Of a stretch of DNA of 64,000 nucleotides, positions 1 to 64,000 are shown piece after piece; within the stretch, counting starts at the first letter, position 1, and each line of letters starts with the position of its first letter. Location of the stretch: assembly GCF_029626235.1 (NCBI RefSeq), contig NZ_JARUBO010000005.1, forward strand, positions 776,501 to 840,500, given 5' to 3'. The translations under genes and the position numbers were made by a program. This DNA comes from Micromonospora sp. WMMD1120 (lineage in GTDB: Bacteria; Actinomycetota; Actinomycetes; Mycobacteriales; Micromonosporaceae). The notes beneath the pieces are model-generated. The model saw only the letters and a list, made by a program, of their open reading frames with translations, was not told where the DNA came from and did no database searches.

Positions 1-1843
1 CTGTCACCCCGCTCTCCCCGCCCGGACGCAACCGCACCCGGACGTGGTGTCGGGCAGCCAGACGGGCCACCACGAACAGGCCGAGTCGGGCGCTCTGCGC
101 CGGGTCGAACTCGGGCGAGCTGTCGAGTCGGGTGTTCGCCGCCTCCAACGCCGCCGGCGTCATCCCGAGCCCCTGATCGGTGATCTCCAGGGCGTACCCG
201 TTGGACACCTGCGCACCGCCGATGGTGACCCGGGTGTCCGGCGGGGAGAAGGCGGTCGCGTTCTCCACCAGCTCGGCGAGCAGGTGGATGATGTCGCCGA
301 CGGCCCGTCCCAGCACACCGGCCGGCTGCACGGTGGTGATGTCCACCCGCTCGTACGCCTCGACCTCGGAGATCGCGCCCCGGATCAGGTCGACCATCGC
401 CACCGGGTTCCGCCAGCCGCGTCCGGGCGCGGAACCGGCGAGGATGACCAGGTCCTCGGCGTGGCGGCGGAGGCGGGTGGACAGATGGTCGACCTGGAAC
501 AGCTGGGCCAGGTCGTCCGGGTCCTCGGTACGCCGTTCCATCCGATCCAGCAGGTGGAGCTGCCGGTGCACGAGGCTCTGGCTGCGCCGGGCGATGTTGA
601 GGAAGACCTCGTTGAGCCCGCGCCGCAGGGTGACCTCGTCCACGGCGGCCTGGACGGCGGTGCGCTGCACCTCGGTGAAGGCGCGGGCGACCTCACCGAT
701 CTCGTCCTCGCCGTACTCCAGCGGCGGCGCCTCCCGGGAGACGTCGACCTGCTCACCACGACGCAGCCGGGTCACCACGTCGGGCAGCCGGTGCTCGGCC
801 AGCTCCAACGCGGCGGTACGGACGCCGCTGAGCCGGCGGACCAGGGTGCGGCCGACCCGCAGCGCCACCAGCACCGAGATGATCACGGCGGCCAGCCCGA
901 GCACCCCGGCGGCGGCCAGCCGGACCAGGATCCCGACCGCGATCGGCACCGAGCGGTCGGCGAGGTCGTCGGCCTCGGCCAGCTCGAAGTCGCGTAGCTG
1001 CTGCTGAACGGCGTCGTGGCTGGCCTGCCACGACGCCGCGTCCACCGGGGGCCGGCCGGACCCTCTGGCCGCGACGAGCGCGTCCTGCATGGCGCGCAGG
1101 CTGGTGAAGTCGGCGCTCTCCGACATCCGCTGGTACGCGACCCGCCCGGCCTCGGGCAGGTCGGCCACCGCGCTCTCGGTGAGCCAGCGCTGGTTGCCGA
1201 TCGCCTGCACGAGCTGGGCGTGCTCGCCCTGCGCGAACCGTCCGGCGGTGAGCACGCCGGCCAGCATGGCGTCGGTCTGCCCGAGCAGTTCACGGGAGCG
1301 GCCCAGCGAGGTGAGCGCCAACGCCTGCCGGTTGATCCCGGGGTCGGTCAGGGTCGCCATTCCGGCGAAGGCCTGGAAGGCCGCGGAGACCATGCCGCTG
1401 TACAGGCCGAGCGCGCCGGTGCGGTCCATCAGGCGGTCGTCGATGAAGTTCCGGCCGGTCGGCAGCGCCGACAGGGCGGTGAGCAGCCGGTCGACCCGAT
1501 CCTCCAGCAGCTCGTCGGCGGCGTCGCGCAGCGCGTCGCCGTTCACCCGGCGGCGCAGCTCGGCGACGGCCCGGTCGGTGCGTTGGCGCTGCTCGACGAG
1601 CGCCGGCAGGTCGGCGTCTCCGGCGAGCTGCACCACCGAGAGCCGGCGCTCCCGCTGTAGCTCGGTGACCACTGCCTCGCCGGGGCGGCCCAGGTCGTAG
1701 AGGAGCGTGCGGGCGGAGAGCAGGTTCAGGGCGGGACCGAAGGTCAGCGTGGTCGCGAAGATCCACAGTGCCAGCAGCGCGGTCACCGGCGCGACGACGA
1801 GCGCGGTCAGCTTCGAGCGGATCGGCCAGTCGCGGGTTCTCAT
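1..1843 (-). CDS. CvnA-like nitrate/nitrite-sensing sensor histidine kinase (3' end beyond window)
   Basis: An uninterrupted reading frame runs from an ATG at 1843 off the left edge (at least 614 codons). An N-terminal membrane segment (about residues 12-35) is followed by a roughly 280-residue extracellular all-helical region of the NIT sensing type, with the motif LQRERRLS near residue 60. A second membrane segment and HAMP linker (VGRTLVRRLSGVRTAALELA) come next, then a helical region and a HATPase domain with N-box HLLAELVENATAFSPPD and G-box DQGLGM. The last visible residues (ARLAARHHVRVRLRPGGESG) belong to the ATPase fold. This architecture matches the CvnA kinases of actinomycete conservons, which normally lie before roadblock/LC7, DUF742 and GTPase genes. 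Those partners would lie left of the window and are not seen. The H-box is atypical, as is usual in this family. Confidence 0.85.
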   Translation of the reverse strand, partial: MRTRDWPIRSKLTALVVAPVTALLALWIFATTLTFGPALNLLSARTLLYDLGRPGEAVVTELQRERRLSVVQLAGDADLPALVEQRQRTDRAVAELRRRVNGDALRDAADELLEDRVDRLLTALSALPTGRNFIDDRLMDRTGALGLYSGMVSAAFQAFAGMATLTDPGINRQALALTSLGRSRELLGQTDAMLAGVLTAGRFAQGEHAQLVQAIGNQRWLTESAVADLPEAGRVAYQRMSESADFTSLRAMQDALVAARGSGRPPVDAASWQASHDAVQQQLRDFELAEADDLADRSVPIAVGILVRLAAAGVLGLAAVIISVLVALRVGRTLVRRLSGVRTAALELAEHRLPDVVTRLRRGEQVDVSREAPPLEYGEDEIGEVARAFTEVQRTAVQAAVDEVTLRRGLNEVFLNIARRSQSLVHRQLHLLDRMERRTEDPDDLAQLFQVDHLSTRLRRHAEDLVILAGSAPGRGWRNPVAMVDLIRGAISEVEAYERVDITTVQPAGVLGRAVGDIIHLLAELVENATAFSPPDTRVTIGGAQVSNGYALEITDQGLGMTPAALEAANTRLDSSPEFDPAQSARLGLFVVARLAARHHVRVRLRPGGESGVT

Positions 1844-2161
1844 CGGACCTCGCCCGTGCAGGGGTGGCAGGAGGGGCGCCGGCACCGCCGGGCAACGCGC
1901 CGGCCGGCTGCGCGCCCGGCCGCAACGCCGGACACCGGCGCGGGCGCCTTGGGCAGGATACGTAATCAAGGGCCGTTGCACTACCGCCCGTCGCGCCGAG
2001 ATCAACGCTGCGGCGTCTGCCGTCCGACAAGATCGGCTCACCAGCCCGCGGACACCGGCACGGGAATCGGTCACGTTTCGGGGAGCCGGTCAGGAAAGTG
2101 CGCCGGATGGGGATTGGCGATCAGTCCCCGGAGGGAATACCAGGTGACGAAGGAGGAGCCC
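1844..2161. other. Divergent intergenic region
   Basis: A 318-nt spacer lies between the divergent kinase gene and the gene starting at 2162. Its kinase-proximal half is rich in GCCGG-type self-complementary stretches. I see no credible gene. It should hold both promoters, but I could not assign -10 boxes with confidence. Confidence 0.5.
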
Positions 2162-2752
2162 ATGTCGTCCACGCAGGTAATCGTCATCGTGCTCGTCGTG
2201 CTGGTGGTAGCGGTGCTGGCCGTGGTCGCCCGCTCGTTCAGCCGCCGTCGCGCGCTGCGCAACCGCTTCGGGCCGGAGTACGACCGGGTGGTGGCGGAAC
2301 AGGACAGCCGGTCCGCCGCCGAGCGCGAGCTGCGCGACCGGGAACGCCGGCACGCCGAACTCACGCTCACCCCGCTCAGCCCGGAGTCCCGGGCCCGCTA
2401 CAGCGCCGCCTGGGAAGAACTCCAGGTTCGCTTCATCGACTCCCCCGGCGAGACCGTGGGGGACGCGGACGAACTGGTCACCCGGCTCATCGAGGAGCAG
2501 GGCTACCCGACCGGTGACTTCTCCGACCAGATCGCCCACCTCTCCGTCGAGCACGCCCGCACCCTGACGAACTACCGGGACGCGCACGAGATCCACCTGC
2601 GCAACACCCGGGGTGAGGCCAGCACCGAGGAGCTGCGTCAGGCGGTCGTGCACTACCGCGCGCTCTTCGCCGACCTGCTGGGCGAGGAGCCGGTCGCCCA
2701 CCGTACGCCCGAACAGCGCCACCACCCGGACCACGACGCCACGAGCCGCTGA
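2162..2752 (+). CDS. Membrane-anchored conserved hypothetical protein, paralogue of the next gene product
   Basis: This 196-residue protein starts at an ATG preceded by AAGGAGGAG. It begins with one strongly hydrophobic segment (about residues 5-22, rich in Val, Ile and Leu) followed by Arg-rich residues, so it is probably anchored with its bulk in the cytoplasm. The rest is a charged helical domain. Residues about 80-185 contain AAWEELQVRFIDSP and ELRQAVVHYRALFADLLG, which recur as RWRDVQLRFVDDP and QLRMAVRNYRDFLDRVLG in the next protein. The next gene follows after 11 nt, so they are probably cotranscribed. I do not recognise the family and assign no function. Confidence 0.75.
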   Translation: MSSTQVIVIVLVVLVVAVLAVVARSFSRRRALRNRFGPEYDRVVAEQDSRSAAERELRDRERRHAELTLTPLSPESRARYSAAWEELQVRFIDSPGETVGDADELVTRLIEEQGYPTGDFSDQIAHLSVEHARTLTNYRDAHEIHLRNTRGEASTEELRQAVVHYRALFADLLGEEPVAHRTPEQRHHPDHDATSR

Positions 2753-2763
2753 GGAGGCCAGCG

Positions 2764-3699
2764 ATGCGCCAGGAAGAGCAGCAGGTGAGCAACGACCACC
2801 CGGAGGCCGTCCGCTCCGCGCCCGTACCGGTGTCCTCGGCCCGCGACCGGGCCGGCCGCTCGGACGTTCCCGAGGACGCCCTCGACGAGCGGGGCACCTT
2901 CGACGACCGGGCCGCCCACCAGCGGACCGACGACACCGACCGGGACGCCACGGACGACGACGGGCTGTCCGACGGCGCGGACGCGCGCCACCGCCGTGAC
3001 GGCCGGGCCGATGACGACGGCGGCTTCCACGAGCCGGGGCCGCTGCCCACGGTGTTCGGCGCGACCACTGTCGGCGACGCGGTGGCCGCCTCCGCGCTGG
3101 CCAGCCCGCGCCCGCAGGACCAGCCGGACCCCCGGGCCGAGCGGACCGCCGCCCCGGGCGACGGCGCGGAGGACGGCGAGCGGGAAGGACTGCGGGCCGA
3201 CCCCACCGCCGAGCTGCACCGCCGGAACGTGGACGACGACGCTCCCGACCGACGCGACGACCGGGCCGACGGGTCGGACCCGGCGACGACCGGCGCGGTC
3301 GGCTACGGCAGCGCCGCCCCGCGGATGGTCGACCCGGACGCGGACGGTGAGCCGGTCCCCACCGACGAGAGCGACACCACGTTGGAGTCCGCCGGAACGT
3401 CCCGTCCCGCCGGTTCGACAGTCGCGGCCGCGCCCGCCACGCTCCTCGACCCGGACGCGGCGCAGGGCTTCCGGGACCGCTGGCGCGACGTGCAGCTGCG
3501 CTTCGTCGACGATCCCAAGGCGGCGGCCGGGGAGGCGCAGTCGCTGGTGGAGGAGGCCATCCAGGCGCTCTCGTCCGCGCTGGCCGCGCAGAAGACCGCG
3601 CTGGGCGGGTGGCAGGACGCCGGCTCCGCCGACACCGAGCAACTCCGGATGGCGGTACGCAACTACCGGGACTTCCTGGACCGCGTCCTGGGTCGTTGA
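2764..3699 (+). CDS. Soluble acidic hypothetical protein sharing a C-terminal domain with its upstream neighbour
   Basis: This 311-residue protein starts at an ATG whose ribosome binding site (GAGGAGG) overlaps the stop codon of the upstream gene, so translation is probably coupled. Residues 1 to about 230 are highly acidic and low in complexity (Asp, Arg, Ala, Gly), hence likely disordered, with no membrane segment. The last 80 residues form a compact helical domain (FRDRWRDVQLRFVDDPK through NYRDFLDRVLG) clearly related to the end of the preceding protein. The pair may be a membrane-bound and a soluble version of one interaction module, which is inference. A strong hairpin follows at 3712. 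Function unknown. Confidence 0.7.
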   Translation: MRQEEQQVSNDHPEAVRSAPVPVSSARDRAGRSDVPEDALDERGTFDDRAAHQRTDDTDRDATDDDGLSDGADARHRRDGRADDDGGFHEPGPLPTVFGATTVGDAVAASALASPRPQDQPDPRAERTAAPGDGAEDGEREGLRADPTAELHRRNVDDDAPDRRDDRADGSDPATTGAVGYGSAAPRMVDPDADGEPVPTDESDTTLESAGTSRPAGSTVAAAPATLLDPDAAQGFRDRWRDVQLRFVDDPKAAAGEAQSLVEEAIQALSSALAAQKTALGGWQDAGSADTEQLRMAVRNYRDFLDRVLGR

Positions 3700-3711
3700 G
3701 TCAGCCCGTCA

Positions 3712-3746
3712 GGGGCGCCCCGGCCGGTTGGCCGGGGCGCCCCTTT
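3712..3746 (+). terminator. Intrinsic terminator after the paralogous pair
   Basis: A perfect 14-bp stem (GGGGCGCCCCGGCC with its complement), a GGTT loop and a short TTT tail lie 12 nt after the stop at 3699. Confidence 0.85.
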
Positions 3747-3886
3747 CGGCGTACTCGTCACCTCACCCCGGATCGCCCGACCGGGCCGGAAGGTAACGGA
3801 CCCACCGTCGGTGCGTGAAACCGCGCGTACCGGGTAAGAGGCGCGCGCGGACCAACCAGCGCGGGCATCGGGACAGGGGTGACGGG

Positions 3887-5545
3887 ATGGACGGCGGCGG
3901 CCTCCGGCTCAACATGAACGGCCTGGACTATCTGATCCTGGCGCTCTACTTCGTCACCGTCCTCGGGGTCGGCTTCGCCGCGCGCCGGGCGATCCGGACC
4001 AGCGTCGACTTCTTCCTCTCCGGCCGGTCCCTGCCGGCCTGGGTGACGGGTCTCGCCTTCGTCTCGGCGAACCTGGGCGCCCTGGAGATCATCGGCATGG
4101 CGGCCAACGGCGCCCAGTACGGCGTGATGACGGTCCACTACTACTGGATCGGCGCGGTACCGGCGATGGTCTTCCTGGGCATCGTGATGATGCCCTTCTA
4201 CTACGGCTCCAAGGTGCGCAGCGTCCCCGAGTACCTCCGGTTGCGGTTCAACCGCCCCACCCACCTGCTGAACGCGCTCAGCTTCGCCGTCGCCCAGGTG
4301 CTGATCGCCGGAGTGAACCTCTACGCGCTGGCCCTGGTCATGCAGGCGCTGCTCGGCTGGCCGCTGTGGACCGCGATCGCCGTCGGCGCGGCGATCGTGC
4401 TGGCGTACATCACCATCGGCGGTCTGTCCGGGGCGATCTACAACGAGGTGCTCCAGTTCTTCGTCATCCTCGCCGGCCTCATCCCGGTGACCGTCATCGG
4501 CCTGGTCAAGGTCGGCGGCTGGAACGGCCTGATGGACTCGGTACGCGACTCCAAGCTCGGCGAGGCGGGCCTGCACGCGTGGCAGGACACCGGCAGCACC
4601 GCCAACCCGCTGGGCGCGCACTGGATCGGCATCGTCTTCGGCCTCGGCTTCGTCCTGTCGTTCGGCTACTGGACGACGAACTTCGCCGAGGTGCAGCGCG
4701 CCCTCTCGGCGAAGAACATGAGCGCCGCCCGCCGTACGCCGATCATCGCCGCGTACCCGAAGCTGGTCATCCCCCTGGTCACCGTGATCCCCGGCCTGGT
4801 GGCCCTGGTCACCGTGCAGGGCCTGGGCGCCGAGAGCGGCGACCTCCAGTACAACAACGCGATCCCGCTGCTGATGCGTGACCTGCTCCCCAACGGGGTG
4901 CTCGGGGTGGCGGTCACCGGCCTGCTCGCCTCGTTCATGGCCGGGATGGCGGCGAACGTGAGCGGCTTCAACACCGTCTTCACCTACGACATCTGGCAGC
5001 CGTACCTCCGGCCCGGTCGCTCGGACGAGTACTACCTGCGGGTCGGCCGGTGGGCGACCGTCGCCGCCGTGGTGATCGGCATCGGCACCGCGTTCATCGC
5101 CGCCGGGTTCAGCAACATCATGAACTACATCCAGGCGCTCTTCTCGCTGTTCAACGCGCCGCTCTTCGCCACCTTCATCATCGGCATGTTCTGGAAGCGG
5201 ATGAGCGCGCTGGCCGGCTTCTGGTCGCTGCTGCTGGGCACCCTGGCGTCGCTGGCGACCTACCTGCTCTACAAGGGCGGCGTGATCGACTTCAACTCCG
5301 ACCTGGAGGAGAGCTTCTGGGGCGCGGGCATCGCGTTCGTCACGGTGGCGATCGTCGCCGTCATCCTCACCCCGCTCACCGCCCCCAAGCGCGACGAGGA
5401 GCTGCGCGGGCTGGTGTACGGCCTGGGCGGCGTCGACCTGAAGGGCGACGTGCTCGCCGGGGACGCGGTCTGGTACCGCTCGCCGGTGCTGCTCGGCCTG
5501 GTCGCGGTCGCGCTGGCCGCACTCTTCTACATCCCGGTCTTCTAG
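3887..5545 (+). CDS. Sodium/solute symporter (SSS family)
   Basis: The protein has 552 residues from the ATG at 3887, preceded by AGGGG. The frame stays open 72 nt further upstream, but those residues are Arg-rich and unlike the family start. There are about 13 hydrophobic helices. The first (LDYLILALYFVTVLGVGF), the loop SVDFFLSGRSLPAWVTGLAF and the GLSGAIYNEVLQFFVIL segment are typical of the SSS family, which imports sugars, organic acids or amino acids with Na+. The substrate cannot be read from the sequence. A small two-helix membrane protein gene follows 16 nt later, as often seen for SSS carriers that have a small partner. The Arg/Asp-rich C-terminal cytoplasmic loop ends in one last helix. 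Confidence 0.85.
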   Translation: MDGGGLRLNMNGLDYLILALYFVTVLGVGFAARRAIRTSVDFFLSGRSLPAWVTGLAFVSANLGALEIIGMAANGAQYGVMTVHYYWIGAVPAMVFLGIVMMPFYYGSKVRSVPEYLRLRFNRPTHLLNALSFAVAQVLIAGVNLYALALVMQALLGWPLWTAIAVGAAIVLAYITIGGLSGAIYNEVLQFFVILAGLIPVTVIGLVKVGGWNGLMDSVRDSKLGEAGLHAWQDTGSTANPLGAHWIGIVFGLGFVLSFGYWTTNFAEVQRALSAKNMSAARRTPIIAAYPKLVIPLVTVIPGLVALVTVQGLGAESGDLQYNNAIPLLMRDLLPNGVLGVAVTGLLASFMAGMAANVSGFNTVFTYDIWQPYLRPGRSDEYYLRVGRWATVAAVVIGIGTAFIAAGFSNIMNYIQALFSLFNAPLFATFIIGMFWKRMSALAGFWSLLLGTLASLATYLLYKGGVIDFNSDLEESFWGAGIAFVTVAIVAVILTPLTAPKRDEELRGLVYGLGGVDLKGDVLAGDAVWYRSPVLLGLVAVALAALFYIPVF

Positions 5546-5561
5546 GAAAGGGGTTCGGCAG

Positions 5562-5870
5562 ATGAGCAACGACGGCCAGCCGGCACAGGACCCGCTGATC
5601 GACAAGACGCAGGAGGAGCAGCGGCGCTCCGCCGCGGCCCGGCTGTTCGACATCCGCCGGGTGATCGGTGGCCTCTTCGTCGCGTACGGGATCATCGTGA
5701 CGCTGATCGGCATCTTCGACAGTCGGGCCGAGATCGACAAGGCCGAGGGCGTCCGGATCAACCTCTGGGCCGGGCTGGTGATGCTCGCCTTCGGCCTGCT
5801 CATGCTGCTCTGGCAGTGGCTGCGTCCGGCGGAGCCGCCGACGCCCAACGAGCAGCAGCCCGGTAGCTGA
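5562..5870 (+). CDS. Small two-helix membrane protein, probable symporter partner
   Basis: The product has 102 residues. It starts at an ATG preceded by AGGAAAGGGG, 16 nt after the symporter stop, so it is almost certainly in the same operon. Two membrane helices (about residues 34-52, VIGGLFVAYGIIVTLIGIF, and 67-87) are separated by a short charged loop containing INLWAG. Both termini are polar. It resembles in size and layout the small subunits encoded next to some SSS transporters, but I cannot name the family. A role in assembly or activity of the symporter is inference from position. Confidence 0.75.
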   Translation: MSNDGQPAQDPLIDKTQEEQRRSAAARLFDIRRVIGGLFVAYGIIVTLIGIFDSRAEIDKAEGVRINLWAGLVMLAFGLLMLLWQWLRPAEPPTPNEQQPGS

Positions 5871-5953
5871 CCGCCGGGCCCCCCGGCATGAGCGCGGCGC
5901 CGTTGGGTACGCCTCGGGGATGAGGCACCGTGTCGGACCCGGGAGGCAGCACC

Positions 5954-6340
5954 ATGACCGATCGTGATCGCCAACCGCCGTTGGAGGAGAGCCCGGAGGT
6001 GGCCTCGGCCGTGGACGACGACGCCACAGTGCCGCAGCTGCGCACCGGCGGAGGCGCCGACAGTGCCACTCCGACCTTCACCGAGCCCCACGGGCGGACG
6101 GGTGACCTGGCGCCGGAGACCGACGAGGTGATCGGTGACCCGTACGCCGCCGGCACCGGGGCGACGGGCACCGGCACCGGCGCTGGTGGCGACAACATCC
6201 GTACCGGGGCGGAGCAACAGTGGGAGCCCGAGGACCTGGTACTGGCCCGGGGTCAGGACCTCACCCCGGAGAACCTGGACCGCGCCCGCCGCGACCTGGC
6301 CGAGCAGGGCCAGGCGGCGATCGAACGCACCGTCCCCTGA
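5954..6340 (+). CDS. Small acidic hypothetical protein
   Basis: This 128-residue protein starts at the ATG at 5954, chosen over a GTG 24 nt upstream because GGGAGG sits 7 nt before it. The composition is acidic and Gly/Thr-rich, with a low-complexity GTGATGTGTGAGG stretch and no membrane segment or cysteine. The C-terminal 35 residues (EDLVLARGQDLTPENLDRARRDL) look like a short helical domain. It lies downstream of the symporter pair on the same strand with an 83-nt gap. Function unknown; the coding call rests on the ribosome binding site, codon bias and a plausible stop followed by a hairpin. Confidence 0.55.
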   Translation: MTDRDRQPPLEESPEVASAVDDDATVPQLRTGGGADSATPTFTEPHGRTGDLAPETDEVIGDPYAAGTGATGTGTGAGGDNIRTGAEQQWEPEDLVLARGQDLTPENLDRARRDLAEQGQAAIERTVP

Positions 6341-6355
6341 GCGGGCGTAAAGGGG

Positions 6356-6395
6356 GGGTCCCCGACCCGACCTGTGACGGTCGGGCCGGGGACCC
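6356..6395. terminator. Bidirectional hairpin between convergent genes
   Basis: A 17-bp stem with one G-T type mismatch and a 6-nt loop lies between the ends of the acidic protein gene (plus) and the cellulase gene (minus). On the minus strand it is followed by a C-run then TTTA, so it may work better in that direction. Confidence 0.65.
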
Positions 6396-6462
6396 GGGGG
6401 GAACCTGCCACCGGCAGTGCCTCACCTACTGCCGGGGGCGGGTTGGCGCGTGAGCTACCCGA

Positions 6463-8238
6463 TCAGAGCGCCGGGTAGGCGTTCTGCATCAGCTCCCGGA
6501 ACTGGGCCGAGAACCACGCACCGGAGATCGGCGCGTCCGGCAGGGCACCCGAGGGGTTGTTGCCGTTGCGGGCGTTGCCGCCGTACGTCGGGTCGCACAT
6601 CCGGTCGAAGCCCTTGCCCTCGTTGTTCGGGATCTCCTTGCTAGAGCCGTCCGACTCGCCCGGCGGCTTCACCCAGACGTAGGCGTCGATACCCGTGGCC
6701 GGGTTCGCCCGAGGCCGCTCACCGAGACCGGCGCCGGCCTGGTTGCACCAGTTGCCGAGGTGGAGTCGACGGTCGACGCGGCCACCGTTGACGTAGGTGT
6801 CGACGCTGGTCGTCGCGCCCGGACCGGTGGGCCGGTTGGCGCCGCCCCAGCCGTTGCGGGAGGTGTCAATCAGCATGCCGATGTTGGAGTTGAAGCCCAA
6901 CGAGACCAGCTTGGTCCGGAACGCCTGGGCGAAGCTCAGCTCGTCGACGTAGTAGTTCCAGTCGACCCACTTGGACTGCCGCACCGTCTGGCCGTTCACG
7001 TTGTCCGTGACCTTGAAGTACGGCTCCTGCAACGCCGAGTAGTTGGCGGTGTTGGTGATGAAGCCGTGCACGTTGTTGACGGTGCTGCCGGAGGCGACAG
7101 CGGCGGTCTTCAGGATCTCGGCGGACGGGCCGAAGTTGCTGTCCCAACCGAGCCAGCCGTGGTGCCCGGCGTCGATGTAGTTGTAGACGTTGCCGATCGC
7201 GCCCAGCTTGGCCAGGGCGTAGCCGACACCGTTGACGTAGGCGCCGTTGGCCTTGACCGTGTCACACATGACAGTGCCACCGGGCTGGCCGGAGGTGTTG
7301 GTCACCAGGTTCGGCAGCGAGTCGATCTCGATGACGTTGATGATCCGCAGGCTGCTGTACTTCGAGTTGCCCTGGATCGCGGCGATCGGGTCGATGTACT
7401 CGGACTTGTACCTGGGCAGTTCGTCCGGGCCCAACTCACCGTTGGAGGCGAGCGCCGAGCAGTCCCGGCCGGGCAGGTTGTAGATCACGAACTGGATGTA
7501 TCCGGCGCCCTGACGCAGCGCCTCGTCCAGGTGGTCCTTCACCCCGAAGGCGCCGTTCGAGCTGCTGTTCGGCGTGCCGTTGATCGCGGCGATCCGGTCC
7601 AGCCACACGGCCGTGGGGTTGTTCGAGATCCGGCTTCCGCCCGGCTCGGCGTCCGCCTTGGCCTTCCACTCCGGGTTTACGTAGCCGCGGACCCCGACGT
7701 ACGGGTTGTCCACCTTCTGGCCCGGCGGGTTGGTGGGCGGGTCGGTCGGCGGGTCGGTGGGCGGATCCGTCGGCGGGTCGGTCGGCGGGTCCGTCGGCGG
7801 GGTGGTGGTGCCGCCGTTACAGGTCACGCCGTTGAGGGTGAACGAGGTCGGCTTCGGGTTGCTGCCGCTCCACGAGCCGTTGAAGCCGAGCGTCGTCGAC
7901 GCGCCGGTGCCGAGGCTGCCGTTGTAGGACATGCTCCGGGCGGTGACCTGGCTGCCGGACTGGGTGTACGTCGCCGACCAGCCCTGCTGCACGCGCTGGC
8001 TGGAGTTGGGGAAGGTCCAGCCCAGCGTCCAGCCGTTGACCGGGTCGCCGAGGTTCTTGATGGTGATGCTCGCGGTGAAGCCGCCCTGCCAGTCGTTCGT
8101 CGTGTAGGCGACGTCGCACTGGGTCGCGGCCTGCGCCGCGGTGACCGGGAGCGTCACCAGCCCGCCGGCGACCAGGGCACCCGCGCCGGTGAGCGCGAGC
8201 GCCCGGCGTGGGCCGGACAGCCTTCTCCACACATTCAT
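6463..8238 (-). CDS. Secreted GH6 cellobiohydrolase with N-terminal CBM2
   Basis: The 591-residue enzyme starts at the ATG at 8238, preceded by AAGGAGATC; the longer open frame upstream is untranslated leader. A Sec signal peptide (MNVWRRLSGPRRALAL through AQA) ends near residue 38. Residues about 40-140 form a CBM2 cellulose-binding module with the usual paired cysteines (TQCDVAY and GVTCNGG). A linker of PPTD repeats follows (about 145-175), then a GH6 catalytic domain of about 415 residues. QFVIYNLPGRDCSA carries the Asp expected of the GH6 acid region, and LIDTSRNGWGG and the WNYYVDELSFAQAF segment are GH6-typical. The domain size suggests the exo (cellobiohydrolase) rather than the endoglucanase subtype. 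A CebR-like operator sits upstream at 8497, and the enzyme should release cellobiose from crystalline cellulose outside the cell. Confidence 0.92.
   Translation of the reverse strand: MNVWRRLSGPRRALALTGAGALVAGGLVTLPVTAAQAATQCDVAYTTNDWQGGFTASITIKNLGDPVNGWTLGWTFPNSSQRVQQGWSATYTQSGSQVTARSMSYNGSLGTGASTTLGFNGSWSGSNPKPTSFTLNGVTCNGGTTTPPTDPPTDPPTDPPTDPPTDPPTNPPGQKVDNPYVGVRGYVNPEWKAKADAEPGGSRISNNPTAVWLDRIAAINGTPNSSSNGAFGVKDHLDEALRQGAGYIQFVIYNLPGRDCSALASNGELGPDELPRYKSEYIDPIAAIQGNSKYSSLRIINVIEIDSLPNLVTNTSGQPGGTVMCDTVKANGAYVNGVGYALAKLGAIGNVYNYIDAGHHGWLGWDSNFGPSAEILKTAAVASGSTVNNVHGFITNTANYSALQEPYFKVTDNVNGQTVRQSKWVDWNYYVDELSFAQAFRTKLVSLGFNSNIGMLIDTSRNGWGGANRPTGPGATTSVDTYVNGGRVDRRLHLGNWCNQAGAGLGERPRANPATGIDAYVWVKPPGESDGSSKEIPNNEGKGFDRMCDPTYGGNARNGNNPSGALPDAPISGAWFSAQFRELMQNAYPAL
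7734..7803 (-). repeat. 12-bp tandem repeats encoding the Pro-rich cellulase linker
   Basis: About six imperfect 12-bp units (PPTD per unit on the minus strand) encode the flexible linker between CBM2 and GH6. Such repeats expand and contract easily and vary in length between strains. Confidence 0.8.
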
Positions 8239-8748
8239 GCCACTGATCTCCTTGGGCGAGACCGGGCCCGGGTACGGCCCGGCGGGACGGCCCGGCGGGC
8301 GTCCTGGGGGACGGCCTCCGGCGCCAACGGGATTTATCTGGGGGGCGCCCGACCCGGACGGGCGATGGTGGTGATGGTGGTGGCCGGCCGTAGCGTCGGC
8401 CGGTCGATCGGCGGGACGTCGTCCGGCGGTGCCGGTGCCCTCGACTCCCCTACCTGCGCGGTGTGGCTCATCGAACCGCGTTCGACGATTCTTGCATGGG
8501 AGCGCTTCCATGGCAATGGCTCGATGTGTCGTGCCCGGGTCCGGACGATACCTCCCGGAAGCGCCCGAGGGGCGCACGCCATCCCTTCGCCCCCTCGCAG
8601 AGGACGACCAGCGCTAAGGGAACGTAGCACCCCTTCGTCCCTTACTAGAACAAAGGTCAAAACGCGAATCTTTCACTTCATAAGTCGTGAAACGGTCTAA
8701 CGTCGGTCTTAGCTCGGTTGTCGCCGAGCTCAGGACAACAGGGATGGA
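8239..8748. other. Cellulase upstream region, no gene
   Basis: About 510 nt lie between the divergent cellulase and acidic-repeat genes. It holds the CebR-like palindrome at 8497-8510, a purine/GGT-rich stretch near 8360, and an unusually AT-rich patch around 8640-8700 that probably carries the promoter of the plus-strand gene. The cellulase leader would be about 250 nt if transcription starts just below the operator. Confidence 0.55.
8497..8510. promoter_or_regulatory. CebR-like cellulose operator upstream of the cellobiohydrolase
   Basis: TGGGAGCGCTTCCA differs at one base from TGGGAGCGCTCCCA, the palindrome bound by the LacI-family repressor CebR, which releases DNA with cellobiose or cellotriose in Streptomyces and Thermobifida. 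It lies 259 bp before the cellulase start. CebR itself is not in the window. Confidence 0.85.
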
Positions 8749-8760
8749 GTGACGCAGGTC

Positions 8761-9894
8761 ATGGCTAAGAAGATGCTCGGGAAGGTCGTCGCGGGTGCCG
8801 CGCTGGGTGGCGCATCGCTGCTGGTGTTCGCGCCGGGGATCGCGTACGCCGACGGCCACGACAACGGCGGGGACCACGACGGCAAGGTCTACGCGAAGCC
8901 GCACGTCGTCAAGGCTGGCGACGAGGTCAAGCTCCTCGAGATCTGCCCGGATCGGCAGGAGCACGCGTACGTGTGGTCCAAGGTCACCGGCAAGGTCAAG
9001 CTCAAGCCGGTGCGCGACGACCGGGGCGAGGACCGCGAGTGGAAGGAGGAGGACTCCTCCGACCACGACAAGGGCAAGGACGAGAACGGCAAGGACCACG
9101 AGGGCAAGGACGAGAACGGCAAGGACGACAAGGGCAAGGACGAGAACGGCAAGGACCACGAGGGCAAGGACGAGAACGGCAAGGACGACAAGGGCAAGGA
9201 CGAGAACGGCAAGGACGACAAGGGCAAGGACGAGCACGGTGGCCAGGGCGGCGGCGCCGCCGCTGACGCCTACGGCGACGAGGGCAGCAAGGACTGGAAG
9301 GGCGAGGAGCACGGTCAGGACGCGGAGGACAGCCGCGACCAGAAGGACTGGGACTCCAAGGACGAGGACAAGAAGGACTGGGAGTCCAAGGACGAGCACG
9401 GCTCCGACGACCGTGGCGGCTACGGCTCCGACGAGCGCGACTCGGAGTACGGCTCGGACAAGGACTGGGAGTCCAAGGACGAGCACGGCTCCGACGAGCG
9501 CGGCGGCTACGGCTCCGACGAGCGCGACTCGGAGTACGGCTCGGACAAGGACTGGGAGTCCAAGGACGAGCACGGCTCCGACGACCGTGGCGGCTACGGC
9601 TCCGACGACCGCGACTCGGACGAGCGCGACTGGGACCGGGAGCGCGAGTTCGTGTACTACGGCGAAGCCAAGGTCGACAAGGACGCGAAGCCGGGTCGCT
9701 ACGAGCTCAAGGGCTCGTGCGGCGAGGGTGAGCTGGTCGTGCTGCCGCACGGCGGGGTCGACGGCGGCGACGGTGGCGTCAGCACCGGCACCGACCGGGG
9801 CCTGGCCACCGGCGGGGCGGGCCTGCTCGGCGCTGCCGCGCTGGGCGGGATCGTGCTGATGCGTCGTCGGCGGACCGATGGTTCGCTCGTCTGA
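8761..9894 (+). CDS. Secreted acidic repeat protein with a C-terminal sorting-like signal
   Basis: The protein has 377 residues from the ATG at 8761; a GTG at 8749 lying closer to GGATGGAG is an alternative start. The signal peptide MAKKMLGKVVAGAALGGA through AYA is cleaved near residue 31. A short folded part is followed by five 10-residue repeats (KDENGKD..G) and nearly three 29-residue repeats (DWESKDEHGSDDRGGYGSDE and variants), all extremely acidic and probably disordered or cation-binding. A second folded part has two cysteines (LEICPD and GSCGEGE) that could pair. The end, RGLATGGAGLLGAAALGGIV then four Arg, has the layout of a cell-wall sorting signal, but with LATGG rather than LPXTG. 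A class F sortase gene overlaps its 3' end by 17 nt, suggesting an enzyme/substrate pair. Confidence 0.8.
   Translation: MAKKMLGKVVAGAALGGASLLVFAPGIAYADGHDNGGDHDGKVYAKPHVVKAGDEVKLLEICPDRQEHAYVWSKVTGKVKLKPVRDDRGEDREWKEEDSSDHDKGKDENGKDHEGKDENGKDDKGKDENGKDHEGKDENGKDDKGKDENGKDDKGKDEHGGQGGGAAADAYGDEGSKDWKGEEHGQDAEDSRDQKDWDSKDEDKKDWESKDEHGSDDRGGYGSDERDSEYGSDKDWESKDEHGSDERGGYGSDERDSEYGSDKDWESKDEHGSDDRGGYGSDDRDSDERDWDREREFVYYGEAKVDKDAKPGRYELKGSCGEGELVVLPHGGVDGGDGGVSTGTDRGLATGGAGLLGAAALGGIVLMRRRRTDGSLV
9076..9225 (+). repeat. Five 30-bp tandem repeats inside the acidic protein gene
   Basis: Five units of 30 bp encode KDENGKDHEG or KDENGKDDKG; a partial sixth follows. Confidence 0.9.
9376..9620 (+). 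repeat. 87-bp tandem repeats inside the acidic protein gene
   Basis: Nearly identical 87-bp units start at 9376, 9463 and 9550 (the third is incomplete), each encoding 29 residues beginning DWESKDEHGSD. The near identity at DNA level suggests recent duplication. Confidence 0.9.
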
Positions 9895-10615
9895 CGTGGC
9901 GACGACACGGGCCGGCGGCCGTCACGGGAGACCGTGGCGTGCCGCCGGCACGGCCGTCGTCGTCACCCTGGCCATGATCGGCGCCGGCATGATCGGCGCG
10001 TCCCTGAAGACCACGCCCGCGCCGCGACCTCCGCAGCCGCTGGCCCAGGCCGGTCCCGAGGTCAGCACCCCGGCGAGCGGCACCGACGACGCTCCGTCCC
10101 TCGACGGGCAGCCGGTCGACGGTCAGCCGGTGGACCAGGGGTACGCGCCGGCCGGGTTGGCCCGCTCGGCGCCGACCAGCATCGAGATCCCCCGGATCGG
10201 GGTCAACGCCACGATCATGTCGTTGGGCACCAACCCGGACGGCACCGTCCAGGTGCCTCCGCTCGACCAGGCCGAGAAGGCCGGCTGGTACGAGCCGGGG
10301 GCGAGCCCCGGCGAGACGGGTAACGCGGTCATCGTCGGGCACGTGGACTCGGCGGTGCTCGGCCCGGCCGTCTTCTTCGACCTCGGCGCCCTCACGCCGG
10401 GCGACACCATCACCGTCCGCCGGGCCGACGGGGTGCCGGCCACCTTCACCGTCGACTCGGTGAGGTCGTACCCGAAGACGGCCTTTCCCACCGAGCTGGT
10501 CTACGGACCCAGCGACCGGCCCGGCCTGCGGGTGGTCACCTGCGGCGGCCAGTTCGACCAGGTCGCGAAGAGCTACCCGGACAACATCGTCGTCTTCGCC
10601 ACCCCGGCGGCGTGA
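9878..10615 (+). CDS. Class F sortase
   Basis: This 245-residue enzyme starts at an ATG inside the end of the acidic repeat gene (17-nt overlap, so translation is probably coupled); a GTG at 9896 is an alternative. One N-terminal membrane anchor (AGTAVVVTLAMIGAGMIGAS, about 24-43) and a Pro-rich linker precede the sortase beta-barrel. Catalytic residues are visible: His in IVGHVDS (about residue 155), Cys in RVVTCGG (about 218) and a candidate Arg or Lys downstream. IEIPRIGVNATI and PPLDQAEKAGWYEPGASPGE are typical of class F. It would act outside the membrane as a transpeptidase. Its neighbour is the obvious candidate substrate, though that protein lacks a canonical LPXTG. Confidence 0.9.
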   Translation: MVRSSDVATTRAGGRHGRPWRAAGTAVVVTLAMIGAGMIGASLKTTPAPRPPQPLAQAGPEVSTPASGTDDAPSLDGQPVDGQPVDQGYAPAGLARSAPTSIEIPRIGVNATIMSLGTNPDGTVQVPPLDQAEKAGWYEPGASPGETGNAVIVGHVDSAVLGPAVFFDLGALTPGDTITVRRADGVPATFTVDSVRSYPKTAFPTELVYGPSDRPGLRVVTCGGQFDQVAKSYPDNIVVFATPAA

Positions 10616-10631
10616 CCGGTGGCGTAACGGG

Positions 10632-10675
10632 ACGCGGTCCGGCCGGTCGGGGTGACCCGACCGGCCGGACCGCGT
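10632..10675. terminator. Perfect 20-bp hairpin between convergent sortase and gdhB genes
   Basis: A 20-bp uninterrupted stem with a GTGA loop fills most of the 75-nt gap between two converging genes. There is no U-tract, but its position suggests a bidirectional terminator. Confidence 0.75.
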
Positions 10676-10690
10676 CCGGCGTACCCGGGA

Positions 10691-13600
10691 TCAGGCGGCG
10701 GCGGAGGTCCGCACCAGGGTGCGGATCTGGCGCAGCAGCACCGACAGGGCGGCGAGATCCGCGCGCGACTCGTCGAACTCCCCCATCGCCCGGCGGGCGC
10801 GGTGGATCGACGTCGCGTTCGACTCCTCCCACTGCTGCACCCGCTCGTGCGGCGGCAGCTCGTCCGGTGTGGAGTCGAGCACCTCGGCGGTGAGCGCCGC
10901 CAGGGCGGCGTACAGGTCGTAGCGCAGCGCCATCCGGGCCAGCGTCTGCCAGCGGTCCTCCCGCGGTAGCAGCGAGATCTTCGACAGCAGCGAGTCCACC
11001 CGGAACAGGTCGGACAGCACGAAGTAGACCGAGGCCACCTCGCTGACGTCCCGTCCGCTGGCGTTCGCCGTCTCCACCACGTCCATCAGACCGAAGCTGT
11101 ACATCAGCCGGGTCGCCCGCTCCGCCAGCTCACGGGGCAGCCCACGCTCGGTCATCGAGTTCATGTGCGCGACGATGCCCTGCCGCTCGTTGCCGTAGAA
11201 CAGTTCCTCCAGCCCTGGCAGCAGCCGGGTGACCCCGTCGCGGAGTCGGGCGATCTCGGCCGGCACGTCGATGGGCGAACGCCGGTTGGAGACCAGCCAC
11301 CGCACCGCCCGATCGAGCAGACGGCGGGTGTCCAGGTAGACGGTCGTCTGCAACTCGGGCGCGACCTTGTTGTCCAGCGCCTCGACCGCGTCCCACAGGT
11401 CGCGCAGCCCGAACACCTCGCTGACCACCACGTACGCCCGGATCACGTCCGCCGCGCTGGCCGCCGTCTCCTCGACCACCCGGAAGATGAACGAGATGCC
11501 ACCCCGGTTGATCGCCTCGTTCACCAGCACCGTGGTGACGATGTCCCGGCGCAGCCGGTGCCGGCCCATCCGGTCGGCGAACCGTTGGCGCATCGGCGTC
11601 GGGAAGTAGTTGACCAGGACGTCGGTCGTCCACTCCTCGTCGGCCAACCCCTCGGTGAGGATCTCCCGTTCCAGGACGATCTTCACGTACGCGAGCAGCA
11701 CCGCGAACTCCGGCGCCGTCAGCCCGGACTCGCTGCGGACCGCCAACTCCTCGTCCGGCGGCAGCGCCTCCAACGCCCGGTCCAACGCGCCCGACCGCTC
11801 CAACTCGTTGATCATCCGGCGGTGCACGGGCAGCAGCGAGGCGGCCTGGGCCTGGGCGTTGTTGATCGCCCGCGCCTGGTCGTAGTTGTCCCGCAGCACC
11901 AGCTCGGCGACCTCGTCGGTCATCTCGGCCAGCAGCTCGTCCCGCTCCGCCGTGGTCAGCTCGCCGTCGGCCACCGCGGTGTTCAGCAGGATCTTGATGT
12001 TCACCTCGTGGTCGGAGGTGTCCACACCGGCCGCGTTGTCGATGAAGTCGGTGTAGATCCGGCCACCGGTCAACGCGTACTCGATCCGGCCGAGCTGGGT
12101 CCAACCCAGGTTGCCGCCCTCGCCGGCCACCCGGCAGCGCAGGCTACGCCCGTCCACCCGGATCGCGTCGTTGGACTTGTCGCCCACCTCGGCGTTCGTC
12201 TGCGAGGACGCCTTGACGTAGGTGCCGATACCGCCGTTCCAGAACAGGTCCACCGGTGCGGTGACGATCGCCTTCATCAGATCCTGCGGCGACATCTGCG
12301 TGACGCCGTCGTCCAGGCCGATCGCCGCCCGGACCTGCGGCGTGATCGGAATGGACTTCGCGGTACGCGGGAAGATGCCACCCCCGGCCGAGATCAGCTC
12401 CGGGTTGTAGTCCTCCCACGAGGACCGGGGCAGGTCGAAGATCCGCCGCCGCTCCGCGTACGAGGTGGCCGCGTCCGGGTCCGGGTCCAGGAAGATGTGC
12501 CGGTGGTCGAAGGCGGCCACCAGCCGGATGTGCTCGGAGAGCAGCATCCCGTTGCCGAACACGTCGCCGGACATGTCGCCGACGCCGACCACGGTGAAGT
12601 CCTGGGTCTGGGTGTCCAGACCCAACTCCCGGAAGTGCCGCTTGACCGACTCCCAGGCGCCCCGGGCGGTGATCCCCATCTTCTTGTGGTCGTAGCCGGC
12701 AGAGCCGCCGGACGCGAACGCGTCGCCCATCCAGAAGTTGTGCGCCTTGGATATCTCGTTGGCGATGTCGGAGAACGTCGCGGTGCCCTTGTCCGCCGCC
12801 ACCACCAGGTACGGGTCGTCGCCGTCGTGCCGGACCACGTCCTCGGGCGGCACGATCTGCCCGCTGACGATGTTGTCGGTGACGTCCAGCATCGCGCCGA
12901 CGAACTCCTGGTAACAGGCCACCGCCTCGTCCCGGTCGCCCGGCTTCTGCTTCAGCACGAAGCCGCCCTTGGCGCCGACCGGCACGATCACGGTGTTCTT
13001 CACCATCTGCGCCTTGACCAGGCCGAGCACCTCGGTCCGGAAGTCCTCCCGACGGTCGGACCAGCGCAACCCGCCCCGGGCCACCGGCCCGAACCGCAGG
13101 TGTACGCCCTCGAACCGGGGCGAGTAGACGAAGATCTCGAACTTCGGTCGCGGCGCCGGCAGGTCCGGGATGGCCTGCGGGTCGAGCTTGAACGCCACGT
13201 ACGCCTTCGGCCGACCGTCGGCGCGCTTCTGGTAGAAGCTGGTCCGCAGGGTCGCCTCGATCAGAGTCAGGTACGAGCGCAGGATCCGGTCCTGGTCGAG
13301 GCTGGCCACGTCGTCCAGCGCGCCCCGGATCGTCTCCACCAGCTCGCCACTGCGCTGCTGCCGCTGCTCGGTGCTCGGCTCACCCGGCGCGAACCGGGTC
13401 TCGAACAGCTCCACCAGCAGAGCGGCGATCTTCGGGTACGCGATGAAGGTCTGCTCCATGTAGTCCTGCGAGAAGACCGTCCCGGCCTGCCGCAGGTACT
13501 TCGCGTACGCCCGCAGCACCACCACCTGCCGCCAGGTCAGCCCACCACGCAGCACCAGCTCGTTGAACCGGTCCACCTCGGCCTCGCCGCGCCAGGCCGC

Positions 13601-15781
13601 CGCGAACGCGTTCTCCACGTGCGGGCGTACCTCGGCCAGCTCGTGGTGGCCCTCGGGCAGCATCAGGCCGAAGTCGTACAGGTAGACCCGGCCGTCGATC
13701 CGGTCCACCTCGTACGGGTGCTCGTCGACGACGCGTACACCGAGCGAGTGCAGCACCGGCAGCACCGCCGAGAGCATCATCGGCTCGCCGTACCGGTAGA
13801 CCTTGAACCGGACGTCCATCGCCTCGGCCAGGTCCGCGCCGGGCACCCGGGTGCCCGGCCGGGGCGCCAGCTGCTTGCGGAACAGGTGCATCTCCAGCTG
13901 GCCGGGCTCCTCCAGCAGCTCCAGCTTCGCCAGGTCCTTCATCGCCTCGTACGGCGTGTGCCCGTCCTTGTAGCCCTCCGGGAACGCGTCGGCGTACCGG
14001 GTGAACAGGTGCTTGGCCTGCTCGTCGCCGAGCTTGCGCTCCAGCACCAGCCGGTAGTCGTCGTCCCAGAGCCGGGTAGCGTCGGCCAACTCCTCGGCCA
14101 GCAGGTCCGCATCGATCTCGCCGGGCGGCCGGGTCGGGTCGGTGCGGACGATGAAGTGCACCCGGGCCAGCATCGACTCGGTCACCCGGGTGGTGTAGTC
14201 CACCCCGACGCCGTTCAGCTCGCGCAGCAGGATGTCCTGCATGCGCAGCCGGTTCTGTGTGGTGAACCGGTCCCGGGGCAGGTAGATCAGGCAGGAGATG
14301 AACCGCCCGTACGCGTCCCGGCGCAGGAAGACCCGCAGCTGCCGGCGGCCGGCCATCCGCAGCACGCCGATGACCGCGTGGTACAGGTCGTCGGTCTTGA
14401 TCTGGAACAGCTCGTCGCGCGGGTAGGTCTCCAGGATCTGGATCAGATCCTTGCCGGAGTGGCTGCGCTGACTCAGGCCGGAGCGGTCCAGCACCTCGGC
14501 GACCTTGCGGCGCACCACCGGCAGCTCCCGGACGCTGGTGCGGTAGGCAGCCGTCGAGAACAGGCCCAGGAAGCGCCGCTCGCCGATCACCTCGCCGGCC
14601 GCGTCGAAGATCTTGAAACCGATGTAGTCCAGGTACGCCGAGCGGTGCACGGTGGCGCGGGAGTTGGCCTTGGTGATGATGAGCAGGCGCTTCTCCAGCA
14701 CCTTCTCGTGCGCCTCGGGCGTCATCGAGGAGAGCGACCGCGCCTCCGGCGAATCGGAGCGCAGGATGCCCAGACCGGTGCCGAGCACCGCCTCCAACGC
14801 CTTGCCGTCCACCCTGTCGGCGGCCTCGCCGTCGGCGTCCCCCTCGACGTCGACCAGCCGGTACTCCCGGTAGCCGAGAAAGGTGAAGTGGTCCTGGGCG
14901 AGCCACCGCAGCAGCTCCACCGAGTCGGTGATGTCCTTCTCCGGCACCGGCGGGCGGTTGTCGGACGTCCGCGTCGACGCCAGCTCGTCGGCGAGCGCGA
15001 GGGCACGCTGGCGCATCTTCGGCCAGTCCTCCACCGCCTCACGCACGTCGGTCAGCACCCGCTGCAACTCGCGGCGCAGCCGGTCGCGCTCGGCGGCGTC
15101 CCGGACCGGGTCGATCTCGATCCGCATCCAGCTCTCGACGATGTCGCCGGCGATGGCGTCGTCCGGCTCCACGTCGGCGGAGACCTCGGTGAGCCGGCCC
15201 AGCGGCTCCCGCCGCACCACGACCAGCGGGTGCACCAGCAGATGCACGTCGAGGTGGTACGAGTTGAGCAGCGCGGTCACCGAGTCGACGAGGAACGGCA
15301 TGTCGTCCGTGACGATCTCGACGACGGTGTGGTGCTGCTCCGCGTGCGGCTCGTGGATGCGCAGCTTCAGCTCACCCGGAACCCGCTGCTGGGCGAGGTC
15401 CCGGTGGGCCCGGGCCGCGTCGAGCATCTCCTCGGCGGTGAAGCCGACCAGCTCCTCGTCCGGCGCGAACCGCCAGAAACGGCCGACAAGTGTCGCCGCG
15501 TCGTGATCGTCCCCGGCGAGCGCGACGGCCTGGGCCACCAGGCGCTCCGCGTTGGGAACGGGTTCGTCGAGCTCCGCGTCCTCCACGTCGTCGGCCAACG
15601 CCTCGGTCGGCAGGCCCAGATCGTAGATGGTGTCGATGCTCGACCCGGTCAGCCCGGTGACTCCCGTGTCGAGTCGGCCGTAGCCGTCCCCGTCGGTCGC
15701 CGAATCGAAGCTGTCGTCATCCCGGCCGGAGTCATCCTGCCGGAGGTCGGGTTCCGGTTTGATCGCCGGACGCCGGTCCAT
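10691..15781 (-). CDS. gdhB: Large (180-kDa class) NAD-specific glutamate dehydrogenase
   Basis: The protein has about 1696 residues from the ATG at 15781, which has GAGGGG at a good distance; a GTG 9 nt upstream is too close to it. The length and domain order match the L_180 NAD-GDH of Streptomyces and Caulobacter: a long N-terminal half with ACT-like regulatory segments (for example HTVVEIVTDDMPFLVDSVTA), a catalytic core near residues 890-1200, and a helical C-terminal domain. The core shows GPVARGGLRWSDRREDFRTE, KAQMVKNTVIVPVGAKGGF with candidate catalytic lysines, and the nucleotide-binding segment VVGVGDMSGDVFGNG. It oxidises glutamate to 2-oxoglutarate and ammonia with NAD+ for catabolism. 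It is probably monocistronic, with hairpins or divergent genes at both ends. Confidence 0.95.
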   Translation of the reverse strand: MDRRPAIKPEPDLRQDDSGRDDDSFDSATDGDGYGRLDTGVTGLTGSSIDTIYDLGLPTEALADDVEDAELDEPVPNAERLVAQAVALAGDDHDAATLVGRFWRFAPDEELVGFTAEEMLDAARAHRDLAQQRVPGELKLRIHEPHAEQHHTVVEIVTDDMPFLVDSVTALLNSYHLDVHLLVHPLVVVRREPLGRLTEVSADVEPDDAIAGDIVESWMRIEIDPVRDAAERDRLRRELQRVLTDVREAVEDWPKMRQRALALADELASTRTSDNRPPVPEKDITDSVELLRWLAQDHFTFLGYREYRLVDVEGDADGEAADRVDGKALEAVLGTGLGILRSDSPEARSLSSMTPEAHEKVLEKRLLIITKANSRATVHRSAYLDYIGFKIFDAAGEVIGERRFLGLFSTAAYRTSVRELPVVRRKVAEVLDRSGLSQRSHSGKDLIQILETYPRDELFQIKTDDLYHAVIGVLRMAGRRQLRVFLRRDAYGRFISCLIYLPRDRFTTQNRLRMQDILLRELNGVGVDYTTRVTESMLARVHFIVRTDPTRPPGEIDADLLAEELADATRLWDDDYRLVLERKLGDEQAKHLFTRYADAFPEGYKDGHTPYEAMKDLAKLELLEEPGQLEMHLFRKQLAPRPGTRVPGADLAEAMDVRFKVYRYGEPMMLSAVLPVLHSLGVRVVDEHPYEVDRIDGRVYLYDFGLMLPEGHHELAEVRPHVENAFAAAWRGEAEVDRFNELVLRGGLTWRQVVVLRAYAKYLRQAGTVFSQDYMEQTFIAYPKIAALLVELFETRFAPGEPSTEQRQQRSGELVETIRGALDDVASLDQDRILRSYLTLIEATLRTSFYQKRADGRPKAYVAFKLDPQAIPDLPAPRPKFEIFVYSPRFEGVHLRFGPVARGGLRWSDRREDFRTEVLGLVKAQMVKNTVIVPVGAKGGFVLKQKPGDRDEAVACYQEFVGAMLDVTDNIVSGQIVPPEDVVRHDGDDPYLVVAADKGTATFSDIANEISKAHNFWMGDAFASGGSAGYDHKKMGITARGAWESVKRHFRELGLDTQTQDFTVVGVGDMSGDVFGNGMLLSEHIRLVAAFDHRHIFLDPDPDAATSYAERRRIFDLPRSSWEDYNPELISAGGGIFPRTAKSIPITPQVRAAIGLDDGVTQMSPQDLMKAIVTAPVDLFWNGGIGTYVKASSQTNAEVGDKSNDAIRVDGRSLRCRVAGEGGNLGWTQLGRIEYALTGGRIYTDFIDNAAGVDTSDHEVNIKILLNTAVADGELTTAERDELLAEMTDEVAELVLRDNYDQARAINNAQAQAASLLPVHRRMINELERSGALDRALEALPPDEELAVRSESGLTAPEFAVLLAYVKIVLEREILTEGLADEEWTTDVLVNYFPTPMRQRFADRMGRHRLRRDIVTTVLVNEAINRGGISFIFRVVEETAASAADVIRAYVVVSEVFGLRDLWDAVEALDNKVAPELQTTVYLDTRRLLDRAVRWLVSNRRSPIDVPAEIARLRDGVTRLLPGLEELFYGNERQGIVAHMNSMTERGLPRELAERATRLMYSFGLMDVVETANASGRDVSEVASVYFVLSDLFRVDSLLSKISLLPREDRWQTLARMALRYDLYAALAALTAEVLDSTPDELPPHERVQQWEESNATSIHRARRAMGEFDESRADLAALSVLLRQIRTLVRTSAAA

Positions 15782-16070
15782 CGGTGCCACTCCCCTCGAC
15801 CCACCGCGTTGTGGGTCACTCTGCCGCCCAGCCTAGGCCCTGTCGTTCCGCGCCTTCGTCGGCGGACCACTGGCCGGACGTCCGGATCGGGACTTCGTCC
15901 TTTCACCCGTTGCGGGTCCGAGGTTGGCCGGCTCCGGGATACCCCACCACGCGATGTTCATCACACGGGCGGGCGCCGTCTTTACGCGCGGCCGAGCACG
16001 TGGGGGACGTTGGGGACGGCGTTCGCGTACTACGGTGCGAGGGCAGTCCGAGATCGGAAGGACCAGCTTC
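15782..16070. other. Divergent promoter region of gdhB and the PBP gene
   Basis: This 289-nt spacer holds both promoters. The plus-strand gene has GGAAGGA at 16056. A candidate minus-strand box could not be fixed. No small gene is convincing. Confidence 0.4.
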
Positions 16071-18035
16071 ATGCCACTCTCGTACCCCTGGCCCCAGCGA
16101 CCGAACCCCGCCCGCCGGCTGGCCGCGGCCGCCACCACGGCGCTGTTGGCCGCCGGGGTCCTGGTTGGTTGCTCGGGTGACGACGGCCCGGAGCGCACCG
16201 TCGAGGCCTTCCTCGCCGGCTGGCGCAGCGGCGACCTCCAGGCGGTCGGCCTGATCGACCCGGTCGGCAACAAGCTGCCCTCGGCCGAGGTGGCGCGTGA
16301 GATCAAGGAACTCTCCGGCGATCTGGCGGCCACCCCACCCACCCTGACCCGGCGCGGCGAGCCGAAGATCACGGCGGACATCGCGACGACGACGGTCCAG
16401 GTGGAGTGGAGCCTGCCCGGTCAGACCCGCTGGGCGTACGACCGGGAGTTGCGGCTCGCCCAGGGCGACGGCGACCAGTGGCAGGTGATCTGGGAGCCGA
16501 AGGTGCTGCACGAGCAGCTCACCAAGGGCGACCGGCTGGCGCTGCGGCGCGACTCCGCTGCCCGTGCCGGGGTGCTGGACAACGCCGGCAACCCGATCGT
16601 GACCCCTCGCCCGGTGGTGCGGGTGGGTGTGCAACCCGACGGCGTCACCGACATCAAGAAGCTGGTGAAGGACCTCGACGCGGCGTTCAAGGCGATCCGT
16701 CCGACGCTGGTCCCCGGCGTCGACCTGGGCGACCTGCCCGAGCGTGTGGCCAAGGCCGAACCGGGAGCGTTCGTCGAGGTGGTGTCGCTCCGCGAGGAGG
16801 CGTACCGCCAGATCAAACCGCGGATCTACGACCTGCCCGGCACCAAGTTCATCTCCGACAAGATCGACCTGGCCCCGACCCGCGAGTTCGCCCGCGCGGT
16901 GCTCGGCACCGTCGACCCGGCGCAGGCCGACGACCTCGCCGCCCACCCCGACCGGTACGTCGTCGGCGACCTGGTCGGTCACGGCGGCCTCCAGGGTCGC
17001 TACGACGAGCGGCTGCGTGGCGGCACCGGTCTCACCGTCGTCGTCGAACGCCCCACCGAGGGCGGCAAGCTGGAGGCCACCGGCACCGAGTTGTTCCGTC
17101 GCGAGCCGCAGCCGGGCCAGCCGCTGAAGACCACCCTGGACGTCGCCGTCCAGAACGCGGCCGACGGCGCGCTGCGCGCCGAGTCGCGTCGCACGGCGAT
17201 GGTGGCCGTGCGGGTCAGTGACGGCGCGATCCTCGCCGCGGCCAACGGTCCCGGCCCGGCCGGGGAAAATCTGGCCTTCAACGCCCAGGTACCGCCGGGG
17301 TCCACGTTCAAGATGGTCAGCGCGCTCGGCCTACTGGATCGTGGCGCGGTCACCCCGGACGGGCCGGTGAACTGCCCGAAGACCTTCACCGTCGACGGTC
17401 GCTCCTTCAAGAACTCGGACAATTTCCAGCTCGGCTCGGTGCCGTTCCGCACCGACTTCGCCAAGTCCTGCAACACCGCGTTCGCCGCGCTCGCGCCGAA
17501 GCTCGGCGGCGACGGGTTGGCCGCCACCGGTCGTGCGCTCGGCCTGGAGGGTCAGTGGGACCTCGGCACCGACGTCTTCACCGGCAAGGTGTCGGCCGGT
17601 GGCAGCCCCGCCGAGCAGGCCGCCGCGTCCTTCGGACAGGGCACCACACTGGTCAGCCCACTCGCCATGGCCGGGGCAACCGCCGCCGTCGCCCGTGGAC
17701 GGTTCGAGCAGCCCAAGCTGCTGATCGACCCGGCCCCGGCCAAACCCGCCCCGGCGGGTGAGCAGCTCAAGCCGGAGTCGGTGACGGCGCTGCGCGCCAT
17801 GATGCGCGAGGTGGTCACCACCGGCACCGGCACCGCGCTCAAGGACGTGCCGGGCGAGGTGTACGGCAAGACCGGCACCGCCGAGTACGACAACAACCCG
17901 GCCCACACCCACGCCTGGTTCGTCGGCTGGCGGGGCGATGTCGCGTTCGCCGTCTTCGTGGAGAAGGGGGGCGCCAGCACGGCCTCGGCCGTCCCGATCG
18001 CCGAACGCTTCCTCCGCGCCCTCCCGGCCACCTGA
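16071..18035 (+). CDS. Lipoprotein class B penicillin-binding protein (transpeptidase) with NTF2-like N-terminal domain
   Basis: This 654-residue protein starts at the ATG at 16071, which has GGAAGGA 9 nt before it. A lipobox (LAAGVLVGCSG, Cys near residue 38) means it is lipid-anchored outside the membrane rather than held by a helix. Residues about 45-165 form an NTF2-like MecA_N domain (ERTVEAFLAGWRSGDLQAV). A PBP dimer domain follows, then the transpeptidase domain with SXXK (GSTFK, about 411), SXN (SCN, about 466) and KTG (YGKTGTAE, about 600). All three catalytic motifs are intact, so it should cross-link peptidoglycan. The architecture resembles MecA/PbpA-type low-affinity PBPs, but beta-lactam behaviour cannot be judged from sequence. 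An inverted repeat pair follows at 18098. Confidence 0.92.
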   Translation: MPLSYPWPQRPNPARRLAAAATTALLAAGVLVGCSGDDGPERTVEAFLAGWRSGDLQAVGLIDPVGNKLPSAEVAREIKELSGDLAATPPTLTRRGEPKITADIATTTVQVEWSLPGQTRWAYDRELRLAQGDGDQWQVIWEPKVLHEQLTKGDRLALRRDSAARAGVLDNAGNPIVTPRPVVRVGVQPDGVTDIKKLVKDLDAAFKAIRPTLVPGVDLGDLPERVAKAEPGAFVEVVSLREEAYRQIKPRIYDLPGTKFISDKIDLAPTREFARAVLGTVDPAQADDLAAHPDRYVVGDLVGHGGLQGRYDERLRGGTGLTVVVERPTEGGKLEATGTELFRREPQPGQPLKTTLDVAVQNAADGALRAESRRTAMVAVRVSDGAILAAANGPGPAGENLAFNAQVPPGSTFKMVSALGLLDRGAVTPDGPVNCPKTFTVDGRSFKNSDNFQLGSVPFRTDFAKSCNTAFAALAPKLGGDGLAATGRALGLEGQWDLGTDVFTGKVSAGGSPAEQAAASFGQGTTLVSPLAMAGATAAVARGRFEQPKLLIDPAPAKPAPAGEQLKPESVTALRAMMREVVTTGTGTALKDVPGEVYGKTGTAEYDNNPAHTHAWFVGWRGDVAFAVFVEKGGASTASAVPIAERFLRALPAT

Positions 18036-18097
18036 CCCCGCCCGCTGTCGCGAGCCGCGCCCGACCACCCGCCGCGGACCGGGCGCCGGCCTTCATC

Positions 18098-18171
18098 CAC
18101 TCGGGTTCCTTGAAACCGCGCCAACCAGGTCAGCCGGATACCCCGGTTTCATTGAACTCGAGTCGATCAGC
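18098..18171. repeat. Inverted pair of a dispersed GACTCG-TTTCATGAAA repeat
   Basis: Copy A (18098-18130) and inverted copy B (18136-18171) share ACTCGRGTTY..TGAAACCG arms (about 17 of 20 positions pair). They belong to the family found four times at 51051-51270. It sits between two converging genes and could also terminate transcription. Confidence 0.7.
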
Positions 18172-18193
18172 GGCCGAGTGGCAGCGCATCGAG

Positions 18194-19738
18194 TCAGGCA
18201 GTGTCGGCTTTGTGGAGGTTTGCGCCATTATCGGTGACGGCATCACCGATCGATGTGTCCTCGGGCGGCGGCGCGGCACGCCGGAGCAGACCAGGCCCAG
18301 CCGACGCGGGCGGACCGACCGGTTCAGGCTCGGCCGCGGAGGGGATCACCGCCGTCCCTCCCGACGGCTCGGCGTGGGCGCGCCCGGAGAGGCCCGACTG
18401 CGCCGTCACGACCGAGCTGTCGCGCTCCGCGTCGCCCCTCCCCCCGGCAGATCCTTCACCGCCGGCACGGTCCGCCCTGGCGTCGAACCCGTCAGCGGGC
18501 CGCTCGGCACCGCCCGCCCAATCCACCACACCGGACCGCTCCCCACCGCCAGACCGCTCCGCGACGCCCGAGCGCTCAGCAGCACCGAGCCGCTCCACGA
18601 CGCCAGGCCGCCCAGCACCCTCACCGTGCTCCACCACGCCAGGACGCCCAGCACCCTCACGCGGGTCCGCGACACCAGGCCGCTCCGCATCGCCGGACCG
18701 CTGGGCGCCGCCAGGCCGTTCGGCGACGCCAGGCCGCTCGGCGACGCCGGACCGGTCCGCGCCGTTGACGCGTCGAGGGCTCGGTGCCGGTCGGGGCGAC
18801 AGCAGCCGGGGCGGCACCGCCTCCGGGGCGGTGACCGGCGCCAGACCGGCGACCACCGTGTTGACGATCTCGGCGGCGTACGCGCCGTCCGGGTCGTAGT
18901 CGGGGTCGAAGACGGTCAGCTCGACGCCGAGGCAGTGCGGGGTGTCGACCAGGCCGGCGAGCAGGATCTCCAGCTCGGCGAAGGCGATCCCACCCGGGTC
19001 GGGAGCGTCGACGGCGGGCATGACCGCGGGGTCGAGCACGTCCACGTCGATGTGCACCCAGTAACCGGCGCAGTCGGCAAGCTGCTCGTGCGCCCACTGG
19101 GCCGTCCGGGCGGCCCCTTCGGCCCGGAGCGCCGGCACCGGCCGGGTGGTGATCCCGGCGGCCTGGAGGTCGAGCCGGTACTCGTCCTGCGCCCGGATGC
19201 CGAGCACCACCACGTCGATGTCGCGGAAGTACGGCCGACGACCCTCCAGCGCGGCCAGGTCGGCCTGTCCGCGCCCGGTGACCAGGGCCAGGTCCTCACC
19301 GGCGGCGGCGCCGACGTAGGAGGCGTTGCCGGGGTGCCGGAAGTCGGAGTGCCCGTCGACGAACACCAGCCCGATCCGCCCGCCGACGGCCTCCCCGAGA
19401 CGGTGCATGGCGAGCGCCGAGCCGAGCAGGACGGAGCAGTCGCCGCCCAGCACCACCGGGAACTCTCCCCGGTCGATGATCGACCCGATCCGCTCGGCGA
19501 GGGCCAGCGAGTAGTCGGCGATCTCCCGCGCGTGACACACCCCGTCGCCGGGACGCCAGTCACCCGGGTCGTACCGCGCGGGGGTGACGCAACCGGCGTC
19601 GCGGGCGCGCAGCCGGGCGAGCAGGTCGTGGTCGCGCAGCGCTCCGGGCGCCTTGGCGCAGCCGGGCACCGACGTGGGCGTCGGCGGGCGTAGACCGAGA
19701 TTTGTCGGCGCGTCGAGGACGGCGATCCGGCGCATCAT
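18194..19738 (-). CDS. Arginase/agmatinase family hydrolase with a long repetitive C-terminal tail
   Basis: The 514-residue product starts at one of two adjacent ATGs (19738 or 19735), with GGGAG upstream. Residues 1 to about 305 are a ureohydrolase domain with the metal ligands of the family: GGDCS, DGHSDF (DxHxD) and HIDVDVLDP (DxD). This fits arginase, agmatinase or a related guanidino hydrolase using two Mn2+. The substrate is not resolved; RocF-type arginase seems most likely. After GLAPVTAPEAVPPRLLSPRP a tail of about 200 residues follows, rich in Gly, Ala, Glu, Arg and Pro, with GVAERPG-like repeats, which usual arginases of about 300 residues lack. The tail remains in frame but could be a chance extension after a lost stop codon. 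Confidence 0.8.
   Translation of the reverse strand: MMRRIAVLDAPTNLGLRPPTPTSVPGCAKAPGALRDHDLLARLRARDAGCVTPARYDPGDWRPGDGVCHAREIADYSLALAERIGSIIDRGEFPVVLGGDCSVLLGSALAMHRLGEAVGGRIGLVFVDGHSDFRHPGNASYVGAAAGEDLALVTGRGQADLAALEGRRPYFRDIDVVVLGIRAQDEYRLDLQAAGITTRPVPALRAEGAARTAQWAHEQLADCAGYWVHIDVDVLDPAVMPAVDAPDPGGIAFAELEILLAGLVDTPHCLGVELTVFDPDYDPDGAYAAEIVNTVVAGLAPVTAPEAVPPRLLSPRPAPSPRRVNGADRSGVAERPGVAERPGGAQRSGDAERPGVADPREGAGRPGVVEHGEGAGRPGVVERLGAAERSGVAERSGGGERSGVVDWAGGAERPADGFDARADRAGGEGSAGGRGDAERDSSVVTAQSGLSGRAHAEPSGGTAVIPSAAEPEPVGPPASAGPGLLRRAAPPPEDTSIGDAVTDNGANLHKADTA
18500..18770 (-). repeat. Degenerate 18-21-bp repeats encoding the arginase tail
   Basis: Units such as GCGACGCCAGGCCGCTCG recur many times and encode GVAERPG, GDAERPG or GVVERLG on the minus strand. 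The motif period of 6-7 residues is irregular. Confidence 0.7.
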
Positions 19739-19761
19739 GAGCTCCCGTCCTCGATGGTCGG

Positions 19762-19787
19762 GCGGGCCGGCCGGAACGCCGGCCCGC
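19762..19787 (-). terminator. Hairpin between the thioredoxin-like and arginase genes
   Basis: A perfect 10-bp stem (GCGGGCCGGC and complement) with a 6-nt loop lies 18 nt after the stop of the upstream gene at 19805. There is no clear U-tract. Confidence 0.55.
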
Positions 19788-19804
19788 GCTGGCGTGCTGT
19801 GAAC

Positions 19805-20725
19805 TCAGAACAGGGCGCTGGCCAGGGCCCGGCGTGCCGAGGCGACCGCCGGGTCGTCCGGGCCGGCGATGGAGAAGAGCGAGACCAGGTGCTGACGGAC
19901 CGTCTCGCGCTCCTCGCCGGCGGTGCGCCGGACCAGACCGACGAGCCGGGCGTACGCCTGCTCGGCCAGTCCGCTGAGCACCTCGATGTCGGCGGCCAGC
20001 AGTTGGGCGGCGACGTCGTCGGGGGCACTCTCCGCGGCGGCCAGAGCGGCGGCCGGGTCGGCGCCGGCCACCCGGCGGGCCACGCCGACCTGGGCCAGCC
20101 CGGCCGTGGCCGCGGCGTCCGCCGGGGCGTCGGCAAGGATCTTCCTGTACGCCTGCTCGGCGGCGTCCAGATCGCCGCTCATCAGCGCGTCGTCCGCCTC
20201 GTCCAGGCGCGGGTCCTCCGGCTCGGCGACCGTCACACCGCCGGCCTTGAGCACGGCCTGGATCCACTGGCGCAGCTGCGGCTCGGGCACCACCCCGGAG
20301 AAGGCGTCCACCGGCTGACCGCCGACGACCGCGTACACCATGGGGATGCCCTGAACCCGGAACATCTGGGCGATGCGCGGATTCTGCTGCACGTCGACCC
20401 GGGCCAGCACCCAACTGCCGCCGCCCTCGGCGTTCAGTCGCTCCAGCACCGGGGCGAACTCGTCGCTCTCCGGGAAGCCGGCCGCGCCGAAGAACACGAC
20501 GACGGGCATGGCCATCGAGCGTTCGAGCACGTCGGACTGGATGGTCGCCTCGGTGACGTCGACGATGGCGGTGGCGCCAGCGGCCGGCGCGCCGGTGGCG
20601 CCGTTGGTCGGGCCGCCCTGTGGGGGTGTGCCGGGGCGCGAACTTGCTGGTGCGGGGCCACGCAGCGTGCTGAGGTCGACCGCGCCGCGGGTGAAGATCG
20701 ACGAGGTGATCCGTGGGTCGCTCAT
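19805..20725 (-). CDS. Thioredoxin-fold, TPR-containing co-chaperone-like protein (CnoX/YbbN type) lacking CXXC
   Basis: The product has 306 residues from the ATG at 20725. Residues 1-50 are a Pro/Gly-rich lead. A thioredoxin fold spans about 52-165, with MPVVVFFGAAGFPESDEFAPVLERL where active thioredoxins have WCGPC, so both redox cysteines are replaced. The cis-Pro loop (VQGIPMVYAVVGG) is kept. The C-terminal half has TPR-like helices (DALMSGDLDAAEQAYRKILADAP) and ends in the tetratricopeptide_20-like segment typical of YbbN proteins. The family acts as a chaperone holdase linked to GroEL or DnaK. Without cysteines this one cannot do thiol redox chemistry. A possible -10 (GAGACT, 20734-20739) lies 8 nt before the start, suggesting a leaderless mRNA. 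Confidence 0.85.
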   Translation of the reverse strand: MSDPRITSSIFTRGAVDLSTLRGPAPASSRPGTPPQGGPTNGATGAPAAGATAIVDVTEATIQSDVLERSMAMPVVVFFGAAGFPESDEFAPVLERLNAEGGGSWVLARVDVQQNPRIAQMFRVQGIPMVYAVVGGQPVDAFSGVVPEPQLRQWIQAVLKAGGVTVAEPEDPRLDEADDALMSGDLDAAEQAYRKILADAPADAAATAGLAQVGVARRVAGADPAAALAAAESAPDDVAAQLLAADIEVLSGLAEQAYARLVGLVRRTAGEERETVRQHLVSLFSIAGPDDPAVASARRALASALF

Positions 20726-20825
20726 GGTTACCTAGTCTCGCACGTGACCCCGAATTCTCCGGGCACCCGCAACCCCGACGTTGCAACTCTCACCCCACCC
20801 CGAAGCCCTCCACCCCCCACCCCGC

Positions 20826-20895
20826 CGATCTTGCACTTTCGGTTGCCGGTATACGGCTTTGATACCGGTTCTTCCCGACAGCAAGTGCAAGATCG
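20826..20895. repeat. 70-bp palindromic element with nested stems (REP-like)
   Basis: A perfect 13-bp outer inverted repeat (CGATCTTGCACTT at 20826-20838 and its complement at 20883-20895) encloses a 7-bp inner one (CCGGTAT at 20846 and ATACCGG at 20862). It lies between the thioredoxin-like gene promoter and the end of icmA. A second element beginning GATCTTG occurs at 31932. Confidence 0.85.
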
Positions 20896-20901
20896 ACGGT
20901 G

Positions 20902-20967
20902 CCGGGGGCGGGGCGGGGGTGGGGGTGGGGGTGGGGGTGGGGGTGGGGGTGGGGGTGGGGCGGGGGG
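20902..20967 (+). repeat. (GGGGGT)n G-rich tract abutting the icmA stop codon
   Basis: About eight GGGGGT units with flanking G-runs form a strictly one-sided G-rich strand ending right at the icmA stop (20968). It has many G4-capable runs on the plus strand; the icmA transcript would carry the C-rich side. Confidence 0.9.
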
Positions 20968-22656
20968 CTAGAAGCGGGCGGGTTCTCGGTAGGTGCCCCA
21001 CTCGGCGCGTAGGGCGTCGCAGATCTCGCCGAGGGTCGCCTCGGCGCGGACCGCGTCCAGCATCGCCGGGATCATGTTCTCGTCGGTGCGGCTCGCCTCG
21101 ATCATCCGGGTCACCGCCGCGCGCACCGCCGACTCGTCCCTGGCGGTCTTGCGCTCGGCGAGCACCCGGCGCTGCTCCAGCTCCACCTCGTGCGAGATGC
21201 GCAGGATCTCCAGCTCCTTGGCGACGGTGCCGGTGTGGCAGTTGACGCCGACGATCTTCTTGTCGCCCTTCTCCAGGGCCTGCTGGTAGACGAACGCCGA
21301 CTCGGCGATGTGCCCGGTGAACCAGCCGTCCTCGATGCCACGCAGGATGCCCGAGGTCATCGGGCCGATCTGGTGTGGTCCGTCCCCGCCGAGCTGCCGG
21401 ATCCGGGCGAAGATCTCCTCCGCCTCGGCCTCGATCTTGTCGGTCAGCGACTCGACGTACCAGGAGCCGCCGAGCGGGTCGGCCACGTTCACCACGCCGG
21501 TCTCCTCCATCAGCACCTGCTGGGTACGCAGGGCGATCTCGGCCGACTCGTCGGTGGGCAGCGCCAGGGTCTCGTCCAGCGCGTTGGTGTGCAGCGAGTT
21601 CGTGCCGCCGAGCACCGCCGCGAGCGCCTCGACCGCGGTGCGTACCACGTTGTTGACCGGCTGCTGCGCGGTGAGCGACACCCCGGCGGTCTGCGTGTGG
21701 AACCGCAGCCACAGTGCCTTCTCGCTGGTCGCCCCGTACACGTCGCGCAGCCAGCGGGCCCAGATCCGGCGGGCGGCGCGGAACTTGGCGATCTCCTCGA
21801 AGAAGTCGAGGTGCGAGTCGAAGAAGAAGCTCAGGCCGGGGGCGAACACGTTCACGTCCAGCCCACGCGAGAGGCCCAGCTCCACGTAACCGAAACCGTC
21901 GGCCAACGTGTACGCCAACTCCTGCGCGGCGGTCGAGCCGGCCTCGCGGATGTGGTAGCCGGAGACCGACAGCGGCTTGTAGCGCGGGATCTCCTTGGCG
22001 CAGTACTCCATCAGGTCGCCGATCAGGCGCAGGTGCGGCTCCGGGTCGAAGAGCCACTCCTTCTGCGCGATGTACTCCTTGAAGATGTCGGTCTGCAGCG
22101 TGCCGTCCAGCGTGGACAGGTCGGCGCCCTGCCGTTCGGCGGCGACCAGGTACATGCAGAACACCGGCACGGCCGGGCCGGAGATGGTCATCGAGGTGGT
22201 GACGCCGGCCAGGTCGATGCCGTCGAAGAGCGTCTGCATGTCGGCGGCGCTGTCGATGGCGACGCCGCAGTGGCCGACCTCGCCGAGCGACTGGGGGTCG
22301 TCGGAGTCGCGGCCCATCAGCGTCGGCATGTCGAACGCGACCGAGAGGCCGCCCCCGCCCGCGCCGAGGATCATCTTGTACCGCTCGTTGGTCTGCTGGG
22401 CGTTGCCGAAGCCGGCGAACTGCCGGATCGTCCAGGTCCGCCCCCGGTAGCCGGTCGGATACAAACCCCTGGTGTACGGGTATTCGCCCGGCCAGCCGAT
22501 CCGTTCGAAGCCGGGGTAGGCGCTGCCCTCCGGCGGCCCGTAGACCGGTTCGACAGGCATGCCGGAGAGCGTGGTGAAGTCCGCCTCCCGCTTGCGCGCG
22601 GCGTCGTACCGGGCCTGCCAGCGCGCCCTTCCGGCGTCGATCTCGTCGGCGTCCAT
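20968..22656 (-). CDS. icmA: Isobutyryl-CoA mutase large subunit
   Basis: The 562-residue protein starts at the ATG at 22656, preceded by GAGGAGG; residues encoded further upstream are not family-like. It is a methylmalonyl-CoA mutase-type TIM barrel without a B12-binding domain, so it needs a separate small subunit (IcmB), not present here. Counting from this start, Phe80 (TIRQFAGF) and Gln198 (EYIAQKEW) occupy the two positions that distinguish isobutyryl-CoA mutase (Phe, Gln) from methylmalonyl-CoA mutase (Tyr, Arg). The enzyme interconverts isobutyryl-CoA and n-butyryl-CoA with adenosylcobalamin, feeding valine-derived units into butyryl/ethylmalonyl-CoA. The promoter has TACACT at 22694-22699 and a regulon-type operator at 22711. 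Ecm at 44 kb is the contrasting paralogue. Confidence 0.93.
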
Positions 22657-22710
22657 GCGCAGGGCTCCTCCTCGGGTCCTCGACTGCACGTCGAGTGTAA
22701 GGCCCCTACC

Positions 22711-22726
22711 TGAACGATCGCTAAGT
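22711..22726. promoter_or_regulatory. Acyl-CoA regulon operator, copy 1 (icmA)
   Basis: TGAACGATCGCTAAGT (ACTTAGCGATCGTTCA toward icmA) lies 11 bp upstream of the likely -10 TACACT (22694-22699, minus strand), covering the -35 region. Confidence 0.8.
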
Positions 22727-22757
22727 CACGTCGAACCCATGGGTAACCGTCACCGAA

Positions 22758-23159
22758 TCAGCCGGTCGGGTCGCCCATCGCCACGTCGTCGACCCGGATG
22801 TTGACCTCGTCGACCCGCAGCCCGTACGCCTCGACGGCCTCGGTCACCCGCGCCCGCACCTCGGCGGTGATCGCCGGCACGGGCTGCCCGGCCTCGATCA
22901 CGAGCACCAGGTTGACCACTGCCGCGTCACCTGTCACATGGGCGGAGCAGCCCCGCCGGGCGTCGCCCACCTGGTCCAGCCCCACCCGGTCGAGCACCGC
23001 GTTGAAGAAGCGGGCCACATCACCGCCCAGCTCGGCCACGCCAGGCACCGCGCGGGCCGCCGCGACGGCGATCTTCTCGATCACCTCGTCGGAGACGTGC
23101 GTCGTACCGCCGGCCGGCACCGACGCCCCGGCCAACTCCTGCGTCGCCTCGTGATCCAT
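22758..23159 (-). CDS. Asp23/Gls24 (DUF322) family protein
   Basis: The product has 133 residues from the ATG at 23159, with GGGGAG upstream; the longer frame reaching 23438 is not supported. A short polar lead is followed by the Asp23 fold: HVSDEVIEKIAVAAARAVPGVAEL, a central VTGDAAVVNLVLVIEAGQPVPAI and the closing RVDEVNIRVDDVAM. Members act in cell envelope homeostasis or alkaline-shock response in Gram-positive bacteria. No membrane anchor partner (AmaP) is adjacent. It lies upstream of icmA on the same strand, but a 101-nt gap holding the icmA operator and -10 separates their transcription. Confidence 0.85.
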   Translation of the reverse strand: MDHEATQELAGASVPAGGTTHVSDEVIEKIAVAAARAVPGVAELGGDVARFFNAVLDRVGLDQVGDARRGCSAHVTGDAAVVNLVLVIEAGQPVPAITAEVRARVTEAVEAYGLRVDEVNIRVDDVAMGDPTG

Positions 23160-23532
23160 GCCCGCTCCCCTGCTCTCCGCGTCACCGCGCCGGCACACCA
23201 CCCAGCCCCGACCACGTCGGGCGGGTGCGAGCCTACCGACCTGGGGAGTCGACGGAGAACTGCGGTCGAATGTGGAACGGCGGGTCACCCGCTTCGGCTG
23301 GCCCGCCGTGTCGATGTGCTGGTGACGGTATACCTCAGAGGTATGAATATGACTGTGCGGTGTACCGCTCACGGCCGCATCCGCCCCCACGAGGCAACCA
23401 AGGGTCACCGCCGGCCGCCGGCATGGGAGCGGCGTCACCCGGTGCTGCGCGCCCAGACATCGCCGCCTGATGCCGCCGTGACCTGAGGCGGGCGGTCAGG
23501 TCGAATCTGACGCGCAGCCCCCGGTCACATCG
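23160..23532. other. Intergenic region with a perfect palindrome
   Basis: 373 nt lie between the Asp23 gene start and the end of meaB. Apart from the palindrome at 23330 there is only a 47-codon plus-strand frame (ATG at 23343) without family resemblance, which I do not call. It may be the remnant of a deleted regulator locus. Confidence 0.45.
23330..23344. promoter_or_regulatory. Perfect odd palindrome, candidate operator
   Basis: ATACCTCAGAGGTAT is perfectly symmetric about the central A. Such sequences are typical of small dimeric repressors (PadR or TetR type), but no regulator gene is adjacent. Confidence 0.5.
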
Positions 23533-24537
23533 TCAGCGGGCGAGTTGGGCGAGCAGGGTGTCCGCCGCCGCGTACGGGTCGACGCCACCGGCAGCGACGG
23601 AGGCGGCGAGCGTGCTCAACTCCGTACCGTCGCGCAGTGAGCCGATCCGGGCGCGTAGCGTGCCGAGCGCGATCGCCTCGATCTCGGCGGCGGCCCGCGC
23701 CTCCTGACGGCGGCGCAGCTCGCCGTGCTCGATCAGCCAGCCCCGATGCTTGTCGATGGCGGCGGCGATGTCGTCGATGCCTTCACCACGGGCGGCGACC
23801 GACCGGACGACCTGCGGCCGCCACTGCCCCGGCCCGCGCTCCCCGAGGGCGATCATGCCCTGGATGTCCCGGACGGTGGCGTCGACGCCGTCCCGGTCGG
23901 CCTTGTTGACCACGAACACGTCGGCGATCTCCAGGATGCCGGCCTTGACCGCCTGGATCGCGTCACCCATCCCGGGCGCGAGCAGCACCAGCGTGGTGTC
24001 GGCGAGCGAGGCGACCTCCACCTCGGCCTGGCCGACCCCGACGGTCTCCACCAGCACCACGTCGCAGCCGGCGCCCTCCAGCACCCGGACCGCCTGCGGT
24101 GTGGCCGCGGCCAGCCCGCCGAGGTGCCCCCGGCTGGACATCGAGCGGATGTAGACGCCCGGATCGGTGGCGTGGTCCTGCATCCGGACCCGGTCGCCGA
24201 GGATCGCGCCGCCGGTGAACGGGCTGGACGGGTCGACCGCCAGCACGCCGACCCGGTGCCCGCGGGCCCGCAGCGCGCGGACCAACTCGTTGGTGGTGGT
24301 CGACTTGCCCACTCCGGGCGAGCCGGTCAGCCCGACGACCTGGGCCTGCCCGGCGTACGGCGCGAGCGCCGCCGCGATGGTCGGCAGCAGCGCGTCGCCG
24401 TTCTCCACGAGCGTGATCAGCCGGGCCACCGCGCGGGGGTCGCCCGCGCGGGCCCGCTCGACCAGCAGCGGTACGTCCCGACTGCGGCGCACCGACGTTG
24501 CGCCCGCCGCCGGACCCCGCTCAGCAGCCTCGCTCAC
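23533..24537 (-). CDS. meaB: MeaB/ArgK-family GTPase, mutase chaperone
   Basis: This 334-residue protein starts at a GTG at 24537 (VSEAAERG), 53 nt after the thiolase stop; AAAGG is a weak ribosome binding site and a dispersed repeat lies in the gap. G-protein motifs are complete: P-loop GSPGVGKSTTTN, DPSSPFTGGAILGDRVRM, ETVGVGQAEVEVA, and NKAD for guanine specificity. MeaB proteins gate adenosylcobalamin loading and protect B12-dependent acyl-CoA mutases from inactivation. Here the natural clients are IcmA and Ecm, both encoded in the window. The gene probably shares a transcript with thl upstream and is then under the operator at 25807. Confidence 0.93.
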   Translation of the reverse strand: MSEAAERGPAAGATSVRRSRDVPLLVERARAGDPRAVARLITLVENGDALLPTIAAALAPYAGQAQVVGLTGSPGVGKSTTTNELVRALRARGHRVGVLAVDPSSPFTGGAILGDRVRMQDHATDPGVYIRSMSSRGHLGGLAAATPQAVRVLEGAGCDVVLVETVGVGQAEVEVASLADTTLVLLAPGMGDAIQAVKAGILEIADVFVVNKADRDGVDATVRDIQGMIALGERGPGQWRPQVVRSVAARGEGIDDIAAAIDKHRGWLIEHGELRRRQEARAAAEIEAIALGTLRARIGSLRDGTELSTLAASVAAGGVDPYAAADTLLAQLAR

Positions 24538-24554
24538 CGGTAAACCTTTGTTCG

Positions 24555-24592
24555 CGACTGCGGGCTCGCAAAACGGCTCACTCCTCGCCCTC
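24555..24592. repeat. Dispersed repeat CGACTGCGGG-CTCGC...CTCACTCCTCGC, copy 1
   Basis: This roughly 38-bp element fills the thl-meaB gap and overlaps the thl stop codon by two bases. A close second copy is at 37475, inside a gene. The flanking sequences are unrelated. Confidence 0.8.
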
Positions 24593-25775
24593 ACTGGCCC
24601 GGCACGTGGATGATCAGGGCGTCGCCCTGGCCACCGCCACCGCACAGCGCCGCCGCGCCGGTGCCACCGCCGCGCCGCCGCAACTCCAGGGCGAGGGTGA
24701 GGACGAGCCGCGCGCCGGACATGCCGATCGGGTGCCCCAGGGCGATCGCGCCACCGTTGACGTTGACAGTGTCCGGGCTGACCCCCAGGTCACGGGTGGA
24801 CTGGATGCCGACCTGGGCGAACGCCTCGTTGATCTCGATGAGGTCGAGGTCCGCCACGCTCAGGCCGCCCTTCTTCAGGGCATGGTTGATCGCGTTGGAC
24901 GGCTGCGAGTGCAGGGAGTTGTCCGGCCCGGCGACGTTGCCGTGCGCGCCGATCTCCGCCAGCCAGGTCAGCCCCAGCTCGGTGGCCTTCGCCTTGCTCA
25001 TCACGAGCACCGCGGCGGCGCCGTCGCTGATCGGCGAGGAGCTGCCGGCCGTGATGGTGCCGTCCTTGGTGAAGGCCGGCCGCAGCTTGGCCAGCGACTC
25101 GACCGTGGTGTCCGGACGGATGCCCTCGTCCTCGCTGATCACCAGCGGGTCACCCTTGCGCTGCGGGATGACCACCGGAGTGATCTCGTCGGCGAAGTGG
25201 CCGTTCTTCTGGGCGGCGGCGGCCCGCTGGTGGCTGGCTGCGGCGAAGGCGTCCTGCTCCTCGCGCGTGATGCCGTGCCGGCCGCCGAGCCGCTCGGTCG
25301 ACTCACCCATCGAGCAGCAGTCCCAGGCGTCGCTGAGCCCGTCGTGGGCCATGTGGTCCTTGACCACCACGTCGCCGTACTTGTAACCGGTGCGCTGACC
25401 CATCAGGAGGTGCGGCGCGTTGGTCATCGACTCCATGCCGCCGGCCACCACGATGTCGAACTCGCCGGCGCGGATCAGCTGGTCGGCCAGGGCGATCGCG
25501 TCCAGCCCGGAGAGGCAGACCTTGTTGATGGTCAGTGCCGGCACCGACATCGGCACGCCGGCCTCGACGGCCGCCTGCCGCGCGGGGATCTGACCGGCGC
25601 CGGCCTGCAACACCTGGCCCATGATCACGTACTGGACCTGGTCCGGGCCGACCCCGGCACGCTCCAGCGCCGCCTTGATCGCGATTCCGCCCAGCTTGGT
25701 GGCGGGGACGTCCTTGAGGTTGCCCAGCAGCCGGCCCATCGGGGTCCGCGCGCCGCTGACGATCACCGAAGCCAT
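24591..25775 (-). CDS. Acetyl-CoA acetyltransferase (thiolase)
   Basis: The enzyme has 394 residues, the usual length, from an ATG with GGAGG 6 nt upstream. Active-site residues are all present: Cys87 (INKVCLSG), His in [14 protein letters not shown] (about 350) and Cys in [10 protein letters not shown] (about 378). It condenses two acetyl-CoA to acetoacetyl-CoA, the entry step toward crotonyl-CoA, or cleaves it in reverse. The gene diverges from methylmalonyl-CoA epimerase across a 61-nt gap holding a shared operator and two promoters. meaB follows and is probably cotranscribed. A likely -10 is TACAGC at 25799-25804 on the minus strand. Confidence 0.95.
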
Positions 25776-25806
25776 GCCTGCCTCCGAGGGGGTGCCGAGC
25801 TGTACG

Positions 25807-25822
25807 CCTTAACGATTGTTCG
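25807..25822. promoter_or_regulatory. Acyl-CoA regulon operator, copy 2 (thl / mce, shared)
   Basis: CCTTAACGATTGTTCG sits between the divergent thl -10 (25799-25804) and mce -10 (25825-25830), each 2 bp away, so one bound dimer would block both. It is the least conserved of the six copies. Confidence 0.72.
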
Positions 25823-25824
25823 GC

Positions 25825-25830
25825 CAGACT
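25825..25830 (+). promoter_or_regulatory. -10 box of a leaderless mce transcript
   Basis: CAGACT is followed by six bases and then the ATG at 25837. There is no ribosome binding site, so transcription probably starts at or next to the A of ATG. Confidence 0.6.
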
Positions 25831-25836
25831 AGCGCC

Positions 25837-26313
25837 ATGGCTGAGAACTCCCCTGCCGAGCCCGGTGCGGACTACGTCACAGACATCGGGCTTCGCAAGA
25901 TTGACCATGTCGGCATCGCCGTGGCCGACCTGGACGCCGCTGTCGAGTTCTACCAGCGGACGTTCGGGATGCGCTGCGTGCACGTCGAGACCAACGCCGA
26001 GCAGGGTGTACGCGAGGCGATGCTGGCCGTCGGCCCGACCACCGAGGGCGGCTGCGTGCAACTGCTCGCTCCGCTCACCCCGGAGTCGACGATAGCGAAG
26101 TTCCTGGACCGCAACGGGCCGGGCGTGCAGCAGGTCGCGTACACGGTGGTGGATATCGACGCGGCGTGCGCGGCCCTGCGCGAGCGGGGCGTACGGCTGC
26201 TCTACGACACTCCGCGCCGGGGCACCGCGGACAGCCGGATCAACTTCGTCCACCCCAAGGACGCCGGTGGGGTCCTGATCGAACTGGTCCAACCCGCCCC
26301 CGCCGCGCACTGA
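25837..26313 (+). CDS. mce: Methylmalonyl-CoA (ethylmalonyl-CoA) epimerase
   Basis: The 158-residue protein starts at the ATG at 25837; an upstream ATG at 25816 lies inside the operator. It has the vicinal oxygen chelate fold with two beta-alpha-beta-beta-beta modules. Metal ligands include His in KIDHVGIAVADL (about residue 21), His or Gln in the central strand (GVQQVAYTV) and Glu in GVLIELVQ. It epimerises (2R)/(2S)-methylmalonyl-CoA, and homologues also act on ethylmalonyl-CoA. It therefore links Ccr carboxylation and Ecm. It is leaderless by context. A strong hairpin at 26346 ends the transcript before ccr. Confidence 0.93.
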   Translation: MAENSPAEPGADYVTDIGLRKIDHVGIAVADLDAAVEFYQRTFGMRCVHVETNAEQGVREAMLAVGPTTEGGCVQLLAPLTPESTIAKFLDRNGPGVQQVAYTVVDIDAACAALRERGVRLLYDTPRRGTADSRINFVHPKDAGGVLIELVQPAPAAH

Positions 26314-26345
26314 CCGCTGACCGCTCGAGATCCGCCCAGCTCCCG

Positions 26346-26385
26346 GGGTGTGCTGGCCTCCAGCGCGCCTGAGGCCAGCACACCC
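26346..26385 (+). terminator. Hairpin terminator after mce
   Basis: A perfect 15-bp stem (GGGTGTGCTGGCCTC and complement) with a 10-nt loop lies 33 nt after the mce stop. Confidence 0.7.
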
Positions 26386-26500
26386 GGAAGCTGCACCGGC
26401 CACGAACCGGCACCGCCAGACGCGCTTCGGTGCGCGGTAGGCCGGCTGCTCGGACACCTTCACGCATCGGCCGATGCAGTTTTTCACAGATGGCTTCCGG

Positions 26501-26516
26501 CCCTAGCTACCGTTCA
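26501..26516. promoter_or_regulatory. Acyl-CoA regulon operator, copy 3 (ccr)
   Basis: CCCTAGCTACCGTTCA is followed one base later by TAACGT (26518-26523), a possible -10, giving a ccr leader of about 115-120 nt. Confidence 0.75.
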
Positions 26517-26645
26517 GTAACGTCCGGCCCCACCGGGGCGCGACCAGTGCCGGATGTGTCGAACGGCGACATGGCGGTCGCGTCCACCGGTGCCGACGAT
26601 GGCAGCACCCAGGCCCGTACGGGTGCGGACAAACCGGAGGTCACC

Positions 26646-28001
26646 GTGCAGGACATCCTCGAAGCGATCATGGCGGCGGAAGAATCGAACGATCCGGATC
26701 GCGAGCTCGCCGGCGTCGCCGGGCTGCCCGTGCCGGAGAGCTACCGGGGCGTGGTGGTCCGCGCCGAGGAGGCCCGGATGTTCGACGGCATGGCCACCCG
26801 GGACAAGGACCCGCGCAAGGCGCTGCACGTGCAGGAGGTGCCGACGCCGGAGCTGGCGCCGGGCGAGGCGCTGGTCGCGGTGATGGCGAGCGCGATCAAC
26901 TACAACACGGTGTGGACCAGCATCTTCGAGCCGGTCAGCACCTTCCGGTTCCTGGAGCGCTACGGCCGGGTGTCCGAGCTGACCCGCCGGCACGACCTGC
27001 CGTACCACGTGGTCGGCTCGGACGCGGCGGGCGTGGTGCTGCGCACCGGCCCCGGGGTGACCCGGTGGGCGCCCGGCGACGAGGTGGTCGCGCACTGCCT
27101 CTCGGTGGAGCTGGAGGACTCGGCCGGGCACGACGACACGATGCTCGACCCGCAGCAGCGGATCTGGGGCTTCGAGACGAACTTCGGTGGGCTGGCCGAG
27201 CTGGCGGTGGTCAAGGCCAACCAGCTGATGCCCAAGCCGCGACACCTGAGCTGGGAGGAGGCGGCGAGCCCGGGGCTGGTTAACTCCACCGCGTACCGGC
27301 AGCTCGTCTCCCACCACGGCGCGAACATGAAGCAGGGCGACGTGGTGCTGATCTGGGGCGCCTCCGGCGGCCTCGGCGGGTACGCCACCCAGATGGCCCT
27401 CAACGGCGGCGCGATCCCCGTCTGCGTGGTCTCCTCGCCGGAGAAGGCCGAGCTGTGCCGGCGGATGGGCGCGGAGCTGGTCATCGACCGGGCCGCGGAG
27501 GGCTTCCGCTTCTGGCGGGACGAGGAGACCCAGGACCCGAACGAGTGGCGGCGCTTCGGTGAGCGGATCCGCGAGCTGACCGGCGGCGAGGACCCGGACA
27601 TCGTCTTCGAGCACCCGGGTCGGGAGACGTTCGGGGCGAGCGTCTACGTGGCCCGGCGCGGCGGCACCGTCGTCACCTGCGCGTCCACGAGCGGTTACCA
27701 GCACCAGTACGACAACCGTTACCTGTGGATGCACCTCAAGCGGATCATCGGCAGCCACTTCGCCAACTACCACGAGGCGTGGCAGGCCAACCGGCTGGTC
27801 GCGCTCGGCAAGGTGCACCCGACGGTGTCCCGCACCTACCCGCTGGAGCAGACCGGTCAGGCGGCGTACGAGGTGCACCGCAACGCCCACCAGGGCAAGG
27901 TCGGCGTACGCTGCCTGGCGCCCGCCGACGGCCTGGGCGTCCGCGACGGGGAGCTGCGCGCCCGACACGAGGACGCCATCAACCGGTTCCGGGGGCACTG
28001 A
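26646..28001 (+). CDS. ccr: Crotonyl-CoA carboxylase/reductase
   Basis: I choose the GTG at 26646 (VQDILEAI) because GGAGG ends 5 nt before it and the resulting 451 residues match Streptomyces Ccr. A medium-chain dehydrogenase fold has an NADPH loop (IWGASGGLGGYATQ, about 236). The four CO2-binding residues described for Kitasatospora Ccr (Asn81, Phe170, Glu171, His365) are present with a constant offset of six: Asn87, Phe176, Glu177, His371. The enzyme converts crotonyl-CoA, CO2 and NADPH to (2S)-ethylmalonyl-CoA, or to butyryl-CoA without CO2. Upstream lies the regulon operator and downstream a terminator, so it is probably a single-gene unit. Confidence 0.97.
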   Translation: MQDILEAIMAAEESNDPDRELAGVAGLPVPESYRGVVVRAEEARMFDGMATRDKDPRKALHVQEVPTPELAPGEALVAVMASAINYNTVWTSIFEPVSTFRFLERYGRVSELTRRHDLPYHVVGSDAAGVVLRTGPGVTRWAPGDEVVAHCLSVELEDSAGHDDTMLDPQQRIWGFETNFGGLAELAVVKANQLMPKPRHLSWEEAASPGLVNSTAYRQLVSHHGANMKQGDVVLIWGASGGLGGYATQMALNGGAIPVCVVSSPEKAELCRRMGAELVIDRAAEGFRFWRDEETQDPNEWRRFGERIRELTGGEDPDIVFEHPGRETFGASVYVARRGGTVVTCASTSGYQHQYDNRYLWMHLKRIIGSHFANYHEAWQANRLVALGKVHPTVSRTYPLEQTGQAAYEVHRNAHQGKVGVRCLAPADGLGVRDGELRARHEDAINRFRGH

Positions 28002-28163
28002 CCCGGGGCCGTCGGCCCGCACCGCGCCGACCGGCGCGGCGAGCCCGCCCGCGGCGCCGGCCGGCGTCGCGCGCCGGCCGGACGGGTGAACGCCGGGTGG
28101 CCAATGCGACGATCGGCGATTGTTCTTCCGCTCTCATTAGCGGAAAGTCCGGGCGGATCGAAC

Positions 28164-28196
28164 AAAGGGTCTCGGGGGTAACCCCGGGACCCTTTT
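28164..28196 (+). terminator. Intrinsic terminator after ccr
   Basis: A 14-bp stem with one mismatch (AAAGGGTCTCGGGG against CCCCGGGACCCTTT), a GTAA loop and a T-run lie about 160 nt after the ccr stop. Confidence 0.75.
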
Positions 28197-28339
28197 CCGT
28201 GTCACGCTCCGTGGCCTCCCACCCGCCGGGAGCTGCCAAGATCGCCCTTCGCCGGGAGCGCGGCGATCCGGACAGTTGACCATGTAATGAGGGCACGAAA
28301 GCTTCGCACCGCTCTTGCGAAGCACCCTGGGGCGTCTGC

Positions 28340-28345
28340 CAGTAT
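28340..28345 (+). promoter_or_regulatory. -10 box of a leaderless coiled-coil gene transcript
   Basis: CAGTAT, then six bases, then the ATG at 28352; no ribosome binding site. Confidence 0.5.
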
Positions 28346-28351
28346 GTCCCA

Positions 28352-29614
28352 ATGCCCCAGCAGCAGTCCTCCCCTCTCGCGTTCTTCGATAACGCGAACT
28401 CGCAGCCAGATTTCACCGTTGGCCTGCGCGGATACAACACTCACCAGGTCGATGACTTCCTCGGCCGGATGACCGCCGCGCTGACCCAGTCCGAGCAGGC
28501 CCGTGCCGAGGCCGAGCAGCGGATGAACGACGCCCAGCGTCGGCTCCGCCAGGCCGAGCAGCGCATGAGTGCGCTGGAGCAGAAGCTCACCGACACGAAC
28601 AAGCAGCTCGAAGAGAACAGCCGGCCCACGCTCTCCGGCCTCGGCACACGCGTCGAGCAGATCCTCCGGCTTGCCGAGGAGCAGGCCAACGACCACCGCA
28701 ACGAGGCCAAGCGCGAGTCGGAGGGCATCCTCTCCGCCGCCCGCCTCGAGGCGCGTGAGATCACCGACAAGGCCCGCGCCGAGGCGGCGGCCATGAAGGC
28801 CAGCGCCGAGCGTGAGGCGGGCAACCTGCGTACGGCCGCCGAGCGCGAGGCCGCCGAGGTGCGGGTGCAGGCCCGCCGTGAGGCCGACACGCTGCGCGCG
28901 GACGCCGACCGGGAGACCAAGCAGCTGCGCACCGTCACCGCGCACGAGGTGGCCGAGCTGAAGTCGACTGTCGAGCGTGAGGTGGCCACCCTCCGGGCGA
29001 CCGCCGAGCGGGAGATCACCCAGCAGCGGGCGAAGGCCGCCCGTGAGGCCGAGGAGAAGCGCGCCGAGGCGACCAAGCTGCTCACCGACGCACGGGACAA
29101 GCGCGACAAGGACCTCCAGGCCCTCGAGCTCCAGCTGGCCGAGCGCCGGGAGAAGGCCGAGCGCGAGGAGTCCGAGCGGCACGCCGCCCAGGTCGCGCAG
29201 ACCCAGAAGATGGTCAGCGAGGCCGAGCAGCGGGCCCGGGCCGCGCAGGAGCGGGCCAAGGAGATCGAGCAGCGCGCCGAGGCGCGGCGGGTCGAGTCCG
29301 AGCGCAACGCCGCCGAGACTGTGGACAAGGCGAAGGCGCACTCCGAGAAGATGCTCAACGAGGCGAAGGCCGAGTCGCAGCGCCTGCTCACCGAGGCGCG
29401 CACCGAGGCCGAGCTGACCACGCAGGCCGCCCGTCGCGAGGTCGAGGACCTCACCCGGCAGAAGGACGCGGTCACCTCGCAGCTCGGCCAGATGCTCTCC
29501 GGGCTCGCCGGCATCGTGCCGGGGATGCCGGCGCAGGGCGCTCCGGCTGCCAAGCCGGAGGCCAAGAAGACCGACGGCGGTCAGGAGCGGGTGCCCGCGG
29601 AGACCGCCGGCTGA
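28352..29614 (+). CDS. DivIVA/FilP-like coiled-coil cell polarity protein
   Basis: The protein has 420 residues. Residues about 20-45 carry a DivIVA-like N-terminal motif (FTVGLRGYNTHQVDDFLGRM). The rest to residue about 375 is an almost unbroken Ala/Glu/Arg coiled coil with recurring AEREA(A/G) blocks, followed by a Pro/Ala-rich tail. In Streptomyces, FilP and Scy, encoded near the thiolase and epimerase genes, build polar scaffolds with DivIVA. The same neighbourhood here (mce, ccr, then two coiled-coil genes) supports that assignment; this is recalled synteny, not checked. It should act in the cytoplasm at sites of polar growth. Confidence 0.8.
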   Translation: MPQQQSSPLAFFDNANSQPDFTVGLRGYNTHQVDDFLGRMTAALTQSEQARAEAEQRMNDAQRRLRQAEQRMSALEQKLTDTNKQLEENSRPTLSGLGTRVEQILRLAEEQANDHRNEAKRESEGILSAARLEAREITDKARAEAAAMKASAEREAGNLRTAAEREAAEVRVQARREADTLRADADRETKQLRTVTAHEVAELKSTVEREVATLRATAEREITQQRAKAAREAEEKRAEATKLLTDARDKRDKDLQALELQLAERREKAEREESERHAAQVAQTQKMVSEAEQRARAAQERAKEIEQRAEARRVESERNAAETVDKAKAHSEKMLNEAKAESQRLLTEARTEAELTTQAARREVEDLTRQKDAVTSQLGQMLSGLAGIVPGMPAQGAPAAKPEAKKTDGGQERVPAETAG

Positions 29615-29639
29615 CGCGAGGCGTCAGGCCGGGGCATCG

Positions 29640-29683
29640 ACGGCGCGAGGTGACACCGGGTAACCGGTGACACCTCGCGCCGT
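29640..29683 (+). terminator. Hairpin after the first coiled-coil gene
   Basis: A 13-bp outer stem (ACGGCGCGAGGTG) plus a 6-bp inner stem separated by an A-A mismatch, with a GTAA loop, lie 26 nt after the stop. Confidence 0.7.
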
Positions 29684-29791
29684 ATGCGTTTCCCAGCCCG
29701 TGGTCTCGCTCGGTAACAGTGCGGTGAAGTAGCTCCCACATGGCCCGTCCGTATCGCCCCAGCAGGGCCCGTTGCGTGTGAGGATGGGGGC

Positions 29792-31912
29792 ATGTCGCAC
29801 GGCGAGGAACTGTTCGCTCTCGGCGGGGACGTGACGACGGAGCCCAGCTTCGAGTCCGCTCTGCGGGGGTACGAGAAAAAACAGGTCGACAGGTATGTTG
29901 CGCGTGCCGAGCACGAGATCGCGACCCTCGCCGCCGAACGGGAACAGGCGTACACGCAGATCCACAAGCTCGCCGGCCAGGTCGAGGTGCTGCAACGCGA
30001 CCTGACCCAGGTGCGCAAGCAGATGAACGTGGTCGACCGGGCCTCGTTCCGGCACCTCGGCCCCCGGGTCGAGTCGATCCTGACGCTCGCCGAGGAGCAG
30101 GCCGAGCAGATCATCGCCGAGGCCAACAACGAGATCGAGGCGCGCCGCGCCGCAGCCGAACACATCGTCGAGGAGGCCCGCGAGCAGGCCGACCGGGCGC
30201 TGAAGGACTTCGAGATCGCCCTCGCCGCACGGCGCAGCGAGGAGGAACGGCACACCGCCGCCCGCCGGGCCGAGGCGGACGCGGCCCTCCAGACGGCCAA
30301 GAGCGAGGCGGCGCAGCTCCGCAAGGCGGCGCAGGACGCGTTGGCGAAGGCCCAGCAGGAGGCCACCCAGCTACGCGACACCGCGAAGGAGATCCACGCC
30401 CGCGCCCAGCAGGAGGCCACCAAGCTGCGCGAGACGGCCCGCGAGACGCTGGCCAACGCCCGGCAGGAGGCGAGCGATCTCCGCGACGCCGCCAAGGAGG
30501 TGCACGCCAAGGCGCTCCAGGAGGCCAAGCGGCTCACCGACACCGCGACCGAGGCCGGACGGGCCACGCACGCCAAGGCGCAGCAGGAGGCCAAGCAGAT
30601 CATCGACGACGCGTCGATGGCGGGGCGGGCCACCAGGGCCAAGGCGCAGCAGGAGGCCGAGCGGCTGACCACGCAGGCTTCCGAGTCGGCCAAGCGCAGC
30701 CGCGCCGAGACCGAGGCGTACGTGCAGCGGATGCGCACCGAGACCGAGGCGTACGTGCAGCAGACGCGGGCGCAGACCCAGCAGGAGCTGGGGGCCTGGC
30801 GGGCCGGGGTGGAGCAGGAGGTCAACTCCCGCCGGGAGGCGGCCGACCGGGAGCTGGCCCAGCGGCGCTCCACCGCCGAGCAGGAGTTCGCCAAGCGTCG
30901 CGACGAGCTGGACAAGCAGCACGCGTCGCGTCAGCAGGAGTTGGAGTCCACGTTCACCGGCCGCCAGCAGGAGCTGGAGTCGGGGTTCACCACCCGGCGC
31001 GACGAGCTGGAGGCGGAATACTCCAGCCGCCGGGACCAGCTCGAAACCGAGTACACGACCCGCAAGAACGAGATCGAGCAGGGCGCGGCCGGCGTCCGCG
31101 AGGCGGCCGAGCGGGACGCGGCGGCGCTGCGTCAGCGCGCCGAGACCGAGGCCGCCGAGTTGCTGAGCCGGGCCGAGACCGAGGCCGCCGACAAGCGCCG
31201 CAAGGCCGACGAGCACGTGGCGGCGTCCCGGCGGCAGTTCGAGGAGTACGCGGCCACCACCCAGCAGCACCTGGCCACCACCCAACAGCACCTGGCGGCC
31301 ACTCAGCAGGAGGCGGCGGCGGGCCGGCAGCAGTTGGCCCAGGTGATGCTGGAGATCGCCCAGGCCCAGCAGCAGCTCGCGGACCTGCGGCAGGAGACCT
31401 GGAAGGCCCGGCAGGAGTCCGACGAGCTGCAGCGGCAGATGTCCGAGCTGCGGTTGCAGAGCGTGGCCGGCCCGATCGACGGCCCCACCGCCCCGGCCGG
31501 GAGCGACGGTGCGAGCGGCGCCCCGGTGGGCGTCGACGCCCGCTCGACTGCGGGCACCGGCACGAAGGTCGATCCCACCGACACCCCGCAGCCGACCACC
31601 GCGACCGCCGACGACACCAGGCAACCGGTCGCCGCCGCCGACGACACCAGGCAACCGGTCACCGCGACCGCCGACGACGCCGGGCAGCCGACGGCCCGTC
31701 CGGTGGCCGAGCCGGTCACCACAGTGGACGGCAGCACGGCGAGCGCCGGGGTGGACGGCGAGCCCACGGTTGCCGCCGTGCCAGGCGAGGGTGGCCGGGG
31801 CGCCAAGCCCACCAAGATCACCAGCACCGGCGAGAACGGCAAACGGCCGACCAAGCCCACCACCGACGAGCGCAGCGCCAAGCCGAGCAAGATCACCCTC
31901 GACAAGGACTGA
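29792..31912 (+). CDS. Scy-like large coiled-coil cytoskeletal protein
   Basis: The protein has 706 residues from an ATG with GAGGATG upstream. The N-terminus has the DivIVA-like motif FESALRGYEKKQVDRYVARA, parallel to the first coiled-coil protein. A Glu/Ala/Gln-rich coiled coil extends to about residue 550. It includes hendecad-like KAQQEA(K/T)(Q/R)L repeats and blocks of RRDELDKQHASRQQELES and EAYVQRMRTET. The last 150 residues are Pro/Thr/Asp-rich and disordered, with a repeated ATADDTRQPV unit, ending in basic KPTKI segments. It is shorter than Streptomyces Scy (about 1300 residues by memory) but similarly organised. It is likely to scaffold the tip growth complex with its neighbour. A palindromic element follows at 31932. 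Confidence 0.78.
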   Translation: MSHGEELFALGGDVTTEPSFESALRGYEKKQVDRYVARAEHEIATLAAEREQAYTQIHKLAGQVEVLQRDLTQVRKQMNVVDRASFRHLGPRVESILTLAEEQAEQIIAEANNEIEARRAAAEHIVEEAREQADRALKDFEIALAARRSEEERHTAARRAEADAALQTAKSEAAQLRKAAQDALAKAQQEATQLRDTAKEIHARAQQEATKLRETARETLANARQEASDLRDAAKEVHAKALQEAKRLTDTATEAGRATHAKAQQEAKQIIDDASMAGRATRAKAQQEAERLTTQASESAKRSRAETEAYVQRMRTETEAYVQQTRAQTQQELGAWRAGVEQEVNSRREAADRELAQRRSTAEQEFAKRRDELDKQHASRQQELESTFTGRQQELESGFTTRRDELEAEYSSRRDQLETEYTTRKNEIEQGAAGVREAAERDAAALRQRAETEAAELLSRAETEAADKRRKADEHVAASRRQFEEYAATTQQHLATTQQHLAATQQEAAAGRQQLAQVMLEIAQAQQQLADLRQETWKARQESDELQRQMSELRLQSVAGPIDGPTAPAGSDGASGAPVGVDARSTAGTGTKVDPTDTPQPTTATADDTRQPVAAADDTRQPVTATADDAGQPTARPVAEPVTTVDGSTASAGVDGEPTVAAVPGEGGRGAKPTKITSTGENGKRPTKPTTDERSAKPSKITLDKD

Positions 31913-31931
31913 CGAGGGCGTCCGCCTTCCA

Positions 31932-31980
31932 GGATCTTGGACAGTTTCCGTCATCCGATGACGGGAACTGTCCAAGATCT
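31932..31980. repeat. Palindromic GATCTTG-type element, copy 2
   Basis: A 23-bp inverted repeat with two mismatches (GGATCTTGGACAGTTTCCGT arm) and a CCG loop lies 20 nt after the Scy-like gene stop. It shares the GATCTTG end and stem layout with the element at 20826 and may also terminate transcription. Confidence 0.8.
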
Positions 31981-31986
31981 CCATGT

Positions 31987-32150
31987 GAGGGGCCGGGGTG
32001 GGTGATCGGGCGGCGGAACGGCCCCCACGTCACGAAGCGTTCGAACAGCTCCCGCAACGCCGTGGGGGTTGAGCCGGTACAGGTCGTACGCCGCCTCGTG
32101 GCGGAACCCGGCCGGCTGGCTGGTCAGCGCCGCCGGGTCCTCGTCGGACT
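31987..32150 (-). pseudogene. Possible frameshifted gene remnant
   Basis: On the minus strand the segment HEAAYDLYRLNPH (about 32110-32070) continues as ALRELFERFVTWGPFRRPIT only after a one-base frame change. The composition looks protein-like in both parts, but I cannot name the family and no start is present. This is a weak call. Confidence 0.3.
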
Positions 32151-32201
32151 CCGCCCTGAGCCGCGGGCGGGCGCTGCCGGCAGGCCCGCGCGCGGGGACC
32201 G

Positions 32202-32423
32202 GACTGGTCAACGGGGCTGCACGTCGGGCTGTCCGGGCCGTTCAACCTCGCGCGCCGGGCCGACGGTGGTTGGGTGGGGCACATGGAACACCGGATTGAC
32301 GGTCTCGTGGTCGATGGCGACCATGAGGTGGCTACGCTGCTGGCGCGGTGGGAGATCATCAGGAACAGCGCGCTGCCCCGCCGACAGTCGATCGACCTGC
32401 TGAAGGAAGTCGTGACGTCATGA
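32202..32423 (+). pseudogene. C-terminal fragment of a DUF5753 helix-turn-helix regulator
   Basis: An open frame without a start ends at 32423 and reads DWSTGLHVGLSGPFNLARR, WVGHMEHRIDGLVV, then LLARWEIIRNSALPRRQSIDLL. This matches the end of DUF5753 domains of Scr1/BldB-associated XRE regulators. The N-terminal HTH and most of the domain (about 200 residues) are missing. Its stop overlaps the start of a DUF397 gene, the normal partner arrangement, so this is a decayed regulator-partner pair. Confidence 0.65.
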
Positions 32424-32584
32424 ACCTGACCGGGGCCAGCCGGCGCACGTCCAGTCGCAGCGGCAACGGCGAGTGTGTCGGGGTGGCGGACGATCTGCCC
32501 GGGTTCGTGGGCGTACGGGACAGCAGGGACCCGTCCGGGCCGGTGCTGGTGTTCGCGGCCCCCGCCCGCCGTCGCACGGCCTGA
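32420..32584 (+). CDS. DUF397 domain protein
   Basis: This 54-residue protein starts at an ATG overlapping the stop of the regulator fragment (ATGA). It carries the DUF397 core: SSRSGNGECVGVADDLPG, VGVRDSRDPSGPVLVF. The usual N-terminal Trp-(K/R)-K motif is degenerate (GASRRTSSRS) and the end is Arg-rich instead of W..F, so it may be decaying. DUF397 proteins are small partners of DUF5753 regulators in actinomycetes, where they resemble toxin/antitoxin-like or developmental switches. With its regulator truncated, function is doubtful. The transporter gene follows 14 nt later. Confidence 0.7.
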   Translation: MNLTGASRRTSSRSGNGECVGVADDLPGFVGVRDSRDPSGPVLVFAAPARRRTA

Positions 32585-32598
32585 GTCGGGAGGTCCTG

Positions 32599-33786
32599 GT
32601 GCCGCAGCACGACCCGGCGGGTGACGACCCGGAGACCCGACCGGCGGACGCGCCCGCGAGCCCACCAGCGGAGACGCCGCCGCCGGTGCCGGTGCCCGCG
32701 CCGGGCATCGACCCCGAGGAGCCGCCGGCGGTCCCGTCCGGGAGGTTCGGCACGCCGGGGCGGCCGTTGCGGCGCAGCAGCTTCCTGATCGGCTTCACCG
32801 GCGCTCTGGGCGTGCTGCTGGCGTACACCCTCTATCTGGGGATCCGCAACGCCGGCGGCATCCTCGTGCTGGTGGTGATCGCGCTCTTCCTCGCCGTGGG
32901 TCTCAACCCGGCGGTGGTCCGACTCCACCGCTGGGGCGTGCCGCACGGCCTGGCGGTGGCGGCGGTCGCCCTGACCGTGGTGCTGCTGCTCTGCGGGGGT
33001 GTGGTGGCGCTGGTGCCGCCGATCGTCACCCAGTCGGGACAGTTCATCGAGCAGATCCCGAGCCTGCTGGATGAGCTGCGGCGCAGTTCCACTGTCAACG
33101 ACCTGGTCGAGCGGTACGACGTGGTGGAGCGGGTGCAGGGCGCGGCCAACGCGCAGACCGTCGGTCGGGCGCTCGGCGGGGTGCTGGGCGGCGCGCAACT
33201 CATCTTCGGGACGGTGTTCCGGACGCTCACCGTGCTGGTGCTGACCATCTACTTTCTGGCCTACTTCGACAAGCTGCGCAGCCTCGGCTACTCGTTGGTG
33301 CCCCGGTCCCGGCGGGAGCGGGTGCAGCTGATCGGCGACGAGATCCTGGCCAAGGTGGGCGCGTACATGGTCGGGGCGCTGAGCATCGCGGTGCTGGCCG
33401 GCGCGACCACCTTCGTGTTCGCGCTGATCGTCGGGTTGCCGTACCCGTTCGCGCTGGCCGTGGTGGTCGCCGTGACCGACCTGATCCCGCAGATCGGCGC
33501 GACGCTCGGCGCGGTGATAGTGAGCCTGGTCGGGTTCGCCACCGACCTGCCCACCGGCATCGCCTGCGCGGTCTTCTTCATCGTCTACCAGCAGGTGGAG
33601 AACTACCTGATCTACCCGAAAGTGATGCGGCGCTCGGTGGAGGTCAACGAGGTCGCCGCCCTGCTGGCCGCACTGCTCGGCGTGTCGCTGCTGGGCGTGG
33701 TGGGCGCGCTGATCGCCATCCCGACCGTGGCCGCGCTGCAACTGATCCTGCGCGAGGTGGTGCTGCCCCGCCAGGAGCGCGGCTGA
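32599..33786 (+). CDS. AI-2E/PerM family transporter
   Basis: The 395-residue protein starts at a GTG at 32599, with GGGAGG ending 5 nt before it. A Pro/acidic cytoplasmic lead of about 55 residues precedes about eight membrane helices. The pattern is that of the AI-2E family: a first helix pair (FLIGFTGALGVLLAYTLYL), a cytoplasmic amphipathic region (QFIEQIPSLLDELRRSS), then KVGAYMVGALSIAVLAGATTFVFALI and the conserved DLIPQIGATLGAVIV and QQVENYLIYPKVM segments. Some members move autoinducer-2 or Na+/H+, but the substrate of most actinomycete copies is unknown. The nearby DUF397 remnant is probably unrelated. Confidence 0.87.
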   Translation: MPQHDPAGDDPETRPADAPASPPAETPPPVPVPAPGIDPEEPPAVPSGRFGTPGRPLRRSSFLIGFTGALGVLLAYTLYLGIRNAGGILVLVVIALFLAVGLNPAVVRLHRWGVPHGLAVAAVALTVVLLLCGGVVALVPPIVTQSGQFIEQIPSLLDELRRSSTVNDLVERYDVVERVQGAANAQTVGRALGGVLGGAQLIFGTVFRTLTVLVLTIYFLAYFDKLRSLGYSLVPRSRRERVQLIGDEILAKVGAYMVGALSIAVLAGATTFVFALIVGLPYPFALAVVVAVTDLIPQIGATLGAVIVSLVGFATDLPTGIACAVFFIVYQQVENYLIYPKVMRRSVEVNEVAALLAALLGVSLLGVVGALIAIPTVAALQLILREVVLPRQERG

Positions 33787-33789
33787 CGG

Positions 33790-34599
33790 TCAGCCGGCGT
33801 CACCGGCGGCCGGGCCGGGGACGGGCGTGTCGGCGAAGGCGGCCACCGTCCGGTCGGCGTACGCGCTGACGTCGCCGGACTCCATCGGACCGTCCCACGT
33901 GGTCGGCAGCGGCACCTCGACGGCCGGGTTGACCCGCCGGACGATCTCGTCGAGCACCCTCTCGGCGTCGCCCACCCAGAGGTGCTTGGCGCCGGAAACC
34001 CCGACCACCTCGGCCTGCGGCACCGCGGCGAACCGCTCCCGCGCCTCGGTGGGGCGCAGGTAGTCGTCGAACTCCGGCACCAGCGCCGTCAACGGCCGAC
34101 CCGAGGCGGCCCAGGTGGCCAGGTCCTCCGGGGCCGAGAAGCGCAGCGGCGGGGAGAGCAGGATCGCCCCGGCGATGGCCGGGTCGCAACCGTACTTCAG
34201 CGCCAGGTCGGTGCCGAACGACCACCCGACGAGCCAGATGTTGGGCAGCTCGGCGAACTCCGCGTACTCGATCGCGGCGGCCACGTCGTACCGCTCCCCC
34301 ACCGCGCCGTCGAACGCGCCCTCGCTGGTGCCGCGCACGCTGCTGGTCCCCCGGGTGTTGAACCGGAGCACGGCCAGGTCGGCCAGCGCGGGCAGCCGCC
34401 AGGCCGCCTTGCGGAAGACGTGACTGTCCATCATCCCGCCGTGGGTCGGCAGCGGGTGCAGGCACACCACCGTGCCGGCCGGCGGCCGGTCGGCCGGCAG
34501 CGCCAGCTCACCGACCAGGCGCAGCCCGTCGGCGGTGTGCAGCTCGATGTCCTCCCGGCGGCCGGGCAGGATCGACGACGCGCGGATCGCTGTGCTCAC
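33790..34599 (-). CDS. Alpha/beta hydrolase
   Basis: The product has 269 residues from a GTG at 34599 (VSTAIRAS) with GGAG nearby; the upstream frame is Ala/Arg-rich and not family-like. It has an alpha/beta-hydrolase fold with a nucleophile elbow GWSFG (Ser about residue 127), an acid candidate in VPEFDDYLRP and His in GAKHLWVGD near 230. HPLPTHGGMMDSHV and FNTRGTSSV match the dienelactone hydrolase-like YsgA/KANL3-type group that includes small esterases. The substrate is unknown. It converges on the transporter gene with a 3-nt gap, so there is no room for a separate terminator. Confidence 0.82.
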   Translation of the reverse strand: MSTAIRASSILPGRREDIELHTADGLRLVGELALPADRPPAGTVVCLHPLPTHGGMMDSHVFRKAAWRLPALADLAVLRFNTRGTSSVRGTSEGAFDGAVGERYDVAAAIEYAEFAELPNIWLVGWSFGTDLALKYGCDPAIAGAILLSPPLRFSAPEDLATWAASGRPLTALVPEFDDYLRPTEARERFAAVPQAEVVGVSGAKHLWVGDAERVLDEIVRRVNPAVEVPLPTTWDGPMESGDVSAYADRTVAAFADTPVPGPAAGDAG

Positions 34600-34678
34600 C
34601 GCTCCAGTCTGTCGCGAAGTCGGCGTCGCCGCCCGCCCGGGCACGAACAGGGTGATCCAGGTCGCCCCGGGCAGGCGC

Positions 34679-35008
34679 TCAGTACCGCGGCGCGCCCCGG
34701 CCGCGGCGCACCGCCGGGCCCCGCCGCTCCCGGGCACGCCAGCAGCCGCTGTGCCAGTGCCGCCGGTCGGTCAGGTCACCGAGGCCGTCCGCCGGCCAGG
34801 CCACCAGGTGCGCCACCCCGGGCCGGATCTCCTGGTCGCAGCCGGGACACCGGTACGTCTTGACCGACGCGCCCGCGCCGATCCCCCGCACCTGCCACGC
34901 GCCGTAGGTCCACTGCTGCACCGAGGCGACGCCCTGACGGACCCGATCGGCGTCCAGGTTGGCGTTGTCGTCCCGGCGAGGGCGATTGCGACGGGGGCTC
35001 ACAGTCAC
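34679..35008 (-). CDS. Conserved zinc-ribbon-like hypothetical protein
   Basis: The product has 109 residues from a GTG at 35008 (VTVSPRRNRPRR); a GTG at 35002 is an alternative. A basic lead and WTYGAWQVRGIGAGASVKTY precede a cluster CPGCDQEI, a central HLVAWP, then RRHWHSGCW, giving two Cys plus His/Cys ligands suited to one Zn2+. The C-terminal tail is Arg-rich. This is a widespread small actinobacterial protein that I recognise by pattern but cannot assign a role. The 70-nt gap to the hydrolase gene shows no terminator, so they may be cotranscribed. Confidence 0.7.
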   Translation of the reverse strand: MTVSPRRNRPRRDDNANLDADRVRQGVASVQQWTYGAWQVRGIGAGASVKTYRCPGCDQEIRPGVAHLVAWPADGLGDLTDRRHWHSGCWRARERRGPAVRRGRGAPRY

Positions 35009-35048
35009 CAAGCGTACGGTCCTGCGGCCGGGACGCCCCCAGCGGCGG

Positions 35049-36092
35049 TCACCAGGTGTCGGGTTGGTCCAGGTGCTCCGCCACCTGCGCGCCGAGCAGG
35101 ACGCTGCCCCCCTCCGCCTCGCTGAAGGGTTGCTCGGCGGCGAGCGCGGCGAGCAGTCGGGCCTGGGGGATGTCGAGCAGTTCAAGCCGCGCCGAGCCGG
35201 GGTCGTAGTGGGCCGGCCGGTCGCCGATCGTCCGGTTCGCCGCCCCACCCGTCACCGCGGTGGCCGCGTACTGCAACTCGACGGACATCCCCCTGCCTCG
35301 GTCGTCGCTGGCGTTCAGCAGCACCGCGTACGCCGCCGGGAAGGTGCTCACGACCATCCCGCAGCTGACCACCCGCGCACCGACCGGCAGGGTGGTCAAC
35401 CGCACCGGACCGGCGCACCGGTACGCCCGGTCGAGCCGCAGCGCCTCGGCCGCGTCGTGCAGCGGGCCCTCGTTCGGGCCGGACACGCTCGCTCCCGCGT
35501 ACACACCGGGTGCCGGCTGCCAGTAGCGCCGCCAGACCGGCACCCCGTCCGGCCCGTCGGCGTGCGTCACGGACCCGTCGTAACGGTTCGCGGACGGGCC
35601 ATCCAGCGACGGCATGTTCCAGGCGCCGGTGGTTCGCAGCACGTCGGCCGAGGTCAGCTCGACGGTGACGGTCCGGCCGCCCACGTCGAGCTTCGCTGTC
35701 TCCTTGCCGCCGCCGACGCGCCACTCCAGGTAGCGCGGGCCGCCCTCGGCGAGGCCGATGTGCAGCAGCGCGGGGTCCCTGCCGATCCGGTCGGGCCGGG
35801 CCGCCGCGCCGGGCGTACCGGCGACCTGCGCGGGCAGGAAGGGGACGGCGGACCCCGTCGCGCCGGGAGGGCCGATGGGCTCACGGCCCGGCAGGCGGTC
35901 CACCGGGCCGGCTGTCGCGCCGAACCCCAGCAGGGCCACCAGCCCGACAGCCACACCGGCGCGGGCGACGAGCCGCCGACGCTCCCGGGTCCGCCCCTGC
36001 CGCACCGCCCCGGCCAACAGCCGGTCCACGTCCACCGGACCCTCGGCGCGCTCGCGCAGCGTCCGGTTGATCCGCTCGTCAAGGTCGGTCAC
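35049..36092 (-). CDS. Single-span membrane protein, probable anti-sigma partner of the SigE-type sigma factor
   Basis: The protein has 347 residues from a GTG at 36092 that overlaps the sigma factor stop by 4 nt (GTGA), so translation is coupled. A cytoplasmic lead (DLDERINRTLRERAEGPVDVDRLL) precedes one membrane helix (about residues 42-62, ARAGVAVGLVALLGFGATAG) and a 280-residue extracellular domain with two cysteines (YRCAG and VVSCGM) that could form a disulfide. No zinc-binding ZAS motif is seen. The arrangement is typical of SigE-family ECF sigma operons, in which such proteins are assumed to sense envelope conditions. The anti-sigma role is inferred from position only. Confidence 0.75.
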   Translation of the reverse strand: MTDLDERINRTLRERAEGPVDVDRLLAGAVRQGRTRERRRLVARAGVAVGLVALLGFGATAGPVDRLPGREPIGPPGATGSAVPFLPAQVAGTPGAAARPDRIGRDPALLHIGLAEGGPRYLEWRVGGGKETAKLDVGGRTVTVELTSADVLRTTGAWNMPSLDGPSANRYDGSVTHADGPDGVPVWRRYWQPAPGVYAGASVSGPNEGPLHDAAEALRLDRAYRCAGPVRLTTLPVGARVVSCGMVVSTFPAAYAVLLNASDDRGRGMSVELQYAATAVTGGAANRTIGDRPAHYDPGSARLELLDIPQARLLAALAAEQPFSEAEGGSVLLGAQVAEHLDQPDTW

Positions 36093-36583
36093 GGCTGGCT
36101 CCCGTTCGTGGCCGGAACGCCGCAGCGCTCCCGCAGGTTGGCGAGCGCCCGCATCGCGTGAGTGCGGACGGTGACCGGGGAGCAGTCCAGGATCTGGGCT
36201 ATCGTCGCGTCGTCGAGGTCCTCGTAGTAGCGCAGCACCAGGACCGCCCGCTGCCGGTCCGGCAGCGCGTGGATCAGCCGCCACATCTCGTCCCGGTCGG
36301 CCGCCTCCCCACCGACGTCCACCCGGTGCGGACGGTCGGCGAAGGTGTCGACGACCACCTCACGGCTCGACCGACGGCGCCACCAGGAGATGTTGGCGTT
36401 CACCAGCATGCGGCGCACGTACACGTCGGGGCGGTCGGCGCGGGCGATCCGGCGCCATTGCACGTACGCCCGGGACAGCACCTCCTGGGTGAGGTCCTCG
36501 GCCCGGTGCTCGTCACCGGTCAGCAATCGGGCGAGCCGGACCAGCGCCGGGCCCCGGCTGCTGACGTACTCCTCGAAGGTCAC
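36089..36583 (-). CDS. ECF sigma factor, SigE family
   Basis: The 164-residue protein starts at a GTG at 36583 (VTFEEYVSSRGPAL), the usual SigE-family start; the ribosome binding site is weak. Sigma region 2 (LARLLTGDEHRAEDLTQEVLSRAYVQWRRI) and region 4 (LPDRQRAVLVLRYYEDLDDATIAQI, then CSPVTVRTHAMRAL, the HTH) are intact with a short linker between them. It would direct RNA polymerase to a small envelope or stress regulon. The membrane protein gene overlaps its end. The double dehydrogenase gene upstream ends 40 nt away and is a separate pathway, though readthrough is possible because I see no terminator. Confidence 0.9.
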   Translation of the reverse strand: MTFEEYVSSRGPALVRLARLLTGDEHRAEDLTQEVLSRAYVQWRRIARADRPDVYVRRMLVNANISWWRRRSSREVVVDTFADRPHRVDVGGEAADRDEMWRLIHALPDRQRAVLVLRYYEDLDDATIAQILDCSPVTVRTHAMRALANLRERCGVPATNGSQP

Positions 36584-36623
36584 ACCCGGTAGACGCCGCC
36601 GGCACCGTCCGGCGTTGACACGG

Positions 36624-38468
36624 TCAGCGGTGCGCGTGGTCGCGGAAGCCGCGGCGGGTCTTGCGACCGAGGTAGCCGGCGGTGACCAAATGCTCCAGCA
36701 GCGGCGCGGGGGCGAAACCGGGTTCACGCAGCTCCCGGTACAGCTCCCGCTGGATGGCCAGCGCGACGTCCAGCCCGACCACGTCCAGCAGCTCGAACGG
36801 ACCCATCGGGTAACCGCAGCCCAACTTCATGGCGTGGTCGATGTCGTCGGCCGTCGAGTAGCTGGCCTCCAGCATCCGGACCGCGTCGTTCAGGTACGGG
36901 AACAACAGCGCGTTGACGATGAACCCGGACCGGTCGCCGCAGACCACGCCGGTCTTGCCGAGCGCGGCGCACACCGCGCGGGCGGTGGCGACGGATTCCG
37001 GGGACGTGCGGATGGTCCGGACGACCTCGATCAGCGGCATGACCGGCGCCGGGTTGAAGAAGTGCAACCCGATCACGTCGGCCGGCCGCTGGGTCGCCAT
37101 CGCCACGTCGATCACCGGCAGCGAGGAGGTGGTGGTGGCCAGCACCACGCCCGGCTTGCAGACCTCGTCCAGGCTGGCGAAGAGCGCCTTCTTGACGCTC
37201 AACTCCTCGACCACCGCCTCGACCACCAGGTCGACGTCGGCGAGGTGGTCGAGCGTGGCCGACCAGGTGATCCGGCCGAGCGCGGCGTCCCGGTCCGCCT
37301 CGGCGAGCCGGCCGCGCACCACGCCCTTGTTCAGCGAGGTCTTCACCGCCTCGCAGACCTGCGCGGACTTCTCCATGCCACGGGTCACCGAGACGACCTC
37401 GTAGCCGGCCTTCGCGAAGACCTCGATGATGCCGGTGGCCATCGTCCCGGAACCCACGACGCCTACCCTGGTCACGACTGCGGGGCTCGCAAGCTCACTC
37501 CTCGCGCTCCCGATGCCCACCTTGGCGATGGCCCGCGCGCCGTCGGCCAGCGCGGCCTCCGTCGCGGGCGGCGTGGTCTGATCGGGTACGACCACCGGGG
37601 AGCCGGGCCGCTCGTAGGTGTAGAACCCCCGACCGGACTTCCGGCCGAGCAGTCCCGCCGTCACCATCTGCTTGAGCAGCGGCACCGGGGCGTGCCGGCG
37701 GTCCCGCCCGCCGCGCCGGTACATGGTGTCCAGGATCTCGTACGCGGTGTCCAGGCCGATCAGGTCCATCAGGGCCAGCGGCCCCATCGGCAGGCCGCAG
37801 CCGAGCTTCATCGCGGCGTCGATGTCCTCCCGGGTCGCGTAGTGCGACTCGACCATGGCGACGGCGTGGTTGAGGTAGCCGAAGAGCAGCGCGTTGGCGA
37901 TGAAACCGGCGCGGTCGTTGATGGTGACGTCGACCTTGCCGAGCCGGGCGCAGAGCGCCTCGACGTCGGCGACGACCTCGGGCGCGGTGACGACGGTACG
38001 GACCACCTCGACCAGCTTCATGACCGGCGCCGGGTTGAAGAAGTGGATGCCGATCACCTGGTTGGGTCGGCTGGTGGCGACCGAGATCTCGGTGACGCTC
38101 AGCGACGACGTGTTGGTGGCGAGGATGGTGTCCGGTCGGCAGACCCGGTCCAGCTCCGCGAAGATCCGCTGCTTCAGGTCCAGGTGCTCGGGCACGGCCT
38201 CGATGACCAGGTCGACGGAGTGCAGCGCGTCCAGCCCGACCTCGAAACGCACCCGCTCGTGCAGGGCGTCGCGGTCCGCCTCGGCGAGCTTGCCCTTGGC
38301 GACCGCCCGGTCGGTGGAGCCGGTGAGAGTGGCCCGGCCACGCTCCAGCGCCGTCGCGGAGATCTCGACGGCCACCACGTCGATGCCGTTGCGGGCGAAG
38401 ACCTCGACGATGCCGGCACCCATGGTGCCCAGCCCCACCACGCCCACGGTGCTGAACTCGCGCGCCAT
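36624..38468 (-). CDS. Double-domain 3-hydroxyacyl-CoA (3-hydroxybutyryl-CoA) dehydrogenase
   Basis: The product has 614 residues from an ATG with GGGGAGG upstream. Two complete dehydrogenase copies are joined head to tail. Each has an NAD-binding start (GVVGLGTMGAGI, residue 9; GVVGSGTMATGI, about 332), an NTSSL or TTSSL segment, the HFFNPAPVM motif with the catalytic His, and the C-terminal domain with MKLGCG(L/Y)PMGP and LGRK. It should interconvert acetoacetyl-CoA and 3-hydroxybutyryl-CoA or longer homologues. Double proteins of about 600 residues occur in Streptomyces, so the fusion is probably old. The linker near residue 320 (GSARSELASPAVVT) is encoded by a dispersed repeat. The promoter carries a regulon operator at 38501. 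Confidence 0.9.
   Translation of the reverse strand: MAREFSTVGVVGLGTMGAGIVEVFARNGIDVVAVEISATALERGRATLTGSTDRAVAKGKLAEADRDALHERVRFEVGLDALHSVDLVIEAVPEHLDLKQRIFAELDRVCRPDTILATNTSSLSVTEISVATSRPNQVIGIHFFNPAPVMKLVEVVRTVVTAPEVVADVEALCARLGKVDVTINDRAGFIANALLFGYLNHAVAMVESHYATREDIDAAMKLGCGLPMGPLALMDLIGLDTAYEILDTMYRRGGRDRRHAPVPLLKQMVTAGLLGRKSGRGFYTYERPGSPVVVPDQTTPPATEAALADGARAIAKVGIGSARSELASPAVVTRVGVVGSGTMATGIIEVFAKAGYEVVSVTRGMEKSAQVCEAVKTSLNKGVVRGRLAEADRDAALGRITWSATLDHLADVDLVVEAVVEELSVKKALFASLDEVCKPGVVLATTTSSLPVIDVAMATQRPADVIGLHFFNPAPVMPLIEVVRTIRTSPESVATARAVCAALGKTGVVCGDRSGFIVNALLFPYLNDAVRMLEASYSTADDIDHAMKLGCGYPMGPFELLDVVGLDVALAIQRELYRELREPGFAPAPLLEHLVTAGYLGRKTRRGFRDHAHR
37475..37509. repeat. Dispersed repeat CGACTGCGGGG-CTCGC-CTCACTCCTCGC, copy 2, in the dehydrogenase linker
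   Basis: This is the same element as 24555-24592 without its AAACG insert. Here it is translated in frame as part of the linker between the two dehydrogenase domains. Confidence 0.8.
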
Positions 38469-38500
38469 GACCGGCCTCCCCGGAGACTCCGTACGACCAC

Positions 38501-38516
38501 TGAACGGTCGCTAAGT
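38501..38516. promoter_or_regulatory. Acyl-CoA regulon operator, copy 4 (double hbd)
   Basis: TGAACGGTCGCTAAGT (ACTTAGCGACCGTTCA toward the gene) lies 32 bp upstream of the start, just above a possible -10 TACGGA (38488-38493). Confidence 0.8.
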
Positions 38517-38592
38517 TATGGGCGCGAGTCTGCCATGTGACGCTGTGTTGTCGAGACGCCGTGGCATATTTCACCCACCGCCGGTCGGCAAC

Positions 38593-39663
38593 TCAGTCGG
38601 CGGACGCGCTGGTCAACGCCAGCAGCTCGGAGACGAACTCGGCCGGGCGCTCCAGGTGCGGGCTGTGTCCGCAGCCGGGCAGCACCACCTCGTGGTAGGC
38701 GCCGCCGGCCGCCGCGTAGCGTTCCAGCACCGCCCGGGTCTGACCGACCATGGGCTGCGGCGGACAGGCGTCCGCGCCGGGCCAGCCGGGCACGAGATCC
38801 AGCGAACCCAGGTACGCCAGGTCGAACAGCGAGGTGTCCGAGACGATGACGTCGGCGTCTCCGCGTACCCAGGTGACCGGTGGCTTCTCGGCGACGGCCA
38901 CCAGGTCGTCGGCGAGCCGGAACCAGGTCGGCGCGAGGGCGTTGAGCACGCCGCGCTCCCCCGGCGCGGTGCCCGGCCAGTTCGCCGAGGGCACCGCCGT
39001 GCCCGGGTAGTTGTCGTCCCCGGTCGCGGTGGAGAGCACGGAGTCCAGGAGCAGGTCCTCGTCCGCGCCCAGCGAGGCGGGATCGGCCACGTAGGTGGCG
39101 CGCAGGACGGCGCGCGGGCTGGTGGGGTCGTCCGCCTCCCGGTGGCCGGCCGCGAGGTGGGCGACGAAGCCCGGGTTAGCGGTGCCCGCGCCGGTCCCGG
39201 CGAAGTCGGGGGTGGTCGGCGTGCCGGTCAGGTCCCGGGTGCCCCCGAAGCCGTACGGGGACACCGGCGCCGCGAGCAGCAACGCGCCCACCCGGTGCGG
39301 GTGGTCGACGAGCAGCCGCATCGCCACCCCACCGCCGAGGGAGTGCCCGACCACGACCGGTCGGGCGTCGGCGGGGAACAGGCTCGGGTCGTCCAGCAGG
39401 GCGGCCACGTCGTCGGCGAAGTCCCGCAGGCCCCGCGTCGCGTTGACCGGGGCCGTCTCGGTGTCGCCGTACCCGCGCAGGTCGGGGGCGATCACCCGCA
39501 GCGTCGGCGGCAGCCGCCGGACCAGCGGCTCCCAGAACAACGCCGAGGAGCAGTTGCCGTGGATGAGCAGCACCGGCGTGCCGTCGGGCGGGCCGGCCAC
39601 CCGTACCGCCTGGGTGATGCCGTTCGCCGTGACGATCCGCTGCTCGGTCTCCATCCGCGGCAT
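38593..39663 (-). CDS. Alpha/beta hydrolase
   Basis: The 356-residue enzyme starts at an ATG at 39663; an ATG nine bases later is equally possible and neither has a clear ribosome binding site. Motifs run in order: oxyanion HGNCSSALFW, RGYGDTE, nucleophile elbow VGHSLGGGVA (Ser about 109), acid in WVRGDADVIV (about 284) and His in GCGHSPHLERP (about 334). A large lid of about 110 residues between the nucleophile and acid distinguishes it from small esterases. The substrate is unknown. The FHA gene lies upstream on the same strand with a 72-nt gap. Confidence 0.85.
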   Translation of the reverse strand: MPRMETEQRIVTANGITQAVRVAGPPDGTPVLLIHGNCSSALFWEPLVRRLPPTLRVIAPDLRGYGDTETAPVNATRGLRDFADDVAALLDDPSLFPADARPVVVGHSLGGGVAMRLLVDHPHRVGALLLAAPVSPYGFGGTRDLTGTPTTPDFAGTGAGTANPGFVAHLAAGHREADDPTSPRAVLRATYVADPASLGADEDLLLDSVLSTATGDDNYPGTAVPSANWPGTAPGERGVLNALAPTWFRLADDLVAVAEKPPVTWVRGDADVIVSDTSLFDLAYLGSLDLVPGWPGADACPPQPMVGQTRAVLERYAAAGGAYHEVVLPGCGHSPHLERPAEFVSELLALTSASAD

Positions 39664-39735
39664 GGTGCCACGGCCACCGACGTCGGTCCAGGTGTCCGGC
39701 GGACATCCGGGGCGCCCCGTAAATGTGGGTCGCCC

Positions 39736-40152
39736 TTACCGTCCCCGGCCGGGAGGCGTGGCCAACGGCAGCGGCAGCGTCGGCCGGACGTTCAGCCGGG
39801 ACGGGCCGAAGCTGAGCCCCACCGGGTCGGTGAGCGCCACCCCGGGATCGAACAGTCGCAGTTCGGTACGGCCGAGCCGAATGACGTCACCGTCGGAGAG
39901 CAGTTCCACGTCGGTGATCCGGCGGTCGTTGAGCCAGGTGCCGTTCGTGGACCCGAGGTCCCGCAGGGACGGGCCGTCGGGCGCCAACCACACCTCCGCG
40001 TGGCGACGGCTCAGGTGCGGGTCGTTGATCACGACCTGGTTGGTCGGCGCCCGGCCGATCACCTGGGGCTCGGCCCGCATGCGAAAGCTCGCCCCGCGCA
40101 TCGGCCCACCCGCGACCGTCAAGAGCGGCATCAGTTCCGGATGTTCCTCCAT
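39736..40152 (-). CDS. FHA domain protein
   Basis: This 138-residue protein is almost entirely one forkhead-associated domain. The phosphothreonine-binding signature is complete: IGRAPTNQVVINDPHLSRRHAEV (Gly-Arg, Ser-x-x-His) and LRDLGSTNGTWLN (Asn). A Pro/Leu-rich tail follows. The start is an ATG at 40152 with GGAGG 11 nt upstream. It should bind phosphothreonine peptides made by Ser/Thr kinases, none of which is encoded nearby. The gene diverges from the aldehyde dehydrogenase gene across 255 nt. Confidence 0.9.
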   Translation of the reverse strand: MEEHPELMPLLTVAGGPMRGASFRMRAEPQVIGRAPTNQVVINDPHLSRRHAEVWLAPDGPSLRDLGSTNGTWLNDRRITDVELLSDGDVIRLGRTELRLFDPGVALTDPVGLSFGPSRLNVRPTLPLPLATPPGRGR

Positions 40153-40395
40153 GGACAGTCAGCCTCCACCCCACACCGTTACTCCGCGCGTCAGCCTGCC
40201 ATCAGACGGTAATCGTCAATACCGACCGGCCGGTCAGCCTCTCGTCACCTCCCGGCCACCTGCCGTTCGACGATTCGGGCGGGCGCTTTTCGAAACCCAC
40301 ACGCTGACCTGCACTGATCAACGATCGGTCGGGGCGGTGCGTCGCCGGTCCCCGCACTCCGAATCGAGGACCTACCAGTGAGTAATCCTCGGGTC

Positions 40396-40401
40396 TAGAC
40401 T
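40396..40401 (+). promoter_or_regulatory. -10 box of a leaderless aldehyde dehydrogenase transcript
   Basis: TAGACT, then six bases, then the ATG at 40408, with no ribosome binding site. The rest of the 255-nt divergent spacer shows only a short GACCGGCCGGTC palindrome near 40225. Confidence 0.65.
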
Positions 40402-40407
40402 TCCGCC

Positions 40408-41904
40408 ATGACGGCTGTGCATGTTCCCGGACTTCCGATCATCGACGCGGGTGAGCTGGTGTCGACCAGTCCGGCGACCGGCACGGAGGCCGGTCGCCTC
40501 CCGGTCGCCGGCGAGGCCGACGTCCGGCGGGCCGTCGCCGACGTCCGCTCCGCCGCCGAGTGGTGGGCCGGTCTCGGCTTCACCGGCCGTCGCGAGCGGC
40601 TGCTGCGCTGGCGCGCCCTGCTCGCCAAGCGGATCGAGGAGCTTGCCGAACTGGTGCACGTCGAGGGCGGCAAGCCGGTCGCCGACGCCATCGTCGAGAT
40701 CGTCACCGCGATCGAGCACGTCGACTGGGCCGCCCGCAACGCCGGCCGGGTGCTGGGGCCACGCCGGGTGCGCTCCCGACTCATCCTCGCCGAGTTCTCC
40801 GGCCACCTCGAATACCAGCCGTACGGCGTGGTCGGCGTGATCGGGCCGTGGAACTACCCGGTCTTCACACCGATCGGCTCCGCCGCGTACGCGCTCGCCG
40901 CCGGCAACGGCGTGGTGCTCAAGCCGAGCGAGTACACGCCGGCGGTCGGCCAGTGGCTGGTGGACAGCTTCGCCGAGGTGGTGCCCGAGCGGCGGGTGTT
41001 CGCCGCCGTGCACGGCCTGGGCGACGTGGGGGCGGCGCTGTGCCGCTCCGGGGTCGACAAGCTCGCCTTCACCGGCTCCACGGCGACCGCCCGCAAGGTG
41101 ATGGCCGCCTGCGCCGAGACGTTGACCCCCGTGCTCATCGAGGGCGGCGGGAAGGACGCGATGATCGTCGACAGCGACGCCGACCTGGACGCGGCGGCCG
41201 ACGCGTGCGTGTGGGGCGGCCTGACCAACGCGGGGCAGACCTGCATCGGCATCGAACGGGTCTACGCCGTCGACTCCGTCTTCGACGCCTTCGTCGACCG
41301 GGTGGTGGCCCGTGCCGGCCAGCTCACCGTCGGGCCGGAGGGCGCCGACATCGGCCCGATCACCATGCCCCGGCAGATCGACGTGATCCGCGGGCACATC
41401 GACGCCGCGATCGACTCCGGCGGCCGGGCCGTGCTCGGCGGGCCCGGCGCGGTGCAGCCGCCGTACGTCCACCCGACGGTGCTGGTGGACGTGCCGGAGG
41501 ATTCGGCCGCCGTCCGGGAGGAGACCTTCGGTCCCACGCTGACCATCAACCGGGTCCGCGACGCCGACGAGGCGGTCACCCGTGCCAACGCTCTGCCGTA
41601 CGGCCTGGGTGGCTCGGTCTTCGGCCGCCGGCGGGCGGTGGCCACCGCCCGTCGGCTGCGCTCCGGCATGGCCTCGATCAACTCCACGCTGACCTTCGCC
41701 GGCATGTCCACACTGCCCTTCGGCGGGGTCGGCGACTCCGGTTTCGGGCGCATCCACGGCGAGGACGGGCTGCGTGAGTTCGGCCGCGCCAAGGCGATCA
41801 CCCGGCGGCGGGCCCGCTCGCTGCTGCCGTCGATGACCTTCGACCGCACCCCGACCGACGTGGCCCGACTGGTCAAGGTCATCAAGACGCTGTACGGCAG
41901 GTGA
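40408..41904 (+). CDS. Aldehyde dehydrogenase family protein
   Basis: The enzyme has 498 residues, the normal length. The NAD(P)-binding VIGPWNYPVFTPI with KPSEYTP, the FTGSTATARKVM loop, the general base Glu in LIEGGGKD (about 245) and the catalytic Cys in NAGQTCIGIERV (about 278) are all intact. The C-terminal TLPFGGVGDSGFGRIHG matches the ALDH3-like/coniferyl-aldehyde type. It oxidises an aldehyde to the acid; the substrate is unknown. It starts without a leader. A hairpin of AT-rich arms (GGATAACCGAT at 41910 and ATCGGTTAATCC at 41932) follows the stop. Confidence 0.9.
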   Translation: MTAVHVPGLPIIDAGELVSTSPATGTEAGRLPVAGEADVRRAVADVRSAAEWWAGLGFTGRRERLLRWRALLAKRIEELAELVHVEGGKPVADAIVEIVTAIEHVDWAARNAGRVLGPRRVRSRLILAEFSGHLEYQPYGVVGVIGPWNYPVFTPIGSAAYALAAGNGVVLKPSEYTPAVGQWLVDSFAEVVPERRVFAAVHGLGDVGAALCRSGVDKLAFTGSTATARKVMAACAETLTPVLIEGGGKDAMIVDSDADLDAAADACVWGGLTNAGQTCIGIERVYAVDSVFDAFVDRVVARAGQLTVGPEGADIGPITMPRQIDVIRGHIDAAIDSGGRAVLGGPGAVQPPYVHPTVLVDVPEDSAAVREETFGPTLTINRVRDADEAVTRANALPYGLGGSVFGRRRAVATARRLRSGMASINSTLTFAGMSTLPFGGVGDSGFGRIHGEDGLREFGRAKAITRRRARSLLPSMTFDRTPTDVARLVKVIKTLYGR

Positions 41905-41909
41905 GTGTC

Positions 41910-41943
41910 GGATAACCGATCATCGATGAAAATCGGTTAATCC
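41910..41943 (+). terminator. AT-rich hairpin after the aldehyde dehydrogenase gene
   Basis: GGATAACCGAT pairs with ATCGGTTAATCC (one bulge) across an 11-nt loop. It is AT-rich for this genome. Terminator role is likely but not certain. Confidence 0.45.
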
Positions 41944-41984
41944 ACATGTTTGTACGCTGTGCTCCCGGCGGTACATTGCGTTAA

Positions 41985-42644
41985 ATGGGCCCCAATCGAT
42001 TGCGCTACCGGCTTGTCGACAGTGACCAGTCGTGGAGCGCCCGACGACGTCGACATCGTTCGGACTGGTTGGCGCGCACCTTCCCGGACATCGGTGACAT
42101 GCACGTGGTCGACCTCGGTGGCCGGCTCGGCACCTGGCACCGCGCCACCGTCCGACCGGCCCGGGTGACAGTCATCAACCTGGAGCAACCGCCCGCCGTC
42201 GCGCCCGAGTGGGCCCACGTCGAACAGGCCGACGCCTGCGACCTGCCGGCACGCCTCGCCAGGGGCAGCTACGACCTGGTCTTCTCCAACTCGGTCCTGG
42301 AACACGTGGGCGGGCACGAGCGCCGGTTGCGCTTCGCCGCCACCGTCCGCACGCTCGCCGACCGGCACTGGGTGCAGACGCCCTACCGCTACTTTCCCAT
42401 CGAGCCGCACTGGATCGCGCCCGGCATGCAGTTCCTGCCGGTGCGTCTGCGCACCGCGCTGGCCCGGCGCTGGCCGCTGGGGCACAAGCCCACCCGCAGC
42501 CACGACGCCGCCATCCACCAGGTGCTCTGGACCGAACTGTTGGACAGGTCGCAGATGCGGCACTACTTCCCCGAGTCGAGCATGCTCGTCGAGCGGGTGT
42601 TCGGCCTGCCCAAGTCCCTGATCGCGGTGCGCACCGGGGGCTGA
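41985..42644 (+). CDS. Class I SAM-dependent methyltransferase
   Basis: This 219-residue protein has a Rossmann methyltransferase fold: motif I MHVVDLGGRLGTWHR (about residue 38), acidic strand end VINLEQPP, motif II VEQADACDLP, and YDLVFSNSVLEHVGGHERR (motif IV/post). These place it in the methyltransf_11/25 group acting on small molecules or lipids. Residues near WVQTPYRYFPIEPHWIAPGMQFLP match the subfamily often found in sugar or cell-wall glycan clusters. The substrate cannot be given. The start has TACATT (41972-41977) 7 nt before the ATG, indicating a leaderless mRNA. It converges with nucS. Confidence 0.82.
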   Translation: MGPNRLRYRLVDSDQSWSARRRRHRSDWLARTFPDIGDMHVVDLGGRLGTWHRATVRPARVTVINLEQPPAVAPEWAHVEQADACDLPARLARGSYDLVFSNSVLEHVGGHERRLRFAATVRTLADRHWVQTPYRYFPIEPHWIAPGMQFLPVRLRTALARRWPLGHKPTRSHDAAIHQVLWTELLDRSQMRHYFPESSMLVERVFGLPKSLIAVRTGG

Positions 42645-42666
42645 CGGCCCGTCGGCGGGCTGCCCC

Positions 42667-43326
42667 TCAGAAGAGGGTCAGCTCGTCCTTCTCGATGCCC
42701 CGCAGCCGGTCGTAGTCCACCACCACGCACCGGATGCCCCGGTCGGTGGCGAGCACCCGGGCCTGCGGCTTGATCTCCTGCGCCGCGAAGACCCCGGCGA
42801 CCGGGCTGAGCAGCGGGTCACGGTTCATCAACTCGAGGTAGCGGGTCAACTGCTCCACCCCGTCGATGTCGCCGCGCCGCTTGATCTCCACGGCGACCGC
42901 GCCCGAGTTCGCGTCCCGGCACAGCAGGTCGACCGGACCGATCGCCGTCATGTACTCCCGGCGGACCAGCGTGAACCCCTCGCCCAACACCGTCGGGTTC
43001 GCTGCCAACAACTCCTGGAGGTGCGCCTCCACCCCGTCCTTGCGCAGGCCCGGGTCCACCCCCAGCTCGTACGAGGTGTCCTGGAAGACCTCCTCCAGGG
43101 TGATCCGCAGCTCCTCGCCGGCCTTGTTGACCACCCGCCACACGCCGGGGGACTCCTCCAACCGGCACGGCGGGCTCATCCAGTTCAACGGCTTGTACGC
43201 CCGGTCGTCGGCGTGGATCGACACCGACCCGTCCGCCTTGACCATGAGCAACCGGGTGGCCGGCGGCAGGTGAGCCGAGAGCCGTCCGACGTAGTCCACC
43301 GAGCACTTCGCAATGACCAACCGCAC
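42667..43326 (-). CDS. nucS: Endonuclease NucS (mismatch-specific)
   Basis: The 219-residue protein starts at a GTG at 43326 ([20 protein letters not shown]), matching mycobacterial NucS starts. TACCCT (43333-43338) lies 6 nt upstream, so it is leaderless. The N-terminal beta domain contains [21 protein letters not shown]. The C-terminal RecB-like nuclease domain has [25 protein letters not shown] (Asp, Glu-x-Lys catalytic residues) and [10 protein letters not shown]. The C-terminus ELTLF fits a short beta-clamp binding tail. NucS performs the non-canonical mismatch repair of actinobacteria, which lack MutS/MutL. It diverges from a DUF4126 gene across 71 nt. Confidence 0.95.
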
Positions 43327-43397
43327 CCGACGAGGGTAGCCGAGCCCTGGCCGACCGCCACCGAGCGGCACTGGCGCGCCGGTGCGATGCTGAGACC

Positions 43398-44015
43398 GTG
43401 TTCGAAGTCCTCACCGGCACCGGTCTCGCCGCCTCGGCGGGGCTGAACGCCTACATTCCCCTGCTCGTCCTCGGTCTGCTCGGCCGCTACACCGACCTGA
43501 TCGATCTGCCCAGCGGCTGGACCTGGCTCGGCAACGGGTGGGTCCTCGTCATCATGGCGGCGCTGCTCGCCGTGGAGATGGTGGCGGACAAGGTGCCGGT
43601 GGTCGACCACGTCAACGACGTGGTGCAGACGGTGGTTCGTCCCACCGCCGGTGGCCTGGCCTTCGGCGCCGGCTCCTCGTCCGAGACGGTGACGGTCAGC
43701 GACCCGGGCAGCTTCTTCTCGACCCACCAGTGGGTGCCGGTGGTCACCGGCGTCCTGCTGGCGTTGGGCGTGCACCTGCTCAAGTCCGCGGCCCGCCCGG
43801 TCGTCAACGCGACCACCGCCGGGCTCGGCGCCCCGGTCGCCAGCACCGCTGAGGACGCCACCAGCGTCGTCGTCTCCCTGGTGGCGATCGTGCTGCCGGT
43901 GCTGGTGCTCGTCTTCCTGGTCGGCCTGGCGTTCTTCGTCTTCTGGTTCGTCCGCCGCCGCGCGGACCGACGCCGGGAGCGGGAGGCGGCCCGCGCCGCC
44001 GGCTTCCGCGTCTGA
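43398..44015 (+). CDS. DUF4126 membrane protein
   Basis: This 205-residue protein starts at a GTG at 43398; GATGCT 6 nt upstream may be the -10 of a leaderless mRNA. It begins [21 protein letters not shown], the hallmark of DUF4126. Helices follow at about 48-65 ([19 protein letters not shown]), 110-130 and 150-175. The [26 protein letters not shown] segment is the conserved core. The basic C-terminus ([11 protein letters not shown]) should be cytoplasmic. Function is unknown in the family. The gene shares a short divergent promoter region with nucS. Confidence 0.8.
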
Positions 44016-44031
44016 GCGCGCCGTCGGCCGG

Positions 44032-46035
44032 TCAGGGCAGGTCGTTGGCGTGCCTGATGACCGTCACCAGATCGTCGATGATGCCGGTGAGGGCGAAGTC
44101 CTTCGGGGTGAAGACCCGCGCCACCCCGGCGGCGCGGAGCGTGGCCGCGTCGCCCGGCGGGATGATGCCGCCCACGACCACCGGCAGGTCGGCGCGGCCG
44201 GCGGCGCGCAGCCCGTCGAGCACCGCGGGCACGGCGGCGAGGTGCGACCCGGAGAGCACCGACAGTCCGACCAGGTCGACATCCTCCTCGACGGCGGCGG
44301 CGACGATCTGCCCGGCGGTCAGCCGGATGCCCTGATAGACGACCTCGAAGCCGGCGTCTCGGGCGCGTACCGCGATCTGCTCCGCGCCGTTGGAGTGCCC
44401 GTCCAGGCCGGGTTTGCCCACCAGCAGTCGCAACCGTCCGCTGCCCAGCTCGCGGGCGGTGGCGGCGACCCGCGCGCGCACGGCGGCGAGGCCGGGCTCG
44501 CCGCCGCCGGTGGCGCCGGCCAGGCCGGTCGGCGCCCGGTACTCGCCGAAGACCTGCCGTAGCGCGCCGGCCCACTCGCCGGTGGTAACCCCGGCCCGTA
44601 CGCACTCCACAGTGGCCGGCATCAGGTTGACGCTGGTCGCGGCGTCCGCGCGGAGCCGGGTGAGGGCCGCGTCGACGACGGCCGCGTTCCGGTCGTCCCG
44701 CCACCGCCGTACGCCCGCGACGGCCGCCGCCTCGACCGCCGGATCGACCTGCTCGACGGCGTCGGCGCCGGTCGCCGTCAGTGGTGAGGGCTCGGTCTCG
44801 GTGTGGCGGTTCACCCCGACCACCACGTCGGCGCCGGACTCCATCCGACGGCGGCGTTCGGCCAGCGACGCGACGAGCGCGCTCTTGAGATGGCCGCTCT
44901 CCACGGCGGCGACCACGCCACCCAGCTCCAGCACCTCATTGAGCTGCGCGCGGGCCCCGCTGACGATCTCGTCGACCAGCGCGGCCATCACGTGCGAGCC
45001 GGCGAAGAGGTCGGGATATTCGAGCAGGTCCGACTCGAACGCCAGGACCTGCTGCATGCGCAGCGACCACTGCTGGTCCCAGGGGCGGGGCAGACCCAGC
45101 GCCTCGTTCCAGGCGGGCAGTTGCACAGCGCGGGCCCGGGCGTCCCGGGACATCGTCACGCCGAGCATCTCCAGCACGATGCGCTGGACGTTGTTCTCCG
45201 GCTGCGCCTCGGTGAGGCCGAGGGAGTTGACCTGCACGCCGTAGCGGAAGCGGCGCTGCTCGGCCTGACCGACGCCGTACCGGTCCCTGGTGATCTCGTC
45301 CCAGAGCACCCCGAACGCGCGCATCTTGGCGATCTCCTCGACGAAGCGCACCCCGGCGTTGACGAAGAACGAGATGCGCTGCACCACGTCGCCCATCCGT
45401 TCCGGCGGCACCTGGCCGGCGTCGCGGACCGCGTCGAGCACGGCGACAGCGGTGGCCAGCGCGAAGCCGACCTCCTGCACGGGCGTGGCGCCGGCCTCCT
45501 GGAGGTGGTACGAGCAGATGTTGACCGGGTTCCACCGGGGCATCTCCCGCAGCGTGTACGCGACCATGTCGGCGGTCAGCCGCAGCGACGCCGCCGGCGG
45601 GAAGATGTACGTGCCCCGGGACAGGTACTCCTTGACGATGTCGTTCTGGGTGGTTCCGGCGCAGCGGGCCAGGTCGCCGCCCTGCTCCAGCGCGACGGTG
45701 CCGTACAGGGCGAGCAGCCACATCGCCGGGGCGTTGATGGTCATCGAGGTGTTCATCTCGGCGAGCGGCAGACCGTCGAAGAGCGCCCGCATGTCACCGA
45801 GGTGGGCCACCGGCACGCCGACCCGCCCCACCTCACCGGCGGCGAGTTCGTGGTCCGGGTCGTACCCGGTCTGGGTCGGCAGGTCGAAGGCGACCGAGAG
45901 GCCGGTCTGCCCCTTCGCCAGGTTGCGGCGGAAGAGGGCATTGGTCGCGGCGGCCGACGAGTGGCCGGCGTAGGTGCGCATCACCCACGGGCGGTCCCGT
46001 TCGGGCAAACGCCCAGGGTATGCCGTCTCATCCAT
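44032..46035 (-). CDS. ecm: Ethylmalonyl-CoA mutase (MeaA type)
   Basis: This 667-residue enzyme carries both the TIM-barrel mutase domain (1 to about 525) and a C-terminal B12 domain with the Co ligand motif GKPGLDGHSNG (DxHxxG, about 556). The start DRPWVMRTYAGHSSAAATNALFRRNLAKG and NICSYHLQEAGATPVQE are characteristic of the MeaA/Ecm group. Tyr (RTYAGH) and Arg (YLSRGTYIFPP) fill the positions that contact the substrate carboxylate in methylmalonyl-CoA mutase, fitting a dicarboxylyl-CoA, in contrast to Phe/Gln in IcmA. It converts ethylmalonyl-CoA to methylsuccinyl-CoA. The mRNA is leaderless: TAGACT (46042-46047), six bases, ATG; the regulon operator overlaps that box. Confidence 0.92.
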   Translation of the reverse strand: MDETAYPGRLPERDRPWVMRTYAGHSSAAATNALFRRNLAKGQTGLSVAFDLPTQTGYDPDHELAAGEVGRVGVPVAHLGDMRALFDGLPLAEMNTSMTINAPAMWLLALYGTVALEQGGDLARCAGTTQNDIVKEYLSRGTYIFPPAASLRLTADMVAYTLREMPRWNPVNICSYHLQEAGATPVQEVGFALATAVAVLDAVRDAGQVPPERMGDVVQRISFFVNAGVRFVEEIAKMRAFGVLWDEITRDRYGVGQAEQRRFRYGVQVNSLGLTEAQPENNVQRIVLEMLGVTMSRDARARAVQLPAWNEALGLPRPWDQQWSLRMQQVLAFESDLLEYPDLFAGSHVMAALVDEIVSGARAQLNEVLELGGVVAAVESGHLKSALVASLAERRRRMESGADVVVGVNRHTETEPSPLTATGADAVEQVDPAVEAAAVAGVRRWRDDRNAAVVDAALTRLRADAATSVNLMPATVECVRAGVTTGEWAGALRQVFGEYRAPTGLAGATGGGEPGLAAVRARVAATARELGSGRLRLLVGKPGLDGHSNGAEQIAVRARDAGFEVVYQGIRLTAGQIVAAAVEEDVDLVGLSVLSGSHLAAVPAVLDGLRAAGRADLPVVVGGIIPPGDAATLRAAGVARVFTPKDFALTGIIDDLVTVIRHANDLP

Positions 46036-46041
46036 GACCGG

Positions 46042-46047
46042 AGTCTA
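46042..46047 (-). promoter_or_regulatory. -10 box of ecm
   Basis: TAGACT on the minus strand lies six bases before the ATG at 46035. The operator at 46044-46059 covers most of it. Confidence 0.7.
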
Positions 46048-46059
46048 AGTTACCGTTCA
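46044..46059. promoter_or_regulatory. Acyl-CoA regulon operator, copy 5 (ecm)
   Basis: TCTAAGTTACCGTTCA on the plus strand (TGAACGGTAACTTAGA toward ecm) overlaps the -10 box, ideal for repression. Confidence 0.78.
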
Positions 46060-46186
46060 GTAGAAGTGGCTGTGCAAAACCACACAGCTCCATGTCGGGG
46101 ACGTCCGGGTGGCAAGCGCCCACCCTGTCGTGCACCGCCACACCCCGGCCACCCACCCGTCACCGCCAGGACGCACACTTGACGGC

Positions 46187-47038
46187 ATGGATGACGAGCT
46201 GGCCATCTCCGTCCGAGGGCTGCGCAAGGCGTACGGCGACAACGTGGCGGTGGCGGGCGTGGATCTCGACGTCCACCGCGGTGAGGTGTTCGCGCTGCTC
46301 GGCCCGAACGGGGCCGGCAAGACCACAACGGTCGAGATCCTGGAGGGCTACCGCCACCGCGACGCCGGCGAGGTGCGGGTGCTCGGCACCGACCCGGCGC
46401 AGCCGGATGCCGGCTGGCGCTCCCGGGTCGGCATCGTGCTCCAGGGCACCGGTGAGTTCGACGAGCTGACCGTCGCCGAGGTGATCAGGCACTTCTCCGG
46501 CTTCTACCCGGATGCCGACGACCCGGACAAGGTGATCGAGCGGGTCGGCCTGGCCGGCAAGGCCAGAGCCCGGACGCACACCCTCTCCGGCGGGCAGAAG
46601 CGCCGCCTCGACGTGGCGCTGGGCATCATCGGCCGCCCCGAGCTGCTCTTCCTCGACGAACCGACCACCGGCTTCGACCCGGAGGCTCGCCGCGAGTTCT
46701 GGGAGCTGATCCGCGACCTGGCGGCGGCCGGCACCACAATCGTGCTGACCACCCACTACCTGGACGAGGCGGAGGCGCTCGCCGACCGGGTCGGCGTGAT
46801 CGCCGGCGGCAGACTGGTCGAGGTGGCCGCCCCGAGCCGGCTGGGCAACCGGCAGGAGGCGCTGGCGACGGTCTCCTGGCGTACCCCGGACGGGACGGTG
46901 GAGAGCACGCAGAGCGCGACGCCGACGGCGGTGGTGGCCGACCTGGCCGCGCGCTTCGGCGGCGAGATCCCGGGGATCACCGTGACCCGGCCGACCCTGG
47001 AGGACGTCTACCTCACGATGATCGGACACGCGCGATGA
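46187..47038 (+). CDS. ABC-2 type exporter ATP-binding protein
   Basis: The product has 283 residues from the ATG at 46187, with CACACT (46174-46179) 7 nt upstream as a likely leaderless -10; the earlier ATG at 46109 is not family-like. It has a complete ABC ATPase: Walker A GPNGAGKTTT, Q-loop VLQGTGEFDELT, signature LSGGQKRR, Walker B LLFLDEP, and H-loop TTHYLDEAEALADRV. The order and C-terminal extension (VTRPTLEDVYLTMIG) match DrrA-like drug or lipid exporters. The permease gene overlaps by 4 nt. The substrate is unknown. The spacer to ecm holds both promoters and the ecm operator. Confidence 0.93.
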   Translation: MDDELAISVRGLRKAYGDNVAVAGVDLDVHRGEVFALLGPNGAGKTTTVEILEGYRHRDAGEVRVLGTDPAQPDAGWRSRVGIVLQGTGEFDELTVAEVIRHFSGFYPDADDPDKVIERVGLAGKARARTHTLSGGQKRRLDVALGIIGRPELLFLDEPTTGFDPEARREFWELIRDLAAAGTTIVLTTHYLDEAEALADRVGVIAGGRLVEVAAPSRLGNRQEALATVSWRTPDGTVESTQSATPTAVVADLAARFGGEIPGITVTRPTLEDVYLTMIGHAR

Positions 47039-47880
47039 CGACCACGACGAAGCCGGCGACGCCGGTGGCCACCGCCCCGGGTCGTCGGCTGGGCGCCGGC
47101 ACGCTCGCGGTACGCCAGGGCCGGCTGGAGATCACCCAGTTCCTGCGCAGCCGGGAGTCGGTGGTCTTCACCATGGGCTTCCCCATCATCATGATCCTGA
47201 TCTTCGCGTCGATCTTCGACGGCACGATCGGCGGCGGGGTCAGGTTCACCCAGTACTTCATCACCGGGATGATCGCGACCGGCCTGATGACGGTGAGCTT
47301 CCAGAACCTCGGCATCTGGATCCCGATCGAGCGGGACCGCGGCGTGCTCAAGCGCTACCGGGGCACGCCGATGCCGAAGTGGGTCTGGTTCGCCGGCAAG
47401 GTGATCATGGTGGTGGCGATCGGCATCGCCGAGACCGCGCTGCTGCTGGCCTTCGCGGTGGCGCTGTTCGACCTCGACCTGCCCGGCACCGCCGGGAAGT
47501 GGCTCACCTTCGGCTGGGTCGCCGTGCTCGGGGTGACAGCGTGCACCCTGTGCGGCATCGCCATCTCATCGCTGGCCCGTACCGCCCGCAGCGGCTCGGC
47601 GGTGGTCACCCCGGTCTCCCTGATCCTCCAGTTCATCTCCGGGGTGTTCTTCGTCTTCACCGACCTGCCCACCTGGATGCAGCAGGTGGCGGCGCTGTTC
47701 CCGCTCAAGTGGATGTGCCAGGGACTGCGGTCGGTCTTCCTGCCGGAGAGCTTCGGCGCGCAGGAGCCGGGCGGCTCGTTCGAGCTGGGCCGGGTGGCGC
47801 TGGTGCTCGCCCTGTGGTGCGTGATCGGCCTGGTGCTCTGCCTGACCACCTTCCGCTGGACCACCAAGCGCGACGGCTGA
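47035..47880 (+). CDS. ABC-2 type exporter permease
   Basis: The 281-residue protein starts at an ATG overlapping the ATPase stop (ATGA), so the two are translationally coupled. Six membrane helices of the ABC2_membrane type are visible, including SVVFTMGFPIIMILIFASIFDG near the start, FTQYFITGMIATGLMTVSF, the QNLGIWIPIERDRGVLKRYRG coupling region, the SLILQFISGVFFVFTDLP re-entrant loop typical of the family, and a final WCVIGLVLCLTTFRW. It pairs with the upstream ATPase as a homodimeric half exporter. It converges with the hbd gene, 46 nt apart. Confidence 0.92.
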   Translation: MTTTTKPATPVATAPGRRLGAGTLAVRQGRLEITQFLRSRESVVFTMGFPIIMILIFASIFDGTIGGGVRFTQYFITGMIATGLMTVSFQNLGIWIPIERDRGVLKRYRGTPMPKWVWFAGKVIMVVAIGIAETALLLAFAVALFDLDLPGTAGKWLTFGWVAVLGVTACTLCGIAISSLARTARSGSAVVTPVSLILQFISGVFFVFTDLPTWMQQVAALFPLKWMCQGLRSVFLPESFGAQEPGGSFELGRVALVLALWCVIGLVLCLTTFRWTTKRDG

Positions 47881-47926
47881 GCACGGACGACCGGGGCGGA
47901 GTGACCCCCGCCCCGGTCGAGGCGAC

Positions 47927-48775
47927 TCAGTACGTGTAGAAGCCCTTGCCGGTCTTGCGGCCCAGGTCGCCGGCGGTGGCCATCCGCTGGAGCAGCTCCG
48001 GCGGGAAGAACTTCTCGTCGCCGGTGTCGGTGTAGATGTTCCGCGTCGCGTTCAGCAACACGTCCACCCCGGTCAGGTCGATGGTGGCCAGCGGACCCAT
48101 GGCGTGCCCGAAGCCGAGCCGGCAGGCGGTGTCCAGGTCCTCCGCGGACACCACGCCCGACTCGACGAGCTTGACCGCCTCCATCACCAGGGCCGAGATC
48201 AGCCGGGTCGTGACGAAACCGGCGATGTCCCGGTTGACCACCACCACCGTCTTGCCGATCTCCTCGGCGAAGGCCCGCGCGGTGTCCAGCGTGGCGTCGC
48301 TGGTCTTGTAGCCGCGCACCAGCTCGCAGAGCTGCATCATCGGCACCGGGGAGAAGAAGTGGGTGCCGACGACCGCCTCGGGCCGCTCGGTCACCGCGGC
48401 GATCTGGGTGACCGGAATGGCCGAGGTGTTGGTGGCGAGGACCGCGTCCGCCCTGCAGATCTTGTCCAGGGCGCGGAACACCTCGTGCTTGATCTCCAGC
48501 CGCTCGAAGACAGCCTCGACCACGATGTCCGCGTCCGCCGCCGCCTCCAGGTCGGTGGTCGGGGTGATCCGGGCCAGCGTCGCCTCGACCTCGGACGCCT
48601 CGATCCTGCCCTTCTCGGCGAACTTCGTCAGTGACTTCCGGATGCCGTCCAGACCCCGTGTGGTGGCCGCGTCGTCCAGGTCGCGCAGCGTCACCTGCCA
48701 GCCCGCCTGCGCCGCCACCTGGGCGATGCCGGAGCCCATCAGCCCGGCCCCGACGACCGCGAGTCGACCCGCCAT
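47927..48775 (-). CDS. hbd: 3-hydroxybutyryl-CoA dehydrogenase
   Basis: The enzyme has 282 residues, the single-domain FadB2/Hbd length, from an ATG with GGGAGAAG upstream. It has NAD-binding LAVVGAGLMGSGIAQV, a VEAVFERLEIKHEVF segment, NTSAIPVTQIA, the catalytic His motif GTHFFSPVPMMQLCELV, and a C-terminal domain with CRLGFGHAMGPLATIDLTGVDV and LGRKTGKGFYTY. It reduces acetoacetyl-CoA to 3-hydroxybutyryl-CoA with NAD(P)H, the step between thiolase and a crotonase. It is a second, single-domain counterpart of the double enzyme at 36.6 kb. The promoter has TAGGGT (48812-48817) with a regulon operator 10 bp above it. Confidence 0.95.
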   Translation of the reverse strand: MAGRLAVVGAGLMGSGIAQVAAQAGWQVTLRDLDDAATTRGLDGIRKSLTKFAEKGRIEASEVEATLARITPTTDLEAAADADIVVEAVFERLEIKHEVFRALDKICRADAVLATNTSAIPVTQIAAVTERPEAVVGTHFFSPVPMMQLCELVRGYKTSDATLDTARAFAEEIGKTVVVVNRDIAGFVTTRLISALVMEAVKLVESGVVSAEDLDTACRLGFGHAMGPLATIDLTGVDVLLNATRNIYTDTGDEKFFPPELLQRMATAGDLGRKTGKGFYTY

Positions 48776-48827
48776 CTACTTCTCCCTCGCTGCGATTGAG
48801 TGCCTGCCTGCACCCTAGTCCGCGAGC

Positions 48828-48843
48828 TGAACGATGGCTAAGT
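48828..48843. promoter_or_regulatory. Acyl-CoA regulon operator, copy 6 (hbd)
   Basis: TGAACGATGGCTAAGT (ACTTAGCCATCGTTCA toward hbd) lies 10 bp above the likely -10 TAGGGT (48812-48817, minus strand). Confidence 0.8.
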
Positions 48844-48845
48844 GG

Positions 48846-48919
48846 CGGCGGCTGTGCCGCCGGAGTCACTGCGGCCGTGCCGCCGGAGTCGCGGCGGCTG
48901 TGCCGCCGGAGTCGCTGCG
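48846..48919. repeat. GTGCCGCCGGAGTC tandem repeats between hbd and murA
   Basis: Three units of GTGCCGCCGGAGTC joined by CACTGCGGCC or GCGGCGGCT spacers (units about 20-27 bp) occupy the region between the hbd operator and the murA stop at 48942. Confidence 0.8.
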
Positions 48920-48941
48920 GGCCTCGCTGCCGGCCCGGGGG

Positions 48942-50384
48942 TCAGATCTCCAGCGACGGCTCCTCCGGCGCGGTGCCCCGCTCCACGGCCACGCCGAGCG
49001 CGCGCAGGTCGGCCACGAAGTCCGGGTAGCCCCGGTCGACGTGGTGCACGTGGGAGACCTCGGTGACCCCGTCCGCGCAGAGCCCGGCGATGATCAGGCC
49101 GGCGCCGGCCCGGATGTCGGTGGCCCGCACCGGGGCGCCGGAGAGCCGCTCCCGGCCGCGAACCACAGCGTGGTGCCCGTCGGTCTTGATGTCCGCGCCG
49201 AGCCGCATCATCTCGTTGGCGAACATGAACCGCCCGTCGAAGATGTTCTCGGTGATCAGCGATGCGCCGTCGCTGACCGCGGCCAGCCCGATCGCCATCG
49301 GCAGCAGGTCGGTGGCGAACCCGGGGTACGGCAGGGTGACCACGTCCACGGCCCGGGGCCGCTCGTCCATCCGGACGCGGAAGCCGTCCCCCCGGGTCTC
49401 CACGAGCGCGCCGGCGGCCACCACCTTGTCCAGCGCGATCTCCAGGAAGGCCGGGTCCAGCCCGGTCACCGTCACGTCGCCCCTGGTCATCGCCGCGCCG
49501 AACGCCCAGGTGCCGGCGACGATCCGGTCCCCCACCGTCGCGTGCCGCACCGGGCGCAGCCCGGGAACCCCGGTGATCCGCAGTGTGGAGGTGCCGGCGC
49601 CGGCGATCCGCGCGCCCATCTGGTTGAGCATCGTGCAGATGTCGACGATCTCCGGCTCCCGCGCCGCGTTGTCGATCACCGTGGTGCCCTGGGCCAGCAC
49701 CGCCGCCATCACCAGGTTCTCGGTCGCGCCGACGCTGGGGAAGTCCAACACGATGTCCGCGCCCCGCAGCCCGTGCGGCGCGCTGGCGATCACGAACCCG
49801 TGTTCACCGGAAATCTCCGCACCCATCCGGGTCAGCCCGGAGATGTGCATGTCCAGCCCGCGCGACCCGATCGCGTCGCCGCCGGGATGCGCCACCCGCA
49901 CGTACCCCCGGCGGGCCAGCAGCGGGCCGAGCACGCAGATCGACGCGCGCAGCCGCCGGACCAGGTCGTAGTCGGCGTCCGCGCCCGGCTGCTCCGGGAC
50001 GTCGATGGTCACCGAACGGGAACGGGCCACGCCACCGCCGGCGACCATCGGGTCGACCGGGTCGTCCGCGTCGAACTGGACGTCACACCCCAGCCTGCGC
50101 AGCACCTCCCCCATGATCGCGATGTCCGTGATCCGTGGCACGTTGGTGATCACGCTGCGGCCCGGCGCCAGCAGCGCGGCCGCCATCAACTTCAGCGCCG
50201 AGTTCTTGGCGCCCACCACGTGTACGGTGCCGGCCAGCCGCGCGTCACCGCGCACCCGGATGACGTCGACGTCGCTGACCGCCGGATCACCGGCGTCGCC
50301 GGGGCCCACCACCACCGGCCAACCGGCGGCGCTGTCCGGCCGCACCGGGGTCGTCAGATCGGGAATCCGTAGGCTGTGCGTCAT
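48942..50384 (-). CDS. murA: UDP-N-acetylglucosamine 1-carboxyvinyltransferase (Asp-type MurA)
   Basis: The protein has 480 residues if it starts at the ATG at 50384, with GAGGTGG 7 nt before it. The catalytic domain begins about 40 residues in ([23 protein letters not shown]), so a later start is possible. EPSP synthase-like inverted barrels contain [45 protein letters not shown] and [13 protein letters not shown]. In [18 protein letters not shown] the residue usually Cys (LPGGC) is Asp, as in mycobacteria, which makes MurA naturally insensitive to fosfomycin. It performs the first committed step of peptidoglycan synthesis in the cytoplasm. Its start codon overlaps the start of the divergent cob(I)alamin adenosyltransferase gene. 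Confidence 0.92.
50370..50375 (+). promoter_or_regulatory. -10 box of a leaderless adenosyltransferase transcript
   Basis: TAGGCT, seven bases, then the ATG at 50383. The box lies inside the murA coding sequence. Confidence 0.55.
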
Positions 50385-50955
50385 GGCCGTCCACCTCACG
50401 CGCATCTACACCAGGGCCGGCGACGCCGGCATGACCAGGCTGAGCAACAACGAGCAGGTACCGAAGACCGATCCACGGATCGCCGCGTACGCGGACGTCG
50501 ACGAGTGCAACGCGGCGATCGGTGTCGCGATCGCGCTGGGCCAGCTCGACGAGGAGCTGCGCGGCGTGCTGGCGTCGGTGCAGAACGACCTGTTCGACGT
50601 CGGCGCCGACCTGGCCACCCCGGTCGAGCCGGAGCCGAAGTATCCGCCGCTGCGGGTGACCGAGGAGTACGTCGAGCGCCTGGAGGGCTGGTGCGACGAG
50701 TACAACGCGCGCCTGAGCAAGCTCGACTCCTTCATCCTCCCCGGCGGCACCCCGGGCGCGGCGCTGCTGCACGTGGCGCGGACCATTGCCCGGCGTGCGG
50801 AGCGGGCAGCGTGGTCGCTGGTCAGCCACGATCCGGATCGGACCAGCACGCTCCCGGCAAAGTATCTCAACCGGCTCTCCGATCTGCTCTTTATCCTGTC
50901 AAGAACGGCAAATCCGGCAGGAGATGTGCTATGGGTGCCGGGCGGCAAGCGCTGA
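50383..50955 (+). CDS. Cob(I)alamin adenosyltransferase, PduO type
   Basis: This 190-residue enzyme starts at the ATG at 50383; the open frame further upstream lies within murA. PduO hallmarks are present: [20 protein letters not shown] at the start (ATP triphosphate loop), [12 protein letters not shown], the [25 protein letters not shown] helix with the ATP-binding Arg/Glu, and [13 protein letters not shown] at the end. It transfers adenosyl from ATP to cob(I)alamin. The product, adenosylcobalamin, is the cofactor of IcmA and Ecm in this window, and MeaB gates its loading. No regulon operator is visible at its promoter. A repeat island follows. Confidence 0.95.
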
Positions 50956-51050
50956 CAGTGGGCGCGACACCCCACGTCGACACGGGGATTCCCCATCTGA
51001 CCGCTGCCACGCGTCGCCGGGGCCGCGTCCTCCTCCGGCCCGGCTCTCGG

Positions 51051-51270
51051 CGACCGACTCGGCTTCCTGGAAGTCGGCGCATTCAGGCCCTCGGTAAGCC
51101 CGATATCGCCAGACCGCAGGCGATCGACTCGGCTTCCTCGAATCCGGGGCATCCAGGCCCCCACATAGGCCCAACCTCAGCGCAGGCCCCGGATGACCAA
51201 CTCGGGTTTCATGAAATCGGGGCATCCGCCGGTCTGGGTAGGCCCCGTTTCACGGAAGACGAGTCGATCA
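51051..51270. repeat. 70-bp-period array of the GACTCG-TTTCATGAAA repeat
   Basis: Direct copies begin at 51051, 51121 and 51191 (exact 70-bp spacing) and an inverted copy lies at 51241-51270. Each has a CGACTCGGCTTCCT-like arm, a TTCATGAAA-like centre, and CGGGGCATCC. The same family is at 18098-18171. Confidence 0.8.
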
Positions 51271-51376
51271 CCCCTGCGCGGGCTCGGCCGGCCCCGATCG
51301 CGCCGCCCCGGGTCGGCCAGCCACGTCGCGCTCCAGGGGGATCACCCTGCCGGATCGACGCAACGGTGACGCCGAC

Positions 51377-51452
51377 GGGTTTCCGGGGCAGCCCGCCCGG
51401 CGGAGGGATCAAGCCTGACCGCCCGGAGCCGGGCGGGCTGCCCCGGAAACCC
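51377..51452. repeat. Perfect 24-bp inverted repeat
   Basis: Arms 51377-51400 and 51429-51452 (GGGTTTCCGGGGCAGCCCGC and its complement, plus 4 bp) pair perfectly around a 28-nt loop. Confidence 0.9.
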
Positions 51453-51473
51453 CAACAGTGACCCGCGCAAACC

Positions 51474-51533
51474 ATGCGACCCAGGCACGCCAGATGCGAC
51501 CCGGGCACGCCAGAGCCGACCCGGGCAAGCCAG
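51474..51533 (+). repeat. 20-bp tandem repeat, three units
   Basis: ATGCGACCCAGGCACGCCAG is repeated at 51474, 51494 and 51514 with one to four changes; a decayed fourth unit follows. Confidence 0.85.
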
Positions 51534-51566
51534 CGGCGACTCAACCACCCGCGGGCGGGCGACAGC

Positions 51567-52022
51567 TCAGGCGGCCGGCCAGTCCTGGGAGGCCATACGC
51601 GGCGAGACCGCCCCCGGAGGGGCGGCCTCGAGCCAGGAGAGGAAACCGGTGACGGTGGACCGCGCCATGGCGATCTCCACCGGTGCGTGGTGACTGGTAC
51701 AGCGGAGGATCACCCAGTCGGCCGGCATGGAGAGCCGTTCCTGACCTTCGGGCAACCGTCGGCGCTCCACCGCCAGCCCTTTGCGCGAGAGCACCCGCTT
51801 GGGCCGGATCGCGAAGCTGAACATCCGGTACCACCGCAGCTCGTCGCCGGCGAAGCGACCGAAGCCGGGCGACCAGCCGCGGCCGTCGAGAACAGTGGTG
51901 ACCCGGACGCTGAGCCGGATGATGCCACCGCTGCGGGTGACCAGAGCTCGCCGGACGAAGAGGACCAGAAGCGCGGCGAGGATGACGACTACGCCGATCC
52001 CGATTCCCTCGACGATCTCCAT
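51567..52022 (-). CDS. DUF2550 membrane protein
   Basis: The product has 151 residues from an ATG at 52022. One N-terminal membrane helix (about residues 5-23, EGIGIGVVVILAALLVLFV) is followed by a soluble domain with RLSVRVTTVLDGRGWSPGFGRFAGDELRWYRMFSFAIRPKR and SRSTV-like TVTGFLSWLEAAPPGA near the end. It is a DUF2550 protein, regularly found directly downstream of atpC in actinobacteria. It starts 12 nt after the atpC stop, so cotranscription is likely. Function unknown; its link to ATP synthase rests only on conserved position. Confidence 0.82.
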   Translation of the reverse strand: MEIVEGIGIGVVVILAALLVLFVRRALVTRSGGIIRLSVRVTTVLDGRGWSPGFGRFAGDELRWYRMFSFAIRPKRVLSRKGLAVERRRLPEGQERLSMPADWVILRCTSHHAPVEIAMARSTVTGFLSWLEAAPPGAVSPRMASQDWPAA

Positions 52023-52034
52023 CCCCGGTTTGAC

Positions 52035-52316
52035 TCAGCGACTCTGCGCGGAGACCGGGGTCGCGCTCTCGGCCAGCACCGTGACGCCGTCCGCGCTCAC
52101 CGAGAGGAAGCCGCCGGCCACGTCGTACGCGACCTGCTCGCCACCGGCCAGCTTGATGCGCACCTGGCCAGGCTCGGCGAGCTGACCGAGCAGCGGTGCG
52201 TGCCCCGGCAGGACACCGAGCTCGCCCTCGGTCGTCCGGGCGACGAGCATCTCGGCGTCACCGGACCAGACCTTCTCCTCGACGGCGACGAGCTCGACAT
52301 GAAGCTGCTGTGCCAC
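52035..52316 (-). CDS. atpC: ATP synthase epsilon subunit
   Basis: The 93-residue protein starts at a GTG with AAGGAG 6 nt upstream. It is only the N-terminal beta-sandwich ([21 protein letters not shown] through [17 protein letters not shown]); the C-terminal helical hairpin of about 40 residues found in many bacteria is absent, as is common in some actinobacteria. Epsilon couples the central stalk to F1 and can inhibit hydrolysis; without the helices that inhibition should be limited. Unusually, it is not next to atpD: an LCP ligase gene lies between, and atpC has its own likely -10 (TAGAAT, 52350-52355). Confidence 0.92.
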
Positions 52317-52349
52317 GCTGTCTCCTTGCTGCGGCTACGGATTGCCGAA

Positions 52350-52355
52350 ATTCTA
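52350..52355 (-). promoter_or_regulatory. Likely -10 of a separate atpC promoter
   Basis: TAGAAT on the minus strand, in the 76-nt gap between the LCP and atpC genes, about 34 nt before the GTG. The -35 is weak. Confidence 0.55.
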
Positions 52356-52392
52356 GCCTGACGCCGGGGCGCGCCCGACACGGGTGCGGCCC

Positions 52393-53529
52393 CTACTTGG
52401 ACTTGTTCACGAACTCCGGGTGCTCCAGCAGGAACGGGTCGAGTTGTTCGTTGTGCAGCGCGGTGAAGAAGTCCGCGACGCCGGGCTGGAACTGCTCACC
52501 CAGGTACTTCTTGCCGTCGAACACCCCACCACCCGGTAGCTTGATCATCTCGATCGTGTTCGGGCGGATGTCCTTGAGCGCGAGACCGAAGTCGACAACG
52601 CTGTTGCCCCGGCCGTTGAAGATCAGCGACTGACCGGCGGCGCGGAGCACCTTGTCCAGCTTGATCGGGTTGGCCACCACGTCGGCGCTGAACGCCTGGC
52701 CGACCATTGCCTTGACGAACTGCTGCTGGTGGCGCTGCCGGCCGTAGTCGGAATCCGGAACACCGTTCTTCGGGTAGCGCTGCCGGACGTAGTCCAGGGC
52801 CTGCCAGCCCTTGAGGTGCTGGTTGCCCTTCTTGTAAACCGCCTGCGGGCCGACGTAGCCCTCGCCGCGCGTGTTGCCCGGGCGCGCCGTGCCGTCCGGC
52901 TGCTTGTGCTCGGACCTGACCTCCCGCTCGATGTACATCGTCACGCCACCCATGGCGTCGACGATCTTCTGGAAGCCGGTGAAGTTGATGATCGCGCCAG
53001 CGTCGAAGCGCTTGATGCCTGTCACCTTCTGCACAGTGGTCGCCAGCAGCTCGAAGCCGCGCGCCGCGTCCGGGTTCTTACCCGGCACCTTGCTGCCGAA
53101 CGACATGGCAGCGTTGATCTTCGTGGTCTCGCCCGGGAAATCGGCCTTCTTGAAGGGCGGAATCTGCACGTAGAGGTCCCGTGGCAGGGAGAACAGGTAG
53201 GCCCGGTCCATCGAGGCCGGCACGTGCAGCACCATGATCGAGTCGGCCAGCGGCGCCGCGGTCGGCGTACGCGGGTCGATGCCGACCAGCAGGATGTTCA
53301 GCGGGCCCTTGATCTCGCTCTTCTTGGCCTGCGCCCCGGCCGCCTGGTCACCGAAGAGGTCGGCCTTGCCGACGGCCCCCTCGTAACGGGCCATCAGGAC
53401 CTCGGTGCCGACCAACACCGCCCCGCTGAGCACGGTCAGCACGGTCCCGAACACCGTGCAGATCCTGGCCCAGCGCGGCACACCCCGCCAGATGGACGAC
53501 CTGCGGCCACTCTTGCCGGCCTTAGCCAC
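52393..53529 (-). CDS. LytR-CpsA-Psr (LCP) family glycopolymer ligase
   Basis: This protein of about 378 residues starts at a GTG at 53529 (VAKAGKSGRR) 6 nt after GGAG; the ATG at 53535 sits on the ribosome binding site. It has a basic cytoplasmic lead, one membrane helix (CTVFGTVLTVLSGAVLVGTE, about 26-45) and an extracellular LCP domain: NILLVGIDPR, ADSIMVLHV, SLPRDLYVQIP (Asp/Arg of the pyrophosphate site), TKINAAMSFG, GVTMYIEREV and LDYVRQR. LCP enzymes attach wall teichoic acid, arabinogalactan-like or capsular polymers to peptidoglycan. Its position between atpD and atpC is unusual. Downstream, atpC may also receive transcripts from this gene. Confidence 0.92.
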   Translation of the reverse strand: MAKAGKSGRRSSIWRGVPRWARICTVFGTVLTVLSGAVLVGTEVLMARYEGAVGKADLFGDQAAGAQAKKSEIKGPLNILLVGIDPRTPTAAPLADSIMVLHVPASMDRAYLFSLPRDLYVQIPPFKKADFPGETTKINAAMSFGSKVPGKNPDAARGFELLATTVQKVTGIKRFDAGAIINFTGFQKIVDAMGGVTMYIEREVRSEHKQPDGTARPGNTRGEGYVGPQAVYKKGNQHLKGWQALDYVRQRYPKNGVPDSDYGRQRHQQQFVKAMVGQAFSADVVANPIKLDKVLRAAGQSLIFNGRGNSVVDFGLALKDIRPNTIEMIKLPGGGVFDGKKYLGEQFQPGVADFFTALHNEQLDPFLLEHPEFVNKSK

Positions 53530-53759
53530 GAGCATCTCCGTTCGTCACGCCCACGTGGAGAATGACGGGCGCACGTCGTCGAAAGGTTGCAAACATCAAC
53601 GCTCGTTCGGGTGAACGCGCGGAACGAACCGTATCTCGACTGCCGGGCAACGGCGACCACGAGTAACGGACCGCGACGATAGTAGGACGCGAACATGAAC
53701 AAAAGACTGCCCCGGCGTTGCCGGGGCAGTCTTTTTGTTGCGGATTCGACGGGGCTGGG
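53530..53759. other. LCP promoter region and atpD terminator
   Basis: 230 nt separate the LCP and atpD genes. Next to the perfect atpD terminator lie a CGTTCGGGTGAACG stem near 53604 and a possible LCP -10 (TACTAT, minus strand, 53679-53684). Confidence 0.5.
53701..53736. terminator. Perfect intrinsic terminator after atpD
   Basis: A 16-bp stem (AAAAGACTGCCCCGGC and complement) with a GTT loop, T-rich on both strands. It lies 24 nt after the atpD stop and separates the main atp operon from the LCP-atpC unit. Confidence 0.95.
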
Positions 53760-56125
<2,366 letters not shown>

Positions 56126-56129
56126 CAGA

Positions 56130-57782
56130 TCAGCTCTCGGCCGGGCGGTCGGTCGCGCCGTCGCGGAAGCGGGTCACCGTCTCGCGGTTCTCGTCGCCCT
56201 CCAGCGGAGCGGCGGGCGCGTCGTTCACCGTGCGCTCGTCCTCCTTGCCGAGGAAGACCTGCTTGAACTCGGTCACCGCCGAGTCGAGCGCGTTGGTGAT
56301 GTCGTCGTTCCACTGGTTGTCGGCGATCGACGCGAGGACAGCCTCGTGCTTGTGCCGCAGGTACTGGAGGAACTCCGCCTCGAAGCGCCGGACCTCACCC
56401 ACCGGGACGTCGTCCAGCTTGCCCTCGGTGCCGGCCCAGACCGAGACGACCTCCTCCTGCACCGGGTACGGCGAGTAGTTCGGCTGCTTGAGCAACTCGA
56501 CGAGCCGGACACCACGGTTGAGCTGGTTCTGCGAGGCCTTGTCCAGGTCGGAGGCGAAGGCGGCGAACGCCTCCAGCTCCCGGTACTGGGCCAGGTTGAG
56601 CCGCAGCGAACCGGAGACCTTCTTCATCGGCTTCACCTGCGCGGCGCCACCCACCCGGGAGACCGAGGTGCCGACGTTGATCGCCGGACGGACGCCCTGG
56701 TTGAACAGGTCGGTCTCCAGGAAGATCTGGCCGTCGGTGATCGAGATGACGTTGGTCGGGATGAAGGCCGAGATGTCGTTGGCCTTCGTCTCGATGATCG
56801 GCAGACCGGTCATCGAGCCGCCACCCAGCTCGTCGGAGAGCTTCGCGCAGCGCTCCAGCAGGCGGGAGTGCAGGTAGAAGACGTCACCCGGGTACGCCTC
56901 ACGGCCTGGCGGGCGACGCAGCAGCAGCGACACGGCCCGGTACGCCTCGGCCTGCTTGCTCAGGTCGTCGAAGACGATCAGGACGTGCTTGCCGCCGTAC
57001 ATCCAGTGCTGCCCGATGGACGAGCCGGTGTACGGGGCCAGGTACTTGAAGCCAGCCGGGTCGGACGCCGGGGACGCGACGATGGTCGTGTACTCCATCG
57101 CGCCCGCCTCCTCCAGCTGCCCCTTGATCGAGGCGATGGTGGAGGCCTTCTGGCCGATGGCGACGTAGATGCAGCGGACCTGCTTCTTCGGGTCGCCGGT
57201 GCGCCAGTTGTCCCGCTGGTTGAGGATCGCGTCCAGGGCGACGGTGGTCTTGCCGGTCTTGCGGTCACCGATGATCAGCTGCCGCTGGCCCCGACCGATC
57301 GGGGTCATCGCGTCGATGGCCTTGATGCCGGTCTGCAGCGGCTCGAACACCGACTGCCGGGCCATCACGTTCGGAGCCTGCAGCTCCAGCTCGCGGTAAC
57401 CCTCCTCGGCGATGTCGCCGAGGCCGTCGATCGGCTGGCCGAGCGCGTTGACCACGCGGCCGAGGAAGGCGTCGCCGACCGGAACGGAGAGCACCCGGTC
57501 GGTGCGCTTGACGCGCTGCCCCTCCTCCAGGTTGGCGGAGTCACCGAGGACGACGACGCCGATCTCCCGGACGTCGAGGTTCAGCGCCACGCCGAGCGTG
57601 CCGTCCTCGAACTCCAGGAGCTCGTTGGTCTTGGTCGAGGGCAGGCCCTCGACGTGGGCGATACCGTCACCGGTGTCGGCGACGGTGCCGACCTCCTCGC
57701 GGGAGACGTCGGACGAGTAGGAGGAGACGTAGCGCTCCAGGGCGCCGCGGATCTCCTCCGTCGAGATGGTCAGCTCGGCCAT
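56130..57782 (-). CDS. atpA: ATP synthase alpha subunit
   Basis: This 550-residue non-catalytic nucleotide-binding subunit has P-loop [10 protein letters not shown] (about 170), the conserved [19 protein letters not shown] and [24 protein letters not shown]. The C-terminus has an extension of about 35 residues after the usual end ([19 protein letters not shown]), as in mycobacteria, where such an extension suppresses ATP hydrolysis. It follows atpH after a repeat-containing 164-nt gap, unusually long for this operon. Confidence 0.98.
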
Positions 57783-57880
57783 CCTCTGCTTCCTTAAAAT
57801 TCAGGGGCCCGGGATACCTAGTACCGACCGGTCCGAATGGCGTCTGTCTTCCGGGCGCTGCGCGGTCCAGCCACCCCGAT

Positions 57881-57951
57881 GCTGGGCGGCGGGACCGCTC
57901 AGCCGCGGGGCGGCGAAGCCACCGCGTTGCTGGGCGGCGGAGCCGCTCAGC
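57881..57951. repeat. 48-bp direct repeat spanning the atpH stop and the atpH-atpA gap
   Basis: GCTGGGCGGCGG(GA/AG)CCGCTCAGC occurs at 57881-57903 and 57929-57951, with GAAGCCACC-type sequence between. The second copy contains the atpH stop codon, suggesting duplication of the gene end. Confidence 0.7.
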
Positions 57952-58768
57952 GCTTCGCGAGCGCGTTGCGGGTCTCGTTGAGGCGGCGCAGGATGGTGCC
58001 GTCGTACAGGTCGGAGCCGACCCGCACGCTCACCCCACCCAGGACGTTGGGGTCCACCGTCTGCTTGACGGAGACCTCTCGACCGTATATCGCGCCGAGG
58101 CTCGCACCCAGTCGGCGCTCGTCCTCGTCACTCAACGGGGCCGCGACGGTCACGTACGCCACCTGCTGGTCACGTCGCTCGGCGGCGAGCTCCACCAGCC
58201 GGGTGAGCGCGCCGGTGAAGGAGCGCCCCCCGAACCCGGCGAGCGCGACCTCGACGAGACGGACGGTGGCCGGGCGGGCCTTGTCGGCGAGCAACTCGCG
58301 GGCCAGGGCGGCCCGCTGCTCGACCGGGGCGACCGGGTCGGCGAGCGCGTTGCTCAGCGCCGCCTGACCGGCCACGACCTGACCGAAGCGGAACAGTTCG
58401 TCCTCGACCTCACCCAACTCGCCGGCCTTGTCGGCGCTGGCCAGCAGCGCCTCCACGCCCAGCCGCTCGGCGCCGTCGAGCAGTTCCGACGGTGCCGACC
58501 AGCGGCCGGCGACGAGCGAGACGAGCAGGTCGAGCGCGTCGGCGCCGATCCGCCCACCCAGCATGTCGCCGAGCAGCGCGGCCCGGTCGTCACCGGAACG
58601 GGCCGGCTCCGACAGGGCCCGACGCAGCCGCGGCTCACGCCGCAGCAGGGCCGCCACGGAGAGGATGGCGTCGGCGGTGGCGAGCACCGCCGACGGCTCC
58701 GCGCCGCGGACGTACGCGTCGAGGCGCTCGGCCGCGACCTTGTACGACTCCCGGCTGGCGGCCTGCAT
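57947..58768 (-). CDS. atpH: ATP synthase delta subunit
   Basis: The protein has 273 residues, long for delta in general (about 180) but normal for actinobacteria, with an N-terminal extended helical domain and the delta core. Conserved parts include LLRREPRLRRALSEPARSGDDRAALL, LADPVAPVEQRAALARELL and the end VDPNVLGGVSVRVGSDLYDGTI. It links F1 to the peripheral stalk b subunits. Its start shares one base with the atpF stop (TGATG). The gene end is partly duplicated downstream. Confidence 0.95.
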   Translation of the reverse strand: MQAASRESYKVAAERLDAYVRGAEPSAVLATADAILSVAALLRREPRLRRALSEPARSGDDRAALLGDMLGGRIGADALDLLVSLVAGRWSAPSELLDGAERLGVEALLASADKAGELGEVEDELFRFGQVVAGQAALSNALADPVAPVEQRAALARELLADKARPATVRLVEVALAGFGGRSFTGALTRLVELAAERRDQQVAYVTVAAPLSDEDERRLGASLGAIYGREVSVKQTVDPNVLGGVSVRVGSDLYDGTILRRLNETRNALAKR

Positions 58769-59307
58769 CAGCGGGCCCCCGTGCTCTCGAGACCGCTCAG
58801 GAACCGGTCGACGGTGCCCTTACGCCGTGCCTCGTCGGCGAGCGACTCGCCAACGATCTTGCTGGCCAGGTCGACAGCGATCGCGCCCACCTCGGCGCGC
58901 AGCTCGCGCACGATGGTGGCCCGCTCGGCCGCGAGCTGGTCCTTGCCCGCCTGGATGACCCGGTCGGACTCCTCCCGCGCCTTGGCGAGGATGTCCTGCC
59001 GGATGCCCTCGGCGTCGGCCCGCGCGTCGTCACGGATCTTGGCGGCGTCGGTCCGGGCCTCGGCGAGCTGGGCACGGTACTGCTCGAGCAGCTGGTTCGC
59101 CTCGGCCTGGGCGGCCTCGGCGCGCTTGATGCCGCCCTCGATCGCGTCGACCCGAGCCTGGAACGTCTGCTCCATGCGCGGGAAGACGAACTTCATCAGC
59201 ACGAAGCAGAGCACGGCGAAGGCGACCGTACCGACCACGATCTCCTGCCAGAGCGGGATGATCGGGTTGTGGGTCGTCTCACCACCCTCGGCGGCGAGGA
59301 AGTACAT
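58768..59307 (-). CDS. atpF: ATP synthase b subunit
   Basis: The 179-residue stalk subunit starts at the ATG at 59307 with GGGAGG 6 nt upstream. One membrane helix (about residues 20-40, EIVVGTVAFAVLCFVLMKFVF) is followed by the long charged coiled coil (RVDAIEGGIKRAEAAQAEANQLLEQYRAQL and on) that reaches to delta. It lies 28 nt downstream of atpE and overlaps atpH by one base. Confidence 0.96.
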   Translation of the reverse strand: MYFLAAEGGETTHNPIIPLWQEIVVGTVAFAVLCFVLMKFVFPRMEQTFQARVDAIEGGIKRAEAAQAEANQLLEQYRAQLAEARTDAAKIRDDARADAEGIRQDILAKAREESDRVIQAGKDQLAAERATIVRELRAEVGAIAVDLASKIVGESLADEARRKGTVDRFLSGLESTGAR

Positions 59308-59335
59308 GGAAGACCTCCCGGTCAAAGGGGCTGGA

Positions 59336-59596
<261 letters not shown>

Positions 59597-59644
59597 TTAT
59601 CACGCGTGACTCTCACGCGGGACGACAACGGTTGGTGCGGTGGA

Positions 59645-60442
59645 TCAGTGCTCGTCGGCGAGCGCGCCCTGTACGTAGCTGGCGGTGAGGACGGTGAAGA
59701 CGTATGCCTGCAGGCAGATCACCAGGAACTCGAGGAAGGTGAGCGCGATGGTCATCACCCAGGAGAGCACCGAGACCGGGGCCAGCCAGGCGTTGGCGCT
59801 CAGCATCGCGAAACCGCCGAGCGTGAAGACCAGCAGGAGCATGTGACCGGCGAACATGTTCGCGAAGAGACGAACCGCGAGCGAGAACGGCCGGACGATG
59901 AAGGTCGAGAAGAGCTCGATCGGGATCAGCAGCGGCAGGATGTACCACGGTGCCGGCGGAACCAGGGAGTTCTTGAAGTACTTGACGAAGCCGTGCTTCT
60001 TGATGCCGATGTAGTTGAACAGCACGTAGCTGATGATCGCGAGGATCGCCGGGAAGGCGATGTGCGAGTTCGGCGAGATCTGGAAGAGCGGGATGATCGC
60101 GAACGCGTTCGTCAGCAGCACGAAGCAGAACAGCGTCGTGAAGTAGGGGGCGAAGCGCACACCCGCGTGGCCGATCATGTCGACGGCGATGTTGTTGCGC
60201 ACGAAGCCGTAGATCGACTCGGCGAACCACTGCTTCTTCGTCGGCACCAGCTGCGGGTTTCGGTAGGTCGCCAGGAAGAAGATGATCAGGACGCCGACCG
60301 CGATCCAGACCATCGCCGTGATCTTGGTGAACCAGTAGGAGTCGTGCGCACCCCAGGGCAGGATGCTGGGCAGGTAGAAGTCTTCCACGCTGGGTGGGAA
60401 TCCCGCCTGGCCCGCCGCCAGAACGTTCGCCTGTCCGAACAC
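59645..60442 (-). CDS. atpB: ATP synthase a subunit
   Basis: The 265-residue subunit starts at a GTG at 60442 (VFGQANVLAAGQ) with GGAAGGGA upstream; the longer frame overlaps the preceding gene. There are five or six membrane helices. The essential Arg is in the helix segment FSLAVRLFANMFAGHMLL, with the stator half-channel residues around it, and the last helix ends in YVFTVLTASYVQGAL. It forms the proton half-channels against the c ring. Confidence 0.96.
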   Translation of the reverse strand: MFGQANVLAAGQAGFPPSVEDFYLPSILPWGAHDSYWFTKITAMVWIAVGVLIIFFLATYRNPQLVPTKKQWFAESIYGFVRNNIAVDMIGHAGVRFAPYFTTLFCFVLLTNAFAIIPLFQISPNSHIAFPAILAIISYVLFNYIGIKKHGFVKYFKNSLVPPAPWYILPLLIPIELFSTFIVRPFSLAVRLFANMFAGHMLLLVFTLGGFAMLSANAWLAPVSVLSWVMTIALTFLEFLVICLQAYVFTVLTASYVQGALADEH

Positions 60443-60453
60443 CGCGTCCCTTC

Positions 60454-60690
60454 CTAAGTAGGCGTGCCGAGTCGGCGGACGACCAGGATGATCCCCCCGG
60501 CCATACCGAGCACGACGCCGATCCCGGTGGCCACGCCGCCGGTGTCGAGCCACTGGTCAACCAGCCAGCCGATGAAACCCCACACGAGCATGCCTCCGAC
60601 GAGGTAGCTGAGCGCGGTCCAACCCTGACCGGCACCGGACGGCATGTCGTCCGGTTCGCCGGCGGGACGGGGGGTTTGGTCACCAGCCAT
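60454..60690 (-). CDS. AtpZ/AtpI-like small membrane protein
   Basis: The 78-residue protein starts at the ATG at 60690 (MAGDQTPRPAGE). It has two helices (about 30-48 and 56-74: SYLVGGMLVWGFIGWLVDQW and GIGVVLGMAGGIILVV), the layout of AtpZ (F0F1-ATPase assembly/Mg2+ transport-associated, AtpZ/AtpI family). It ends 11 nt before atpB and has no clear ribosome binding site. It probably aids F0 assembly. Confidence 0.82.
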   Translation of the reverse strand: MAGDQTPRPAGEPDDMPSGAGQGWTALSYLVGGMLVWGFIGWLVDQWLDTGGVATGIGVVLGMAGGIILVVRRLGTPT

Positions 60691-60879
60691 GACGGGGCGA
60701 ACGATATCAGCCGGGAAGACGAGGCTGTGCCTCACCCCCCGCACAACCGTCGTTGTGTGGGCTTCTCGTGGGCGCCGTCGTCTGTGGGCACGCTACTCCC
60801 CTTCCGCCCGTCGGAAAATGACCGGTGGCCGACACATTGCCGCGTGTCCAACACGTGGGACGAACGGCCGATCGTCGGG

Positions 60880-61305
60880 TCAGCTGTCCGACCGCCGCGC
60901 GTGCACCGTGGTCAGCCACCAGATGTGCACCGCGGTCCACACTGCCACCCCGGCGACGATGCCGAGGCAGAGCGGGACCAACCCCGACCAGCCGGTCGAC
61001 GCCACCGCCACCATCACCACCCCCAACAGGGTGAACTTCAGCGCGTAGAGGCCCAGACCCAGGGGCAGCAGCAACTGCGGGTTGATCTGGTCGGCCCAGG
61101 CCAGCACGACCGTCGTCAGGGTGTAGCTGACCACCGTGACGCCCACGCCGGCCGCCGCGCCGAACGCCGCGTTCGCGCCGCCGGTCACCCCACCAACCAC
61201 GGCGGCGACCACCGCCAACGCCACCGACGCGCCCAGCAGCACCGGCAGGTGCCGCAACCGCCACCGCCGGTCGGTGCCGGGCTCGACCACCCCGGGCTCA
61301 GCCAC
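60880..61305 (-). CDS. AtpI-like membrane protein (ATP synthase subunit I)
   Basis: This 141-residue protein starts at a GTG at 61305 overlapping the glyA stop by 8 nt. There are four hydrophobic segments ([77 protein letters not shown]), the AtpI pattern in actinobacteria. AtpI aids c-ring assembly. The 189-nt gap to the AtpZ-like gene shows no terminator and probably holds the main atp promoter. Confidence 0.8.
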
Positions 61306-62587
61306 GGGGGTACGCCGGAAACGCCGTGACCAGTTCGCCCACCTCGGCGGCGATCCGGTTCAGCTCGTCGCCGCCGCCCGGCGCGCCGGGATCGGTGCGC
61401 ACCGCGCGGGCGATCAGGGTGGCCACCTGCCGCAGCTCCCCCTCCCGCATCCCCTGGGTGGTGACGCTCGGCGTGCCCACCCGGATGCCGGAGGCCACCA
61501 TCGGCGGCTGCGGGTCGTACGGGATGGCGTTCTTGTTCAGGGTGATCGCCGCGGCGTCGCAGCGCCGCTCGGCCTCGGTGCCGGTCACCCCCAGCTCGCG
61601 CAGGTCGATGAGGGCGAGGTGGGTGTCGGTGCCACCGGAGACCGGGCGCATCCCCTCGTCGGCCAGCCCGGCCGCGAGCGCCTGCGCGTTGCTGACCACC
61701 TGCCGGGCGTACGTCTGGAACTCGGGCTGGGCGGCCTCGCGCAACGCGACCGCCTTGGCCGCGACGGCGTGCATCAGCGGGCCGCCCTGGGTGAACGGGA
61801 AGACCGCCTTGTCGATCCGCTGGGCCAGCGACTCGCGGCAGAGGATCATGCCGCCGCGTGGGCCGCGCAGCACCTTGTGCGTGGTGGCGCAGACGACGTC
61901 GGCGTACGGCACCGGGGACGGTATCGCCCGGCCGGCGACCAGGCCGATGAAGTGCGCGGCGTCCACCATCAGGTACGCACCGACCTCGTCGGCGATCTCC
62001 CGGAACCGGGCGAAGTCGATCAGCCGGGGGTACGCGGTCGCGCCGCAGATGATCAGCTTGGGCCGGTGCGCCCGCGCCAGGTCGCGTACCTCGTCGTAGT
62101 CGATCTGCTCGGTGTCCGGCCGCACCGGGTAGCCCACCGGGTGGAACCACTTGCCGGAGAAGTTCACCCGGCTGCCGTGGGTGAGGTGCCCGCCGTGCGG
62201 CAGGTCCATCGCCAGCACCGTGTCGCCCGGCTGCACCAGCGCGGCGTACGCGGCCAGGTTGGCGCTCGCCCCGGAGTGCGGCTGGAGGTTGGCGTGCTCG
62301 GCCCCGAACAGCTCCTTGGCCCGGGCGATACCGATCTCCTCGGCCCGGTCCACCTCGGCGCAGCCGCCGTAGTAGCGCCGGCCCGGGTAACCCTCGGCGT
62401 ACTTGTTGGTCAGCGTCGAGCCGAGCGCTGCCAGCACCGCCGGCGAGGTCAAATTCTCGCTCGCGATCAGTTGCAGGCCGCCCCGCAACCGGTCCAGCTC
62501 ACCGAGGACCACCCCGGCGATCTCCGGATCGGTGGCCCTGAGCTGCGCGAAATCCGGCCCCCAGAAGGTGCTCGTCTCGGTCTCCAC
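61298..62587 (-). CDS. glyA: Serine hydroxymethyltransferase
   Basis: The 429-residue enzyme starts at a GTG at 62587 ([13 protein letters not shown]); TAGACT (62596-62601) lies 8 nt upstream, so it is probably leaderless, and the ORF's earlier codons lie inside that promoter. PLP enzyme motifs are visible: [41 protein letters not shown], the PLP lysine in [16 protein letters not shown], and the [12 protein letters not shown] end. It interconverts serine and glycine with tetrahydrofolate. It heads the gene string into the AtpI gene and the atp operon. A 165-bp mobile-like element abuts its -10. Confidence 0.95.
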
Positions 62588-62595
62588 AGCGAACG

Positions 62596-62601
62596 AGTCT
62601 A
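62596..62601 (-). promoter_or_regulatory. -10 box of glyA
   Basis: TAGACT on the minus strand, 8 nt before the GTG at 62587. The last base is also the first base of the 165-bp inverted-repeat element. Confidence 0.6.
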
Positions 62602-62765
62602 GGGCCTGTCGCACGAGGGCGGCCGAGCCGAGGCGGAGTCCGGGCGGCGATCCGGCAAGGCGCGGTCAGGTCCGGATACCGGTGTTGTATCCGGACCTGA
62701 CCGCAACGCCGCCGGGCGTCGTCCGGGCCCGCCGCAGGGCGGCCAGTTCTCGTGCGACAGGCCCT
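62601..62765. mobile_element. 165-bp MITE-like element with 17-bp terminal inverted repeats
   Basis: Perfect 17-bp terminal inverted repeats (AGGGCCTGTCGCACGAG at 62601-62617 and 62749-62765) flank a body with a second perfect 17-bp inverted repeat (arms 62662-62678 and 62688-62704). It has no coding capacity. No clear target duplication was seen. It lies between the divergent glyA and NAD(P)-binding genes. Confidence 0.75.
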
Positions 62766-62774
62766 GGGGGGCGG

Positions 62775-62780
62775 CACACT
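62775..62780 (+). promoter_or_regulatory. -10 box of the NAD(P)-binding protein gene
   Basis: CACACT, seven bases, then the GTG at 62788; no ribosome binding site. Confidence 0.45.
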
Positions 62781-62787
62781 GGTAGCC

Positions 62788-64000
62788 GTGCGATGCCTCG
62801 TCACCGGAGCCACCGGCTACATCGGCGGGCGGCTCACGCCCCTGCTGCTCGCCGACGGGCACACGGTGCGCTGCCTGGCCCGCAAGGCCGTACGGCTGCG
62901 GGACGTCCCCTGGGCCGCCGCGGCGGAGATCGTCGAGGGGGACCTGAGCCGGCCGGACACGCTGCCCGCCGCGTTCGCCGACGTGGACGTCGCGTACTTC
63001 CTGGTGCACTCGCTCGGCCGGCCGGACTTCGAGGCGGCCGACCGGGCGGCGGCGACCAACTTCGCGGCGGCGGCGCGCGCGGCCGGAGTCCGCCGGATCG
63101 TCTACCTCGGAGGGCCGGAGCCGACGTCCGACGACGAGGTCCCCTCCCCGCACCTGCGCTCCCGCGCCGAGGTCGGCCGGATCCTGCTGGCCAGCGGGGT
63201 GCCCACGGCGGCGCTCCGCGCCGCGGTGATCATCGGCTCCGGCTCGGCGTCGTTCGAGATGTTGCGCTACCTGACCGAGCGGCTGCCCGCGATGATCACA
63301 CCGCGCTGGGTCCGCAACCGCATCCAACCGATCGCGGTCCGCGACGTGCTGCGCTACCTGGCCGGCTGCGCCGAGCTGCCGACCGAGGTCAACCGGGGCT
63401 TCGACATCGCCGGACCGGACGTGCTGACCTTCCAGGACATGATGCAGCGCTACGCCCGGGTGGCCGGGCTGCGCCGGCGGATCATCGTGCCGGTCCGGCC
63501 GCTCACCCCGTCGCTCTCCTCGCACTGGGTCGGTCTGATCACGCCGGTGCCGAACGCGATCGCCCGCCCCCTGGTGGAGAGCCTGATCCACGAGGCGGTG
63601 GCGCACGAACACGACATCGCCCGGTACGTACCGGACCCGCCGGACGGGCTGACCGGCTTCGACGAGGCGGTGGCGCTGGCGTTGGCCAAGGTGCGCGACG
63701 CCCAGGTGGAGACCCGCTGGTCCACCGCCAGCGGCCCGGACGCGCCCGCCGAGCCACTGCCCAGCGACCCGGACTGGTCCGGCGGCACCGTCTACACCGA
63801 CGTGCGGGAGCGGGCGGTGGCCGCGACTCCCGCCGCGCTGTGGCGGGTCATCGAGGGCGTCGGCGGCGAACACGGCTGGTACTCGTTCCCGCTCGCCTGG
63901 TCGGTCCGCGGCTGGCTGGACCGGCTGGTCGGTGGGGTCGGGCTGCGGCGGGGCCGGCGCGACCCGCATCGGCTGCAGGTCGGTGAGGCGCTGGACTTCT
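62788..64000 (+). CDS. NAD(P)-binding SDR-like protein with DUF2867 domain (3' end beyond window)
   Basis: An open frame of at least 404 codons runs off the right edge. It begins RCLVTGATGYIGGRLTP (GxxGxxG dinucleotide motif) at residue 2 and continues as an atypical short-chain dehydrogenase: DVDVAYFLVHSLGRPDF, RIVYLGGPEP, LRAAVIIGSGSASFEMLRYLTERLPAM, with no YxxxK. After about residue 325 (PSDPDWSGGTVYTDVRERAV) comes a START-like/DUF2867 domain (LWRVIEGVGGEHGWYSFPLAWSVRGWLDRL), whose end is missing. Related fusion proteins are called NAD(P)H-binding/DUF2867; the substrate is unknown. The start GTG has CACACT 7 nt upstream. A chromosomal helper role in quinone or lipid metabolism is only a guess. 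Confidence 0.82.
   Translation, partial: MRCLVTGATGYIGGRLTPLLLADGHTVRCLARKAVRLRDVPWAAAAEIVEGDLSRPDTLPAAFADVDVAYFLVHSLGRPDFEAADRAAATNFAAAARAAGVRRIVYLGGPEPTSDDEVPSPHLRSRAEVGRILLASGVPTAALRAAVIIGSGSASFEMLRYLTERLPAMITPRWVRNRIQPIAVRDVLRYLAGCAELPTEVNRGFDIAGPDVLTFQDMMQRYARVAGLRRRIIVPVRPLTPSLSSHWVGLITPVPNAIARPLVESLIHEAVAHEHDIARYVPDPPDGLTGFDEAVALALAKVRDAQVETRWSTASGPDAPAEPLPSDPDWSGGTVYTDVRERAVAATPAALWRVIEGVGGEHGWYSFPLAWSVRGWLDRLVGGVGLRRGRRDPHRLQVGEALDF

Follow-up and report, generated by a model that had tools for sequence, protein, structure and literature searches.

The window, a 64,000-nucleotide stretch of the Micromonospora sp. WMMD1120 genome, contains acyl-CoA genes that are preceded by similar short palindromes. 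Are these palindromes operators, and if so, which regulator would bind them?

Six dyad sites in the window

Six 16-mers proposed by a sequence-only reading of this DNA were confirmed at their positions, but its frame was off by one base, as the symmetry axis of the dyad comes one base later, in the 16-bp register CTKARCGNNCGYTMAG. The positions it named invariant are invariant, as is A at position 5, and five sites, rather than the four it had counted, match at 13 of 16 positions or better.

The minus-strand dyad CTTAGCGATCGTTCAG (22710..22725) lies 5′ of icmA (20968..22656, minus strand; probable ATG at 22656), encoding an acyl-CoA mutase large subunit with 660.7 bits to TIGR00641, which is a domain model; the isobutyryl-CoA assignment comes from the sequence-only reading. 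A single plus-strand dyad, CTTAACGATTGTTCGG (25808..25823), is common to the divergent genes thl (24591..25775, minus strand; acetyl-CoA C-acyltransferase, TIGR01930, 460.8 bits) and mce (25816..26313, plus strand; methylmalonyl-CoA epimerase, TIGR03081, 139.1 bits), both above cut-off, and overlaps the mce promoter. The true start of mce is probably the ATG immediately 3′ of the site. On the plus strand, CCTAGCTACCGTTCAG (26502..26517) precedes ccr (26547..28001, plus strand, start approximate), a crotonyl-CoA carboxylase/reductase gene (TIGR01751, 614.2 bits, above cut-off) with in-frame start candidates GTG 26547, GTG 26556, and ATG 26571.

On the minus strand, CTTAGCGACCGTTCAG (38500..38515) lies 5′ of the double hbd gene, hbd2 (36624..38468, minus strand), whose single protein product combines two 3-hydroxybutyryl-CoA dehydrogenase modules (two stretches matched by NF005875), and CTTAGCCATCGTTCAG (48827..48842) lies 5′ of hbd (47927..48775, minus strand; 3-hydroxyacyl-CoA dehydrogenase, PF02737 and PF00725). 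A weaker plus-strand dyad, CTAAGTTACCGTTCAG (46045..46060), agreeing at 11 of 14 dyad positions, is found between ecm (44032..46035, minus strand) and a divergent ABC transporter gene. The ecm product is of the methylmalonyl-CoA mutase type (TIGR00641 and TIGR00640 above cut-off); these are general mutase models, none of them ecm-specific, and the name ‘ethylmalonyl’ is that of the sequence-only reading.

Genome-wide rank and conservation of the sites

The 7.15-Mb host genome was scanned with the pattern MCTTAGCGAYCGTTCA, allowing up to three mismatches, with the reversed pattern as a control. The matches numbered 33 + 32, against 16 + 16 for the control. The three best consensus matches in the whole genome, and the only ones with 0, 0, and 1 mismatch, are those of icmA, hbd2, and hbd, respectively. 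The ccr site, with two mismatches, is tied with three other places, two of which (L005 and L007) are inside long open frames. The thl/mce site has three mismatches, the same as many chance matches, and the ecm site is absent from the scan list, with four mismatches by eye. Thus, genome-wide rank by itself supports icmA, hbd2, and hbd, and the other sites depend on conservation.

Among 19 other Micromonospora genomes, the sites recur at all target genes. Sites of at least 14 bits were found at icmA in 19/19, hbd2 in 19/19, thl in 18/19, and mce in 17/19, thl and mce having one shared site, and at ccr in 11/11 and ecm in 14/15, with G015 as the exception. For hbd, a threshold of 14 bits gave a site in 15/18 relatives and one of 11 bits in all 18. 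Genes entered this survey only if their alignment began at or before residue 60, so that ccr is represented by 11 relatives and asp23 by one; the ccr site is present in all 15 relatives (of 19) with ccr at the locus. Control-gene instances had a site in 0/185 cases at 14 bits and in 2/185 at 11 bits, bearing out the suggestion that neighboring genes lack the motif; abcA, sharing the ecm site, was not among the controls. Two of the 106 strong sites were off target (outside −200 to +320 around target starts), a figure in which a conserved match within mce passes for near-target.

Site identity was compared with that of 20-base flanks in ungapped alignments of the same 19 relatives. The icmA site is identical at 16/16 positions in 19/19 relatives, with flanks at 57% and 62%. 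Identities are 85% vs 23/42% at hbd2, 86% vs 36/21% at hbd (18 relatives), 97% vs 91/80% at mce, 97% vs 83/85% at ccr (15 relatives), and 97% vs 86/77% at ecm (14 relatives). The flanks of the mce, ccr, and ecm sites are well kept too, so that the contrast at any one of these three is weak. A second dyad, CGAACGATCGTTCG, occurs at mce in G022 and G033.

Dyads beyond the window

The sites had been described as confined to one 26-kb stretch, but conserved sites lie outside it too, and the regulon is genome-wide. The dyad is also found 5′ of ppdK in 29/30, 5′ of a fadE-like gene in 28/30, and 5′ of ilvE and acyl-CoA carboxylase genes, recurrence outside the window being counted among the matches listed, and genes there being named by eye from translations unless a family model is cited. 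Among the matches listed, some form of the dyad occurs in 112 of 121 Micromonosporaceae genomes, and the reversed-control pattern in none of the 121.

Matches in family f5 were suspected to be chance, which was rejected as L011 has CTGAGCGATCGTTCAG just 5′ of a 69% hbd2 relative. None of the searched window genes was found at the matches L010/L076 (f5, G040) and L009/L077 (f13, G048). Isocitrate lyase was rejected as a regulon member, its best dyad score being at most 12/14 in eight loci.

Ethylmalonyl-type loci were surveyed for dyads of either type scoring at least 13, in 80 named ecm loci retained from a longer list. Such dyads were present at 6/10 Micromonosporaceae loci vs 4/70 others, and the loci of other actinobacteria were rejected. 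Outside the family, L296 (Sciscionella) has GTTAGCGTCGGTTAAC 5′ of ecm and L317 (uncultured actinomycete) has GTTAACGATCGTTAAC 5′ of a ccr-like gene; the dyads of L266 and L283 look like chance.

A candidate TetR regulator

The candidate regulator is a BkaR/AccR-like TetR whose gene (G000:C5:1973415-1973960) lies some 1.13 Mb past the window; it is the sole one followed up of 56 TetR matches in the host genome (G000). Its G022 counterpart matches PF00440 (62.2 bits) and PF17932 (30.3 bits), both above cut-off. The host protein scores 223.2 bits against NF050111 (SACE_7040 family), whose cut-off is 250. Among the matches listed, this cut-off is missed in 121/121 family genomes and exceeded in 115/249 order genomes; that NF050111 covers BkaR is based on operator identity in family f8, not on the BkaR protein sequence.

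The own promoters of this TetR contain the dyad at 16 of 30 family loci (the best 30 by score, chosen regardless of operators) and none at the other 14, with a background of three matches in 100,146 other positions and of 1/9000 shuffled promoters. The carriers are relatives in other genera of Micromonosporaceae. Thus, an expected TetR gene carrying the site exists in the family, but not in the four genomes examined from the window’s own genus (0/4; G000, G012, G022, and G032). In G022 and G032, the TetR gene adjoins biotin carboxylase and HMG-CoA lyase genes (named by eye), resembling the neighborhoods reported for BkaR and AccR in the excerpted texts (PMC3920632, PMC10933834), and in G000 it is about 18 kb from a dyad 5′ of a carboxyltransferase gene. 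Six family genomes have no TetR match among the matches listed, and three of them (G063, G122, and G153, fragmented drafts) still have dyads.

The gene’s distance and the sister-genus dyads support the earlier proposal of a single regulator of the TetR type whose gene is outside the window. A PadR gene that diverges from the alpha gene of acyl-CoA carboxylase was set aside as a candidate regulator, being found at that site only.

A variant of a published operator

TetR relatives outside Micromonosporaceae have GTTA-N8-TAAC in the same register as the dyad, and this form equals that of a published BkaR operator. Of 121 order genomes searched for GTTA-type sites, 12 have a match among those listed; in 10 of the 12 it lies at most 100 bp 5′ of the TetR match, in G228 about 350 bp from it, and in G260 on another contig. 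TetR promoters of family f8 contain GTTAATGACGACTAAC, which is the core of the M. smegmatis BkaR operator as excerpted from its report (PMC3920632). Micromonosporaceae sites have an outer C..G (CTKA..TMAG) and not GTTA-N8-TAAC, whereas the register and inner bases agree. The possibility that the BkaR operator is unrelated to the dyad was rejected from this shared register. The sequence-only reading knew of no published operator of this sequence; the dyad is a variant of one. In the open-licence PMC literature, we found no account of this operator or of a TetR regulator of ccr/ecm in actinobacteria.

Residue 57 of the recognition helix tracks the outer base, being His in Micromonosporaceae and Arg or Lys elsewhere. 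The outer base is G in 74/74 arms with Arg/Lys57 and C in 29/40 arms with His57; the 11/40 His57 arms without outer C include the f5 TetR promoter ATTAACGACCGTTCAC. This count omits L121 and L239, loci with little upstream sequence, and L182, L196, and L197, in which no helix was recognized; identical sites were collapsed. One His57 site, that of L203, may be noise, and a clear dyad is missing at L338, L342, and certain other Arg57 loci. Because His57 arises once on the tree, the covariation of helix and operator amounts to one event.

Comparison with known systems

In the excerpted text of PMC3920632, mycobacterial BkaR (MSMEG_4718) binds GTTA-N-T-N4-A-N-TAAC. It shares with the present system the TetR type, a dyad of 16 bp in the same register, acyl-CoA carboxylase gene neighbors, and own-promoter sites, which in Micromonosporaceae occur at 16/30 loci; it differs in the outer G and in Arg57 of its f8 relatives. 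Its regulon there comprises genes for branched-chain keto acids, numbering about 10 in M. smegmatis, with ccr, ecm, and icm not named. AccR of Streptomyces avermitilis, known here by description, has the operator GTTAA-N6-TTAAC (PMC10933834) and is described, in the portions drawn on, as a TetR repressor of accD1A1-hmgL-fadE4 and fadE/echA genes with methylcrotonyl-, propionyl-, and acetyl-CoA as ligands (PMC10933834, PMC8546615). It differs in the outer G, and ccr, ecm, icmA, and ppdK are not among the targets named in those portions. According to the excerpt of PMC10370305, assimilation of acetyl- and propionyl-CoA is regulated by RamB and PccR (ScfR family), and RamB links the glyoxylate cycle with the ethylmalonyl-CoA pathway; these two belong to a protein family other than TetR.

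Alternative explanations

Promoter boxes, all assigned by eye, bear on the mode of action. At icmA, 11 bases separate the dyad from a TACACT box below it, which puts the dyad in the −35 region, a position also used by class II activators, so the same TetR could be an activator, or dual, at some promoters. A TetR-type regulator of the ccr gene is reportedly known from Methylobacterium extorquens, CcrR, termed an activator in its paper’s title; it is proteobacterial, and its likeness to the dyad regulator is judged from that title. However, the dyad-to-promoter distance varies among sites, as the dyads cover the −10 boxes of ecm (TAGACT-N6-ATG) and mce and lie near the start at hbd2, and BkaR and AccR are repressors in the accounts drawn on. 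Activation, alone or combined with repression, is very unlikely.

Very unlikely, too, is binding by another TetR, for which the genome would offer candidates among its 56 matches. SAV7471 of S. avermitilis, a TetR-type regulator of CoA metabolism, has the operator GAGAACSWWCGTTCTC in the excerpted PMC10933834, with the same inner GAACG..CGTTC. The likeness is one of operators, and its outer GA..TC occurs in none of the six dyads, whereas the dyad itself stands in 16/30 own promoters of the BkaR/AccR-like TetR.

It is hardly credible that the motif is an element of the promoters themselves or a coincidence of base composition. The sites do lie at promoters, with flanks 77–91% identical at mce, ccr, and ecm, but they are symmetric dyads whose half-sites (CTTAGC, CTTAAC, CTGAAC) are interchangeable, their distance to −10 boxes is not fixed, none of the 185 controls has one at 14 bits, and no reversed-control match is listed for the 121 genomes.

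Proposed regulation

The six sites are real and strongly conserved, and are most likely operators of a TetR-type repressor encoded more than 1 Mb away. With good confidence, we infer that they are operators of one diverged BkaR/AccR-like TetR, whose regulon would include the ethylmalonyl-CoA genes. This single dimeric repressor, related to mycobacterial BkaR and Streptomyces AccR, would sit on the 16-bp dyad, at the core promoter or next to it, and prevent transcription until it is released by a short-chain acyl-CoA; both repression and the sensing of acyl-CoA are projected from the characterized relatives. The predicted regulon comprises thl, hbd, ccr, ecm, mce, icmA, ppdK, ilvE, and acyl-CoA carboxylase and acyl-CoA dehydrogenase genes. 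The repressor seems to govern the cell’s use of acetyl-CoA and branched-chain acyl-CoA.

In Micromonosporaceae, the helix would have acquired His57 and Thr51 in place of Arg/Lys57 and Ser51, and the operator would have changed together with it, to outer C for G and to T or G for T at position 3. We lean slightly towards a further reading, in which the repressor was re-coded (Arg57 to His, Ser51 to Thr), all of its operators changed with it (outer G to C), and it took on the role of master switch for acetyl-CoA assimilation via the ethylmalonyl-CoA pathway and pyruvate phosphate dikinase. In this reading, Micromonospora lineages that lost ccr would have isocitrate lyase in its place, without the operator.

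Such re-coding, if true, would be a natural example of coordinated operator change over a dozen or so promoters, and the co-change of repressor and operators becomes directly testable through a specific residue-to-base prediction. Micromonosporaceae are a major antibiotic source, and the TetR, if the assignment is true, would be a candidate regulator of their acyl-CoA pools (methylmalonyl-, ethylmalonyl-, and isobutyryl-CoA) that feed polyketide synthesis.

Results

All six 16-mers claimed by the sequence-only reading are present where it placed them in the window (G000:C5:776501-840500, in a genome of 7.15 Mb), although the dyad centre is shifted by one base from its frame. The half-sites CTTAGC, CTTAAC and CTGAAC are interchangeable, and together they define a single dyad, CTKARCGNNCGYTMAG. 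By family models, the adjoining genes are icmA (acyl-CoA mutase), thl/mce, ccr, a double hbd (hbd2), ecm (second mutase) and hbd. We take icmA and ecm to act on isobutyryl-CoA and ethylmalonyl-CoA as that reading did, the domain-level models supporting only acyl-CoA mutases. hbd2 (window 36624-38468) encodes one protein with two hbd modules.

With up to three mismatches, the consensus has 65 matches in the G000 genome vs 32 for the control. The three best genome-wide are icmA, hbd2 and hbd, and the ccr site is tied with three other places. By eye, the dyads overlap or abut -10 boxes at ecm, mce and a fadE-like gene, and lie in the start region at hbd2 and in the -35 region at icmA and the TetR gene considered below, which fits a repressor.

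To gauge conservation, a matrix built solely from the window was applied to 19 further Micromonospora genomes. At a threshold of 14 bits, sites recur at all seven target genes, namely icmA (19/19), hbd2 (19/19), thl (18/19), mce (17/19), ccr (11/11), ecm (14/15) and hbd (15/18), so that the sites are conserved in related species. Of 185 control instances, drawn from 12 genes in the neighbourhood, none has a site at 14 bits and two do at 11 bits, bearing out the claim that unrelated neighbours lack the motif. The icmA site is identical in 19/19 genomes, with a flank identity of only 57-62%. Flank identity is 77-91% at mce, ccr and ecm, which makes the conservation of these three sites weaker when taken singly. 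More widely, CTKARCGNNCGYTMRG occurs with zero mismatches in 38/38 Micromonospora genomes (3-12 strand matches each vs 0-4 for the reversed pattern). With an AT centre it occurs in 112 of 121 Micromonosporaceae genomes and 40 of 44 genera, and its reversed control has zero matches in those 121 genomes.

Of the 56 TetR matches in G000, the analysis covers one, at C5:1973415-1973960, which resembles NF050111. This TetR is matched in 115/121 family genomes, in 0/121 over the NCBIfam NF050111 cut-off (G022 scores 228.8 bits, below 250). Of the six genomes without a match, G065, G093 and G118 also lack the dyad, and G063, G122 and G153, which are incomplete or fragmented, have it. In G022 the gene order is TetR, dyad, biotin carboxylase, HMG-CoA lyase, second dyad, carboxyltransferase and acyl-CoA dehydrogenase. 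When dyads at 13 or 14 of 14 positions were counted at the 30 best-scoring TetR loci, 16 carried one in the TetR's own promoter, against a background of 3 matches in 100,146 other positions and 1/9000 shuffled promoters. A TetR gene with the site in its own promoter, as the earlier reading envisaged for an autoregulated regulator, occurs at these 16 loci but in none of the four Micromonospora genomes examined. Separately, a different TetR gene (match at 876924) is directly preceded by two tandem palindromes CTGACCGATCGGTCAG (G000:C5:876827-876861, locus L080), which are probably its own operator.

At most loci examined outside Micromonosporaceae, this TetR has GTTA-N8-TAAC in its promoter, with the 16-bp register unchanged. 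One copy, in family f8, reads GTTAATGACGACTAAC, the core of a published M. smegmatis BkaR operator (PMC3920632). GTTARCGNNCGYTAAC is found with zero mismatches in 12/121 genomes of the order, lying within 100 bp 5' of the TetR match in 10 of them, ~350 bp from it in G228 and on another contig in G260. BkaR (PMC3920632) and AccR (PMC10933834) are reported as repressors; AccR of S. avermitilis has the operator GTTAA-N6-TTAAC and represses accD1A1-hmgL-fadE4, echA8, echA9 and fadE2 (PMC10933834), with methylcrotonyl-, propionyl- and acetyl-CoA as its reported ligands (PMC8546615). Because of the shared register and the GTTA-N8-TAAC promoters outside the family, the window's operator is, judged by sequence, a variant of the BkaR/AccR operator, differing in that the outer G is changed to C and position 3 is relaxed.

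The recognition helix differs in parallel. Position 57 is His in 47/47 aligned Micromonosporaceae proteins and Arg in 30/30 from families f7, f8, f12 and f15, and position 51 is Thr in the former vs Ser in the latter. With more families added, Arg/Lys57 goes with outer G in 74/74 operator arms, and His57 with outer C in 29/40 (remainder T 3, G 5, A 3); position 3 is T in 56/62 arms with Ser51 and G in 33/52 with Thr51. The f16 TetR (Thr51, Arg57; outer G, position 3 mostly G) is intermediate between the two types. Among His57 proteins elsewhere, one from f13 has the operator CTGAACGGCCGTTCAG, and that of f5 has ATTAACGACCGTTCAC, an exception to the pattern. A tree places the 46 recognised His57 proteins in a single clade (support 0.75), with those of f5 and f13 nested among the Micromonosporaceae sequences. 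The change therefore counts as one event, and a link between residues 57/51 and the operator bases is offered as a hypothesis.

The regulon is not confined to one 26-kb stretch, as had been proposed from the six sites there, since further dyads occur genome-wide at other promoters. Among the matches listed, a dyad precedes the acyl-CoA carboxylase alpha gene, ilvE, and a carboxyltransferase gene followed by an acyl-CoA dehydrogenase gene in G000 (the last with one mismatch), G022, G032 and G006, and a zinc-binding dehydrogenase gene in the first three but not G006. The fadE-like acyl-CoA dehydrogenase gene has a dyad of at least 11/14 upstream in 28/30 (background 145/3000 windows), and ppdK has one in 29/30. 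At L078 (G000:C5:2956000-2963000), PadR and ABC transporter genes diverge from the carboxylase alpha gene across a common dyad region, an order also seen in G022, G032 and G006.

ccr, scored within the syntenic region, is absent from the locus in 4 of 19 footprinted genomes (G006, G008, G012 and G036), the last three also lacking ecm, and the remaining genes retain their sites. All four have isocitrate lyase. A full isocitrate lyase match occurs in 0/15 footprinted genomes having ccr (G011 has one fragment, E 1.1e-11). The hbd2 of the four ccr-less genomes is clearly more distant (73-75% identity vs 85-93% in the other 15). A two-piece isocitrate lyase match occurs in 8/37 Micromonospora genomes; none of the eight loci examined has a dyad of at least 13 at isocitrate lyase. 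Near isocitrate lyase in all eight (L413-L420) is a gene for a helix-turn-helix regulator, about 465-525 residues long, which looks RamB-like by eye.

Discussion

In Micromonospora, the TetR would bind the window dyads and repress, with an acyl-CoA as a likely ligand; binding, sign and ligand are all inferred. The ethylmalonyl-CoA pathway and the glyoxylate shunt look mutually exclusive in this genus. As a pathway, the regulon may lead from branched-chain and fatty acid catabolism, which yields acyl-CoA, through carboxylation by the ethylmalonyl-CoA route, and on to gluconeogenesis by PPDK.
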